Assembly: GCA_034766995.1 (NCBI GenBank)
Contig: CM068323.1
Span: 25,833,214-25,897,213, forward strand
Reading direction: 5' to 3'
Length of the DNA stretch: 64,000 nt
Source: Acanthacorydalis orientalis
Lineage: Eukaryota > Arthropoda > Insecta > Megaloptera > Corydalidae
Shown here: in pieces, positions 1 through 64,000 of the stretch
Numbering within the stretch: position 1 is the stretch's first letter
Layout: each line of letters opens with the position of its first letter
Notes under the pieces: model-generated
The model's database searches: none
Seen by the model: only the letters and a program-made list of their open reading frames with translations
Told to the model about the DNA's origin: nothing
Translations under genes and position numbers: made by a program

Positions 1-130
1 ATTAAAAAATGTTTCCGGTCAAAAATGTTCAATAAATCATCATTGATCGATTTTTGATTCTCACTCGATAGCGATTCCATCATCTTCAGAACATGAAGAT
101 AGGGAAGAATCTGAAAAACGATCTCGAACG
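1..130. repeat. Dispersed repeat copy at the window edge
   Basis: The text 'gtcaaaaatgttcaataaat' followed by 'catcatcttcag' recurs in similar form near 9,535-9,640 and 61,145-61,215. It looks like one member of a short dispersed family, cut on the left by the window edge. No coding potential is seen. Confidence 0.45.
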
Positions 131-1728
131 TACGATCAATAATTATTTATTAAAACGTTTTCGATTAGAAACATTTTTACAGTTTGTGGATTAATAAAAG
201 AAGTTTAACTCTTTTGCAATTAAATCGTTTCTTTATATATAATTGTTGCTTATATTTTAATTTATTTCTTTTTTATCAATTATTTTTATGAAAGAAGACT
301 GGATTGATTAGATAGAACTATAAAAGATTTATTTATCTTTTCTCACAGACAGTTTTTTTCTCAAATGACAGTTCCACGAGGGAAAAAACGTTTTTCTGAA
401 CCTGACTAATTTTAAAATAAGTGATTACTCAATGGTTATTTTTACAGATTGGAACAAAGAGGCTAGAGTGAATCACAGGTAAACTGTTTTAGTCCTGGGG
501 ATAAATTATTCCTCGCAAATTAATTTTACACCTTACTTCAGACCATGAATCCTTTTTTCCCTTGAAAATGTAAAATAATTGACAATAAAACTAAAGACAG
601 GAAGCATAAATAAATCACTGATTAAACTTTTTAGCATTGTAACTAAATTCATTCGCGCAAATTAATTTTCTAACTAATTACACAACGAAAATCATTTTTC
701 TGTTCAACAATGCTCAACAATTGACAATAAAACCAAAGACAGGAATCCAAAATGAATCACTGATTAAACTCTATAGCTAAATTCATTCTCCCAAATTAAT
801 TTTCTAACTAATTACAATTACATATTTGCTCTCTTTGTTTACATTTTGAATAAGATTGACCTATAGAAGAACATTCGTGTGTCTCTTCATCTTCTATCCA
901 GTATTTTCAGAATGAAACCGTCAATCTATATATTTAATACATCTATGAATCGTAAAAGACTGCAGAGTCACAAGCGAAAAAACATTTAGCATGAAATAAA
1001 CAAGATGTTTAATGCCTAGATCGTTTCTTCAGTCTCTTTCAATCCAAAACGTCCAACTGTTTTGTATCGAAGAATATCCGAGATATTTAAACAAGAGCTG
1101 TGAAGTTCGAACGCGCCACTCGTCCGATATGTGCGCGTCGCGGTTCATTAAGGCACGATGAAACTTCGAACTCGCGCTCACTCATTCCGTTATTTTATTC
1201 CGCGCTGAAAATATATCGAGTTACCCATTATTGTGTCCTTAACTACCGTGCAGGTCGTTCCCTCGTCCTCCTGTCTGTCTCGCGGGATGCGAGAACGAGC
1301 TGCTGCACGTTTTTCCAGCAGAGATTCGAACTCGCGCGCCGTGTTCTCGTCGACCGTCTCCGGTAATAATGTGCCCGTTGTTCTCTAATCTTAATATGTA
1401 CGTTTTATGTCGTCTAGCCGCGCTCGACGACCTGGCAACGTATTTACGGTTAAATAAAAACTTACTAATATAATTAAACAGAGATCAGTTATCTGAACTT
1501 GTACTGCGCGGCTCACTCGTGTTTCAAATTATGTTCCATTAACGAGAATCGCTCGAAAATTTGTAAATGAACAACATCGCTCGGTAATTATTATTATAAA
1601 CTCGATTCGTTAAACAGACACTGTTCGGAATAGAATTAAGTCGTGGACGTGTAACTAAAGTTACACAGACTTTACTGCAGAGTGTTTCTGTCGATTTTCT
1701 TTCTTTAAAAAAAAAAGAATCTCGTACA
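131..1728. other. AT-rich non-coding stretch, no gene seen
   Basis: About 1.6 kb without a supportable gene. Two similar pieces ('gacaataaaac.aaagacagga') near 580 and 723 point to an old local duplication of about 140 bp. The GC content rises around 1,100-1,440, but the 88-codon open frame there has no recognisable domain. Confidence 0.5.
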
Positions 1729-2504
1729 GTCGAGCGTTTATGTCGAGTATGCTCGTCATGAAAAGATGGCATTTTTTTGTTTAATGTCATTTTAGAATAT
1801 TTCTAAGCAGTTTTCTCTTTGTTTCGTGAATCTAGAGTCGTCTAAGTTGTTATAGAAAAACTTGTGAGTTGAATAATGTTTCTATGTATCCTTCCAGGCG
1901 AGTTTTACTGATAGTGAATAGAAAATATGTCTTTACATCTAAGAAAACGAAAAATAGAGATAACACATGTAAAATATTTGATGAAAGTAGTGATGGGGTT
2001 GAAGGTGATAATGAAGGTGCGGTTTTACATACAAGGACACAGAAGGGAATATCAGTATTTTTCTTATGAAGACAGTGATGAGGATGAAGAAGGTAATGAA
2101 CCCGATAAAGAAAATAAAAATCCAAATGTGCAACGGAATATTAGAGGTGGATTAAATTTACTGCTATTCCTGGCTCAAATTTCGCTATTCCTCATTCTTC
2201 AAGATCTAAATGTGTGTTCTATATGGAAAAAAATACTAAACATAATAGTGGAGCAAACTGACTTATATGCATGGCAATATTTGTAAAGTCACCAGAATTT
2301 GAAACAACATTCCGGATTTAAAAAAATCGAAGCCAACAAACACTAACGAATTACTCACCAATAAAATTAAAAATCTATCATTTTGTTATGATTTAACTCA
2401 ATCTTACAGCAAGTGCATTTACTGTGTACTCGTCATCGCCTGGAAACAATCGAGCACGCCGGCAGCACATTCTCAAAATGAAACGAAACGCTGAAGGCGT
2501 TAAT
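1729..2504 (+). mobile_element. piggyBac-like element, internally deleted and decayed
   Basis: The left end (cgagcgtttatgtcgag) and right end (aacgctgaaggcgttaa) match the termini of the elements at 10,487-10,946 and 37,881-38,232, with TTAA at the right end. Between them lie two coding remnants on the + strand. One is an acidic stretch (SYEDSDEDEEGNEPDKEN, about 2,064-2,120), like the N-terminus of piggyBac transposases. The other is a frame reading SKCVFYMEKNTKHNSG, then a stop, then LICMAIFVKSPEFET (2,200-2,310), which resembles their C-terminal cysteine-rich finger. The catalytic DDD core is missing. I infer a non-autonomous deletion derivative; stops and frame changes show it is dead. 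Confidence 0.55.
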
Positions 2505-2906
2505 GTTTCATCGATCGAATAACGTTCGAAAATTGTTTACTACAAGACTCAATCTGCACCACTTTTCTGTCTGACTCGACTACTTTTTACTATTTGATAA
2601 AACAAATCTAATCAACGGAAATGAAACCACCGCAGTATTAATGAAAATCACGATTTGCGTTTAGTTTATTCGATCTGCGATAAGAAGACATCACGTCACA
2701 TTCATTTCCGAATCGAATCTGATTTACTAGGCGTAATAAAAATACTCGCAGAAATAAATTAACAGCAATGAAACTGGATTGAACTCAGTGCATACAGTGC
2801 GATACACAACTTGCTTCTTGGTCGTACGAAAAGACAGGAAATTAGGAGCACAGATAAATTTATTTATAATAAATTAATAAATTTATTATTAATCTGTCTT
2901 TTATAG

Positions 2907-3198
2907 GGGGTTCCATTGAAAGCCGCTATGTTTTTTGTGAGACCGACAGACAAGTAGGCAGGCAAATAGACAGATAGGCAGGCAGGCAAGTGACCAGGCA
3001 GATATATTCACAGACAGACAAATGGATAGACAGGGATGCAGGCAGGCAGATAAACTGATAAATAATAGAAAGTTGCATTAAAAACCGTTGTTTTTGTGTT
3101 TTTTGAGCATTTATTTCAATAGCAAAATGTGTGAATGCATTAATCAATGTATGTGTAGAGCCATCTTCGCATGAACAGCGACTTTCAATGCAACCTCC
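2907..3198 (-). mobile_element. mariner-family MITE
   Basis: The inner copy (about 3,070-3,198) has inverted ends 'agttgcattaaaaaccgttg' and 'cagcgactttcaatgcaacc'. These match the ends of the mariner remnant at 44,827-45,277. A third, partial end lies at 2,907-2,930. The minus strand keeps the last codons of a transposase-like frame followed by the same trailer as the larger copy (INAFTHF versus VDAFTHF in one frame). It is too short to be autonomous. Confidence 0.55.
2939..3052. repeat. Imperfect (GACA/GGCA)n minisatellite
   Basis: Degenerate tetranucleotide array made of gacagaca, aggcaggca and related units. It lies between the partial and the complete mariner-family ends. Confidence 0.8.
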
Positions 3199-5572
3199 TA
3201 TCAGAGTAGATTTATATTTCAAGCGATTTTTGGCATCGTCACTGAATTCACTTCCATAAATTAATTCTCTTCACGACCATTTCTAATCAAAATTGTTCAA
3301 TGGACCCTTATTTTTCACTTACATTATTTAGCATGGTCAACAATCATAAAGGTCTGTGGGGAAAAATCAATAGATTGTATCGAAAATTGACAAAGAAATG
3401 AATACAATTTCAATCAATTCTCTAGTTAGATCTCTCTTCCTGTATCAAACTTGTATCAGTTGTTTTCTGACCGGGTCGTTCAATCTGTGTGTAGTAAATG
3501 AGATAGAAAAGACACAGAGGCGTGAAAACTTCTATAGAACGAACGAGTAATCGAAAATTTGCATATCTAAATCGCGCATCGCTAATGTATGTATTACAAC
3601 ACCTGATAACACACTGACACCCTTTATCCTGTCGTGTATCCGAGCTGAAAAAAAGACACGCGCGCACACACACACACAGACACGGGCGACCTCTCCGCCC
3701 CATCCAAGAAAACATCCTGAACTTTCAGGATCGCTGAACTGTGTGCACCGTGTACAAGCTCTCCACCGTTCGAGTGTTTGTTACACCGTTTAAGTTTATG
3801 CGAGTTCGAACGGGAAAAAATTACAAGACACGGATGAAAAACGTATTTTGCATGTTACTTCCAGACGGTTTCGCGTGTGTTCGATACCGTTCGCACGTCA
3901 AACGAGAAAACTTAAGTGTTTTCAATGTGTGTATGTGTTTACATAAATTCCGGCGAGGGTAAATATTTTGACACGGGCTGGAAATGAGTATCGGTCGTGC
4001 GCCTCGCAAAAATTATGCTGTAGTTCGGTCGATGGGCAAATACTGAAAATATATCGGTCTATTAGATGCTATATATATATATATATATTAATGGATTTTT
4101 CAGGCATACAAATAATATCTTTCTTATGAATATATGAACAGGTTATTGAACTGAATCGAAAAAGATTAACTTTGAAAGTAGTAGATAGTTTTCTATTGAT
4201 AGTGTTAATGTTTAATGAAAAGAACTATCTGCTTTGAAAATATTTAGCGTTAAACAGGAATTTTTATTTAATTTTTCTTTGAAAATATTTGTATTCGTGT
4301 TCATAACCTGTCTGAAAATTGATCCAGTGCCTATCACTGTTTTTTGATTTTTCATAAATGTCAGTTAGTGAAGTTTAAGTATTACTGTGTGATTTCTAAA
4401 AGAGCTTTTATCATTAGAATGATTGATTAGAAGAAGGAATGATATAAATTCAAATATCGATCATTAACAAAGAAGATATCTTTGAAAAACATTGAAATAC
4501 AAACTGTACTTTTTACAAAAATAAAAAAAAAACATTACAGTATATTTATATTTTCTTATAAATGAAATTAGATACAGTGTTCATATATCATGCTCTAATA
4601 CGATTTCTCAGTTTTCAATAATGTCTGAAAAGCTTATAGATTTATTTATTGAATCTTTACGCGTGTGTGTGTGTGTGTATGAAAACATACACGCGTTGAA
4701 TAAACGCACGAATCTGAAGATAAATAGCATTGCGTCCGGTGTCGTGGAAAAAGTCTAATATGTCTGCTTCTACGGCGAACGATTCGAAAAAAGTCGACAC
4801 TTTCCATTGGAATAATCCGTTTGGAAAACTGTTTCGTGCACATTTATAACGCGGAACGTGCGAAAAGTCTCTTTTTTATGAAGTATATTCTCGAGTCGTT
4901 ACAGAATCGTGCAAGCGAGAAGAAACCGACTATGTAATTCGACAGAGATTTTCTTTCGCAACAGCAAACAACGTTCGTTCGATGAATGGTGGGGAGAGGA
5001 TCGATCGGTTCAATGTGCTGTTTAGATTTTAGATCTCTGTTCGGATTAAACAGAAACGTATGACGAACGATGATCTCGATCGTGGATCAGCAAGTGTAAG
5101 TTTCGGATTATATGTCAGCCGAAGAGTTTCTGTTGCTGTCCACCGTTTCATCCAGACGCCTTCCTAAATTCCATGTGTGTGCGTATGGTTGTTTTTATAC
5201 GATCATTATACACACAAATTTATGAATGCATGTATAAGCATGCACACACAGTCATAAATAAATAATATTGTAATTTAATTATGATGAATACTTATGGTTT
5301 ATCTTCAGTTATAAAACTACCTGTTTGACAGCACTATGCTCGTACATAATTATATTTGCATGTGATATCGTATTTTAATTACTGTTTAAATTAACATTAA
5401 AACATTCTGCCTACTGTTATTGTCTTTTTTTGTCTATCTCGCATTAATTTTATAGGAGTGATGTACAAGATAAAGATTAAATATTCACTAATTCATGTAA
5501 TTAAGCCTTCGCCTTGCAAGTCATTATGTGTGATGTCTGTGTACAGTATTTATAGTTGTAATTTATTCCTAC

Positions 5573-5573
<1 letters not shown>
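3199..5573. other. Intergenic, no gene seen
   Basis: Open frames here are short and lack recognisable domains. It contains a short (AT)n at 4,071-4,089 and a (GT)n tract near 4,663-4,678. No splice-consistent exon chain was found. Confidence 0.5.

Positions 5574-5617
<44 letters not shown>
5574..5617. repeat. (AT)n microsatellite
   Basis: Uninterrupted AT dinucleotide tract of about 44 bp. It creates artefactual Ile-Tyr runs in open frames on both strands. Confidence 0.95.
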
Positions 5618-5619
<2 letters not shown>

Positions 5620-5878
5620 GTGTTAAGTACAAATTGTTCAAAAAATGAAACAAATATGTTCGACATGTCGAAAGTTGTGGATATAAAAAAGACATTCGAA
5701 TCGTTTTCATTTCCAAAAAAAAGAATTGCTGAAATTGTAAAATTTGTGATTCATCTTTTCTTAACAAAGTATATTTAAGTGTTTATTTCTTGGATTTATT
5801 CCCAACTGTCTTAAATTCAGCTTAGTAATCGGAGAAGTTTGGTTTTAATTAACGTTTTTTTGTCGATTAATCAAAGAC

Positions 5879-6125
5879 ATTTTTGAAAATTCGAAGAGAT
5901 AGTATGCTTGTTGACCTGTATCTCAGACACAGTTCAAAATTGAAAAATTAAATTTTACAGAAATGAAATAGACATATGTAACTATCATATAATTTTTTTA
6001 CAAAATTTTAACCATGATATTTTGTGTACCAGTAATACTCAACCGTTATCCAATAACATTTTTGAAAGATCGAAATACGGTTTGTTTGACCTGTAGCTCA
6101 GACAAAATTTAGAATTTGAAAATAA
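5879..6125. repeat. Pair of diverged direct repeats
   Basis: 'catttttgaaaattcgaag ... gacctgtatctcagacac' (5,879-5,930) recurs as 'catttttgaaagatcgaaa ... gacctgtagctcagacaa' (6,059-6,105). The offset is about 180 bp. Nothing coding. Confidence 0.6.
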
Positions 6126-6826
6126 ATTCTGAGACACCCACTCACTAGTCTAGTTTGTGACATGTTCTCGACCGACACACATACACTCTCATTTGGCCTC
6201 AAACTGATATCAATTAATTTTAATCTAGAGAATTGTAAACACACCAAACTTATTCCACACGCTAAGGAATAAAGCTATAATCAAGTATGAGTTTTGTAAA
6301 TAGACTCTTCCTGGTAACGGAACGTTGAGAACGCTACAAACAAGACGGTACATGTGTAACAGCATAGATGATAGGCCCGAACAAATTCTGAATGCGGTTC
6401 GCTTATGAGGAAACAAAAAACAAATTATAGGGGTTGGAAATAAATCCAATGTGAAAGCGTTAATTAAGCACGAGTTTCTGACAAACATGTAATCTTTAAT
6501 AACAGGCATCAATTTCAACACACACACAGGCGCGGTTTCTTTCTGAATGGATGGATGAATGGATAAATAGATGTGTGTGTGTGTTTGTGTGTGATTATAT
6601 TCATGGATTTAGAATATTAAACACATGCCGCTTTATAAAAGCACAACAATAAATTTTGATGACATTGTAATAGACATGCGGTCGTCAACCCTGTTTTGAG
6701 ATTCAGCTATTTCGAACACACGGGCAGGGGATTTATCGATTAACCTCGATTATTACACTCTTTTACCAGAAATCAGTACGACGTCGAATTGTCGTGTGGT
6801 TACGAATTTCAAATGTTCGATTAATA
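6126..6826. other. Intergenic, no gene seen
   Basis: AT-rich sequence with a short GT tract near 6,572. A 100-codon minus-strand frame (6,225-6,527) has no domain and no splice context. Confidence 0.45.
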
Positions 6827-8189
6827 TATCGCACAATTCTCATCCCATGCTTCGATTTTTGTGTGAAACATATTTGTTATGTCTATTAGAGTCGATCTAT
6901 GCAGAAAAAAAATCAGTTTTCAGACTTTCGATTTTTGGTCAAAAAAAACGGCAAGGTATACCCCTTGAATTTTAGCCGAAAAATTTTTAGAACTCGATTT
7001 TCGTTTTTTTTACCACGAATGTGATCTTTTATGAATATAAAGACGTGAGATAGGCATTAAACCAATTTTAAACCCTTAGAAAGTATTTTTCTGGGCGGAA
7101 TAAGCTTAGAACTGAACATAAAATTGAATATCGATCAAATTTCGCATAATTCTTATCCCAAGCTTTTTTAGAAATCAATTTTCATTTTTTTTACATCAAA
7201 TCCGTTCTTTTATGAATATAAAGACGTGAAACAGGCATTAAACCAATTTTAAACCCTTAGAAAGTATTTTTCTGGGCGGAATAAGCTTAGAATTGAACAT
7301 AAAATTGACCAAAAATTGAATATCGACTAAAATATCGCACAATTCTCATCCCATGCTTCGATTTTTGTGTGAAACATATTTGTTATGTCTATTAGAGTCG
7401 ATCTATATAGAAAAAAATTCAGTTTTCAGACTTTCGATTTTTGGCCAAAAAAAACGGCAAGGTATACCCTTTGAATTTTAGCCGAAAAATTTTTAGAAGA
7501 CGATTTTCGTTTTTTTACCACGAATCCGTTCTTTTATGAATATAAAGACGTGAAACAGGCATTAAACCAATTTTAAACCCTTAGAAAGTATTTTTCTGGG
7601 CGGAATAAGCTCAGATTTGAACATAAAATTGAATATCGATCAAATTTCGCATAATTCTTATCCCAAGCTTTTTTAGAAATCAATTTTCATTTTTTTACAA
7701 CAAATCCGACCTTTTATGAACACAAAGACACAAAACAAGTATTAAACCAATTTTAAACCCTTAGAAAGTATTTTTGTGGGCGAAATAAGTTTATAACTGA
7801 ACATAAAATTGACCAAAAATTGAATATCGACTAAAATATCGCACAATTCTCATCCCATGCTTCGATTTTTGTGTGAAACATATTTGTTATGTCTATTAGA
7901 TTCGATCTATACAGAAAAAAATCAGTTTTCAGACTTTCGATTTTTGGCCAAAAAAAACGGCAAGGTATACCCCTTGAATTTTAGTCGAAAAATTTTTAGA
8001 ACTCTATTTTCGTTTTTTTACCACAAATCCGTTCTTTTATGAATATAAAGACGTTAAACAGGCATCAAACCAATTTTAAACCTTTAGAAGTATTTTTCTA
8101 CGCGGAATAAGCTTAGAATTGAACATAAAATTGACCAAAAATTGAATATCGACTAAAATATCGCACAGTTATCATCCCATGCTTTAATT
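6827..8189. repeat. Higher-order tandem repeat, period about 505 bp
   Basis: The phrase 'cgcacaattctcatcccatg' starts at 6,830, 7,336 and 7,840, giving periods of 506 and 504 bp. A final degenerate start is near 8,164. Each period holds a long half (with cgatttttgtgtgaaacat) and a short half (with aagcttttttagaaatc). Both halves end in the same block around 'gacgtgaaacaggcattaaa' and 'tatttttctgggcgga'. The order is long-short-long-short-long, so the third period lacks its short half. Stops occur in all frames. Confidence 0.9.
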
Positions 8190-8718
8190 AACTGAGAATG
8201 TAATTAATTAAGTTCCCAGATGTTCGATTCATCGATGGATAAGAATCGGTTTTGTACGATTCACAGGTATCTGACAGCGCGTTAATCCTCGGAATAAACT
8301 CGAGCAGAGATTAAATAATTCATGTATCGTTTAACTCGATTGTCCTTCACACACACACAAATCGTGAAAAATTAAATTCGAACCGTGCTGTTTTTACCGA
8401 GCGACAAAAAGTTCACCGCCGAATAAATTGACAAGACATTGAAGAATGAAAGACACGTCCGTTGCTCCTGATCTACCGCAATCGATAGATCGTCGACAAT
8501 ATTATACGGTGTAATGGAACAACCGGCTCTCATCAATTATTTATGCCGGTGTGCGGGGTGGATCCGTACCGTCTCCAGAGGAATAAGTGGAACGTTGATC
8601 GAGTTAAATTTCGTACAGGTCTCGGACTGAAGTTTTCCTTTCTGTCTGCTGTAACGAAATTACTAGATTTTTTTTATATACAGCGCTCTCGATAAATAAA
8701 CAATAAGCGGCCAGTGTC

Positions 8719-8720
<2 letters not shown>
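8190..8720. other. Spacer without gene
   Basis: Mixed-composition sequence between the 505-bp array and an AT tract. No supportable exon. Confidence 0.4.
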
Positions 8721-8788
<68 letters not shown>

Positions 8789-8795
8789 GTATATA
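8721..8795. repeat. (AT)n tract ending in (TATG)n
   Basis: About 62 bp of pure AT followed by atgtatatgtata. Confidence 0.95.
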
Positions 8796-8884
8796 AAGAA
8801 TGAAACGAAATCGAAGAAACTAAATAACAAATATCTAGCTTTAGTGATTGTCAGTGTTGTATATTATTTGAAGATTTTCTTTAA

Positions 8885-9240
8885 GAAATTAGAATTCTTT
8901 CAGATATTTTGTTAATAAGATTAAATCTCGAAGAATAAATCCATTAATATATTCATTTCATTTCCATAAATGAATTCTTCCACTCTACAGAATGCAAAAA
9001 AATGTTTAGTCCAAAAATGTTCATTAAATATTACTTAAATTATATATTAGTTATTATTTATTACTCAGTATTCATTACTAAGGGATTTTCTTTGAGATAA
9101 TTATAATTCTTTCAGATGTTTTGTTGATGAGATTAAATCTCGAAGAATAAATCCGTTAATAAATTAATTTCATTTCCATAATTTAATTCTTTGACTCTAC
9201 AGATTACAGAAAAAGTTTCTGGTCAAAAAAATGTTCTATT
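8885..9240. repeat. Two tandem diverged repeats, offset about 212 bp
   Basis: 'gattaaatctcgaagaataa' followed by 'atttcatttccata' occurs from about 8,920 and again from about 9,132. Both copies are followed by 'ctctacag' and a '..gtcaaaaaaatgttc..'-like stretch. That links them to the repeat at the left window edge. Confidence 0.7.
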
Positions 9241-9534
9241 GTGATGTCATCGTTGTCAGTGTGTTCTGAAGACGGGCTGAAGTGTTAAGCCTGATCTCAC
9301 ATATTCAACTCAAGCTGTTTTAAATAATTTACTACAAGTTACATATCACTTATACGTTATTTTAAGTCAGATTCATGATACTCTTTGCTAGATTTGTGAA
9401 TTCGAGCTCGAATCAGTCGATCTGGTATTTCACCAATTACTACGTCTCTAGTCCTGCATGCTCCTCAGGACTATCGTCGATAACATCTTTGTTATTATGA
9501 AATTATCAATAAATACTTTACTATTTGATCGAAA

Positions 9535-9660
9535 ACATTCAATAAATGATTATTGTTCCTCTACGATCGTTATTTGAACGTATTTCGATTACTGTAACAT
9601 CATCTTCAGGTATATTCATCGAGTCTAACGTCCTGAAGATGATCATCAATCACAAAAATG
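9535..9660. repeat. Dispersed repeat with internal inverted repeat
   Basis: 'attcaataaatgattattg' and 'gaacgtatttcgattac' resemble the copies at 1-130 and 61,145-61,215. The sequences 'atcatcttcagg' and 'cctgaagatgat' (about 9,598-9,646) form a perfect 12-bp inverted repeat. Confidence 0.55.
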
Positions 9661-10374
9661 TCTCTGATAAATAATCAGTGCGAAGATGACAATTCCGTCA
9701 TTGTCGCAGCGCTCGAGCACAGAAAAATCCAACTCACTCAATATTGAATCCGGTCGATGTCCAAATATCATTCTTAAACGTATCTCGTATCTCTCCTCCT
9801 GTTCGTTTTTTTCATCTTACCGCAACACTAATTTACAGTTATTGAACAATAAACGTGTGTCACAGTAACATGACGACGGTATCTCTTTTATAGTGGATTC
9901 TGTATCGATGACTTTCTGATATATTTCGAATGATGTGGAGCGGCGTCGACGCGCTCTCATTTTTTCATACATTGAGACCGAACAGTTTGTCCTTGTGTCG
10001 TCCTCTGTGTTACTCTTACATTTGATCAATATTATCAGTGCGTTGCGGGCGTCATCCTCGAATGAAAAATAATTGTACACGCAACAAATATTGAAACAGA
10101 ACATTGAAGCGAGCTTAAAACGTAACGTACGGAGAATGCATGGATCAATTGTGGGTTTTGTGTGTAAATTTAAATATATACGTCTTTAATTATATATATA
10201 TATATATATAAAACTTTGTCCATGGTCACATAAACAATATTCGTATACTAAAAGATTGTAAAGGGCTGAAACTATTAAGAAAAAGCCTACTTCCCAATAT
10301 CAATCAGACTAGCATCAGTGTATTTATGGAATCAGTGCTTGTGGTCAATTCAGTTTGAAAAATTACATTTCTTT
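9661..10374. other. Intergenic, includes short (AT)n
   Basis: No gene seen. An AT tract lies at 10,191-10,211. A 95-codon minus-strand frame (9,817-10,104) has no recognisable domain. Confidence 0.45.
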
Positions 10375-10445
10375 AGTTTTTGTTTTCCAGTCCGATTCAT
10401 TTCCTTTTAATTAACGCATCGGCTACAGCATAACTGTTTTATTTA
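10375..10445. repeat. Dispersed repeat shared with 35,338-35,403
   Basis: 'cagtccgattcatttccttt' then 'taattaacgcatcggctaca' closely matches 'aagtccaattcggttccttt' then 'taattgacacgcgggccaca' near 35,353. Confidence 0.6.
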
Positions 10446-10486
10446 TAGCCCAGCGTCACATATATGTGCCTGTTTATAAGAATGCC

Positions 10487-10946
10487 TAACCGCTTAAGTG
10501 TTTATGTCGAGTGTGCTCGTCGTGAAAAGATGACATTTTTTTGGTTTAATGTCGAGTATACTCGCCATGTAGAAAAAAAATTCGCTTATACTATTTATTG
10601 TAAAATTCAGATTAAAAAAATATACATGTTTGTAAATTTAGTACATTTTAGAATATTTCCAAGCAGTTTTCTCTTCGTTTCGTGAATATTATGCCTGCTG
10701 TCTATAGAAAGATTAAAAAAATAAACGTTCAAGATTAAAAAAATGGATGCCAACGAACAGTAATCATTTACTGAACAATGAAATTAAAAAAATTTCAAAG
10801 GAACAACCAAAAAAATCTATAATTTTTTTTAAAATTCAACCGAATCTTACAGCAAGTGCATTCGCTGGGGTTTTCGTCATCGCCTGGAAATAATTAAGCA
10901 CACCAGTGCACATTCTCATAATAAAACAGAACGCTTAAACGGTTAA
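10487..10946 (-). mobile_element. piggyBac-like MITE, full length
   Basis: Terminal inverted repeats 'taaccgcttaagtgtttat' and 'aacgcttaaacggttaa' bound a 460-bp element. Its interior matches the element at 37,881-38,232 in inverted orientation and the ends of the element at 1,729-2,504. CCC-type ends beside TTAA suggest the piggyBac superfamily. No transposase is left. Confidence 0.7.
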
Positions 10947-11280
10947 TTTAGTTATTTAGAATGTTCTAAATCTATATAGGTAAAATCTATACAATATGGT
11001 GTTACATTATCACAAAAAAAACCCTCGGCTGTGGTGGACGTTTTTCCTCAAGACGATGATAGCGAACATATCGATCATATCTTCATATAATATGAAATTA
11101 TTTTCATTCGTATCGAAAATTCTATATCGAAAACACTTACGAGAAACAATTATGAAAAATTGTTCAGAAATCAATACCGGGAATTCATTACTGAGAACAC
11201 TCCTCGGTCGCTGGTTGTCAAACGTGAAAACTTTGTTATTGACCTCATTCTGTGTCAAATATAAACCGTTCTATCTTAAT

Positions 11281-11326
<46 letters not shown>

Positions 11327-11801
11327 CATACTAGAAATTAATATAAACGAAAGTTTCCCTACATGCACATGTCGACAATAGGAAAACTTTTCGCAAGTTG
11401 CCGGCATCTCTCACAGTAGACAAGGCCAGGATCACACGAGCACAGTTTCCTGGTACACTTGTACGCGAACAATGTGTGTCCTTGTAGGACGGATATTAGA
11501 GACACGGCGTGTCGATACCTTTTCACGAAGACGGATCATAAGAAAGATGTTTGTTTCGGCACGACTTGTGCGCAGTCATCTTTTATTCATCTGTACGCGT
11601 GTCTTCGTCCAGTCTGCACGTTCGACTGTCAAAAATTACAAGGATAGAGGACTCGTTTAAGATTTCAATCACTTCTTCCGAGTATAAGAACATCTTCTCC
11701 GAACGAGTTAGATTTGAAGAACGTGTGGAGTACTCGAAACTGCCTCTTTTCCGATCAACTGCTTGGAAAAGTCCTATGCAGAGAATCTCTAACATTGTAA
11801 C
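10947..11801. other. Intergenic with (AT)n at 11,292-11,322
   Basis: A 112-codon + frame at 10,996-11,334 runs into the AT tract and shows no domain. No gene is supported. Confidence 0.4.
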
Positions 11802-11905
11802 GGATTTATTATACGAATTGAGTGATGATTTGTATTCATATTTCTGTGTATATATATATACAGATATATGAATATAAATCATCACTAAATTCGTATAATA
11901 AATCC
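11802..11905. repeat. 104-bp near-perfect palindrome
   Basis: The left arm 11,802-11,847 (starts ggatttattatacgaattga) pairs with the right arm 11,860-11,905 (ends ttcgtataataaatcc) with about four mismatches over 46 bp. The short loop is AT-rich. It could form a cruciform in DNA or a hairpin in RNA. Confidence 0.9.
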
Positions 11906-14330
11906 ATGAAAATATCTGCAACGGACTGTATTCGATCCGACTCGAGTTCATGTACAAACAGCAATATTATTTGGAATTAAACCGACGCATTATGCAAATA
12001 AATGTATAATATGGACGGAATTTCTTTATTCGACGCTATAAAAAAAAAACAGTAAACGTGACACGGAATAAATTAAAACCGATACAATTCGCCTGTGGAC
12101 AGTTGCACACGTATCTGTTCCCGTCCAATTCGATAATAAAAGCGTCGACGACGTGTCGGGTATCTCGAGCTCGTTTCGCACATCTTCAGCGTATCGTCTT
12201 TCATCGAACAGATTTCGAAGACCTTGAAACGGATCGGCGCAGACGTTCACTCGAATGTGTAGAGAAGAAGATGGTGGATTGTTGTCGAGTGCATCCTTGT
12301 ACCGACACGCTCGTACGTTTATAAAACGTACCCGAGTGTTGATTATCGAACAAAGGATAGAAATGTTGAAAGTCTGTTTGATCCTCCGGCGTCGAAAAAT
12401 AATCGCACTGATAATTTATGTAAACATGTTCGCAGTCGATATTGAGTTTGATAATTGCTATCGGCGATAACGCGCGATAACAGCTATCGATTTTTTTTAT
12501 AAATGTAATTGTGTAAGTTTCCAATACTCGGAAACGGTTTTTTTTCGAGGACACTGCGTCGTCGATCGGTTTTAAATATTACATTCAATGGAAAACGAAT
12601 TGAAAACGTTGAACAAGTGATTGATTTTTTTGTTAATTAGACACGTGTGTTACTTTCTGCACTATATAAACCGTTTTCAACAGTCTACAAGTTCTTAAGC
12701 CCGCCGAGTCATTGATTCTATTCAGTCTCCCCGACTTGATTCACAAATAACTGTGGATAAAACCAATCAGTTAACATTACAGATACAACTGTACAAGTTT
12801 TTCCGAACGGAATCGGGTCATATAAGGGTTGGTGTACATTAGGGTAGTAAGCGGTATAGTAAACTAGCTTACCTTTTCTCTTGAATTCCCCCAGAATCTA
12901 CTAGTAGGAGAGTTGGCAGCGAAATCAGTACATGTATCGAAATTACTAATTATATGAATATAAAATGAGAGACAGACGAAATCGGGTAGATGGAAAGATG
13001 TTGTTGCCAGGTTGTTGAAAAATATAACCACTTTCGGTTTTTCTTTCAGTGGAAAAATCATCTATAAGTATCACTAATGGAAAAAGTTACCATTGGATAG
13101 ATACCGATTAATAATACCTGTAATCGGGGGGGTAGAACTCCGTTTCCACCGCACGTTACACATGCCACCGTAGCCCGACGTTGAACAACTTGACATTCTT
13201 TGAAACTTTCACGGCGAGAGAGAAAACGCCGTCGTTCAATCCCGGAAAATATTATCGTCGCCATCGCATAAAAAATAACAACGTTGCACGGGAGAGACGG
13301 ACTCGATAATAAAAAAGGGAGACGGAATCATTCGAAGGATGTTCCGGAAGGACGGCGTAAACAATGCCATTCATCAGTGCGTGCGTGCGAAATAAGAATA
13401 ACACGTGTTTACATCCTTTCGATGGTCGGGGCCGTGCGTCAGTGCGGGGGTTGTCGCGAACGGCCAGAAATAGAAATGTTAATAGACTGCGATGTTACCG
13501 TCTGCTGGCTTGTGGGATTCTTGTGTCGCCCTGGACAGTTTTTTCCGTTTCTTTCTATTGAATTTCGGTCGGCCGGGATATCGGTGTCCGGAGATCTGTA
13601 AAAGTAAACAAGTCTCGTCGAAAAATCGTGTCAGATTTGAATGTTTCGAGCGGATGCTTTCTGAAAGACTGCACAATCGATTTTACAAATTAACATTAGA
13701 TCTATCAAAGGGTGTCGAAATGTTTTGTCACTTCTTATAATCGTTACTCATTTTCAGTGAATCTCATTTTATAAAAAAATTCTGACTTTTATTGAAATAT
13801 ATGTAGAGTAATTTTCTTCATTTCTTGTTTTTCTTTTCTATGAAATTTATATGTACGAGAGGATTTCAAAAGACTGACCCGCATACACATTTCTGTGTAC
13901 ATGAAAAAAATAATAAAATTGTAGATAAAGTGCACGAGATTAAAAAAAAAATAATAACATGTTATAATGAAAGTGTAATGGACAGAGATGAAAATAATTC
14001 AGCGACCGAGATGATCGTTCCCGTTCGATACGGTGTTGTATTTCCTTTTTTCGAACGCCTCGCGAATAAACGACAAAGAAAAAGAAAACCGTTCATTTTC
14101 TCTGTACGATTAACACGTACCGTTCTTTCAGGTTAAAACCGCAATGGATAATTTTAGACCGGAAACGTCTCTCAGCCAATCTAGTACAGAGAACGCGGCC
14201 GTCGCCGTCGAAACAGGAACAACAAAGAAACGTTTCGTACAAAGTGATGGTAGCTCATTCGAAACATCAGTAACGAAATCAACCGACTGTTAACGCGTTT
14301 ATATATATATATATATCGACGGAGGCAATC
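11906..14330. other. Upstream region of the adenylyl cyclase gene
   Basis: The GC content is higher than in the flanks, with many CpG dinucleotides near 12,100-12,300 and 13,100-13,700. Open frames are short, overlap on both strands and carry no domain. I expect the promoter and 5' UTR of the downstream (+) gene here, but no TATA or initiator can be assigned with confidence. Confidence 0.35.
13158..13282 (-). repeat. Dispersed repeat, inverted copy of 39,283-39,410
   Basis: 'tttgaaactttcacggcgag' and 'cgccgtcgttcaatcccgga' appear here. Their reverse complements appear with few changes from 39,283. The similarity covers about 110 bp. The high identity suggests a young non-autonomous element; no ends were defined. 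Confidence 0.65.
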
Positions 14331-14494
14331 ATGTGCCAGGAGGAAGGAACGCCGGCGGATTCCGACGGGAGCACCGTTGCAACGGGAACGGGTGGCGGCG
14401 GCGGCGACGGCGGCGTCGGTGCCGAGCGCTCGGATCAAACGACGCACCATGCGGACGCGCCCGCGGAAACGGATGACGTCACCTGCACGAACGG
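14331..14494 (+). CDS. Ac78C: Ac78C-like exon 1, proposed start
   Basis: The ATG at 14,331 opens 54 codons rich in Gly, Thr, Asp and Glu ([13 protein letters not shown]...). The exon ends at a strong donor (CGG|GTGAGT) with two bases left over. The next recognised exon (36,011) needs exactly one base to restore the frame, giving a Gly codon. Low-complexity acidic and Gly-rich N-termini are usual for this subtype. It could be the first exon of another transcript, or more exons could lie in the 21.5-kb gap. Confidence 0.6.
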
Positions 14495-15769
14495 GTGAGT
14501 GAGTTCATAATTCGTGTAATTAATTGTCGAATATGAATTTTCAAATGTTATAATTAGATTCGGCGGATGGATACGAACGCGCGCACAATGCACACACGAA
14601 CGAAACGCGCGCCGTGCGTTCGTCGCGGCGCCCCCGGACGGGGCTGGCCGGATTCGGCGGTCGTTTCGTGCGATTGTGCGCCCGTGCGTATTTTTAGATT
14701 TGCAGAAGTGTGCGGAAAAATTAGCGAGCGTCGCCGAAATCAGGTGTGGCGGACCGATGCAATATTGACACTGTAAACGGACGGACGGACGGACCGGATT
14801 TCTGAACGTGTAAACAGAAACGAATTTATAAACGGCCGTTTAATTAATCGCACGATACAGATTGAGAACGGAATGCTGCGGTGTCGGTTAACATTCGCAG
14901 GGCCGGTCTCGGGAGTCGTCGAGCGTTTCATCGTCCGTACGCACTTTTTGTACTCGATCGAAATCGACAGAGTTGATTCTGTCTTAACGTCCGTCACGAT
15001 ATCGACTTGTGCTGTTGCTATTTTTCACGTTCTTGATTATTGTTCCTACCCATTCGTTCTCGAAACGAAAAGATATACACACATCTCTGAGGATGACGTT
15101 TTCGACGAATAGATAGATAGATGTACTAAAACCCACTTCAATCGGAAATAATCGGTCATCAGCTGTGATCACAGCTGCTGGTTTGTAACACATTTAACTA
15201 TTTTCAACGAATTTCTTCCGCACTTCTGAAATCAAAAGTTTGTGGTTTCAAAAAGTGCGTAGAAGTCAATACATAGACAACAGTTTGAGGCAGTAAAGTT
15301 ATTTTTATTTTTCAACATAATCCCCTAAGAAAAGAAAAAATATTGTCACCTCGGGGAGAAGAAACACAATAGATAGAAAAATATATAAATAGATATACAG
15401 ATATGCATATATATGTATGATAGATCGATTTATACATTTAGAACGAGGGGATGACGAGATACAAGTTCACACGAAACACAGTACACAGAAAACACAATTA
15501 TTCCGGCTCTGAGTCTGCGGCTCGCACATTTCGACTGCTCGAACAAATATTAATGTACATATAACAAGTTGACATTCTAAATTAACTGTTTTTAATTACA
15601 ATTCGAGCGAAATTAAATTTAAATTAATAGGGATGGTGGAGAAAATCATATTGTGCAAACACAATTACACGGCTGCAGAACGTGGAGGATTTAAAATGTC
15701 GCGTCGTCAGTTTTGCATTTTTATTTCAGCCCACCGCCGTACATGTGCGCACATCTATCTGTCTGTCTA

Positions 15770-15822
<53 letters not shown>

Positions 15823-17193
15823 CAGGCCGGACTACAATTAAATCCGTACGGCGACAAATATTTACGACATGTTTCCTTGAACGTACACACCTTCAGTTAT
15901 ACGATTACACTCTGTGAAATTGCAAATCCTTTCCAGTAAATTACACATCCGAATGTAATTCCGGCTCATTTAACGTTTCATTTTTACCGATAACCTTTTA
16001 TCTCCAAAGCTTTCAGATAGACAGACGCACACGGTTTCCAGACAGTTCTAGGCTTAGTGTCTAACTCTTAACATGTTCTTTCTGGTCTGAACGTTTAATT
16101 TGTTCTCGTCATATAAAACAATATTATACATATATATATATATATATATATATAGGTTGGTTCAAAAATAATTGCGGTTGTTACGTATCTAGTATAAGAA
16201 CGCATAAATTAAAAATGATGTTTATTAATCAAAATAAAGACCTGTGGCCTGCACATATTTCTCCCAAAGGGAAACAAGTTTGTTTATTCGTACAGGGATC
16301 TGTATTCCTTCCATCAGATGTACAATAATTCATTAAATATCGATTTTAATTAAAATAAAGCCTATTTTACTGAAAAATAGAACAGACATGACTGTAACAA
16401 AAGATAACGTTAACTAGAAAAATCGACACCAAACTCAAAATGATAAAAACCGCAATTATTTTTGCACCAATCAAATATATATATAAACTAACTTCATATT
16501 AACTTTTATATTGAATAATCTTTTTAATTTGTCCAATAACAATTATATACATCATTGATTTTTTACAAGAAATGTTTAGTTTGAGCGAATGATTTGAAAA
16601 AAAAAATGAACTGAGAAGATAAACTGCAACACTGTAAATTTATTTATACGATTCTTGCTAAAACCTCAATCTCAATTTAAATAAACACAATTCTACTGGA
16701 GAAAAAAGAACAGTCGAATATTAAATCCAATCCGATTCTTCGTACCGCATCACTGCATTCATTCTAATTATTAAACAATCATTCAGTCGAATCGAATCCG
16801 ACCGATTTCATTCTCGAACGAAATTCAGAATAATCTCGGCACGAAATCGTACGATTTTTTTTTCAATACCAATCAATTTTCATATTCGTTCCATGTAACA
16901 CCTGGTAAATATTGTATATTAAATAAGTGTATCGTGCCGGTGAAAAGATGTCAATACGATGATCTGAAACACCATTTTAAGTTTCTTTTGAAGACACGGA
17001 AAAGGTACGCCTCGAACGGGCAATAAATGTAGATGCACTCGAATACACCTATTTATAGGAGACGGGGAAACGAATTCGAAATAATCGACGGGATAGATGG
17101 AACATGTCATGTTTTCGTCGGGCCTCGGGCTTACATTCAACCATGTACGAATTTAATTTAATAGACTAATACGACGCATACATACATCTATAC

Positions 17194-17242
<49 letters not shown>

Positions 17243-20200
17243 TATATATGTGTGTGTGTGTGTCGAAAATATGTATCGATTGGTATTTCTCTAAAGTCGA
17301 GCTTTTTCGCACTCCGTCGAAGAATTGCGTTCTAGTCTGTGTGGTGTGAAGCTAAAAAATTACTTTTAGTGTTTACGTTTGATATTATTATCAAAGTAAA
17401 CAGCTCGCTGTATTTACTTAATTAGCTTAACGTCCTGTAAGGATGGAACTGTAACTTCGATTAGTATCGTTTCGAAAATTAATAAATAAAAAGCGGTTCG
17501 TACAAATATGTTGTCTGCGTGAGGAGGAACTTCTTCGTATCGACATGTCTATTCGTTCGATTCGACGTCATCCAGTTTAAAAAAATATATGCTATACAGT
17601 AAACAATCTCATAACACGCTTTCTATACAATACAACTTAATTAGCTTAAGCAGTCTCCCTGTCTAGCATGAGTTTCTCTATTACACTTTTACGGTTGAAA
17701 TTGATGGGTAGTTCTCCTATTTTTTTCATGCACGTACATCGCCATGTTTCAATTTCAGTTGTCAGGGAATTCCACTGTAATCGCAGAAACGATACAGAAT
17801 TGTAATCTTCTATGAACTCTTAAATTCAATGAAAACAATTTGAAATGTGTAAACAAACATTTATATTGCGTTTTGTATCTATAAAAAATTATTTCATAAG
17901 CGTATTCATCGTGACATGGTGCTCTCAGAATGCAGTTTTCATATAATGCAGAACGAATCAATCTGATGTATATGTACTTACTGAGTTTCACTCAACGCGG
18001 TACGAATTAATAATGTTATAGAAGGATTAACTGTACAGTTTATCCGTTTAGAAAAAAACACCGTAGTTTCAAGCCTGAAATTATATAATAAAATATATTC
18101 TTTGCTTCACTTTATGAGGATTATGTTTGGAAACTGGTTAACTTGTATAAAAGTGTTCCTGTATGGCTTATATGGTGGACACGCACTTAATAGGTGTTGA
18201 ATTATTTCATTCGCATTTAAATTGCACATTGGGCACTTGTCCGTTTCACACATTTGATGAGTAATCCTCCTGATGAGTAAGTCCTTTATTGCTGTTGTTG
18301 TAATTAATTGAAATTATTTTAATTTAAAACAGCGTTCTGACCGACTCGATTCAAAGACGGAGAATTGATTTTCACACCTAATATATACAAGGGGTTAAAT
18401 GTACAAATCAGCAAAACTGTCTCATTTGCGAATACGGCCGCATCCTCCAATCAAATTTTATATAAGTAGGTTTACTTGCACGTATGTGTGTATATAATAA
18501 TTTTATCTTTATGTACGGTACCTTTGCCTGGCAGTCATGACGTTCGTCGTTGAATGGCATACATGTACTTCGGAGCGCAACAGCTAATTTATGTTTTTGA
18601 TGTATGAGGGGATACGGATTATCAAGGATAAAGCGAAACGATGTTAGTTGCGACTAGCTGCAAGGCGATGGAATGGTGTGTACGGTACTAATCGATCATT
18701 ATATATATATATACAAGTGATACTGGGTATGAACAGTTTCAGTTTTTCATAGATGTGCTCTTTTGTACAGGTGAGAGTAATACCCTGTTTGATTGATTGT
18801 AACTATAAATATAGTGTGACAATCAATCAGTTTGGGTTTTAAGAGAGACATGTGAATGATTGATCCACGGAAATTCTTTTTAGTTGTCGAAATATGAAAA
18901 TGTTTAGTGTTCTCTTTAATAGCCATAAGATTACTGGTATAAATTTATATTTTTCGCTCTCTCTCTCTCTCTCTCTTCTATTCTATTCTACAGAATCGAA
19001 ATCATTTACACTGGCTTCATGTTCATCCTCCTGATAGAACGATCCCAGACAAGCATATTTGATCGAAACAGCCATTAATTCGTAAATAGGTCCATTTTAA
19101 ATGTTGTAGTCCGTACACTGAACGCACAGAATATCGCATTCGTCGTCCATGAAAGACATCTCCGCGACGACGGGGCGTCGTTCGAAACTTTTCCGTCCAT
19201 TCAAACTATCCGACTTCGAATTTAATTAACTACAGATAATTTAATGTGAATGCGTATTTAAGGATCCGACGGTATCGTTTCGGTGCAACTTCGCAAACGC
19301 CCCCACCGACGCCGAACCGTCGTCGGATGTTACAAAAGTGTGACGTCGCCCGTCACGTCGACTCTATCGGCACGAAAACTTTAACGTGCATGAAATTTTA
19401 AACTATCGATTACTATTATTATTATTATTTTCGTGTATAAGCCGCTATGAAAACACTTTTATGGAGGTGAGCGCAGATAAGACACGTTCGGCCGCACTCA
19501 CCGACTATAAATTCATGAACTTGTGATAGGGGTGCTACGTGGCTCTTTCCATGTGTGTGTGTGTGTATTCATATAGTTCTGATTCGAAATTTTATCAATT
19601 TATTCTCCATTGTGTAAGAAAGCATCTTCCTGTTTCAACTGTATGCTTAGAACACAAACGATTATCTCTTTCTGTCCTGAATTAATTATAACTCACTTAC
19701 AAATTGAATTTAGTCAGATCATTGTACAAAACGATGTAAACAAATTGTAGAATAAAAACGGGTGTGTGTGTGAGGCCACAAATAGACTTTTTCAAAAATT
19801 TTCCCAAATTGATCTAGAAGAAAATAATGCAACAGATGAAACTATGATACCATTCAAAGGACACAGTTTACTCAAACAATATACAGACCAGTGCCTTCAA
19901 TAGTGAATACCACTGGCATGTGCACATGGAATCGAAACATAAATATCGTTATTGCCACTCCTATTCAAGGATGGCTTTCGATTTTACAAGTCTTGAATCA
20001 GATCTGAATTCTTGTTCAGATTTGTTTCATGTTGAGATGAGAGTGAGCTGAGATGAGATTTTCCTGGAACTGTTGTTGATATTTTTATCTAAATCTTGTA
20101 AGTAACATCTAAAATCTATAAGAATCGATTATCGATTGTTTTCATGTCGGATAAAGCCGTCGAGATGCAACACGTTTCGACAGACAATCCGACAGGTCCT

Positions 20201-21376
20201 CGTCGTCCACTTCAATACATTTTCGACGATCACAAAAAAAAAAATAAGAAAAAACACCTCTTTCGGTCTCTGGACAAAGTTTCCTTGTAAATAAAAACAC
20301 TGGACCGTCGCATAACCGTGTCCGAATTTAATAAAACATGAGATAAAAAGAAGAACTAACAGAGAAAAGTAATTTAAACTCGAATTAAACGTCGTTCTGA
20401 GAATGTGTGTACATGTGAAAAAATCAGCTCGACGACGCGGTGTCCGAGCGCCATGTCTGCAACGTGGCGAAACACTAACAAGTTTTTCAATATTAAAGCT
20501 GAGACGGAATTTCGCCAGTGTTTAATATAATTTATTGCGTGGTTTCGGCACAGTTTTCGACCACGCGCTCGGTTCTTTGTTTTTTTTCCCTTCGTCGACC
20601 ACCACCGTTCGCTCTCACCACTCCTGTACTAATAAAGTAAATATGATTGGATTGATTCTCTGGATATTGGTGTGTATAAAAAACAACGAATGCGCGTGTA
20701 TAGAGAGACCATGTAATCGTCTTCCTGGATAATATAGGACGAGAAAATAATTTAATTAAGTTAATAGATTCTAGAAGTTCGTTTCAGTGTATGAAAATCA
20801 TAACGCTCGGACGTGACTTCGACACTAGTCGTACATATTAAAATTATAATTCTTTGTTCTTTGCACGGTATGAAGGTTTGTTAACCCGTTAAACGTTTTG
20901 TTTTAATTTGAGAATGCGCACTGGTGTGCAAACAGTGGTCGGAGGCGAATACTTAGCACAAGAGAATAAGCTGTTATTGTTAAAAAAATTCGAAGTTATC
21001 TTCTTCAGAAGTGTCTGCACAAATCAGAGGAGAATTTAACCCCTTAAGCATTCTGTTTTATTTTGAGAATATGCACCGGTGTGCTTATTATTTCCAGGCG
21101 ATGACGATTAAACTCGACGAACACATAGTAAATGCACTTGCTGTAAGGTCGAGTTAAATTATATTCCTGACAGAGATATTTTCAAGAATCTCTTTGAAAA
21201 ACGCTGAAAGAATGATTCGAACGATTATCTGTATAAGATATTTTTTTTAGATAAGGTTAGTTAATGAGGTTCTGAATTTCATTTCGTCTCTGTATACCTA
21301 TTATTATTATTGTAGCTGTTTATATTACCAAATTCTGACTTGCATTCTTCACTGACTTTGATTACAACACTGGTCT

Positions 21377-21447
<71 letters not shown>

Positions 21448-22742
21448 GTATATATATATAATTCATGTTTTTTACCAAACACCGACCGTTTGAGTATAAT
21501 TTATACGTTTGTTTTTTTCTATATGAAGGCTATCACGTGTTCACGATTCTTTTAAAACTCGTGCCATAGAGAAAAGTCAATAAATCACCCGGCAAACTGG
21601 TATATCTATTAAGAGAATTGCCGAGTAGTGGAAAAAAGACAATATTTGCATGTATGGAGATCTATACGAGGGATGATTGAATGAAAAAAACGTTACTAAG
21701 AAATTCTCGCCGTTACATTTCTAGTACGTTTCTCAATTTCTCATTTTTTTCACCGCGATGGACGATTTCGTCCCGAATTCTATTTCCAGTCGATAAATTC
21801 TACTCATCTAGACACTTAATTCTAAATTTTAAAAACGAGCATCACGGTACACATCCATAGTACTGACAGTCGAGTTTATATTCTAATCTATCTTAGTTAT
21901 ATCTTAATTCAATATCGATTTCTCTGTCGGTTGTATCGAGTGTGTGTGTGTGTGTGTGTGTGAGCGCATAAAGAAAAAAACCCCGTCCGCAACATCCCGA
22001 CACCTGCGCAACGACATTCGGTTTTACGGCTGGAAATGAGGCCGGCCGTACGACGAAACGTGCTCCGTGCGGGAATCGAACCGAATATGTTTCTCTGTTG
22101 TTGTCGCGCTGATTAAATATTTATGTTTTGATATATTACCGGCTAGTCATAGAACATAACAATGCCGTCGAATTCTCGCAACCTATCTACGTTTTCGTTT
22201 CTCGTTTCTTACACTTTCTGTGCCGCATTATCGTGTCCAGATCATCAATTATGCAAGTCCGTGGAATAAGGGATATGATAAAAGTCAAATAGATTACTCA
22301 GATATATTTAGATTAATCCGTACGGCTTTGATTATAAATTCATTACTGAAAAGTATTCCCGTAAGGTTCGTAAAGGTGAGAGATGTCTCCCTTGCAGGTT
22401 TCCTCGAACCGATTCGCAGACAAACATTGTAATTAACAGTTTTGTAACTTTTAAACACGCTCGGATGAGCAAATTGGATTTACCACATATCGATAGAGTG
22501 TATTTCTTGATTCCTGATTGTAAAATTAATTGTTTTATTAATTCATTCATTAGTTACTGTAAAATATTTTTTTAAATTGAAAAATAATAATTGTAATCAA
22601 GTACAATACAAGTGTCTGTTAAGATTATAATTAAAATGTAGTTGAATAGCTGAGTTTTGTATCTATCGCGTTTAAAAATTTTTACCAACCTGTAAAAGGA
22701 GTGTGAAATGTGATTAACAAAGTATGTGTATCTCAATAAAGA

Positions 22743-22808
<66 letters not shown>

Positions 22809-24558
22809 TAGATAGATAAAGAGCAACATGCATAAATAAGGATTTAAGTTTCCAAACGTGTCACATTATCTTATTTCCAACATACCAGTATTAATCCGTT
22901 CATTAATTTTATCTCCATTGAACAGATTTGTTTATCGTGCGATCGCAACAGGATACCCGTTAAATTCATAATCCTGGCTGGAATGTAGAATTACTTCCGG
23001 ACGCTTATTGTTGTGCTCTGATAACTTCAGACGTTTTATAATTTCGTACGTTGTTTTCCAAGAAGAAGGCGAAATGACAGGGCGGAGCACATGTCTGTGT
23101 ATGGAATTACATACAGAGACAACGGACGAGCTAATAAGAAGAAACGCGAATCTGCACAGACGGTGGATAAACACAGACGAGTGGCGATGTGTGTTTGAGT
23201 AAATAGTTCGATCGGTCGGTCGGTGACGTGTTTGTTTCGTTTTAATCAGGTCCGATGTGTGCGCTCGAACCGATCGTGAGCTTTTTTTATGTTAGGACGG
23301 TGTGTGAGCACTGAGAAGAGTGCCTGACGTTCCGTGCAGCTTGATATATATATTTTCAGAATTGTGGCCAGCTTTGCGGTCAAGTTAAGAGAGAGACATC
23401 AAGAATATAAGAAAGCAGAGTATAATCTGTTCTGTACAACACTGAGACATGTTTTACATACTGGACAGTCATAATATTTTCTTAACTGTCGAGAAAATCG
23501 AATATAAATTCAGATCATTAAATAATAATCGTGCCATAATACAGATTGAAAAAATAACTCGTCTGTGAAAATATAAAAGATTTATCTCGATTGATTCGAT
23601 TTTTATATTTTATCTATATTAAATCTAAATAAATAACTAGAAATCTATTGAAGTCGATTGCTCTTCCTCTGATCGTTCCTTTTCTAGTCTTCAAAGAATT
23701 ATCACCGTGTAGAATCAGCTTCACGCGTTTGCTTGGATTTGTAAGAGATTTATTGATACGAGTATTGATCTGATCAAGATTCCGAATTGAAAAGAAATAC
23801 ATCTGATGAGAAACAGTTAAATGTGTTGTTGTACCGTTCGATGCATGTGTTTACATTGCTCTACAATCGTTGCGAGTGTATGTAAAGCGTCGCGCACGAG
23901 CAAGCAATCAGGCGTCGTCGGACAGAGACATTGACTCTTCGTGACACAGAGTGAATTTTCCGCTGACGCCGCCATCGTTCGACCGCCACAAAGACACGAG
24001 TCGGTGTTTACCGCACGCCAGATGCGCTCTCATCTTATCGACGGCATGATTTCACTTCTAAATACACCCCAGCTATCTGTCGTGTCCGCATGAACATAAT
24101 GCTGATTAACAGCAATGTTGTGTATTATACAGTACTTGGGGGATGCTCGACGTGTACGAAAACTCTTCTTTCTGTCAGGTTAGGGGAATGGTAGCACTCG
24201 AACTATATCGGCTATTAATTGGGAAAGGTCCATTGTCTCTTTTAAAATAACGCTGATTGATTTTTTCAGGGTAATCGAACGGTGTTATAGTCAAACATTT
24301 AAATCAACCCTTAACGGGAGTTTTCAGTCTAGACCGGTTTTAAGAATTTCTTCTAAAGGAAGGAAAAAATATTTTTTTTATAGAACACCTATTTGAAATT
24401 ACAAAATAATTTTTAGTTTTTATTTTTTTTTCTTTCTTTTTTTTTAAAAAAAAAACAAAACGACATCGGTCTGGTTTTCTTAGCAAACCTGTCAGAAAGC
24501 TTCTTCGACGGCGTGACGTCTAATTCCTTAAGAATTAATCGCAGTATTGACAAATATA

Positions 24559-24600
<42 letters not shown>

Positions 24601-24642
24601 TATATTATATATATACATATATATATATACATATATATATAC

Positions 24643-24681
<39 letters not shown>

Positions 24682-26687
24682 CCTAAATTTTACAATAAAT
24701 AGCAAAAGTGAATTTTTTCTACATGACGACTATGCTCAGCATTAAACAAAAAATGCCATATTTTCATGACGAGCATATTCTACATAAACGCTCAAGGGGT
24801 TAATTGAAATATTTCAAATAATAAAAACCGTACGACAGTCTCTGTCTGGCTTTGTTTCCACTCGGATGATTTGAGACCGCTGTCAAGATTAAAGCTTTCC
24901 TCAGCTTTCAAGACAATTTCTTTCTCAATGATAGATGACAGATTCGACGGGGGTGGATTTCAAGCTATATCGGTTGACACAATTCAGAACTGTGATTGAA
25001 TTGTGGGCATTTGAAAAAAAAAACGTTATAAAAGAACAGAACAGTTTTTAATATTTTATGGAACGAACAGATAATTTTTAAATAGAAATACGTATTTAGT
25101 TTATTGCCGCAGTCTGTCGAAAGTATATATCCATCGTTTATTTTCTTATCTAGAAAGATTAATCATTGTTTTAGTTTCAAAGATTAGATAAAAAATTAGA
25201 TTCTCTATAAACCGATACTTGTTTATATGAAAAAAATATTTATTGGTACAGTTCTGGTACACTGTCCAAAAATTCACTTTGACCAATGAATTCTTGTTCG
25301 ATTCACGACATTAAATTGACATTTCAGTAAGAATCGAATAAATAAATTCACTGTTTTCGCTTCTTTCATGACAGTACTTTTCCGAATCGATTAATCGATT
25401 TAAAAAAAAAAACCACTGATTTATATATCTGTTATTATGATATTCGAACAATCCGAAGAGCAGGTTCACAAAAAAAAATCCGACGAAACGTTGTGTAGAA
25501 TGAATCGTAAAAAAAAACCGCCGTCCGTCCAATAATTGTTTCTCTTTACCGCGAACGTGATTGAATTACGGTTCGCACGTCCACTTTTTCGAGCGATCGA
25601 AACCGAGTAAAAACCGACATCGTTAGAGCGAGGGTTCGATAAATTCGAGCCGTACAATCGACACAGGTCAGCGCACTTAACGCACGCCAGCCCACACTCC
25701 CGTCCGGACCGTCCGGCAACAGTCGGTTTTCTTTTCCGGTTCGGCGTGGCGACGAGACCGAAAAATTATAAAATTACACAAGTCGACCGAGAGATATATG
25801 TATTGTGTCGACACAAGACATTGACCGACAGTTATTATCATCGTCTTTACAGTCCACGAGTTGTGACGTCTCTGCAACCTCCCAGTTATGTTTATATAAA
25901 CATGATGTGTATGAGAAGACGGACTCTGGTTTTTTGACATACAGTGTAAACAGTTTGGTTCTTTCAGTTATAAAAATTACTTTAAAAATAAATTGATGCA
26001 ACCAAGTATAACATGAAACTTGTTACCGCCTTACATGTCACTTGCAAATTCTAGTTAACAGTAAATAAAACAATATAAATGTAGGGTTGTGAGACCACTG
26101 AGTGGGGTACAGTATAAAATTTACCCAATACTCATTACCATAAAAAAAAACACATTCCTTTCGAAACCGGCTAAAAATCCACAAGGATAAGTTTTTGGAA
26201 TCCATAATCATACTCAGCTCAGCGGTGTCGAGCAACTTATTTCATCAAAATAAAACTATTTTTGATTTGCCACTGAATGGAGTACAGTACAAATCACACA
26301 CGAGTACAACAACAGAACCCAGAGTACACACAAAGAATAGAATTCATAGCAGAGCACAACAACAGAACGCAGCAGAGTAAGTAAACATAACAATAGAGTG
26401 TAAAAAAAGTGTCTATTCTATCAGATGTGTCTAAAAATAAATAAAAGGCACCATCCTTCTGCTCGAATATCCTCACACCTCGACTTTAATGCGACAGTAT
26501 TCGAACGGATAGATCACGGGAACCACAGTTCGAGCAGGTTTTTCATATCGAATCATTTCACTTATGAAAAGTTATAGTGGAGAAAGTATGTAATCGAATT
26601 TGAAAACAAACATAAAGTTGTGAGCGGGAGACAATCGGCGTCGGTACGAAATGCCGAATTTATGGCCGCATCTACTCTGCAATCAGT

Positions 26688-26757
<70 letters not shown>

Positions 26758-28232
26758 GGGTATTGGAAAGTTTTTCGTTTTTTCCATTATTGCGGTACGC
26801 GGCCAGTCGAAACTTGTTCATCTTGAATTGTGGTTTAACTGTGTAATCTTGAGTATCTAATTATTGTTGTTGTTTCGTGTCGAGCCATTGTATTTCAAAT
26901 AGCAAAAGTGTTTCCATCGAAACATTTTCTACAATGTTTAATTTTATATGAGTTTCATAAAAAAAGTTATGCCACAAAAACATTTGCGGTGTTTATGGTG
27001 ATAAAAGCGGCGTGTTCACATGTCAACAATAGTTTGAAAGATTTAAGTCGGGCAATTTGTGTCTAGATGATGAACCTCGATGACACTAAGAAACATTGCT
27101 CACTCATTCAGTGCAGAAGGATTCGACGACATGATCGAAGACGATATGCATGAATTAATAAACGAATCACGGGATTTAAATGAGAAAGAGTTGATTCAAT
27201 TAACCTGAACGATTTGATCGGATCAATCGACCGGAATTTTAATCAGATTCAATAAACATACAGGCAGGGGAAATAATAAAATTCAAATAAGTTTCTGATA
27301 CTTAAAAAAATCGAATAAAAAACAAACTATTAATAAAATAAAAGATATTAAAATTAAAGATGATCTGACTTCATATGAAATTGTATGAGCGACTACCTGC
27401 AAACGCTGTAATAAAGTATAAATTGAATCAGAGGATCAACCAGCAGTTATAACTGTATGAAACCCTGTTCTTAAACAGCACAAAAAAAAATTCACAAATC
27501 AAAGGTTCATATTGTTCATTCCATAGCAAACACTATTCGTGTTATTAATACTAAAAGGAATACACTAGGGGGTACCAAAAAGTTTTTTCGTTTAAATAAA
27601 ACAATGTTACTGGAGGAAATCGAAGCAAATCCAGAATTAACAATCCAAGAACTGTCTAATAGACTTCAGTGCTTCTAGTCAACAGTACAAGGATATATGA
27701 AAAAAATTGGAAAGGTCTGGAAATTATAAACGAGTCATTCACGATGAGACGTTAAACCTGGGGGTTCCTGTCAATTCTGATCTCTGTTGTGAACAACAGA
27801 ATAATGATGGAAACTATATTAATCAATAAAGTACCAATTCTTCCTCTTAATTGGTTTTTATTTTAATATGAAAAACGAAAAAACTTTCCGATAGCCCTTA
27901 TATATATATATATATATGCATGTGTGTATTTGTATAAATGTGTAATGTGTGTGTGGGGGGGGTGGGAGCTAGAAGAGTTGACGTGAGGCGTCGCGCGTCC
28001 AGACACATAAATTTCGACGCTGAACCTGACGATCGGAACAAGTCGGCCCGTATACAGCTCTACAAATTTTTTTATAATAATAACAAAAATACCCTGGTGA
28101 GTTGTTCAAAACTCGTAAGATTTTATTGTCTAGCAGTTATGGCGGCCGGCGTCGTTACATGCGGAGCGTCGTTTCGACTCATCCTAATGTTAAGTACCTA
28201 CATTCATCCACATCTACAAGTCTATCTACCTT

Positions 28233-28280
<48 letters not shown>

Positions 28281-31200
28281 TGTGTGTCTGTAGGGGATGT
28301 ATCTGCGCTTATATGAATGTGTAAACGAGTCAAAGAACTCGTTTGTTAAGTGGACCTCTTCTAATGGAAGTCAGAACACGATCTCAGGAAATTGTACTTA
28401 GATGCTTTTACTATTACGGAACGATGCGGTCATACATATATGTGTTTTCCCCTCCCCCTCCCCCTTCCTCACATCCATTCGGAATCACTCTGAAGTTCTG
28501 GAAGCACTGGCCTTTGGTTAATTCTTTCTAATCAATATAACGAGTGCACGCTTTTCGATCCGATTACAGTTTATGTCCCGTTCACGGTTCGTAAGCTGAT
28601 CGAACCCGCATAAACAGCAATCGTTATCGTTTCGTCGACAGGAGGAATCACGGCCGACCTTTCGAATAGCGTTCATATTGTTTTATTTATCGGTGCGTAC
28701 AGTTCCCGTATTGATTTCAGACGTCAGGGAAGAATGGTTTCTGTTTCTGACACCATACATCCTAAATCCTAAAATGTGCACATTAGGTCTTAGTATAATT
28801 TTAATAAATTGTATAGAACTACATTCTCTGTTAGAGATTTCAATATTTTAAAAGTAATTAATTTTTTCTCCCTCTCTATCTCCCTTTTAAATTTGTATCC
28901 GTATTTCGTTACGTTAAATAAATTTCCGTTCAAATTTTTATTTTGACAAATTTACATTAAAACATTTATTTTGACAAATAAATTTTTGTATCCACTGTTT
29001 TTCTGTCAAGGAATTTTTTTAAAGAGTTTTTATTCTTATACGGAGTGTTAACGTCCGGTTTTCTTTTACACTGGGGTTATATCCAAGCGGTAACTATCCT
29101 GTTACGGTCTCCCGCTTATCGGGTTTTCATTTCAAATGTACATTTTAAAATACTTAAACGAACCGTTTCACACATTTACATTTACATATGTGTATACGAC
29201 GAAACCTAGTTGGAGAGGCTCGTTAAGCGTTATCGCCGATACTGACTGCGTTTTTGGCAACGCCTCGTTTCAGCGGCGGTACCAGATGGTCTGGAAGCTC
29301 TGCAGGTAAATCGTATCCGTTGAGCTTCACACTGATGAGGTGCATCGCTAGTGCGAACTCCTCGTCGTCGAGCATCCCGTCTTTATCGACGTCGGCCAAC
29401 CTCCACACTTTGCTGAGAATACTGCTCGGCAGCTTCGACTTGATCATCTCGGACTTGGCCGCGTTGCCCGTGATCTTCCCGTCGACCGGCGACAACGTAT
29501 CGAATATCTTATCGTAATCCGGTTTCTCTTTCAGCACGATCCACACATGCTCTCCGTTCCCGGCATCGGCGCCCTCGCCCCTCTTAAAGCCGAACGGCGA
29601 CACCGCATCGACGAGACCCTCGATCACGTTCCCCCTGACCGAACAGTCGCCCCTCTTGTGATTCTCGAGCGGTATCATCTCCATCAATCGAGCTATATCG
29701 TCCGACAACATCTTGTCGACGACCTTCAGCAGTTTCGGCTTGATCGGATGGAATTTCGTGAAATCGTGATGGTACAGGTTGTCCTGCATCTTCGTCAATT
29801 CGGGGAAATCGCCCGGCGATATCTGGTGCTCGTGCTGGAGTCTCTCGTACACGTCCGCCAGATTCTTGATCATGTCCTTCTTCTTATGATCTTTTCCGAA
29901 CACCGTCGGCATGTCTTTCTTCAGCTCGGCTATGATATAGGCGTGCACTTTGGCCAAACGTGCCCGTTTGATCAGATCGTTCAGTTTGCGCAGAGTCGAG
30001 TTACGGGGCAGCGTTTCGATGTCCGTGAACAGGTCGAGCTCTTCCGCTTCGAACAGCTTTCTGTTCGAGTCGTATCTCAACGCCTGATCCCAAAACGAAC
30101 CGATGTACACACGCACGACCTCCGGCGATTGCATGATCCGACCGAGCGACCACATCAGAGCACCGTAGACTCTCATCAGCTGCTGGTGGTCGATCATGTC
30201 GGCCTTGTTGAGAACTATGCGAATTTTATCGTCGTTCCCCCTCAAAAGTTCGATGAAACGTCTGAACTCGTCAGAGATGTCGAGCTTGTGCGCGTCGAAC
30301 AGGAGGATTATCCGATCGACCCTCTCGGCGAACCATTCGAGGACCGCTGTGAAATCGTACGACCTGTGCAGCCTCTGTTTCTCGCCGGACAGAATCCCCG
30401 GCGTGTCCACTATGGAGATCCGTTTGAGCAAGTCGCAACTGACGAGCGAACACTGGAATCTGTTGAGGAAGCTGTTCCCGAATTTCGATAACGGGCCGAA
30501 CTGCTTCTTCGAGTCGACGACGAGCGCGTTTCCCGGTATAATTCCGTTCTTTTCGTCGTACATGACCGTTATGAACTTATCGGTCGTCGGTTCAGGACCG
30601 ATCCGCATACCGGGAAACTCTCTCTCTAACAAATACTTGATGAACGTCGTCTTGCCGGTCGAATACTGGCCGACCAGAAGAATCATCGGCTTCGCGTCGA
30701 AGTCGGGATCGTCGAGCTGCGGCGAGTGGAAATCATGGAACAAGTAATGCTGTTCCAGTGGTAACAGTTTCGTCTTGTAGATTTCTTTCAAGCCTTCGAT
30801 CACCGTGTCATATTGACCGTGTTTGATGTCCTCTTTCGATAACCACGTATGCATATTTTTTACTGTTTTCCCAGTTTAGGAATTCAAATAACAAAAAAAA
30901 ACACTTCTCTGGACAAGCGACGAGTACTTAAATACTTTCTTAAAAGAGCGTTTACTTTTAATGACTGAGTAATGAAACTGTTCGGATGTTTATAGAGGGA
31001 TAGAAATTACAAGATGATTTTAATGTCAAATTCGGGCCGAAATTTGACAAAACAATCATTACTAAGCAACGATCTCAAATAATATATAGATTTTTTTCGG
31101 ATTTACGCTGTTGCTTATCATAAGATGGAAAAGGCAAACCCACAACGTAGCTACAGTCTTAGAGACCCGATGACCAGTATATGTCTTCGGATGTAGCAGT

Positions 31201-31918
31201 TGTCATAGAATTGCAGCCAGAAAGTTACACTTTACTTGCTGCTATTTTTCCCAAATCATGATCTGGGAAAAATTGTAAAAAAACACATATTTCGTCAGAA
31301 CAGAGAAAAAAAATAAAATAATAAAAAAATAATAGCGCTGTGAAATCTATTTGTTTTCACTACACTTTTCTGTCTAGTTTCGGTCAATTTTAGTGGATAA
31401 AATATATGCTACAATCTTCTACTCTAACTTCCATATCACTTAGAATGATTTCATGATTCATCAAGCCTTGAAAATCAACGAAATCGATCAGCACACTCTC
31501 GCCATTAAAAGGTATAGGAAAAAAATTGAAAAAAGTAGAACCTAGACATCTATAAGCATAAAAAAAAAACAAAAATATCATACAATTCCAATCCGAAATG
31601 GGCGAAACTTCAGCGCAGAGCATAAAAAGCATCAGTTATCTCTTTTAAATATCGTTTATAAAAATGTACTTGCTTATTCAGTGACATCCACTGGTTCTAC
31701 ATCGTGCGTACGCTTTATACGATCTCTTTTGTAAACAGAAAAGCATTTTCGGGTGTAAATAGAATCGAAATTAGCCACAAGATACATCATATTCGTGTCT
31801 TGTACCTTAGAACATCGTTCAATATCTTCAAGGCTCGACAACAGTGTCAACAAAATCGAATAACTTCAAAGACAAGACTTGCCTATAACTTGCGTACCTT
31901 CAGGCGATTATATTATAT

Positions 31919-31972
<54 letters not shown>

Positions 31973-32746
31973 GAAAATATATATTAAAAAAATACAGGGT
32001 TTGCTTAAAAGCTTACATTATTCAATCTCTTTAAACATTTGAAGATATAAACAGTTACAGACATAATCCATAAAGTATTTAAAGTATTATATAATGAAAA
32101 TTGTTGCAAAAAAAAGCGATAAAATGTGTATACTTCTCGTAATATATGATGTTTGATTAACGATGATAACTTAAACAAATAGAATATTTGATACTAATAT
32201 CAAACAGAACACGAGCGTTTCGAGACAGTGTGCATGCGTGTAAAAAAATTTTTATAGAGTCACACTGCATGAATATTTCAATCGGTCGTCCGTCGTACGA
32301 GACAGGAACGACTGCTGGAATGTTAACGAGCGAGTAACACGATACAATACCGAAGAATTCTTCGACAGGTTTACGAAAAGTCGGCCAGTGAAGAAGAAAT
32401 AATTTTCAGTGATTTATATAAATCGCTGGGCGTCGCTATACATTCTTCCTTATTGTTATTAATATAATAAGCAAATCTTTAAAGGATCCGAACTTTGTAT
32501 TGAAAACGTTGTCCTGAAGGTCTTTGTATTTTCAAATCCTTTGCATCAAATAACTCCAAGTTGTATCAAATAACTTTATTAAAAGTTTTATTTTGACAAA
32601 TTTACATTAAAACATTTTTTTCTCGAATAAATTTTTATATCCATTGTTTCTCGTGCCATGGAATTTTTTTTAAAGAGTTTTTATTCTAATACGGGCTGTT
32701 AATATCTGTGGGGGTTTTGTGCAGGAGGTAATTGTCCTGTCACAAT

Positions 32747-32799
<53 letters not shown>

Positions 32800-33136
32800 C
32801 TAAAGAGATGAAGACCGTACTCATAATGATTTCTTCTCAATATCAACTCACTGTGAGATTTGTATAGCACATTTCTCGAGTTTCAGTATAAAATCTACAT
32901 CTGTTCAATGCTGATTTTACAATTCTGCGGATACAATTAAAAAATCATCTCGCGATAAGGTAATAAATCTTTTTCAATTTAATCTCATCTTCTTTCCCTC
33001 TTCAATGTGCAACCGAGTCAAATTAAATGTTTATTTTACAGTGGCGCTCGTTTGAAACGTACGCTCGCATTTCCGACGAATATTTGTTTAAACGAATATA
33101 ATTAAATAACTTTATCAAATTATATACACTCTTACT

Positions 33137-33210
<74 letters not shown>

Positions 33211-36200
33211 ATATAAAATTATAGTTATTTATAATATTTAATTACACATGATAACCGAAACAAAGGCATAGATATAATTTTTAGGACAAACATGCATGAA
33301 AAAGTTATATAAATGGATTTAAGTGGAATTCAAACAATATATTTATTCCGCATTTAGAATCAGTGATAGCAGGTAGAAAAAAAACATGTGTTCGGAAATT
33401 TTAACTAGGGAAGAATGCGAGACGGTGTTGAAAAACTCGCTGAAGAACACTGATTGTACGTTAATCGATTATAAAATCGCACCGTTTTCAAAGAATCTGA
33501 GCGGCTTTCTCGGCGAGTACTTCAAGCTGACCATCGAGTTTGTCGTCGATAATCGCGAGACAAGCACTAGTTTCTTCGTGAAACGTAAACCGAATACCGG
33601 CGACAGTGAGAATATCGTTGCGGACTTCATAAACGAGACGAACGCGTTCAATAAAGAGCTGTTCTTCTATCAGAGGATAATAGCCGGCGCGGATGTGGAA
33701 TGGGCGCCGAAGTACCACTTCTCGAAGACAAACGAGCTGGTCGTACTCGAAGATCTGATCGCCGAAGGATACGAACCGTCCCCCAGGATCAACGAGCTGG
33801 ACATGGAGCACTGTAAGGTCGCGCTGACGACCATCGCGCAATTCCACGCTTTCTGCATAACGCACGAACATAACAAATCTGTCGAGCTCGGCAGACCGTA
33901 CTCGTCCATCGACGAATTTCCGGACAGCTTCACGGAGGTGTTGTTCGAAGACAAGCCCGATCGTCTCGGATACATGTGGTTCCACACAGGACTGAGGTGT
34001 TTTCGCGCGTTCATCGACGAATACCCGAACACGAACACGATGTCTCGGGACACTTTCAAGAAATTGTTCGAGAGGAAGTTCTACGAGATCCGGGAACAGA
34101 TCCGGCCGTCGAAACGGTACTTCAACACGATCTCGCACGGCGACATATGGAGTAATAATCTGCTGTTTCGGAAGAAGAACGGAAGACCGGAACACTGTTA
34201 TCTCGTCGATTATCAGCTGATGCGCTACAACCCGCCAGCGAATGACGTGCTCATGTTTCTGATGTTCAACACGAGTTTGGATTTCCACAATAAGCACACT
34301 CCTGAATTATTGATCTACTATCACGGGCGACTCGCTGAGGAATTGAACCGTGCCGGGCTCGACTGTTCGCAGATCATTCCTTGGGACGAGTTCGAGAAGA
34401 GCTGTAAACATTTCTCGACCACATGGAAACTGGTTAGATTCGTTTATCTGTCGGTGCACAGTTTGGATGATGCGATCGTCGACGAGTTTCTGACCGACAT
34501 GGATAAATACAAAAACATGATGTTCTTCAATCGAGAAAAATTGTTGTTGGATGTGTACAAGAACGATGAAAAGTTTAGAGGAATAATTATACGGATGATG
34601 GACGATATAAGGGATACACTTTCGGTCGAAATACTCAACAGGATCGACTGCGTAAGGATATTGAAAGAAAAAAGGAACTCGACGAAGAAGAAACATCACA
34701 ACGAATAGTTTGTTTCGTGTTACTGTTTAAACTTTCTACGACTCCAATAGTATTACAGGAAACATCTGAATGTTTTCATATATTAATTATGATTTGTATT
34801 AACACAGTTGAATATGTTTATAAATTTCATATAAAAAAAATGCACTATGTAAATGTAGAAAACGAAAAATAAACGCTGAATAAATTCACAGGAATTTCAG
34901 GGATGTCTCATCCTCTGTTCGAGTTTTGATTTCTAAGTTTGGAACCGTAATCGTCCCATAGATAAACTTATGTAAAATTTTACAAATATCGGTACACAAA
35001 TATCGATTTCTTTCAGTACGAAATTCTTCACAGACGATCACAGTTTTTCGGATAAGAGAACCGGTCTTCATAGACAAGTCCATTCAACTAGAATGAATTA
35101 TTTACAGTTTATAAATGATCTTCCCTAGAATTTCCTAGATTTTGACAGCGAAATAACTATGTTTCCGCGTAGCAACAATTCAATTATACAACACTTCTCA
35201 CGAGAACTGGAGAAGTGACTTAGATGCACTGAAATGTATAAAACCAGCGATGGACAAGCAATCTGCGTTGACAAAAGTTTTAAAATTTATCATACAAAAT
35301 AAATCACGTGCGTTTCACTTTGAAAAATCGTATTTATTTAATATTTGTTTTCAAGTCCAATTCGGTTCCTTTTAATTGACACGCGGGCCACAACATAAAT
35401 TTTTTATCTCTTAAATAAAATGCCTTTTGAATAGATTTATTTATGAAAAGAGTGAAAACAGGAAGAGTTCTTCTAGATAAGATTTATTTGAAAACGCCTA
35501 GACTTCCGTTCCAGACAAATAGTTATCGTGTGTCGCAATCGAAAAACTATAAATGTATTAATTTAATTAGAACCCAGTCCTCCGTCTATCGTTCATAGAA
35601 CTGATATTAAACGGGGGATGACAAAGGGAACAACGTGCTTGTTTATCACTTCAGACAATAATCGACGTCCGCAGTTCATCCAAGAACTTATTACACATAG
35701 CGGGTGTAAGAAGATTATATTTTTCTCACGTTTCATCGATGTTTGTCATTCTGACGTCCCGCAGACAGGCCCGATCTGTCGGGATCGTACAGTGCAAACA
35801 CTGTCGAGGGGCAATCGTTATAAATGATAAGGAAAAGGGGACGAGCCTTATCGGATTACTTAACCGACAGTGCGGAGTTCGTTAGAGAAATACACGTTTT
35901 GTTTTTCGGCACACTCGAACGTACACCTGCCCCCCCCCCCCTGTTCCGAAAAAAAAGCGTTTTTAATGCAAATTCTAATCGATGGCAGCGATAACGTATC
36001 ATTTTTTCAGGGCACTCGACGATATGAACGCTCAACGCTCTTTTTATCGTTTCGATAGGTTCGTCGGAAAAACGACCGAAGAGAATCACTACATCGAAAA
36101 TGTTAACTGTGTACAGAAATGCTGTGAGGTTAAAGACACGGCCGGCATGCAGAACCAATGCTACGACGACGATGTGAGTACTGTTTCTGATTTTATACAC

Positions 36201-39200
36201 AACAATCATAAATTCAGATAGTTTTCTGTCGATTATAAATTCAAATATCTCTTGCCATATTAACTGTTTTATCTTCGAACTCGCCAAAAAAGGAATGGTT
36301 TGTGCTATCCGAACTGTTTTTCCTAAATTTTTCTGGGGTATTAAATAAAAGAGACACTTTCTGTCTCTTTTATTTAATACCTAATATTCTGAATGCTGAT
36401 TTGAATTTATTTTTTTTTAAAAAGAAAAATAAACAAATCAGATAATGAACAAACGGGTGCAGGTACAGAACTTGTAGTAAAAAGACAGTGTCTATAAGCC
36501 GAGAACATTTTTGTCCGTTTCCGTTGATCAGTCTCTCACGAATGAAACATTTATAGAATCTAACGAACAGCACTGGACCGCCAGAAGGTGTCCGGCCGGC
36601 GCCAGACGGCGAGAGTTCCGGCGGCCAGAGCGAAGCAGCCCGAGACATCGGCCAGAAATCTTATTTCAGCGACGACGAGCTGTTCTCGAAACACGAATCC
36701 GACGAGCCAATAACACAGCACGGTAATCACTTGTAGATCGATCCTGTCCTCACATTTCATCGCGTGCATGTGCTTGTAGACTTGAGCAAATTCTTCAAAC
36801 GGGGCATCATGCTCAAAGGTATCTACTGGCCGAGCCTCACGAACAGTTTCCAGGATAAACATCTCGAGATGGCATACTTGAGATACTCGCACCGCCAACG
36901 ACAAAAGTCGCTCATAATCGTCAACATCGTTGATATTTTATTAAAGGTATGGCTTTTTTTAAAAAAAACACAGTGTCTTTTTAGTCAGATTCGATTGAAG
37001 AGCAAACTGTTAAAATCTTGTAAGTTTTCTTATCGACAAAAACAAAAACGTTTTTAACATCGACAGCTCTAAGATTCAATCTATAAACAACACAGGAAAA
37101 ACGTTATCATCCCTTTAAACCCTGGACAATTCGAATCCAGTTAAAAAATCCTAATACTAATCCTTCAGAAAATAAATATAATTTTATCATTTTATTTTTT
37201 TATAAAAAAAAACGATAAACAAAATTTACAGTGTAAATAATTTTCAACTGCATCCAAACACTCAAATTGATAACAGCATATCAAAAGAATCATAAATAAG
37301 CATACAAAACAGGAAATAAGGCCTGTCTACACTTGAACAGATCTCCGCCCATAGACAAAAATTTAAACCTACAAAAATGATACGTTTTTTGAAGTGAAGT
37401 GAATGTATTAATTACAATTAATTTTCTTAATACATAATAATAAAAAAATATGATTTGAAAAATATAAGTATTTTTTTAAATAATGATTAATGTCTCTCAT
37501 ACACAATTTACAAGAAAAAGATTTGCTGAAAAAAGTTCAATCCTCCCTTTCCTACATCTACATAAAAATACTGGAGTTTCACTTCCGTCGTGTGTACATG
37601 AGCACACACACACACACACACGTTTTTTATTTATTATTTCTGTGTGAAATTGTAGCTAGTTGTCGGGGTCGTGTGGTGGTTAACCGAAGAACGTGAAACG
37701 AAACTGGATGTCCCGATCACCTGGACTGTGTGTTTCATCGCCGCAAATGTAGGCATCTGTGTCCTCGGCTGTTGGAGATGTTTCGCAAACAATTATCTAC
37801 ATTGGGCTGCTCTGTGTACATGGCTTCTTCTCAACATGCAAGGCACGAAAATGAAAAGTTTCATATCTGTCCGACACCCTCTAACCCCTTAAGCGTTTTA
37901 CTTTATTTCGAGAATGTGCACCGGTCTGGAACGACGAGTATACGCGACGAAAACACAGTAAGATTGAGTTAAATTATAAAAAAAACGATAATTTTTTTGT
38001 TTTTTTCTTTGAAAAATTTTTAATTTTATTGGTCAGTAGTTCACGAATCGTATTTAAGGAATTTAACATTTTATTACAAACAAATTACAAATATATATAT
38101 TTTTGGCTGAATTTTACAATAAATAGCAAAAGCGAATTTTTTCCTGCATGGCGAGTAACATACTCGACATTAAACAAGAAAATGTCATCATTTCATGACG
38201 ATTATTCTCGACATAAACGCTCAGGGGGTTAAATACTTTCTTGTATTGCATGCGATCCCTTTATCGTATCATCCTCTTCGTCTTCGTCTCATTGAATCGT
38301 CTTCTCCCATCTTCTGATAGCTTACCTACCAGAAAATCGCGTAATGACTGAAACCAGAATACTCGAAGATCGATCGAACCGGACCGAATCGAAGAGGATG
38401 ACACTTTGTACGAACAATTTATCTCCACTGATCGTTTTAAAATCGAACATATTTGCTTGAAAATATAAAAATAACTGAACGCGAAAATCTACAGGGTTCA
38501 TCGGGAAAGGTCCGGGCTTCGAGAGCCCTGAACACCTCGTCTGGTACATGTTATTCATCCTGTTCGTGCCGTACGCCATGCTGCCGCTACCCCTCCATTG
38601 GTGTATGATCGCCGGGAGTATAACTGCCGTCATTCATATCTGTATTACGATTTTCACGAGTATTACGAAGGAGGTGAGGAATCGACACGGAGTGAACCGA
38701 AATGTGAAAGTCTGACTCGACACGGTTTTTATTTCCAGTGTCACTACTATACGTTCCAAATCATCAGCAACGCTTTTCTGTATTGCGCGATGAACTTCTC
38801 TGGGATGTACATGAAATATTTGACCGATAGAGGTCAGAGGAAAGCCTTCCTCGAAACGCACCGGTCGATGGAGACGAGGTACAGGACCGAAAAAGAGAAC
38901 GAACGGCAAGAGAAGTTGCTCCTTTCAGGTATGTCTCTCTCCACTGTCGAAACACATCGATTCAATTAGATTCGAATTAACCACGAGAAATCTAAAAAGA
39001 ATCCCTCGATGAGCTCTTAACACACTTTATAAGGGTGGAACATATTCATTTTTCAGACAGATCTCTGTGGAACAGTTTCATGATTTCTTAAGAAAATAAT
39101 TTCAAACATTTTCCATATCTAGATTCCATGGAATCAAATGAGAAACATTTTTATTGACTCGATTTTAATCGAAATTTCTAAAAATCGACCCTGTTACATT

Positions 39201-40865
39201 TTTAACTTTCCCGTTCAGTAAAGTTAGTTGACCGCGTGTTTTTATTTGCAAATAACCGTCTTTCTGTTATTGTTACTTTTTATGTGATGGCGACGAGAAT
39301 ATTTTCCGGGATTGAACGACGGCGTTTTCTCTTTCGCCGTGAAAGTTTCAAAGAATGTCAAGTTATTTAACACTGAGCTACGGTGTCAAGTTTAAAGTTC
39401 GTTGGAATGTTCGATGCCGTTTTAATTGTTTCGAAGCGGAGTCTCGATAAATGTGCAGGGGTTTTTTATTTATAGAGAACACTGGAATGTTCGTTTATAA
39501 ACTGGAGAATTGACTTCAGACGAGACGAATCGATTTCAATGTGAGAATTTCGAAAAATTGAACTCTTAAAATGACAAGATTGGTAACAGTGTTATGATGC
39601 AGACAACCGAGTTGACCGCACGTTTTTATTTGCAAATATCTGTCTTTCTGTTACTCATAGAACATTGATATTCCTTGTAATCCTCTATCGTCCAATACTT
39701 TCACCAATGAATTGTAAAAACAATCATATAAACCACAAATATTGCTTTAATTCTCTGTTTTATTTCATAATGTGTTAATAATTTCGAATATTAAATTCAG
39801 TAAAAAACCTAATTGTCTATAACCGTAATATCTAATTATTATTTACTCAGAATCATGTAAAAACGCATTATAAAAATATGTATTGTAATTTATTTTATTC
39901 TAATTATGGTTTTCTGAGAACAGAGGACATATTTCAATTATGAAGACGTCTGTCCCCACACAAATACCGTAGTATCTCATATACTCAATTTTAAAATTAC
40001 TAAGAAGAGATACGTTGAATATATATAAATAATGATATGATTTAGAAATGTAGTTTTCGTTGTGTATCTAATTCAATCATGAAGTACTGTACACATATAT
40101 AAAATCTCCTGTTTTTATTTCGTTAGCGCGTTAATTTGATATTAAAAAAAAAAAAAGAAAACTCTCAGAGATATTTGAAACTGTTCCCATAAAACTGAAC
40201 ATACTTTCCAGTTCTTCCCGATTTCGTCGTGTGCGAAATGCTGAAAGATCTCACTCACGAAGACGAACACATCGATAACTTCCAGAGGAACCAGTTTCAT
40301 AAAATATACATCCATCAGTACGAGAATGTCAGCATTTTGTTCGCAGACATTAAAGGTTTTACAGGTGAATACTGTTATGCACACTCGACTTCAATAGATG
40401 ATGTTTAAGTTAATTCTTACAGCGCTTGCAACGCAGTGCAGTCCACAAGAACTCGTCAAAGTCCTCAACGACCTATTCGCACGTTTCGATAAACTGGCAT
40501 CGGTGAGTGTTACTGAAGACATTTCGATTCGTTCGAACAGTTTTTTTTAAACCGTATAAACATATCTTTTTAGAACATCCCGTGTAACAAATCATGCCTT
40601 TCGGTAGAGTTTCAACATTTCCGACAAGTCTTGTCGAAATCGACTCAACTATTCTTAATCAGATTCGCATTGAAGACACTTTTCAAAGATTTCGAAACGT
40701 TCCTGACATTCTGTGTAATAAATTATCATTTTTTAAAAAAGTTGAAAGTGTTTTCCGGATTCCTCTACCTGGAATTTATTATATCGTCGCACATAATTTC
40801 AAGAAATTACTCCATTTAATTAACAATCACACAAGTCCTCTATCTTTGACACACTCCTGTTAAGA

Positions 40866-40921
<56 letters not shown>

Positions 40922-43900
40922 AGGACCTGAAAAATAGCATATATTCATGAATTTTCTTCACATAGAAAGTAATGTGGTAATACAAAACTAAAATATACAT
41001 TTTAAAGGGCATACACTGTAGATAATTTTAATATTTTTTTTCAAGTCGATATTTTGCGCCATGCGCTAATAGTAAACCATTACCGAGGTGACATAATCGC
41101 GGTACCAGGTGCATTTCCGGGAGATGTTATCTGAATTAAATTACCTGAAGCACATTTTTGGCTGTAGATCTATTAATTTAGCAATAAAATTTTGTGAAAA
41201 TATTTTTTTAGATGAATAGTACTACCCGAATATGTGATTTTTGTAAAATCGATTTTTTTCACCGTTCAAAAGGCATGTACGCCCTCAATTCCAGCTTTTT
41301 ATACAGATATAGTAATTAACTACACACAGAAACTAGTATGAAAATCAGTTCAGTGATTCTTGAATTCTTCTTGTATACAAGCTAAAAGAGATGCGACTGA
41401 ACAAATGTACTTCTTTGTAATATGAGATGCCAGGATTCAGATCCAAAAACAATCAACGTCTGTATTGTTCAATTAGGAAAACCATTGCTTGCGAATAAAA
41501 CTTCTCGGCGACTGTTACTACTGTGTGTCCGGATTACCAGACAGGCGCTCAGATCATGCACACTGCTGCGTCGAAATGGGACTCCACATGATCAAAGCTA
41601 TACGAGATGTACGTCATATGACACAGGTAAGACGACGTTTCACTCACACCAGACATGTATTTTTTTTTAAAAAAGAAAAAAAACAAGCAAACAAAAAAAA
41701 CGAACAAAGTATTCAAGCGTGCAAGTTTCATAAACGATTGTTTCCATTCAAATCACTTATTATTTTTCCATACGATAAGTTCAGCAAACAGTAACACGAG
41801 GCTGATAATACAGTAGATTAGTGTTTGTTTTTAGAATAGTTTAAAAATCTATACAATCAGTGAATCTGTATGATTTAGTGTAACAATGAGACGAAGAGAT
41901 TTCTTTATCTGCTTGATATATTTTTTTCGTGAGATGACGATATAAACGTGTCAAGAAGCTGCGTACGGTTTATTTATTCATCTCGACTTTAAAGTGAAGT
42001 GTAGTTCGATTCGTGTTCCGTTAAAAAAAAATGTATCAGAAGATCTTGACTAGCGACGAGTGCGACGCCGTGCTGGGGAACGCGCTCGGAAGGAGCGATT
42101 TTCGAATAGTCGAGTATAACATTTCCCCTCTATCCGACACGGCGACCGGATTCCTAGGGGAACACTTTAAAATAACCATCAAGTTCACGGTCGACGACAA
42201 AGAACAGCTGTTGAAATGCTTTATAAAACGAACACCGGACATCACCGATCGACGCAACATCATCGCTGATTTCATAACCGAGTCGAACGCTTTCGGCAAA
42301 GAACTGTTCGTGTATAACACTCTGATCGGTGGAAATAGGGTCGAATGGGCGCCGAGACTGTATTTCTCGAGACGTGAGCTGCTCGTGCTCGAAGACATGG
42401 CGGCGCGCGGCTACGAGACGGCCGTCCGTTGTAAGGATCTCGATTTGGATCACTGCAGGATAGGTCTGAGGACTGTCGCTCAAATGCACGCTTTCGGAAT
42501 AGTCTTCGAGCATAACTTGTCGATGGAGCGCAAGAGGCACGTGAGTCTCATCGAAGAATATCCGGAGATGTTCAGAGAAGTGTTGTTCAGAGCGGAACGG
42601 GACACGATAGGCGGCACGTGGTTCGAATCGAATTTGAAAACGCTTCATAACTATGTCGAGCACCATCCGAACGTCCGGATGGCACGCGACCTGTTCAAAC
42701 AGATCGTCACGGAGAAATCCTCGAAGATTCCGACACATCTGGGACCGTCGAACGAATATCTGAACACTATCTCGCACGGCGACTTGTGGAGCAACAACAT
42801 CCTCTTCGAGACCAAAGACGGTGTGCCGACACACTGTTGTCTTGTCGATTATCAGCTACTGCGCTACACGCCGCCCGCGAACGACGTCCTGATGTTCTTG
42901 GAGTTAAACACGAGCGCGGACTTTAAGAAAAAGCATTTATCAGAACTGCTGATCTACTATTATGAGACGTTGACCGAGGAACTGAAGCTCCACGACATCG
43001 ATTCCTCGCAGATCATTCCGTGGGAGCAATTCGAGAAGAGCTGCGAAGATTACTCAGTCACGTGGAAAATCATTAAGTGTAACTACTTGGCGATCCTCGG
43101 TCTAGAACCGCCGATCTTCGATAACCTGCTGAAAGATATGGACATGTACAGGGACGTGATGTTCTATAAGAAGCACGATTTCGTCATAGAAATGTACCAG
43201 AAATATCCGGTGTACAGGAAGCTCATCGTCGGATTGGTTGACGAACTGCAGGACGTCTTCTTGGCGGACACGATCAAAGAATCGAACTGCGTGAAGATAC
43301 TGAAAGAGAAAAGGAATTCTATCAAAATGAAGAATTCCATCAAATGATATTGATTGGTATTTTTTTTTTGATATTTCAGACTTTCGATATATTGAAACCG
43401 TGCTTTTATGTATTTCTAGATAAAAATATATGTACACATCTAATTTTATGAATAAATTGAACGAGTTATATGTGTTGTTTCGCACCCTATATTCATTCTA
43501 CAATAAATAGAAAATGCATGACTCATATTATGAGTGTTGTTTCCGAGGAATAAAATTTATTACATAAAAAATCAACACATGAAGTCCAAAAATAAAACCA
43601 CCGATTCCCTTTTACTAACATTATATTATACTAGGGGTACCGAAACATTTTTTCGTTTTTTTTTTTAATATGTATTAAAATAAATTAGTTTTTATTTTAA
43701 TACAAAAAAAACAACCAATAATAATGTGGCACTCGGAGGATAATCGTGTCGCAATACAACAATCAAAAACGATCAGTAATTATTTTAAAAACATTTTCAA
43801 TCAATATGCTGAGTGAAAGGGAAAATTCACTCGTGGAATTGTATTCAGCAGAAATATCAGAAACTAATTGTAAAAAAAAAAACAAATATATATTGGAATT

Positions 43901-45555
43901 AGTAAATATCAGGGGTACCGAAATGTTTTTTCGTTTTTTTTTTATATTAAAATAAAAACCAGTTAAGAGGAAAAATGTGTTCTTTATTGGATAACACATT
44001 TTGCATCATTATCTATCACACTCTAAAGTAAATCCTTATAGATCATTTGTGATTGTCGCTTATACACATTTGTATGACTCGTATCAAAAGCGTCTTCAAA
44101 GCATCAGTGTACACTGATAAAGTTACAGTCCATTGATCTGAAGATAAAACAATGTTAGTAGCAAATATAGATACAAATTAAAAAAGAGAGTTTATCTCAT
44201 CTTCTCGACCGATCTGAATGATCGACGAGCAAATATTTGAAATCAATTTAAACAGAATGTCTTTTTATTCGGTTACTCTCCGATGAACGAAACTATGACC
44301 GAATCATCATCCAGGATATTCCACGAATAAGCCGACTGTCTATGTTTCAACAGGTCGATCTGAATATGCGAATCGGAATCCATTCCGGATCGGTCCTGTG
44401 CGGCGTGCTGGGACTAAGGAAATGGCAGTTCGATGTTTGGTCGTACGATGTGACACTGGCGAACCACCTCGAAGCTGGGGGAGTACCTGGGTAAGATACT
44501 GATTCCTTTTATCTTCCGTGCTGTATGCTTCTTTTTCACTTTCTCTACTCGTGACAAATCGAAGAATGCGCGTCTGTTTAAACTCGGACCGTTAATGAAA
44601 AACAATACTAAAATCTGATTTCAGCCGCGTGCACATTTCTAAAAAGACTTTAGAGTATTTGAACGGTGCTTACGAGGTCGAACCCGGTAACGGACAGGAA
44701 CGCAACGCGTATTTGAAAGAACGTAACGTGGAAACATATTTAATCAAGCAGGCGGAACCGCTGAGACCGAGGAGACGTCTAGCTTCACGTCCGAGGTATA
44801 CAAAAAAGAACCATCTGATGTAATAAGAGGTTGCATTGAAAGCCGCTGTTTTTTTGAGGATTTTTTCAATCACAAAATGTGTGAAAGCATCAACTAAAGT
44901 ATTTCCGCTCGGAAGGTGTGACTCTTTCCTACTTTTCTGGTAGAAGTTGAATTCTGCGACGAAAAAATCGCCTGTGTTTTGAGCCAATCCATTTAGCAAC
45001 TCGATTTTTTGACTTATCCGTAGTTATGGAAATGTATATCTTCCATAACGTATTTTCCAATCGATCGGAACAGATGGTAATCGTTTGGGGCCAGATCTGG
45101 ATGAGGGAGAACCTCCCGTTCGAGCTCCATCAGTGGTCAATAAAGGGATGGCGTCTGATGACTGAATTTCAGTGGAAAATGTTCACACTTCAAAATGACA
45201 CAAGATATCTGTTACTACCCACAGCATATGCACCAAGAGTCATCTGCACGCGAACAGCGGCTTTCAATGCAACCTCCGAATATTGAAACAAACCCGAACG
45301 ATAACGCAATAAAACGCCACTGATTACAAACAATCTGAAACGTTCTCGTTCCAGTCTATTCACGAATAAATTCTGGTCAGAGGAGAACAAGCATCCATTG
45401 TTCGGAATAAATTGCACGACCATAGAAATCATTTCGAAGCCGGCGAAGAAGCGAACGCGACAAGATAGCGACCCGATGAACAGCTCCTGTATTGATGATG
45501 AGAACACGACGGATTGGACGCCTGAAATACCTTTTAAAAATGTAACCGTCTGCGT

Positions 45556-45637
<82 letters not shown>

Positions 45638-48600
45638 TCTTCTGATTGGTTCTGATTCTTTCGTGTGATTTTATAGCTGGACTACGCCAGGGAAAACAAT
45701 CTACAAGTGGACGTGATCAAACATGACGGGTTTTATGCAGCAGCCGCAGTGAACGGAGAAATTGAATTCGGCCGGAAGCATCCGACGTCGTCGACTGCAG
45801 AGCATGTCGATGAACTGATGGACCGTTTGATTAAGATCGACACGAATAAGAAAATTCGAGAGGACAACGTGAATCCGTGGACGTTGCAGTTCAAAGATGA
45901 TCAGATTGAGATGAAAGTAAATTTTTGATCGGAATTGAAAACATCAAACATATTTTACTACCGAATATATCATATATTAGCAAATCTAACTGATTATTTT
46001 TTTTTAAAAAAAAAACTAATATTTGTTCGCTTAAACTGATAAACTCTGATTTGGTTTCAGTTCTGTCAGCTACGTGAAGACATGTTTAAATCCAACATGG
46101 TGTGCTGCTTCATCGTCTGGATTTTTATCGTATCTTGTCAAGTGACAATCTTTTCAAAGTATGTAATTCTTGCAAACGCACTCTCGTCCCTGTAGACGTG
46201 CAAGTAATGTCGTGAAGAATCCAGAAAAATACAATTTTTAACATCCGCTAGCATACTCTTTCGTTCAGAACAACGACATTACGTCTCGAGTCCCATTCGA
46301 TCTCGATTCACCTCCGATTTCTCTATTTGCGCAGATGTACCATGCTTCTGATCTGTCTGTGCGTCACGACGCTCCTCCTGTCTGCCACGTCCGTGCTCGT
46401 GATGGCCGAAGAGTTCAATAAACTACCGACGACGCTCCAGAAGACGTCGTCGATGTTAGTTCACAACAGGAACTGTCGCACGGCGTTCATCTGCGTCGTC
46501 ATCATTTTAATGGCCGTCACCAGTTCAGTGAGCCTGGCGCTCTGCTGCCAGGGGGACAAGAGCAACAGGACAAACTGCTGCGCGGACTCTACGAGTTCTT
46601 TCATACGAATCATTCCCGTCATATCGAACACGGACAAGTCGTTGAAGTTGTCGTACAAGAGTACACCGTACGAGAGGACGATGAACGCTTCGAAGACCGA
46701 AAACGATATTGTGTACCACAACGCGAACCGGAACGTCGACGCGCCGAAGTATTACAGGAGGAACACTCCCGCCGAAGTGGAATCGGCGTCGGATGTACCT
46801 GATATCAAATTGGATCTGATACTGCAGTACACGGTTCTCCAGAATTACATCCTACATAGTGACGATCCGGCCATAGATGTCTATAACTGTGGGAGGAACG
46901 AGACTTGTCTGGAGAATTTACTTGCATGCGTCGAAGAATACAAGAGAAACATTGATTTCTATAAAAATGAAACAGCGAAGAGTAATAAGACGAGCGGTTT
47001 GACGAAGAGGAAAGACGGCACTTTCAATATCAGCAAGTGCGATACGGGGAACACTAATATTCAGTACACGCACAATTCGAATTACACACTCAATATAAGA
47101 TACAAGAGATATAGCAGGGATTCGAAGAGTAACAGGACGTACGAAGATGATAACAGTTCAGACACAGACGGACAGAATTACAAGAATTGCACGTACGACG
47201 ATTACGGGGACGGCGAGGGTGAAACGTGCGGCCACCCTGAGTATGTAGTGTTCACGTGGGTGTTATGTTTAGTGGCCGTGGCGACCGCTTTGAAATTGTA
47301 TTATCTGATAAAAACTGCACTGGCGCTCGGCATGGTCACGGTGTTCACACTCTTGATAGCTGTCGGATTCGAGAACGTGTTCAGGCGAGTAAAACCCAAA
47401 TTCTTAACCCAATTGCTTAACACTAAACGTACTACCCCCGGCCGAATGACCGGTTTTAAAATTCGGTTCGAAATTCTGCATTCATTTCTATTTCTTTCGT
47501 CCATTTGACTTCATTACAATTCTTATATTATCCGTTCATCCAGTCCACAAAGAAAAAAAGGAAAACATGCAAGGAACATCGAGAGATCTAAGTAATATTT
47601 CATATTTAAGAAAAACATGCCATATAGGATATTGTAAACGTAATAAAACTGCCAAAACTCGTATGAAGTTTAAGAAATATGTCTGTTGAAAATGTATAGG
47701 GGATGAACCGATAATCTACAAGAAATCCGATGGACAAAACATGCAAGGAACATCGAGAGATCTAAGTAATATTTCATATTTAAGAAAAACATGCCATATA
47801 GGATATTGTAAACGTAATAAAACTGCCAAAACTCGTATGAAGTTTAAGAAATATGTCTGTTGAAAATGTATAGTGGATAAACCGATAATCTGCAAGAAAT
47901 CCGGTGGACAAAATTAAATATTTATCATATATCTCTGAATCGAAAAAATATGAACTTGTTTTCTCCCGTTCTTGTTGAAAATAAAAATGAATTATATTAA
48001 TTTTTTATTATTATCTACAAGTTATTTCGTGCATTGTTTCCTACATTAAATTGACAAATATCTACGTCCATATTCGGAAAAAATATGATCTTAATTTCAT
48101 GACGGGTCGTTTGACCGGTTACGGTACGAATAGGTATATATAAAATGCCGGTACGTTTAATGTTAAACTGTGGAATATAATCTCTCTTTTCAGTGTGAAC
48201 GAATTCACTTTCATAGATCAATGTTTCGATTGATCTCGGCCAGTGTCAAATTTATAATCGAGCCGTTTAAATTTCAGAAGCTCGGAGAAGCAGATAATGT
48301 CCCAAATGCTGATTCTCCTGATCGTTTTCCTGATAATTGTTGCGTATCATGCGAGACTTGTAGAAATCACGTCTCGACTCGACTTCTTATGGAAACAGCA
48401 GGCCGAAAGAGAACTCGCTGACATGATATCGACACGTCACAACAACAGACAACTGCTGAAGAACATTCTACCGGATCATGTGGCCAAACATTTCCTGACC
48501 GAAGACCATCAGCAAGATGTAAAATCATATCTTCTAAGAACGCAATTGAAATCCGTAAGATTCACCGTTTGTAATGTTCCAGGAGTTGTACTCGCAATGG

Positions 48601-50470
48601 CGCGACAAAGTCGGCGTGATGTTTGCTAGTATTCCGAATTTCACCGAGTTCTACTCAGAGGATATAAATAAAGGGATCGAATGTATTCGGGTGCTGAACG
48701 AAATCATAGGTATTTTAATCCGTGCCGAATGCAGATCTGATCTAGCTGAAATGTATGTTTCTTCCCAGTCGATTTCGACGAGCTGCTCGACGAGGAAAGG
48801 TTCCGTTCGATTGAAAAGATCAAAACGATCGGCGACATATACATGGCAGCGTCTGGACTGAACCCCTCCGATAAGGTCTCGCGAACGATTTACAGTGAAA
48901 CAGTGAAATATTAAATATAAAACACCCGTTTTAACGTCACAAACACATTCGTTCCAGGAGAACGCGAACGACGACAATCTGGATCATCTGTGTGCTTTGG
49001 TCGATTTCGCCTTCGCCATGCGACACAAGCTCGACGACGTGAACCAACATTCTTACAACACGTTCAGGTTAAGGGTCGGAATCTCTTGCGGCCCGTTAAT
49101 CGGTGGCGTCATAGGCGCACGGAAGCCGGTATTCGACATTTGGGGTAACACGGTCAACGAGGCGTCGCGGATGGACTCGACAGGAGTTATGGATTTTATA
49201 CAAGTTCCGAAATATACCGCCGAGGTACGCGTCCGCTCCTTTTCTCAAATCTTGTTTATGAATAGAATTGTGCCGAGTGAAAACACACGATCGGGGTTAT
49301 TGAGAAGCGTGTTTGATTTCGAAACAGTTGCTGTCGGCTCGAGGATACCAGACTCAGCTGCGCGGCCCCGTCGATGTAAAAGGGAAAGGTCTGATGGAAA
49401 CATATTATGTACTGGGACGCACGAAAGCGCGCAAGAACGGCTGTGTGCGACAGCCGAGCCAGTGTAGCAGTCTGGCGGCCGTTGTGTACGCGTTGGCGCA
49501 GACACGTCGTAAATTAAATACAAGTAAATTAATTAACAATGTCTTGAACACGGGTAGATGTATGTATGTATGTATACATAATAAACACGATTTCCAGGTG
49601 GTTCGATAATTCTTCGTTCAAAGTCTCGTAAGACTGAGTCGTCGGAAAAGATGAGTAAGCTGATCAATTATAGCTCTATGCGATTGTCTCAAAGGACACC
49701 AGCGCATCCGATCAGAAGGAATACGACTAGGGCACAGCATAGAAATTTACATGCGCGGTATGGATTAGCATACTTTCTTATAATCGGAATAAGCAATGAG
49801 GATCTCAATCAAAACTGTTAAATATTACAAACCACTTGCGTTGTCGCTCTTCGTCCTTTTGGATCAGCTCTGTTCTCCAATAAAGAGAAGACACTCAAGT
49901 TGATCTGAAAGGACGAAGACGATCGGTGCAACGTATCGACAGAGTAATGAATGTAAGAACGTATATTTTTAGTTACAACCCGTCCTTCAGTTTTTCACGA
50001 AAGAATGGCCAATCGAAACGTTCTTTTCGATTAAATTCCAGATTTTTATAAATGAATTTTCACTCTCGAGTCACGAGTCATTATTATCTGTTGTGAATTC
50101 CAGATCTCAGCCGAACATGAGACAGATTGATTCGTCGAACCGGGAGAGTAAACAGACAATAAACACGCCCGACCAGGAGACGAACGGTAGAGTACAAATA
50201 AAAATATCGCAGTCGGCACCTCACACGCCTGTCTCCGCGTCGGTTTACGATCTGTCGAACCACCAAGTTCCTAAACTGCTATCAGAACCGCTCGCGCTGT
50301 CTAAGACGAAGAGCGTGTCGCCGATACTGTTAAAAACGTCGCCGGTCGAAAAGATCAACAACAAAGCGTTCGACAACGACGAGAGACAGCCGTACTCCAG
50401 ACAGACGAGCCTCATTGCGCCAGTGCATTCCCCGAAGTCGATCATGAAATCAGAACCGAAGTTCTGTTGA
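14331..50470 (+). CDS. Ac78C: Membrane adenylyl cyclase, type 8 (Ac78C-like)
   Basis: Converts ATP to cAMP at the plasma membrane. My coding exons are 14331-14494, 36011-36173, 36557-36722, 36780-36946, 37656-37842, 38495-38673, 38739-38928, 40212-40364, 40423-40502, 41477-41626, 44354-44490, 44625-44795, 45355-45541, 45677-45916, 46061-46158, 46335-47384, 48278-48518, 48583-48709, 48769-48875, 48958-49224, 49328-49523, 49598-49757 and 50104-50470. They sum to 4,947 nt with every junction in phase (1,648 aa). Order: cytoplasmic N-terminus, six membrane spans, C1, C1b, six spans with a large extracellular loop, C2, long tail. C1 keeps two metal aspartates (FADIKGFT, about D451; GDCYYC, about D495), 44 residues apart as in the family. 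The C1, C1b, C2 and C2b wording fits vertebrate ADCY8 better than ADCY1, 2, 5 or 9. Introns 5 and 16 appear to use GC donors. Exon 1 is joined across 21.5 kb by phase only. Confidence 0.88.
15772..15819. repeat. (AT)n microsatellite
   Basis: About 48 bp of pure AT in intron 1, preceded by a ctgtctgtcta run. Confidence 0.95.
16130..16154. repeat. (AT)n tract at a mariner insertion site
   Basis: AT run abutting the left end of the mariner remnant. mariner inserts at TA, so AT tracts are natural targets. Confidence 0.9.
16155..16471 (-). mobile_element. mariner remnant with cecropia/Hsmar1-type ends
   Basis: The inverted ends 'ggttggttcaaaaataattg' and 'caattatttttgcaccaatc' lie next to TA. 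They resemble the ends of Hsmar1/MADE1 mariners. The minus strand from about 16,322 to 16,226 reads [20 protein letters not shown], then [10 protein letters not shown] and a stop. This is the usual form of a mariner transposase C-terminus. Everything N-terminal is deleted, so the element is non-autonomous. Confidence 0.8.
17194..17262. repeat. Compound (AT)n/(GT)n tract
   Basis: AT runs with catata and aaatata interruptions, ending in tgtgtgtgtgtg. Confidence 0.92.
17640..18310 (-). mobile_element. Non-LTR retrotransposon remnant, 3' part
   Basis: On the minus strand, about 18,300 to 18,105 reads [20 protein letters not shown], then [20 protein letters not shown]. The C-x2-C-x9-H-x4-C pattern is that of the zinc-knuckle (zf-RVT) segment behind LINE reverse transcriptases. 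Downstream, in broken frames, are an [16 protein letters not shown] stretch and [14 protein letters not shown]. Frame shifts and stops make it inactive. The clade (R1, Jockey or similar) is not decidable here. Confidence 0.6.
18957..18976. repeat. (CT)n microsatellite
   Basis: About 20 bp of CT followed by ttctattctattcta. Confidence 0.9.
19770..19910 (+). mobile_element. piggyBac transposase fragment
   Basis: Two adjoining frames read [10 protein letters not shown] and [20 protein letters not shown], then [11 protein letters not shown] and a stop. The D-E-x-M-I-P-F-K-G-x-x-x-x-K-Q-Y pattern is the conserved block around a catalytic aspartate in piggyBac transposases. A frame shift sits just before it. 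I see only this block, so it is a decayed fragment. It is the best candidate here for a relative of whatever mobilised the TTAA-type MITEs nearby. Confidence 0.75.
20881..21172 (+). mobile_element. Two piggyBac-like MITE left ends
   Basis: 'ttaacccgttaaacgttttg' (20,881) and 'ttaaccccttaagcattctg' (21,036) each start with TTAA plus CCC. Both continue into 'gagaat(g/a).gcac.ggtgtgc', as in the other family members. The second also keeps 'tttccaggcgatgacga'. No right end follows either, so both are truncated. Confidence 0.65.
21380..21461. repeat. (AT)n microsatellite
   Basis: About 82 bp, pure AT then interrupted by two tatg units. Confidence 0.95.
22744..22805. repeat. (AT)n microsatellite
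   Basis: About 62 bp, uninterrupted. Confidence 0.95.
24554..24681. repeat. Long interrupted (AT)n tract
   Basis: About 128 bp of AT with regular 'catatatata' interruptions. It abuts a piggyBac-like MITE end. Confidence 0.95.
24684..24803 (+). mobile_element. piggyBac-like MITE right end
   Basis: From 'ttttacaataaatagcaaaa' to 'ataaacgctcaaggggttaa' this matches the right third of the element at 37,881-38,232. It ends exactly at TTAA (24,800-24,803). The left part has been lost or replaced by the adjacent AT tract. Confidence 0.7.
26692..26755. repeat. (AT)n microsatellite
   Basis: About 64 bp of pure AT directly beside a mariner terminus. Confidence 0.95.
26756..27900 (+). mobile_element. 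Decayed mariner elements, composite
   Basis: The outer ends 'ggggtattggaaagtttttc' (26,756) and 'gaaaaactttccgatagccc' (to 27,898) are inverted repeats. Another end, 'agggggtaccaaaaagtttt', sits inside at 27,566, so at least two copies are joined. Coding remnants on + are [16 protein letters not shown] (27,032-27,080), after a broken [11 protein letters not shown], and [20 protein letters not shown] (27,605-27,665). These match the two N-terminal helix-turn-helix blocks of mariner transposases. Stops are frequent and the catalytic D,D34D part is not seen. Confidence 0.75.
28232..28278. repeat. (AT)n microsatellite
   Basis: About 47 bp with one 'catata' interruption. Confidence 0.93.
28930..29115. 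repeat. Direct repeat, copy left of the EHD gene
   Basis: 'ttattttgacaaatttacat' then 'taaaacattt' and 'aaagagtttttattct.atac' recur in the same order and orientation at 32,580-32,745. Both copies end near '..taa.tatcctgt.ac'/'taattgtcctgtcac'. The two copies bracket the intronless EHD gene. This copy also supplies a minus-strand AATAAA (28,965-28,970), about 255 bp past the EHD stop. Confidence 0.7.
29223..30854 (-). CDS. Past1: EH-domain dynamin-related ATPase (EHD/Past1/RME-1)
   Basis: Full-length 543-codon open frame without introns. EHD proteins bind ATP, oligomerise on membrane tubules and drive endocytic recycling at endosomes and the cell surface. Visible parts: N-terminal helix with [17 protein letters not shown]-loop GQYSTGKTT (62-70); [12 protein letters not shown] (150-153); NKAD (216-219); helical middle with [18 protein letters not shown]-terminal EH domain (about 437-533) with an EF-hand [13 protein letters not shown] (488-500) and HLVPPLKR. 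Length and start match the family (about 535-550 aa). It lies antisense in intron 1 of the cyclase gene. Lack of introns amid intron-rich neighbours suggests a retrocopy, but the frame and all motifs are intact, so it is probably functional. Confidence 0.96.
   Translation of the reverse strand: MHTWLSKEDIKHGQYDTVIEGLKEIYKTKLLPLEQHYLFHDFHSPQLDDPDFDAKPMILLVGQYSTGKTTFIKYLLEREFPGMRIGPEPTTDKFITVMYDEKNGIIPGNALVVDSKKQFGPLSKFGNSFLNRFQCSLVSCDLLKRISIVDTPGILSGEKQRLHRSYDFTAVLEWFAERVDRIILLFDAHKLDISDEFRRFIELLRGNDDKIRIVLNKADMIDHQQLMRVYGALMWSLGRIMQSPEVVRVYIGSFWDQALRYDSNRKLFEAEELDLFTDIETLPRNSTLRKLNDLIKRARLAKVHAYIIAELKKDMPTVFGKDHKKKDMIKNLADVYERLQHEHQISPGDFPELTKMQDNLYHHDFTKFHPIKPKLLKVVDKMLSDDIARLMEMIPLENHKRGDCSVRGNVIEGLVDAVSPFGFKRGEGADAGNGEHVWIVLKEKPDYDKIFDTLSPVDGKITGNAAKSEMIKSKLPSSILSKVWRLADVDKDGMLDDEEFALAMHLISVKLNGYDLPAELPDHLVPPLKRGVAKNAVSIGDNA
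31925..31969. repeat. (AT)n microsatellite
   Basis: About 45 bp, preceded by ttatattatatta. Confidence 0.93.
32580..32745. repeat. Direct repeat, copy right of the EHD gene
   Basis: Second copy of the 28,930-29,115 repeat, same orientation, diverged in its centre (tttctcgaataaattttta versus attttgacaaataaattttt). It ends shortly before an AT tract. Confidence 0.7.
32755..32796. repeat. (AT)n microsatellite
   Basis: About 42 bp, directly after the second direct-repeat copy. Confidence 0.93.
33137..33208. repeat. Interrupted (AT)n tract
   Basis: About 72 bp with two 'acat' interruptions, about 180 bp upstream of an EcKinase start. Confidence 0.93.
33386..34708 (+). CDS. EcKinase-like small-molecule kinase, copy 1
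   Basis: Complete single-exon gene, 440 codons, usual length for the arthropod EcKinase (ecdysteroid kinase-like, PF02958) family. These cytosolic enzymes have a choline-kinase/APH fold; some phosphorylate ecdysteroids and others are linked to detoxification. Visible: [13 protein letters not shown] (N-lobe glycine-loop region), FFVKRKP (ATP lysine candidate), LVVLEDL hinge, catalytic [12 protein letters not shown] (H251-G252-D253) and metal-binding LVDYQ (D275-Y276-Q277) followed by [10 protein letters not shown]. The ATG at 33,386 follows aaaaaac and starts the family-typical [11 protein letters not shown]. Two AATAAA motifs follow at 34,868 and 34,879. The gene lies on the same strand inside cyclase intron 1. 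The substrate cannot be told from sequence. Confidence 0.93.
   Translation: MCSEILTREECETVLKNSLKNTDCTLIDYKIAPFSKNLSGFLGEYFKLTIEFVVDNRETSTSFFVKRKPNTGDSENIVADFINETNAFNKELFFYQRIIAGADVEWAPKYHFSKTNELVVLEDLIAEGYEPSPRINELDMEHCKVALTTIAQFHAFCITHEHNKSVELGRPYSSIDEFPDSFTEVLFEDKPDRLGYMWFHTGLRCFRAFIDEYPNTNTMSRDTFKKLFERKFYEIREQIRPSKRYFNTISHGDIWSNNLLFRKKNGRPEHCYLVDYQLMRYNPPANDVLMFLMFNTSLDFHNKHTPELLIYYHGRLAEELNRAGLDCSQIIPWDEFEKSCKHFSTTWKLVRFVYLSVHSLDDAIVDEFLTDMDKYKNMMFFNREKLLLDVYKNDEKFRGIIIRMMDDIRDTLSVEILNRIDCVRILKEKRNSTKKKHHNE
34868..34884 (+). terminator. Two polyadenylation signals of EcKinase copy 1
   Basis: AATAAA at 34,868-34,873 and 34,879-34,884, about 160 bp after the stop codon. A transcript ending here would be independent of the host intron. 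Confidence 0.6.
35338..35403. repeat. Dispersed repeat, partner of 10,375-10,445
   Basis: See the partner entry; about 65 bp of similarity, same orientation. Confidence 0.55.
36011..36946 (+). CDS. Ac78C: Ac78C-like exons 2-4, cytoplasmic N-terminal part
   Basis: Exons 36011-36173, 36557-36722 and 36780-36946. Exon 2 holds a Cys-rich patch (NCVQKCCEV). Exon 3 is Gly, Pro and Ser rich with an acidic SDDELF motif. Exon 4 has the family-typical lead into the first membrane span: [11 protein letters not shown], then [15 protein letters not shown], comparable to the YFFPTLRKTF ... QRRKSEVVMN region of vertebrate ADCY8. A perfect 20-bp hairpin lies in the intron at 36,337-36,381. Confidence 0.75.
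36337..36381. repeat. Perfect 20-bp hairpin in a cyclase intron
   Basis: Arms 36,337-36,356 (ggtattaaataaaagagaca) and 36,362-36,381 are exact reverse complements around a 5-nt loop (ctttc). It lies in intron 2 of the cyclase, 175 bp before the next exon. The right arm is preceded by no known mobile-element end. Confidence 0.95.
37656..38928 (+). CDS. Ac78C: Ac78C-like exons 5-7, first membrane cassette
   Basis: Exons 37656-37842, 38495-38673 and 38739-38928 encode hydrophobic segments including [37 protein letters not shown] and [17 protein letters not shown]. After these comes the conserved [17 protein letters not shown] helix that leads into C1. The exon 5 donor is read as AAG|GCACGA. A GT donor 16 bp downstream (AAA|GTTTCA) would also keep the frame and add five or so residues. 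The intron carries a piggyBac-like MITE. Confidence 0.8.
37881..38232 (+). mobile_element. piggyBac-like MITE, complete
   Basis: About 352 bp with terminal inverted repeats 'taaccccttaagcgtttta' and 'ataaacgctcagggggttaa'. Interior blocks 'gagaatgtgcaccgg' and 'caataaatagcaaaagcgaa' recur in the other copies. It sits about 40 bp downstream of the exon 5 donor of the cyclase gene. No coding sequence. Confidence 0.8.
39224..39652 (+). repeat. Dispersed repeat flanked by direct repeats, cyclase intron 7
   Basis: 39,283-39,410 is the inverted partner of 13,158-13,282. On either side, 'gttgaccgcgtgtttttatt' (39,227) and 'gttgaccgcacgtttttatt' (39,610) begin a direct repeat of about 45 bp ('tgcaaata..' and '..gtctttctgtta'). 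Confidence 0.65.
40212..44795 (+). CDS. Ac78C: Ac78C-like exons 8-12, C1 catalytic domain
   Basis: Exons 40212-40364, 40423-40502, 41477-41626, 44354-44490 and 44625-44795. Motifs in order are [11 protein letters not shown] (metal site), [20 protein letters not shown] (second metal site), [30 protein letters not shown] and [19 protein letters not shown]. The run [15 protein letters not shown] and the [17 protein letters not shown] segment follow. No catalytic residue is missing. The intron between the third and fourth exons holds a complete EcKinase gene. Confidence 0.93.
40869..40915. repeat. (AT)n microsatellite
   Basis: About 47 bp of AT in cyclase intron 9. Confidence 0.95.
42031..43347 (+). 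CDS. EcKinase-like small-molecule kinase, copy 2 (nested)
   Basis: Complete single-exon gene of 438 codons, paralogue of the 33,386 gene; by eye roughly half of the residues agree. Visible: [45 protein letters not shown] (H249-G250-D251), [20 protein letters not shown] (D273-Y274-Q275) and a lysine-rich C-terminus like copy 1. All catalytic residues are present. It lies on the same strand within intron 10 of the cyclase gene, between exons encoding adjacent parts of C1. The GC-rich coding sequence contrasts with the AT-rich intron. A nearby AATAAA (43,451) suggests its own 3' end. Substrate unknown. Confidence 0.93.
   Translation: MYQKILTSDECDAVLGNALGRSDFRIVEYNISPLSDTATGFLGEHFKITIKFTVDDKEQLLKCFIKRTPDITDRRNIIADFITESNAFGKELFVYNTLIGGNRVEWAPRLYFSRRELLVLEDMAARGYETAVRCKDLDLDHCRIGLRTVAQMHAFGIVFEHNLSMERKRHVSLIEEYPEMFREVLFRAERDTIGGTWFESNLKTLHNYVEHHPNVRMARDLFKQIVTEKSSKIPTHLGPSNEYLNTISHGDLWSNNILFETKDGVPTHCCLVDYQLLRYTPPANDVLMFLELNTSADFKKKHLSELLIYYYETLTEELKLHDIDSSQIIPWEQFEKSCEDYSVTWKIIKCNYLAILGLEPPIFDNLLKDMDMYRDVMFYKKHDFVIEMYQKYPVYRKLIVGLVDELQDVFLADTIKESNCVKILKEKRNSIKMKNSIK
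43451..43456 (+). terminator. Polyadenylation signal of EcKinase copy 2
   Basis: AATAAA about 105 bp after the stop codon, still inside the host intron. If used in the host transcript it would truncate the cyclase message within C1. Confidence 0.5.
43634..43965 (+). mobile_element. mariner terminus pair in cyclase intron 10
   Basis: 'aggggtaccgaaacattttt' (43,634) and 'aggggtaccgaaatgttttt' (43,911) are two copies, in the same orientation, of the end of the mariner family at 26,756-27,900. The second continues with 'atattaaaataaaaaccagt', matching the sub-terminal part of that family. No transposase frame remains. Confidence 0.65.
44827..45277 (-). mobile_element. mariner remnant with transposase C-terminal half
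   Basis: Inverted ends 'gaggttgcattgaaagccgc' and 'gcggctttcaatgcaacctc'. In minus-strand frames I read [20 protein letters not shown] and, after a frame change, [12 protein letters not shown], then a stop where tryptophan is usual, then [12 protein letters not shown]. The D-L-A-P-x-D-Y-H-L-F block contains the third catalytic aspartate of mariner transposases. The N-terminal half is deleted. It lies in cyclase intron 12. Confidence 0.82.
45355..45916 (+). CDS. Ac78C: Ac78C-like exons 13-14, C1b linker
   Basis: Exons 45355-45541 and 45677-45916. They contain WTPEIPFKN and, near the end, [15 protein letters not shown], which align with the ADCY8 C1b segments around SPELPFDN and FSLMFKD. The middle is hydrophilic and subtype-specific. 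The 135-bp intron between them is more than half an (AT)n tract. Confidence 0.85.
45560..45636. repeat. (AT)n microsatellite filling a short intron
   Basis: About 77 bp of pure AT inside the 135-bp intron between exons 13 and 14 of the cyclase gene. Confidence 0.96.
46061..48518 (+). CDS. Ac78C: Ac78C-like exons 15-17, second membrane cassette with large loop
   Basis: Exons 46061-46158, 46335-47384 and 48278-48518. Predicted spans include [90 protein letters not shown] and [16 protein letters not shown]. Between spans three and four lies a hydrophilic loop of about 234 residues with ten N-X-S/T sites and several cysteines. It ends at CGHPEY, where the vertebrate protein has SYPEY. The last exon runs into C2 via RLDFLWKQQ and [14 protein letters not shown]. 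The donor after the long exon reads CAG|GCGAGT. Confidence 0.87.
47562..47909. repeat. Two-copy tandem repeat, 174-bp unit
   Basis: Copies 47,562-47,735 and 47,736-47,909 differ at only a few positions (for example ggggatgaac versus gtggataaac). They lie in the GC-AG intron 16 of the cyclase gene. High identity indicates a recent duplication. Confidence 0.95.
48583..49523 (+). CDS. Ac78C: Ac78C-like exons 18-21, C2 catalytic domain
   Basis: Exons 48583-48709, 48769-48875, 48958-49224 and 49328-49523. Motifs are [52 protein letters not shown] (ATP-site lysine present), [20 protein letters not shown] and [18 protein letters not shown] (Asn and Arg of the catalytic site present). The segment [16 protein letters not shown] follows. 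The end ([16 protein letters not shown]) aligns with the C2b part of ADCY8 known to bind calmodulin, so Ca2+/calmodulin control is plausible but inferred. Confidence 0.93.
49598..50470 (+). CDS. Ac78C: Ac78C-like exons 22-23, C-terminal tail
   Basis: Exons 49598-49757 and 50104-50470. A basic, Ser/Thr-rich tail of about 175 residues with no domain I recognise. It ends at TGA 50,468-50,470. It is longer than the vertebrate tail. The intron holds a 21-bp-stem hairpin (49,849-49,918). Confidence 0.8.
49849..49918. repeat. Intronic hairpin with 21-bp stem
   Basis: cttcgtccttttggatcagct (first 20 nt at 49,849-49,868) pairs with 49,898-49,918 (ends tgaaaggacgaag) with three mismatches around a loop of about 28 nt. 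It lies in the intron before the last cyclase coding exon. Confidence 0.8.
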
Positions 50471-50648
50471 ACCACAGTATCTTAAACGCGAAACGACACA
50501 AACATTCATTCGCGCAGTTAACAATCTAGTCTTGATGTGAATAGTAGTAAGGTTTAATTTATTGTCAAAGTATATTTTTTTATTATTTATTGTGAATTTA
50601 TCAACTGTATATTTAGGATTCATGTTGTGATAAAGGACATAAATCAAA

Positions 50649-50666
<18 letters not shown>

Positions 50667-50703
<37 letters not shown>
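50667..50703. repeat. Compound (AC)n/(AT)n tract
   Basis: acacacacacacatacatat followed by about 37 bp of AT. Confidence 0.93.
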
Positions 50704-50706
<3 letters not shown>

Positions 50707-52118
50707 CAAACAATTTTTATATTTAAAATTTAGAGTCCAAACTCTTCATTTATCCTCAAGATTCAAACTTTAGTGTGAAGTATTTGGACTTAATAACTGA
50801 TACATGCTTTGATAAATATTTTCCTTTTTAATATACATGTGTGCGTATATATTTAAACTGATCCATCGTTATCAAACTGAAATTCATCGATCGATTCATG
50901 TTTAAATTCAGTTCAGAGTATCCCCGACACAACTATTATAAATCGATAGACTTATTTTATTATAAGTTCTCTACCGTATCGAAAGTATCCCCTTACAAAT
51001 CATTTATATAAAAAAATCTGAAAAATGTCTATTTTAAATTCAATCTGCGTTGATTTATATTGCTATTCACTTTTAATATGTACTAATAATCTTAATGTCC
51101 TGTTTTAATTGTTTTGTTGATTTTAAAATGTGATAAATCTCTTAATGATCTCTAAGTGATAAATTTCTTAAAAATTAAATACATTTAAGTTGATTTTATG
51201 CATTGTCTATCAAAATATCGTGTATATACATACATACACACATACATACATATATACATATATATATGTATGTATATATTTCTAAGTGTTCTTTGATATG
51301 TTTATTTGAATTAAGAACTGTTCTTGATTTATGAATATATTTTTATTAAATTAAGAAGTGCGTTTTGGCCTGTTACATCCTGAAATATTAATTTAAACAT
51401 TTTGTCAGACATACAGGGTCTTTTAAACGTAATAAGCGTGTTTAAAACCTTAAAATTTCGAATGATTCTATTGAAAGTTAGAGTATGTGTATAAAGACGA
51501 TTACTCTTATCATAAATTAAGTACGAGCAACGTTTAGAAAAATTAATTACGATTGTATTTACTTTCTAATCTCTTATTAATTATAGATTTGTAAAAGTTA
51601 TCGATTGATTAACAATAATCTCATGTCAATAAAAGAGACTGTAGCTTTTTAACACAGTCTTTAATACCATATATTTAATTGCTTATAATTTATGTTAATT
51701 ATGAAGCCTATTTCTATTGATTTTATGAAATTCCAGTAATCTAATTAAGCTCTCTATTTTTTGCCTGAATCTGTATCTTAACACTACCCATTCTGCATCC
51801 ATGTTCCTATTTTTACAACTATTGCATTTCAGAATCACTCGACTTTGATAAAGAGAATTAAATTAATTCAATTTTTAATTCCCTTGCTATCGTTCCCATT
51901 TAAGACTTATTATATTCATTTATTGTCGAGGATGTGAGTTGTATATATTTATTTTTGTTTTGGTAAGAATATTTACGGTATTGGAAATAATTTAAATTAT
52001 AAAAAAATTAAAAGAGACCCCTGTTATATGTGTACCTGGTAATTTATCTAATCTAATTTCTTCTCTGTATTTATCTAATTGCTTATCATTTATTCCATAT
52101 CCTGATCGTTTTTATTGT

Positions 52119-52121
<3 letters not shown>

Positions 52122-52193
<72 letters not shown>

Positions 52194-52202
52194 ATATATA
52201 CA
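52122..52202. repeat. (AT)n microsatellite
   Basis: About 81 bp, with tatg interruptions at the right end. Confidence 0.95.
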
Positions 52203-52645
52203 TGATCTTTATCAAATCTGACTGAATGTTTGATTTTCTACTAAATTACAAAGAGTTTAGCATGTTAAAAAAATATTTAAAAATCTTTTTCAACAATTTT
52301 ATTTATGTTGAAAGGGACCAAATGCAAAACGTAAGCCCCTATGGAAAAGACCATCGAAATCTTATGTAAATAAGGGCCGGGTTTACAGCTGGAAGCGCAG
52401 CACCATTGAACAATTTTCCAAGTACGTCCCTGTACACCTCGAAATTATCCAAATAGGAGATAGTAAAGTACAATTTAGATAAGTTTATAGATTGTAAAAA
52501 TTGTTAAAATGTGACAAAATGTAATTCTTGTGATAAATACTCGACAAATATGCGTAAAATGTCCGATTTGTATGTAAATATCGACGTTGTGTTGTACATA
52601 ACCTAACAAAACCGGTAGCAGTCGTTATTTAAACATAAAAACTAA

Positions 52646-53971
52646 ATGTCGACAAACTACTGGGAAGATTCCGATCCGTTATGCTGTTGCGAGTATATGG
52701 ACAGTAATGAAGAACGAAATCACATTCTTGCTTGCTGTTGCAATTGTCAGGAGCTTGATGAAAGCTGTGATAGGTATTTTTTTTATATAAAATCACGACT
52801 TCTGCTTCCACGTTAACGTACCTCTCTATCGTTAAATTTTTCAGTCTAAGCAGATGCCAACGTGTTCCTTTCGCACAGTTCTACACCGTAATGCTAAGGA
52901 TACAGGACCGAATGCGAATACCGTGGAAAGGCGGCGCGAAACAGATAACGATCGACTCGTTGCTGCCGGCTATAATTTTACCGGTCCTGGGCGTCGTAGC
53001 GGCGCAGAGTCTATGGTGCACGGTTATCGTTTTCTTCAGCTTGCCGTTCCTCATCGATTTCGCACGTAAAATCTTCCGGAAGACGATACCGAGAACGAAA
53101 TTTTTCCTGATGTGGTGTATCAGCACTATCGTTCTACTGTGGAGCGTTTTCGAAATACTAGTCGTGCCGTTGTTAGAGATTTTGCCTGAAGAGAACGTCG
53201 TTCTGATGGCTTTTTTGTTCGGTGCTATCTTTTGCATATACAGAATCAAGAAACAAGCCCTGCTACAGAACGTCACTCAGAGTTCCGTACAGAATAGCGA
53301 AACAGGAATAGTTATCGATGAGAAGGAGAATTTGATACCTGAAAGTATTTGTGAAGTCTGTAAAACGAAGATGCCAAATAGAGCTTTTCACTGCTCCGTG
53401 TGCCAAGCTTGTGTAATGTTGAGAGATCGACATTGTATATGGTAAACTGTTTCTTCGGTCTATATCATCGCTCGAAACACGTATCGATTCTTCGTGCGTG
53501 CTGAAATAAATTTTATTTCCAGGTTAGATTGTTGCATCGGCGAACGAAATCGATTTCTGTTCGTCCTGTTTTTAATCCTGACGATCGCGAGTCTGACGTA
53601 CGGATCTAACTTGACGCTGACTACGGTCTGTCATCCGTTCACGCTCTACAAAACGATACTGCTTCCGGACGACTGTTCCGACGTATACTATGAATTCGAG
53701 TAAGAGACGCCGACGTCGAGTACCCTGAACGTACCGTATTAACGAAACGTTTCTTTTCAGTATGGCGCTGTGCTTTATCAGCGCGCTATACAGCTTACTT
53801 ATCGCAGTATTACTACTAGGTCTTCTAATACAACAATTGTGGCTTATATCTTTGGGCTTGACCGGTAGTGAACTGAAACATTACGGGAGGTCGTGTGCCT
53901 GTTGTGCTGTCCGACCGTACTCGAGAGGCTTCATCCGAAACTGGTTTCATTTCCTTTGTAAAAAGAACTGA
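52646..53971 (+). CDS. Zdhhc23: ZDHHC23-type palmitoyltransferase with DRHC motif
   Basis: DHHC enzymes attach palmitate to cysteines at Golgi, endosomal or plasma membranes. Exons 52646-52773, 52845-53441, 53523-53699 and 53761-53971 join in phase to 370 codons. The N-terminus (LCCCEYMDSNEERNH, then CCCNCQELDESCD) and RMRIPWKGGAK are diagnostic of the ZDHHC23 (NIDD) subtype, as is the C-terminal YSRGFIRNWFHF. Hydrophobic spans flank the Cys-rich domain CEVCKTKMPNRAFHCSVCQA. The catalytic signature reads D237-R238-H239-C240 (RDRHCIWLDCCIGERNRF) instead of DHHC. The zinc-ligand cysteines, the Asn and the Phe after the motif are kept. Activity may be altered. The gene is 2.2 kb downstream of the cyclase on the same strand. 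Confidence 0.92.
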
Positions 53972-55292
53972 AATAGTCGTACGTTTACGTAGTTAGGATA
54001 GTTTCGAAATCAGAACGTTCAAATTTAAATTAAATCTAATAGATCTGTAACTATTGCATCTAATGATCGTTTTAAAATGGATATGAAATTCCCACAGTGT
54101 GATTTTCTTAAAATTAGGTTAAAAAGAACTTTTTGCAGATCTATTAACAGAGTTCATAAGGATGTCAAGTTATAAGGTATTGTTTTCCCTTCATATTTAT
54201 AAAATTTTATTTCTTTTAAAAAAAAAAAACATGTTTTTGAAACTATATTTGCGTTGTGTGATCTATATTGTTTAGGTTTTTTTCTGTTTTCTATTTATTT
54301 AATAAGAAGAAAAACTATGACACGTAAAGTATTAAAATATAGTATTTATGTTGCATCTAACTACTTGTACAGACAAAAATTATTTTTAGTTATTATTTGT
54401 TTAAGTGATCTCAACAAAAATGTGTTTCATTATTTGCGTGCTTATATAAAACCAAATATGTTCAGTGCGTATATGCATAATTTATTTACTATTAAGTTTA
54501 TAATTGCGTTTCATATATTATAATTTTAATTTACATTAAAAAAAATCATGAACTTATCAAAAAATTCATATAACCGTACAGATTTTGATTTATCTAAACT
54601 TTCTGTAGTGAATTCTTAAGACTGAAACGAAATTTATAATTCTGGCAATGCCCCTAATAAAAATATATGAATTTGTAATTTCATTTAATGACATGAATTG
54701 GGGATTACTAGTATTGAACTTCCCTATTTAAATCTCTCAAGCCACTATCAAATATAACTGTTGGATATGCAAATCCTTCGAGTTTAAGTAGATAAAATAT
54801 ATTAAAAACCAACAAGATTGCATGTTGAAAATATTTAACTTTTTTACTTAGGTATAGAGAATAAAACAAATTGAATTATGATTGGGGAAAGAGATGTAAT
54901 CTATTATTGAATATTTCACTTCTGTTACTCGGAGTAATAATTACTTATATTTTTAATATTGAATCCGTTCGGAATATTTAATGTTCGCTTACAGTATAGG
55001 CTCGTACGATCTAATCACTATTTTATACCAGGGAATATTATGAACGTAATATTAGAATAGGTTCATTTACCTGAATGTGCTATTTAAAAAAAAAGTAAAT
55101 AAAGAATTGTAATTAACAAACATAAAATGAATAGTACTTTTATGTACCACACCTGTTTTTAGAACCCCACGGTTGAAAAACAAAGCTTAAATAAACCGAT
55201 CACATTTTCAATGGAAATATATTTATTTTTTTGTTTCGATATACGGTCTGGTTTTTATACTTAAAAGAGCTATATAAAAATATTTTAATCTA
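53972..55292. other. Intergenic between convergent genes
   Basis: AT-rich 3' flanks of the ZDHHC23-like (+) and CCDC134-like (-) genes. An 89-codon + frame at 54,254-54,523 is Ile/Leu/Tyr/Lys rich, as expected from composition, and has no domain. Confidence 0.45.
55222..55227 (-). terminator. Polyadenylation signal of CCDC134-like gene
   Basis: AATAAA on the minus strand, about 65 bp after the stop codon at 55,293. Confidence 0.6.
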
Positions 55293-55849
55293 TTACAAAT
55301 CAGTTCTCGATAACATCGGTCCTCTCGAATATTTTTTCTTTACTTTCTTCTTCTCGGTATGATTACTACTTCTATCGACACTTCTACTTTTAGTTACTAC
55401 TCTGTACGGATTGAAATAATCCGGATCTCTGTCCGTATAGTTCAATTCTTGGTTGACTAGATTCAAAAGCTTCACGGTACTCGTATCTATCAAATGTCTG
55501 GTCTCATCGAGGAACCCGATACTCCACTTGAATAACGTTTCCCAGTCTTCGTGCGTCTTCAATAAACTATTCGATACGTCTGGGAAACGGATAACTATCT
55601 CTCCGAACAGGGCCGTGTTCTCTAAGATGTTCGACAGTGCGTCACGGTACGTTTCCTCGATCGGAAACGGTGAAATGCCAGGGACAAATCCACCGTTCTC
55701 GAGTATCGTCCTACTATTACCGATCACGCCGAATATGTTTTTCGATAGAATAGACACCATCGTGTACTGTTTCTCGTAATTATTTAAATTCTGGAAACCT
55801 TTGATTGCCTCCAGCTGCTCCACTCGTCTCTGTTTGTACAACCTTTTAT
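55293..55849 (-). CDS. Ccdc134: CCDC134 orthologue, terminal coding exon (partial)
   Basis: About 185 codons open from an acceptor (CTCAG|AT at 55,850) to the stop. Matching blocks to vertebrate CCDC134 are QRRVEQLEAIKG, NSRTILENGGFVPG, ENTALFGEIVIRFP, a W-rich middle and a basic C-terminus with RGPMLSRTDL (vertebrate ...RKGPRISRSQSEL). CCDC134 is a signal-peptide protein of the secretory pathway, and its C-terminal QSEL is thought to act like KDEL; here the tail is RTDL. The signal-peptide exon is missing. A good minus-strand donor at 57,180 (GCAG|GTAAGA) has the right phase and twelve open codons before it, but no Met was found. Confidence 0.85.
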
Positions 55850-56407
55850 CTGAGATATTATTTAAGGGTTTTTTTTAAAGCAGAAACCATTCAAAGTTTT
55901 CACGATTTCTGGTTACATACATTTTCATGCTTTGGTTTTGTACATCTAATCATTTTACAACCGCGCCTGATCAGTATTAATTAATTTTCAATCAGGCTCG
56001 TGTGTAACGACAAAGGATACATAATTCCTCATTGTTAAATCTCTCGCTGTCATCATTACATTTAGAATTTACAATAAAATATAATAAAGTTAAGTAATAT
56101 AACCTCATTTTAATTAAAATTGCAAATCAACACATTTCGTACCAGTAATACTCAAACAAAAATCGAAATGCAATATGTCAAATAATAAAAAAATGGCGCA
56201 TTTAAATTTTGCTAAATATTTATTTTAAACAGAATTATTTCCATTCATAAATGAAAAGTAAAATAACTTTATCTACTAAAACACACACATGTACTCATAG
56301 TTCCCCAAAAAAAATCATGAATGATGAGAGGATTTAATTTTAAAACAAATTAATCTTTTTAATCAAACGAATATATGTGCGGGTGTGTATGAACAAACAG
56401 TTATATA

Positions 56408-56822
56408 TATCATCATCATCATCATCTTCAGCACTCACCTGTCAATCCACTGCTGGATAAAGGCCTCTTCCATGATTTTCCATTTTGTTCGATTCAGTGC
56501 CTCTCTTTTCCACAGTTTTCCAATAAAGTTTTTAATATCCTTATCCCATCTGTTCATTGGTCTTTTTCTCGGTCTTTTCATATTCCTTGGTTCCCAGTCA
56601 ATAATTTCTCTTGTCCATCGGTTGTCTTCTCTTCTTGCGACATGTCCCGTCCATTTCCATTTCAGACTCTTTACTCTTCTTATTATATCTGTGACTCCTG
56701 TTTGTTTTCGTATCCATTCTATTCTCTTTCTATCTCTTCTTGTTATTCCCAACATGCATCGTTCCATACTTCGTTGTGTTGTTTGGAGTCTTTGAACTAT
56801 TTTGGCGTTAAGCACCCATGTT
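56408..56822 (-). mobile_element. Non-LTR retrotransposon 3' end (RTE-like)
   Basis: The minus-strand frame from about 56,822 to 56,435 reads QRLQTTQRSMERCMLGITRR, then a basic stretch, RVKSLKWKWTGHVARREDNR, RPRKRPMNRWDKDIKNF and EEAFIQQWIDR plus a stop. These are hallmarks of the C-terminus of insect endonuclease/reverse-transcriptase ORFs. The stop is followed by a short 3' UTR ending in (gat)n, the usual tail of RTE-type elements. It is 5'-truncated, as usual for LINE insertions, and rather intact, so fairly young. Confidence 0.82.
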
Positions 56823-56824
56823 GT

Positions 56825-56864
<40 letters not shown>

Positions 56865-56874
56865 TACATACATA
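56825..56874. repeat. (AT)n/(AC)n/(CATA)n compound tract
   Basis: Pure AT, then acacacacacac, then catacatacata; it abuts the 5' truncation point of the LINE fragment. Confidence 0.9.
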
Positions 56875-57923
56875 CATACAATCTCCCTCAAATATGAAAT
56901 AAACCCCCTAAAACAATTAAAACAAAGAACGTCCTCTTCTAGAAAGTCTACTTGAATCTCCGTACTGCTTAAAAATGTACTCGGTTCTAGAAAGAATTCA
57001 CTGGAATAAATTAAATATATTTTCAAAAAAATATAAACGATTATCCTGTAATTAAATTTGCAGGTTTCGTCTCCCGTAATCATTATTTATAAACGAACAA
57101 ATTATTCGTTTCTTATATAAAATACAATATATATTTTCCAATAATATTTTCCGAATTTGACTTTCATTGTTTAGTCTTACCTGCGTACCCCTCTGAAACC
57201 AAGAGGCAGTTTAAATACTATTTTATGTAAAATGAGAAAAGTGATAAAAATTCACAAATATTGTAAGAGGAAAAAATTTTAATGACTAGATAAGAAAACT
57301 TGATAAAGTAAATGAAAAAATCTGCTTCGTACTCTCTGAAATCCTCTTAGTTATCTCAGAGGTATGCATTCTACACGTTTCTGTTATGTTTTTATTTAAA
57401 TTTAATATAATTTATGCTCATTTTTGTCCCGTATTACTCGATTGATTCAATATTGCAATCATTTATTGTTTAATTATCCTTGTGATCGTTCTTTTTAATC
57501 ATTTGAACACCTGTATTTCACTATTAGTTTCAGTACATTTACTATCCTCACATACATGATAAAGATTCCTCTGTTAGAGGTGTAAGAGTTTTAACACCTA
57601 CCGCGCTCGATCCAAAAGAATGATCTCCAGAGCATACCGTTTTAACTTCATTGTTCCTTTTATACTTTTTATAGTTTATATGTTATAGAATTCACAATCG
57701 TTTCACTAGTTAATGCTGTTCTTGAATCCTTGTTATCTATGGCCAGATTCGATTAATAATCTACCTGAAGATGACACGATTCGAAACTGATTGTTGATGA
57801 ATAACGAATATAGGTCGTTAATTTATTTGAATTTGAAATAAATTTCCATCAAAACACAGTTCTGGCATTTTGGCCAAATTCGATTTTAGAAATGAACAAT
57901 CTTCTGTATTGAGAATCAGTGAT

Positions 57924-58022
57924 TGATTATTGATCGTTTTTGATTGTTGTTTATGTGCATTTCGATCACGATGCTATAATCTTATCATCTTCATCGAAAT
58001 GCACAACGATCAATGATCAATT
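57924..58022. repeat. Imperfect inverted repeat
   Basis: The left arm 'gattattgatcg' ... 'gtgcatttcgat' pairs with the right arm 'atcgaaatgcac' 'aacgatcaatgatcaatt'. The left arm has about 18 extra bases. The loop includes 'cttatcatcttc', like the dispersed family at 9,535. Confidence 0.7.
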
Positions 58023-58087
58023 GTGTACGATTTTTTTTAACAGTTCACTATGGAAACAGTGTTAGTGCATAGGAATCTTTTTTCTGG

Positions 58088-58090
<3 letters not shown>

Positions 58091-58159
<69 letters not shown>
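58091..58159. repeat. (AT)n microsatellite
   Basis: About 69 bp, about 390 bp upstream of the ABRA-like start. Confidence 0.95.
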
Positions 58160-58162
<3 letters not shown>

Positions 58163-58549
58163 TAGAAGAAACGGAACGCTTATAAAACGAAGTAAGTAAA
58201 CTTTATTCTCATACTTATATATATTCTTGTAATCCGGATGCTCCGAATTGGATCAAAACTGCATGTAAATCGTATTTTAGATCGACTGTAAGATGATGCT
58301 ACATTAGAAATGAGTGTGATGTACGAAAATAAATCGCACAATGCACAGGAATTCGTTTTAGAAAAGAGAACGTCTCGACCATTCATCAAACACGCGACAA
58401 CAATCGTCGGCCCGCACCTGAAGAAACCTCTTTTCTTCAGTCTAGTCGACTGAATCGGTGCAATATTTTTTTTTAGTGTTGTGTTGAACATCTTACAGAA
58501 ATTACACGCTACTCAGTCGCTTTGTATCGCTCAGTACGGTTACTTCGCA

Positions 58550-59684
58550 ATGGATGAATTAACACAGCATAAAGTAGTAAGTCGTTTAATTCTAATTATT
58601 ATCGTTTCTTGTTATCACATTTTATCATAAATATTATATACATGTATATGTATGAAATGAACTTCATTTCGATTTCACATAGTAATAAGTTTTCAAATTA
58701 AAATTAGCGCATACTGTTTTATTTACGTTGTGAAAATGTTAAACCGTGCTAAATTTAGACTGCAGAGAATTGTCATTTTCTTGTATGAAAGCATGTAAAC
58801 ATTCGGTGTATATTTAGAAACTGTACTGAAAATATTTTCAAAATTACCGAGCATTCTTTCGAATTTCACTTAAAATATTAACAAGTGAACATTGGCTGTG
58901 GAAAGTAATGCGGATGAAATTCAGTTCGCGCGGTCATCTTCGAATATTCTGCATAGAAATAATGTTTATTCGAATAAATGCGATGTGGGATCGAATAGAT
59001 CGTTTTAAATTAATGATCAGTTTATCAAATAACTATATATTATCGGCATATTGTCTCAGAGAGGCGGAAAATTTGTATATTTTTTTTCGATAATAGTCTG
59101 TGTACATGATTGAAAGATTATCAATTATTTTTTTTTTGTAAATTTGTTCAAATGGCTCTTTCATGACGATACAGTCTCCGACACTGGATAAATCGAGTCT
59201 CATAAATGAATATTTCACTCGTTCATCGAATATTTTCAATGAAAAACACTTGTGTGCTTTATGGATGAATGAAACATCTATTTATAAACATTGTTGCTAC
59301 TTGTAAATTTTAAATATTCATGATCGATCGATTCATTTGTAGAATTGACTCCAAGAAAGTGCTTGTGGCAAGATATTCAATTCGAATTTGCGTAGGTTTT
59401 TTTCCAGCAGTGGATCTTCGTTCTGTATCACAAAAAATAATCTGATTGAAATGCTCAATAATTAATTGTCGACCTATTAATTGTTGATTATTTATTATCA
59501 GTTTTATACGGGACTTGAAAATCTCGACAGTACGTAAAGGGTTAAGCAAAGGTTTATTGTTAATTTGAGTGGAATTTCATTTTATTTTCATCAGTTTGTT
59601 TGAGGAGTGAATAGAATTTCTTTTATGATTGAGTATTTAATAATTATTCGGTTTTAAAATGAAATCAAATGAATGCAATCGTGT

Positions 59685-59772
<88 letters not shown>

Positions 59773-61950
59773 TATTTGAAATATTTCGCGTATAAATGAA
59801 GGGACCATGAAAATAAAAATTAACTTTCACTGGCTCTCATCGATTAGCATTTATCTTAAAGTTTGTGTACACACTCGTATATGTATCATAAATTTCATAC
59901 AATCGTAATTTGATTAATTAAAATATACCATGGCGCATAAATCAAACAATAAACGTGCTCACTGGAACGCTTTTAAAACTGTTTCTGGTTCAACTTTCTT
60001 CTTCGGCGCGCGTTCTTCTCCACCGTCCAATTCGAATCGAATATTGTTCACGTGTGATTTTTTCACACGTACTTAATTAACATTCTTTTGCACTTTTTAG
60101 TTAAATACTTTCTACGTACACCTCTTTAATCGATTAATATATTTTCACAAGTGAGATCCGTACTACTTGTCTAACTATTAAGTTTGTGTATCTATGCCTC
60201 GATCAGGTCTAAGCAGATCGAACAATTAGCAATGAATGTTTTTAGATGTTTTATATTTTTCTGTGTGAGAAGTATCGAACTTTCTCTCTAATAGAGCCGG
60301 CTATGATTATTACCTGTCTTTAATTTCAGTAATTAATAATCTCAGTGAAGGCTTTCGGTTGCGATTCTGATATCTTTAAAATTCAATTTAAAGAACGGTC
60401 CTTTCGGAAAAATCAAATTCATTGCAAAAGTCGACAAAGGAGGTCGTGGAAAGTGTTTACATAAATTAATCATTCTTTTTCGTCCCACAAACAGTAAACT
60501 TTTTTTCTTATCAAAAACGTTCAGTCGATCTTTCTGCGCCTCAGGATAATGGAATTGCCATCGAAATGAGAAGCGCTTCTTACACGTTACTTACATATTT
60601 CTAGGGTACATCTCTAGGTTCGAGGATTGCTCAGTTCAACGCACAAGCAAATAAACATGTTAAGAAACAGTCCGCGAATCCATTCTCGACAGGCAGGTCT
60701 GTCCGCAGCCTCGAAAGACCGAAATTCTCGAAAGAAGAGTACGGAAGGTATGTAAGATTTGAATTGCTATCGAAACAGATACACGAGTAAAGATTTCTAT
60801 CGATCTTATGTTAGACCTGTCGAGGGATCTCTGACGGATAAAAGGGGCAAAAAGGCGAACGTCCACATAACTAAAGAAATCCTCGAACTGTGCGAAGTCA
60901 TACACCACGAGGGGATCGAGTTCGACGAAGAAGCTGTACAGAAAGTGATCAGTTTTGGGGATCTTTTCAACGTGAGTAAATGTTAGATTGAATACGAGAA
61001 AGGGCCGAACGTGGATTTAATAATAAACGGCGTGTCTTTCGAAGACATTTGAAAAATCTGATGATGGTTTGTAATTAACTCGTCGTATCTTTCGCAGTTG
61101 AACTCCTTTTTTATCCTAAAAGCCATCGAGAAACTATCCGGTGAAAAGTGTTCAATAAATCCTGATTACTGATTATTGTTTGAACGCATTTTTACGGCGA
61201 TACCGTTATCTTCAGTGGGTTTGAAGTACAGAATATTTTTTTTATTTTTCCGTGCCTGCAATCTGCACCTGTTCACATATGTATCATTTTAATGTTCATT
61301 AAATTCGATTGAAATTTTAAAACCCATTCACGCGCGCATATAAAATACTGCCCGCGTAACAAAAAAGCTTTAATCCTGTAGATGGTAATTTAATTTCGAT
61401 TTAATTACTCTCTTCGATAATGAAAATCGTTAAATTCGATTTAAATATTATATAGACTTAGATATTTAAGATTGGAGAAACCGCAAATGTTTCAGATGAT
61501 TTTGAAATGGACAACAATCGACGATTAGTGAAAATATCGATATATTCTTTTTCAAACAATTAAAAATACAGTTACGAGAATTTTTTTCAACATCAGTTTT
61601 TTGAAATGTGTTTATTTATGATACTTCGAGATATAAAAAATTAAATTTTGAGCAAATCTAGTCGGCACCGTTTGCAATGTATATATTTTTTTTAGATTTA
61701 TGTCCATATTTCAAATAAAGTAGTCGGGACGCTCCTCCGTGGCCGGAAACACGGGTTCGTGGACTTTGAAGGAGAGTGTTTGTTTCAAGTAAGGAAAAAT
61801 AGATGAGTGGCCTTTAACGTTTTTAAAATAAAAACTCGATTTCAGAGGAGAGACGATGATGTACCTATTATACTGTTGCAACCTATCGAAGAAATACGTA
61901 AGAAGTTTAAAGAGAGACTCGGCGATGAAGAAGAAAAGCCGTTGTTTTAA
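58550..61950 (+). CDS. Costars-domain actin-binding Rho-activating protein (ABRA/STARS-like)
   Basis: Exons 58550-58576, 60605-60747, 60815-60971, 61696-61788 and 61846-61950 join in phase to 174 codons. The N-terminal part (GSRIAQFNAQANKHV, then NPFSTGRS) and PVEGSLTDKRGKKANVH match the arthropod and vertebrate ABRA layout. The C-terminus is a Costars domain: EILELCEVIHHEG, ISFGDLFNIYVHISNKVVGT, LLRGRKHGFVDFEGECLFQ, RRDDDVPIILLQP. ABRA/STARS proteins bind actin and promote Rho/MRTF-SRF signalling, mainly in muscle. Costars-only proteins (ABRACL) are shorter; this one has the extra N-terminal region. Exon 1 (MDELTQHKV) is inferred from an ATG with a good context (gcaATGG), a GTAAGT donor and phase; the other exons are firm. 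It is convergent with the DDX24-like gene, 208 bp apart. Confidence 0.88.
58577..60604 (+). other. Intron 1 of the ABRA-like gene
   Basis: 2.0 kb containing a compound AT/GT tract (59,688-59,769) and otherwise featureless AT-rich DNA. No nested gene seen. Confidence 0.6.
59688..59769. repeat. Compound (AT)n/(GT)n tract
   Basis: About 54 bp AT followed by about 28 bp GT. Confidence 0.95.
61145..61215. repeat. Dispersed repeat copy in ABRA-like intron
   Basis: 'gttcaataaatcctgattac' and 'gaacgcatttttacggcgat' followed by 'gttatcttcag' resemble the copy at 9,535-9,660 and, less clearly, the window start. Confidence 0.5.
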
Positions 61951-62091
61951 GACGTCGATACCGAAGATATAACGGCCGTTTATCGATTAATGTCGATAGT
62001 TTATTTATGGATAAATAATACTAAACGTAAAACTGAAAAAGTGTAGACTTTTTATGTACACTGGAATTAATACAAATATAGAATATTTTAA

Positions 62092-62097
62092 AATAAA
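62092..62097 (+). terminator. Polyadenylation signal of the ABRA-like gene
   Basis: AATAAA about 140 bp past the stop codon, within the 208-bp gap to the convergent gene. Confidence 0.55.
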
Positions 62098-62158
62098 TTG
62101 TATTATAAAAGCAATACAAACTTTTACATTTAGAACAATATATATTTACATACAAGTT

Positions 62159-64000
62159 TTAATGATTTTTACGTCGGTTCCTCGTTTCTCTCTTCTTTTT
62201 TCTTATAGATGCGATTTTTTTCGACTTTAATTTCGGCCGGAGAGACCCGATCGATTTTCCGGACCTGGCGTAGTTTACGAGAGCGCTCTTCATCACTTCG
62301 ATTGCGTTTTTATTCGATTCGATTCTCGGCACGACGGAATCGCCGGTATTCGTGTTACAGGTCGGATATTTAGCGCTGAATCCTTTCGGAAACAGCGGTT
62401 TCGCAAGAAGCGAAGAAAGCTGCTTCCTCTTCGCGTTGACGATTCTCTTTATCTGCGAAACACCCTCCGTGAATATCTGTTTCGGCATATCGACTTCGTC
62501 GACGACGATATCCATTTCGGTCACGGCTTTTTGAAACCAACCGGTTTCTGAATTTTTTTTCCTCAGCTGCAGTTCGAGAATGTCTAAATCGCGAGCTAAA
62601 TTTATACGCCGTTTGATCATCGAAAGTAAGTTATCATCGACGGGAAAGATCGGTAAATCTTCGGCTGTGATTTATACAGAATTATTATGATTAGACGTCG
62701 ACGTATACGTTCGATATGATTTTACCTCTTCCTAAAGTCCTGCACAGCCTGATGTAATTTTTCAATTCGCTAGGTTCCATGAAAAGGACAGTGATTCCCT
62801 CTTCTTCAGCACGCGCCGTCCGGCCCGACCTGTGGACGTAATTCTCTGCGGTACGCGGACACTGATAATGAATCACGTGCTGGACCTTAGGTATGTCTAG
62901 ACCTCTCGCCGCGACGTCCGTAGCTATCATGACGCCTCGATCGTTGTCACGAAACCTGTTTAAAATGTAATTTACGAACACGATCGACGACATCGTCTAC
63001 GGTTTCGTACCTTTCGAGATTCTTTAAACGCTGTCTCTGCTGCATCATAGCGTGTAACGGCAACGGGCTACATTCCAACACGGTAAAAAGCGTCGTCAGC
63101 CGTTTGACACAGCCGATAGAATTACAAAACACGATCGTTCTACCCGGATGGCGTTTTAAGAAATAATAAAGGTAATAGTCTTTATCTTCTATCGGACACG
63201 TTATTCTGCATTCGGTCAGAGCCGACGCGGTACCTGAAAGAAATATAAATACGCTCGCGTGAATTTTACACGAGTCCGTAGATATATCGGGAAAATTTAA
63301 TATACCTGTACTCTTTGTGACATCGATGACTTTTGGATTAGTGATGCCTAATTTTTCTATAACTTTCTGTAACTTTTGCGCGGGTGTCAACTTGTGTATT
63401 TTATTTTTATGCTGTTTCTTCTTCGAAATATGTTTCGGAACATCGTGGACTAACGTTAAAGTCGCGGAGAAGACGAAATTCTGTCTCTGTTTCTTATGTT
63501 CTTCGTCGACATTCAACCGGTCGAGTAACTGATGCAATTCATCGAAATGACCGTGTTCCATCATCCGGTCGGTTTCGTCGATCACTAAATACCTAGAATG
63601 TGTTTTTTTTTCTTATATTCTCTAATATAACACCGATCGTAAAATCAACGACGATTACCTGATATTATCTATTTGAGATAAATGCGGATTGCCGGTCTGT
63701 ACCAACTCCCATAAACGACCGGGCGTCGCTACTACGATTTCAGGACATTTACTTAATATTCTCTCCTGTTTAACGGCGGCCATTCCGCCGAGTACGACGG
63801 CCACTTTAATACCGGTGTACCGTGCTACAGAAATCAAATGGTTTTTTATCTGAACGGCTAATTCTCTGGTCGGTGTCAAAATCAGTGCGTACAAAGGTTT
63901 CAACTTCACGTCCTCGTCGGATTTCGGGACTTTATCTATCGACCTGACACAACCGATTTCATCCGAAACATAATCCTCTTCGTCGTCTGATCTTTCGGAG
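62159..64000 (-). CDS. Ddx24: DDX24-type DEAD-box RNA helicase, 5' part cut by window
   Basis: Nucleolar ATP-dependent RNA helicase, implicated in large-subunit ribosome assembly in its orthologues (yeast Mak5). Minus-strand exons are 63659-64000 (open to the edge), 63306-63592, 63011-63233, 62726-62955 and 62159-62664, all in phase. Motifs in order: LILTPTRELAVQIKNH (Ia), LGGMAAVKQ, EIVVATPGRLWEL (Ib), motif II as VIDETDRMMEHGHF (DETD rather than DEAD), FSATLTLVHD (III), RTIVFCNSIGCVKRL (IV), ATDVAARGLDIPKVQHVIHY (V) and YVHRSGRTARA (VI). A basic tail with AKPLFPKGFSAKYPT matches the QPLF ... KYPT region of vertebrate DDX24. The Q motif and Walker A lie beyond the window. The acidic stretch SDDEEDYVSDE at the edge fits the large insert known in this subfamily. 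Confidence 0.95.

Follow-up and report, generated by a model that had tools for sequence, protein, structure and literature searches.

Can one signalling gene hold several complete, independent genes in its introns, and does such a guest disturb its host? This question is raised by a stretch of 64,000 nucleotides from the insect Acanthacorydalis orientalis (hereafter the window), in which three intronless coding frames lie in or next to an adenylyl cyclase gene. We conclude, with a probability of about 0.72, that an Ac78C/AC8 gene here carries independent genes in introns 1 and 10, the EHD gene being most likely a retrocopy and the two EcKL genes being paralogues, most likely from a local duplication. 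The arrangement thus read appears largely real and of a familiar kind, and it would provide a clear case of a single signalling gene with up to three intact single-exon guest genes, one of them probably a constrained EHD retrocopy.

Structure and identity of the host gene

The cyclase was modelled with in-phase donor/acceptor pairs around conserved anchor peptides, and the model was later corrected against the sequences of relatives. The rebuilt gene comprised 23 exons on the + strand (14331-50470), with 4947 nt and 1648 codons that stayed in phase and had their sole stop at the end. It agreed with the original prediction of a 23-exon, in-phase cyclase on exon number, ends and the four intron borders quoted there.

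Downstream of the putative first coding exon, which is discussed below, the in-phase splice model placed exons 2 (36011..36173) and 3 (36557..36722), and homology began at exon 4 (36780..36946) and continued from there. Exons 5 (37656..37842, with a GC donor), 6 (38495..38673) and 7 (38739..38928) are followed by the C1 exons, namely exon 8 (40212..40364, with ILFADI), exon 9 (40423..40502), exon 10 (41477..41626, with GDCYYC), exon 11 (44354..44490) and exon 12 (44625..44795), where C1 ends. The splice model then gave exons 13 (45355..45541), 14 (45677..45916) and 15 (46061..46158), exon 16 (46335..47384), which encodes a long extracellular loop and has a GC donor, and exon 17 (48278..48518). 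C2 is encoded by exon 18 (48583..48709), exon 19 (48769..48875, with EKIKTIG) and exon 20 (48958..49224, with a Pfam match and a motif of ten residues running on to SRMD). After exon 21 (49328..49523), again from the splice model, exon 22 (49598..49757) matched the relatives' RRNTTRA..HAR, and exon 23 (50104..50470), with the stop codon, matched their SQPNMRQ and SAPHTPVSA. An acceptor at 46070 for exon 15 was rejected because it left out FCQ, which the relatives have, and 46061 was used instead; a 22-exon version of the 3' end was dropped in favour of exons 22 and 23, taken from the relatives' sequences. Introns 5 and 16 are GC-AG introns (donors at 37842 and 47384). Intron 16 also contains a direct duplication of 174 bp (47562-47913, 97% alike).

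With its two membrane blocks, C1 and C2, the host is, judged by its sequence, an orthologue of adenylyl cyclase type 8 (Ac78C) with an ordinary design. Its named relatives among the best 120 of 4096 matches were AC8 or Ac78C, and the likeness covered the whole protein, the catalytic motifs and the C-terminal tail of insect orthologues. Among solved structures, queried with exon pieces, AC8 (8buz) reached 861 bits, compared with 695 for AC5 and 389 for AC9. The nearest relative was that of Carabus, at 68% in shared columns, and in a 44-row quick tree of the final 23-exon protein the host, on a branch flagged as long (0.71), formed a set of 21 rows with its sister group of 20 beetle or beetle-like rows (SH-aLRT 97). 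Such a position would fit either a beetle lineage absent from the sample or one near the beetles, such as Strepsiptera or Neuropterida. In the earlier 22-exon version of the protein, 26 of 432 near-invariant columns were changed, against a median of 4, with four rows higher still; two of the 26 changes were due to the FCQ gap of that version. These values suggest that the host is somewhat fast-evolving too. Compared with known Ac78C/AC8 genes, it is peculiar only in its two GC-AG introns and its nested genes.

Three intact single-exon frames

Stop-to-stop frames of 550, 443 and 440 codons were identified by Pfam as EHD, EcKL and EcKL, respectively. In Markov-1 simulations (100 runs) modelled on 31 kb of the cyclase introns, the longest chance frame reached at most 220 codons, with a median of 135. 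Third codon positions of the three frames are GC-rich (0.74, 0.67 and 0.69), compared with an intron GC of 0.36. Frame lengths and Pfam together bore out the earlier statement that three complete single-exon frames are present, with the identities and strands given for them. The term intronless applies here to the coding frames of EHD and both EcKLs, with UTRs outside the claim.

EcKL copy 1 is a single coding exon of 440 aa on the + strand (33386..34708; PF02958, 167 bits), and copy 2 is one of 438 aa, also on the + strand (42031..43347; PF02958, 155 bits). Both PF02958 matches cover almost the whole profile, far beyond the cut-off of 22 bits, and both copies keep H-G-D-x-W-S-N-N (HGDIWSNN in copy 1, HGDLWSNN in copy 2) and VDYQ, which we take to be the catalytic kinase motifs. 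The copies are 48% identical over 437 positions and point in the host's direction; they are paralogues, which arose most likely by local duplication. Differences between them by codon position amounted to 160, 116 and 241 of 438, and the NG86 estimates were 0.41 for dN and 2.1 for dS, the latter saturated; codon-position pattern and dN/dS values together indicate purifying selection on the EcKLs. A protein search with copy 1 returned one relative, a bee protein at 26%, by a method that needs shared 5-residue words and can miss relatives. The EcKL family, as described in passages of PMC12117438, contains established ecdysteroid kinases as well as genes suspected of a role in detoxification. PF02958 and the kinase motifs of that family are common to both copies in the window, for which ecdysteroid phosphorylation is a putative activity.

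The EHD gene as a probable retrocopy

The EHD gene, of the Past1 type, is a single coding exon of 543 codons including the stop on the - strand (29226..30854), identified by Pfam, by motifs totalling 23 residues and by trees. Its frame encodes EHD_N, Dynamin_N, DUF5600 and a C-terminal EH domain, with a dynamin-like G domain; the nucleotide-binding motifs and all domains are intact.

This protein is unusually divergent. Its mean identity to 111 relatives was 73.6%, the lowest of 112 rows, and 18 of 288 near-invariant positions were changed, while the highest other row had 15 and the median was 1. With rising column variability, the changes relative to the 111 relatives went from these 18/288 to 31/116, 43/85 and 28/41; they concentrate in variable columns, indicating a constrained protein. 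EHD lies 3 to 8 points farther from five outgroups than the nearest of five beetle EHDs (71.5% to Daphnia, for example, against 78.7-81.3% for the beetle proteins), whereas in the same comparison the host AC8, in its 22-exon version, fell within six beetle AC8s or no more than about 1.3 points lower. These sequence comparisons suggest that EHD evolves faster than its host, yet is still constrained. Its placement in trees appears unstable: EHD fell outside all 58 others in a midpoint-rooted quick tree of 59 rows, and beside 11 beetles in a tree of 27 rows (88/77, not starred).

Other insects provide a comparison for the intron-free frame. In Homalodisca and Rhynocoris, EHD isoforms are distinguished by cassette segments within the linker that precedes the EH domain, which implies that insect EHD coding regions have introns; the window EHD is contiguous there. 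Augochlora isoforms showed an N-terminal difference only. EHD and Ac78C were on different contigs, of unequal size, in 22 of 22 comparable species found in both best-120 lists, where a size may be that of another member of the 90% cluster and two further shared species came without sizes. Because the window EHD is intron-free, relocated, and faster but constrained, a retrogene is the best reading, and the gene is probably an old, lineage-specific retrocopy. A spliced EHD message would have been reverse-transcribed and inserted antisense in intron 1, and the full, constrained protein would then have been kept.

No poly(A) tract was seen near EHD (no A run of at least 8 behind its stop), nor was there a target-site duplication of at least 11 bp around it, so the absence of introns is the one pointer to retroposition. 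Both marks decay with age. EHD could instead be an old EHD after intron loss, or the lineage's only EHD. A viral-contig scan with EHD gave no match. Two direct copies of a dispersed repeat (85%) flank the gene at 28916-29051 and 32568-32702, and no sign was found that they had moved it.

Nesting and the first exon

Nesting can be securely read from the sequence for EcKL copy 2. Intron 10 (41627-44353) contains its whole coding region, and the exons on either side encode GDCYYC...HMTQ and a 12-residue segment, respectively, both conserved C1. With conserved C1 exons on both sides of intron 10, this nesting is secure, and the original prediction that copy 2 splits the C1 exons is upheld. EHD and EcKL copy 1 both lie in the 21,516-bp gap from exon 1 to exon 2, and they are nested in intron 1 provided that exon 1 is correct. 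The original prediction had placed all three guests inside the cyclase; this stands for EcKL copy 2, while for the other two it hinges on an exon whose homology goes no further than its first two residues.

The putative exon 1 (14331..14494, +) starts with ATG, and its donor (GTGAGT) fits the acceptor at 36011 in phase. It encodes a low-complexity protein segment. The surrounding GC-rich region (14001..15000) may be a promoter, with GC of 0.52 and 0.50 and a CpG o/e of 1.9-2.1; its bin 14001-14500 is among the five GC-richest of 127. Exon 1 is thus a putative exon, suggested by phase, splice donor and GC content, with a homology confined to the starting MC.

A different reading, which we regard as unlikely though well worth weighing, places exon 1 outside the cyclase. 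The gene would then start at or near exon 2, at one of two in-frame ATGs, 36024 or 35982 (the latter just 5' of the exon-2 acceptor), so that EcKL copy 2 would be the single nested gene and EHD and EcKL copy 1 would be upstream neighbours. It is favoured by the missing homology: MC was shared by 5 of 17 beetle or beetle-like rows among the matches listed, and tblastn of the N-termini of 18 relatives against the window gave no convincing match to exon 1, the sole sense match being glycine-rich with an E of 0.077. The ATG at 36024 is in frame with the cyclase, and the LWxKAV-type N-terminal segment of insects was looked for in the window and not found. On the other hand, the exon 1 to exon 2 junction keeps the phase and uses a donor and an acceptor close to consensus, exon 1 lies within the promoter-like stretch, and the N-terminus of relatives usually runs to about 100 residues or more ahead of the first membrane segment. 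We therefore prefer a cyclase that begins at exon 1, with guests in introns 1 and 10.

An assembly artefact, that is, an inserted or misjoined contig in intron 1 or intron 10, is a further reading. This is the least credible of the explanations weighed here, since the window is free of any N, all 23 cyclase exons are in order and phase, and two related same-strand EcKLs in two introns are more readily explained by local duplication than by a chance join.

Such an arrangement has many precedents. In Drosophila melanogaster, 1,651 nested genes sit in 865 hosts, and 727 of them run in the host's direction, according to the counts given in PMC3890989; nested genes are put at about 6% of fly genes in PMC3786989. 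The pair tim2/2mit is another insect arrangement of this kind. Nested genes are thus common in flies, and the presence of complete genes in host introns, the general part of the original prediction, is consistent with published work. The guests described here, like the insect intronic nested genes of those two sources, are complete genes on either strand in the introns of a larger multi-exon gene; unlike in those fly cases, the host is Ac78C and the guests are EHD and two EcKLs. A narrow literature search for a nested gene together with an ecdysteroid kinase found none. Each nested gene would have its own promoter and its own poly(A) site, and host transcription would read through the guests, which splicing would remove.

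A proposed poly(A) switch in intron 10

The original prediction further held that a premature 3' end at 43451 would truncate the cyclase in C1 and couple kinase output to a loss of cAMP synthesis. An AATAAA is indeed present (43451..43456, +), which is likely the poly(A) signal of EcKL copy 2, and the predicted truncated message would hold 533 of the host's 1648 codons, followed by 55 codons of read-through. Under such a cis switch, transcription of EcKL copy 2 or use of its poly(A) site would end cyclase messages inside C1, and kinase expression and cAMP synthesis would be mutually exclusive. Copy 2 lies on the host strand in the intron that splits C1, and all six AATAAA copies of intron 10 are downstream of its stop. 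The mouse H13/Mcts2 pair works like the proposed switch, since there the host can be forced into intronic polyadenylation by an active nested gene on its own strand (in the account of PMC13309782), and a nested gene of C. elegans is described as inducing a short host form (PMC12274878).

Against this, AATAAA is common, with 64 copies in 31,193 bp of cyclase introns, and a normal 3' end of EcKL copy 2 within AT-rich DNA would be expected to show such copies downstream of the gene. In the Drosophila study of PMC3890989, poly(A) signals within introns are reported to be ignored as long as a 5' splice site lies upstream, and to be used very rarely. In Bombyx prothoracic glands, the relevant passages of PMC6045881 name AC1-, AC5- and AC9-like genes, and not AC8. 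Because AATAAA is frequent and intronic signals are normally silent in Drosophila, nothing specific to this locus speaks for the switch, which we consider very improbable; the motif of the original claim stands, and its coupling to cAMP loss is not supported as it was stated. A little less probable still is the fuller version, in which EcKL copy 2, as a putative ecdysteroid- or xenobiotic-inactivating kinase, would force the cyclase to end in C1 as an inactive membrane stub of 588 residues. If it were true, steroid-inactivating cells would stop AC8 cAMP production with no need of a diffusible regulator.

The mouse precedent makes a switch possible, and at the present locus it is a matter of deduction. 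The two cases share a single-exon guest in the host's direction within an intron, which could interfere with the host (compare PMC13309782). They differ in that the intronic polyadenylation of H13/Mcts2 was shown by experiment and is tied to imprinting, while Ac78C/EcKL2 is known from sequence. On present evidence, EcKL copy 2 most likely does not disturb its host. The locus lends itself as a natural experiment, in a non-mammal, on whether a host is disturbed by a nested gene on its own strand that interrupts a catalytic domain.

Surrounding sequence

Six-frame Pfam scans of 1-14330 and 14495-29220 found no family, and Rfam gave no match; elsewhere, Pfam covered the large frames of 29221-36010 and four of the six frames of 50471-64000. 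Pfam identified three downstream genes, namely a DHHC palmitoyltransferase (52774-53445, +), a PF15002 (ERK-JNK_inhib) protein (55293-55874, -) and a DEAD-box helicase that reaches the window end (62159-64000, -). Upstream of the cyclase, a tandem-like array with a unit of about 500 bp occupies 6817-8185 (92% over 867 bp), and a dispersed repeat occurs as an inverted pair (88%) at 13144-13281 and 39270-39407.
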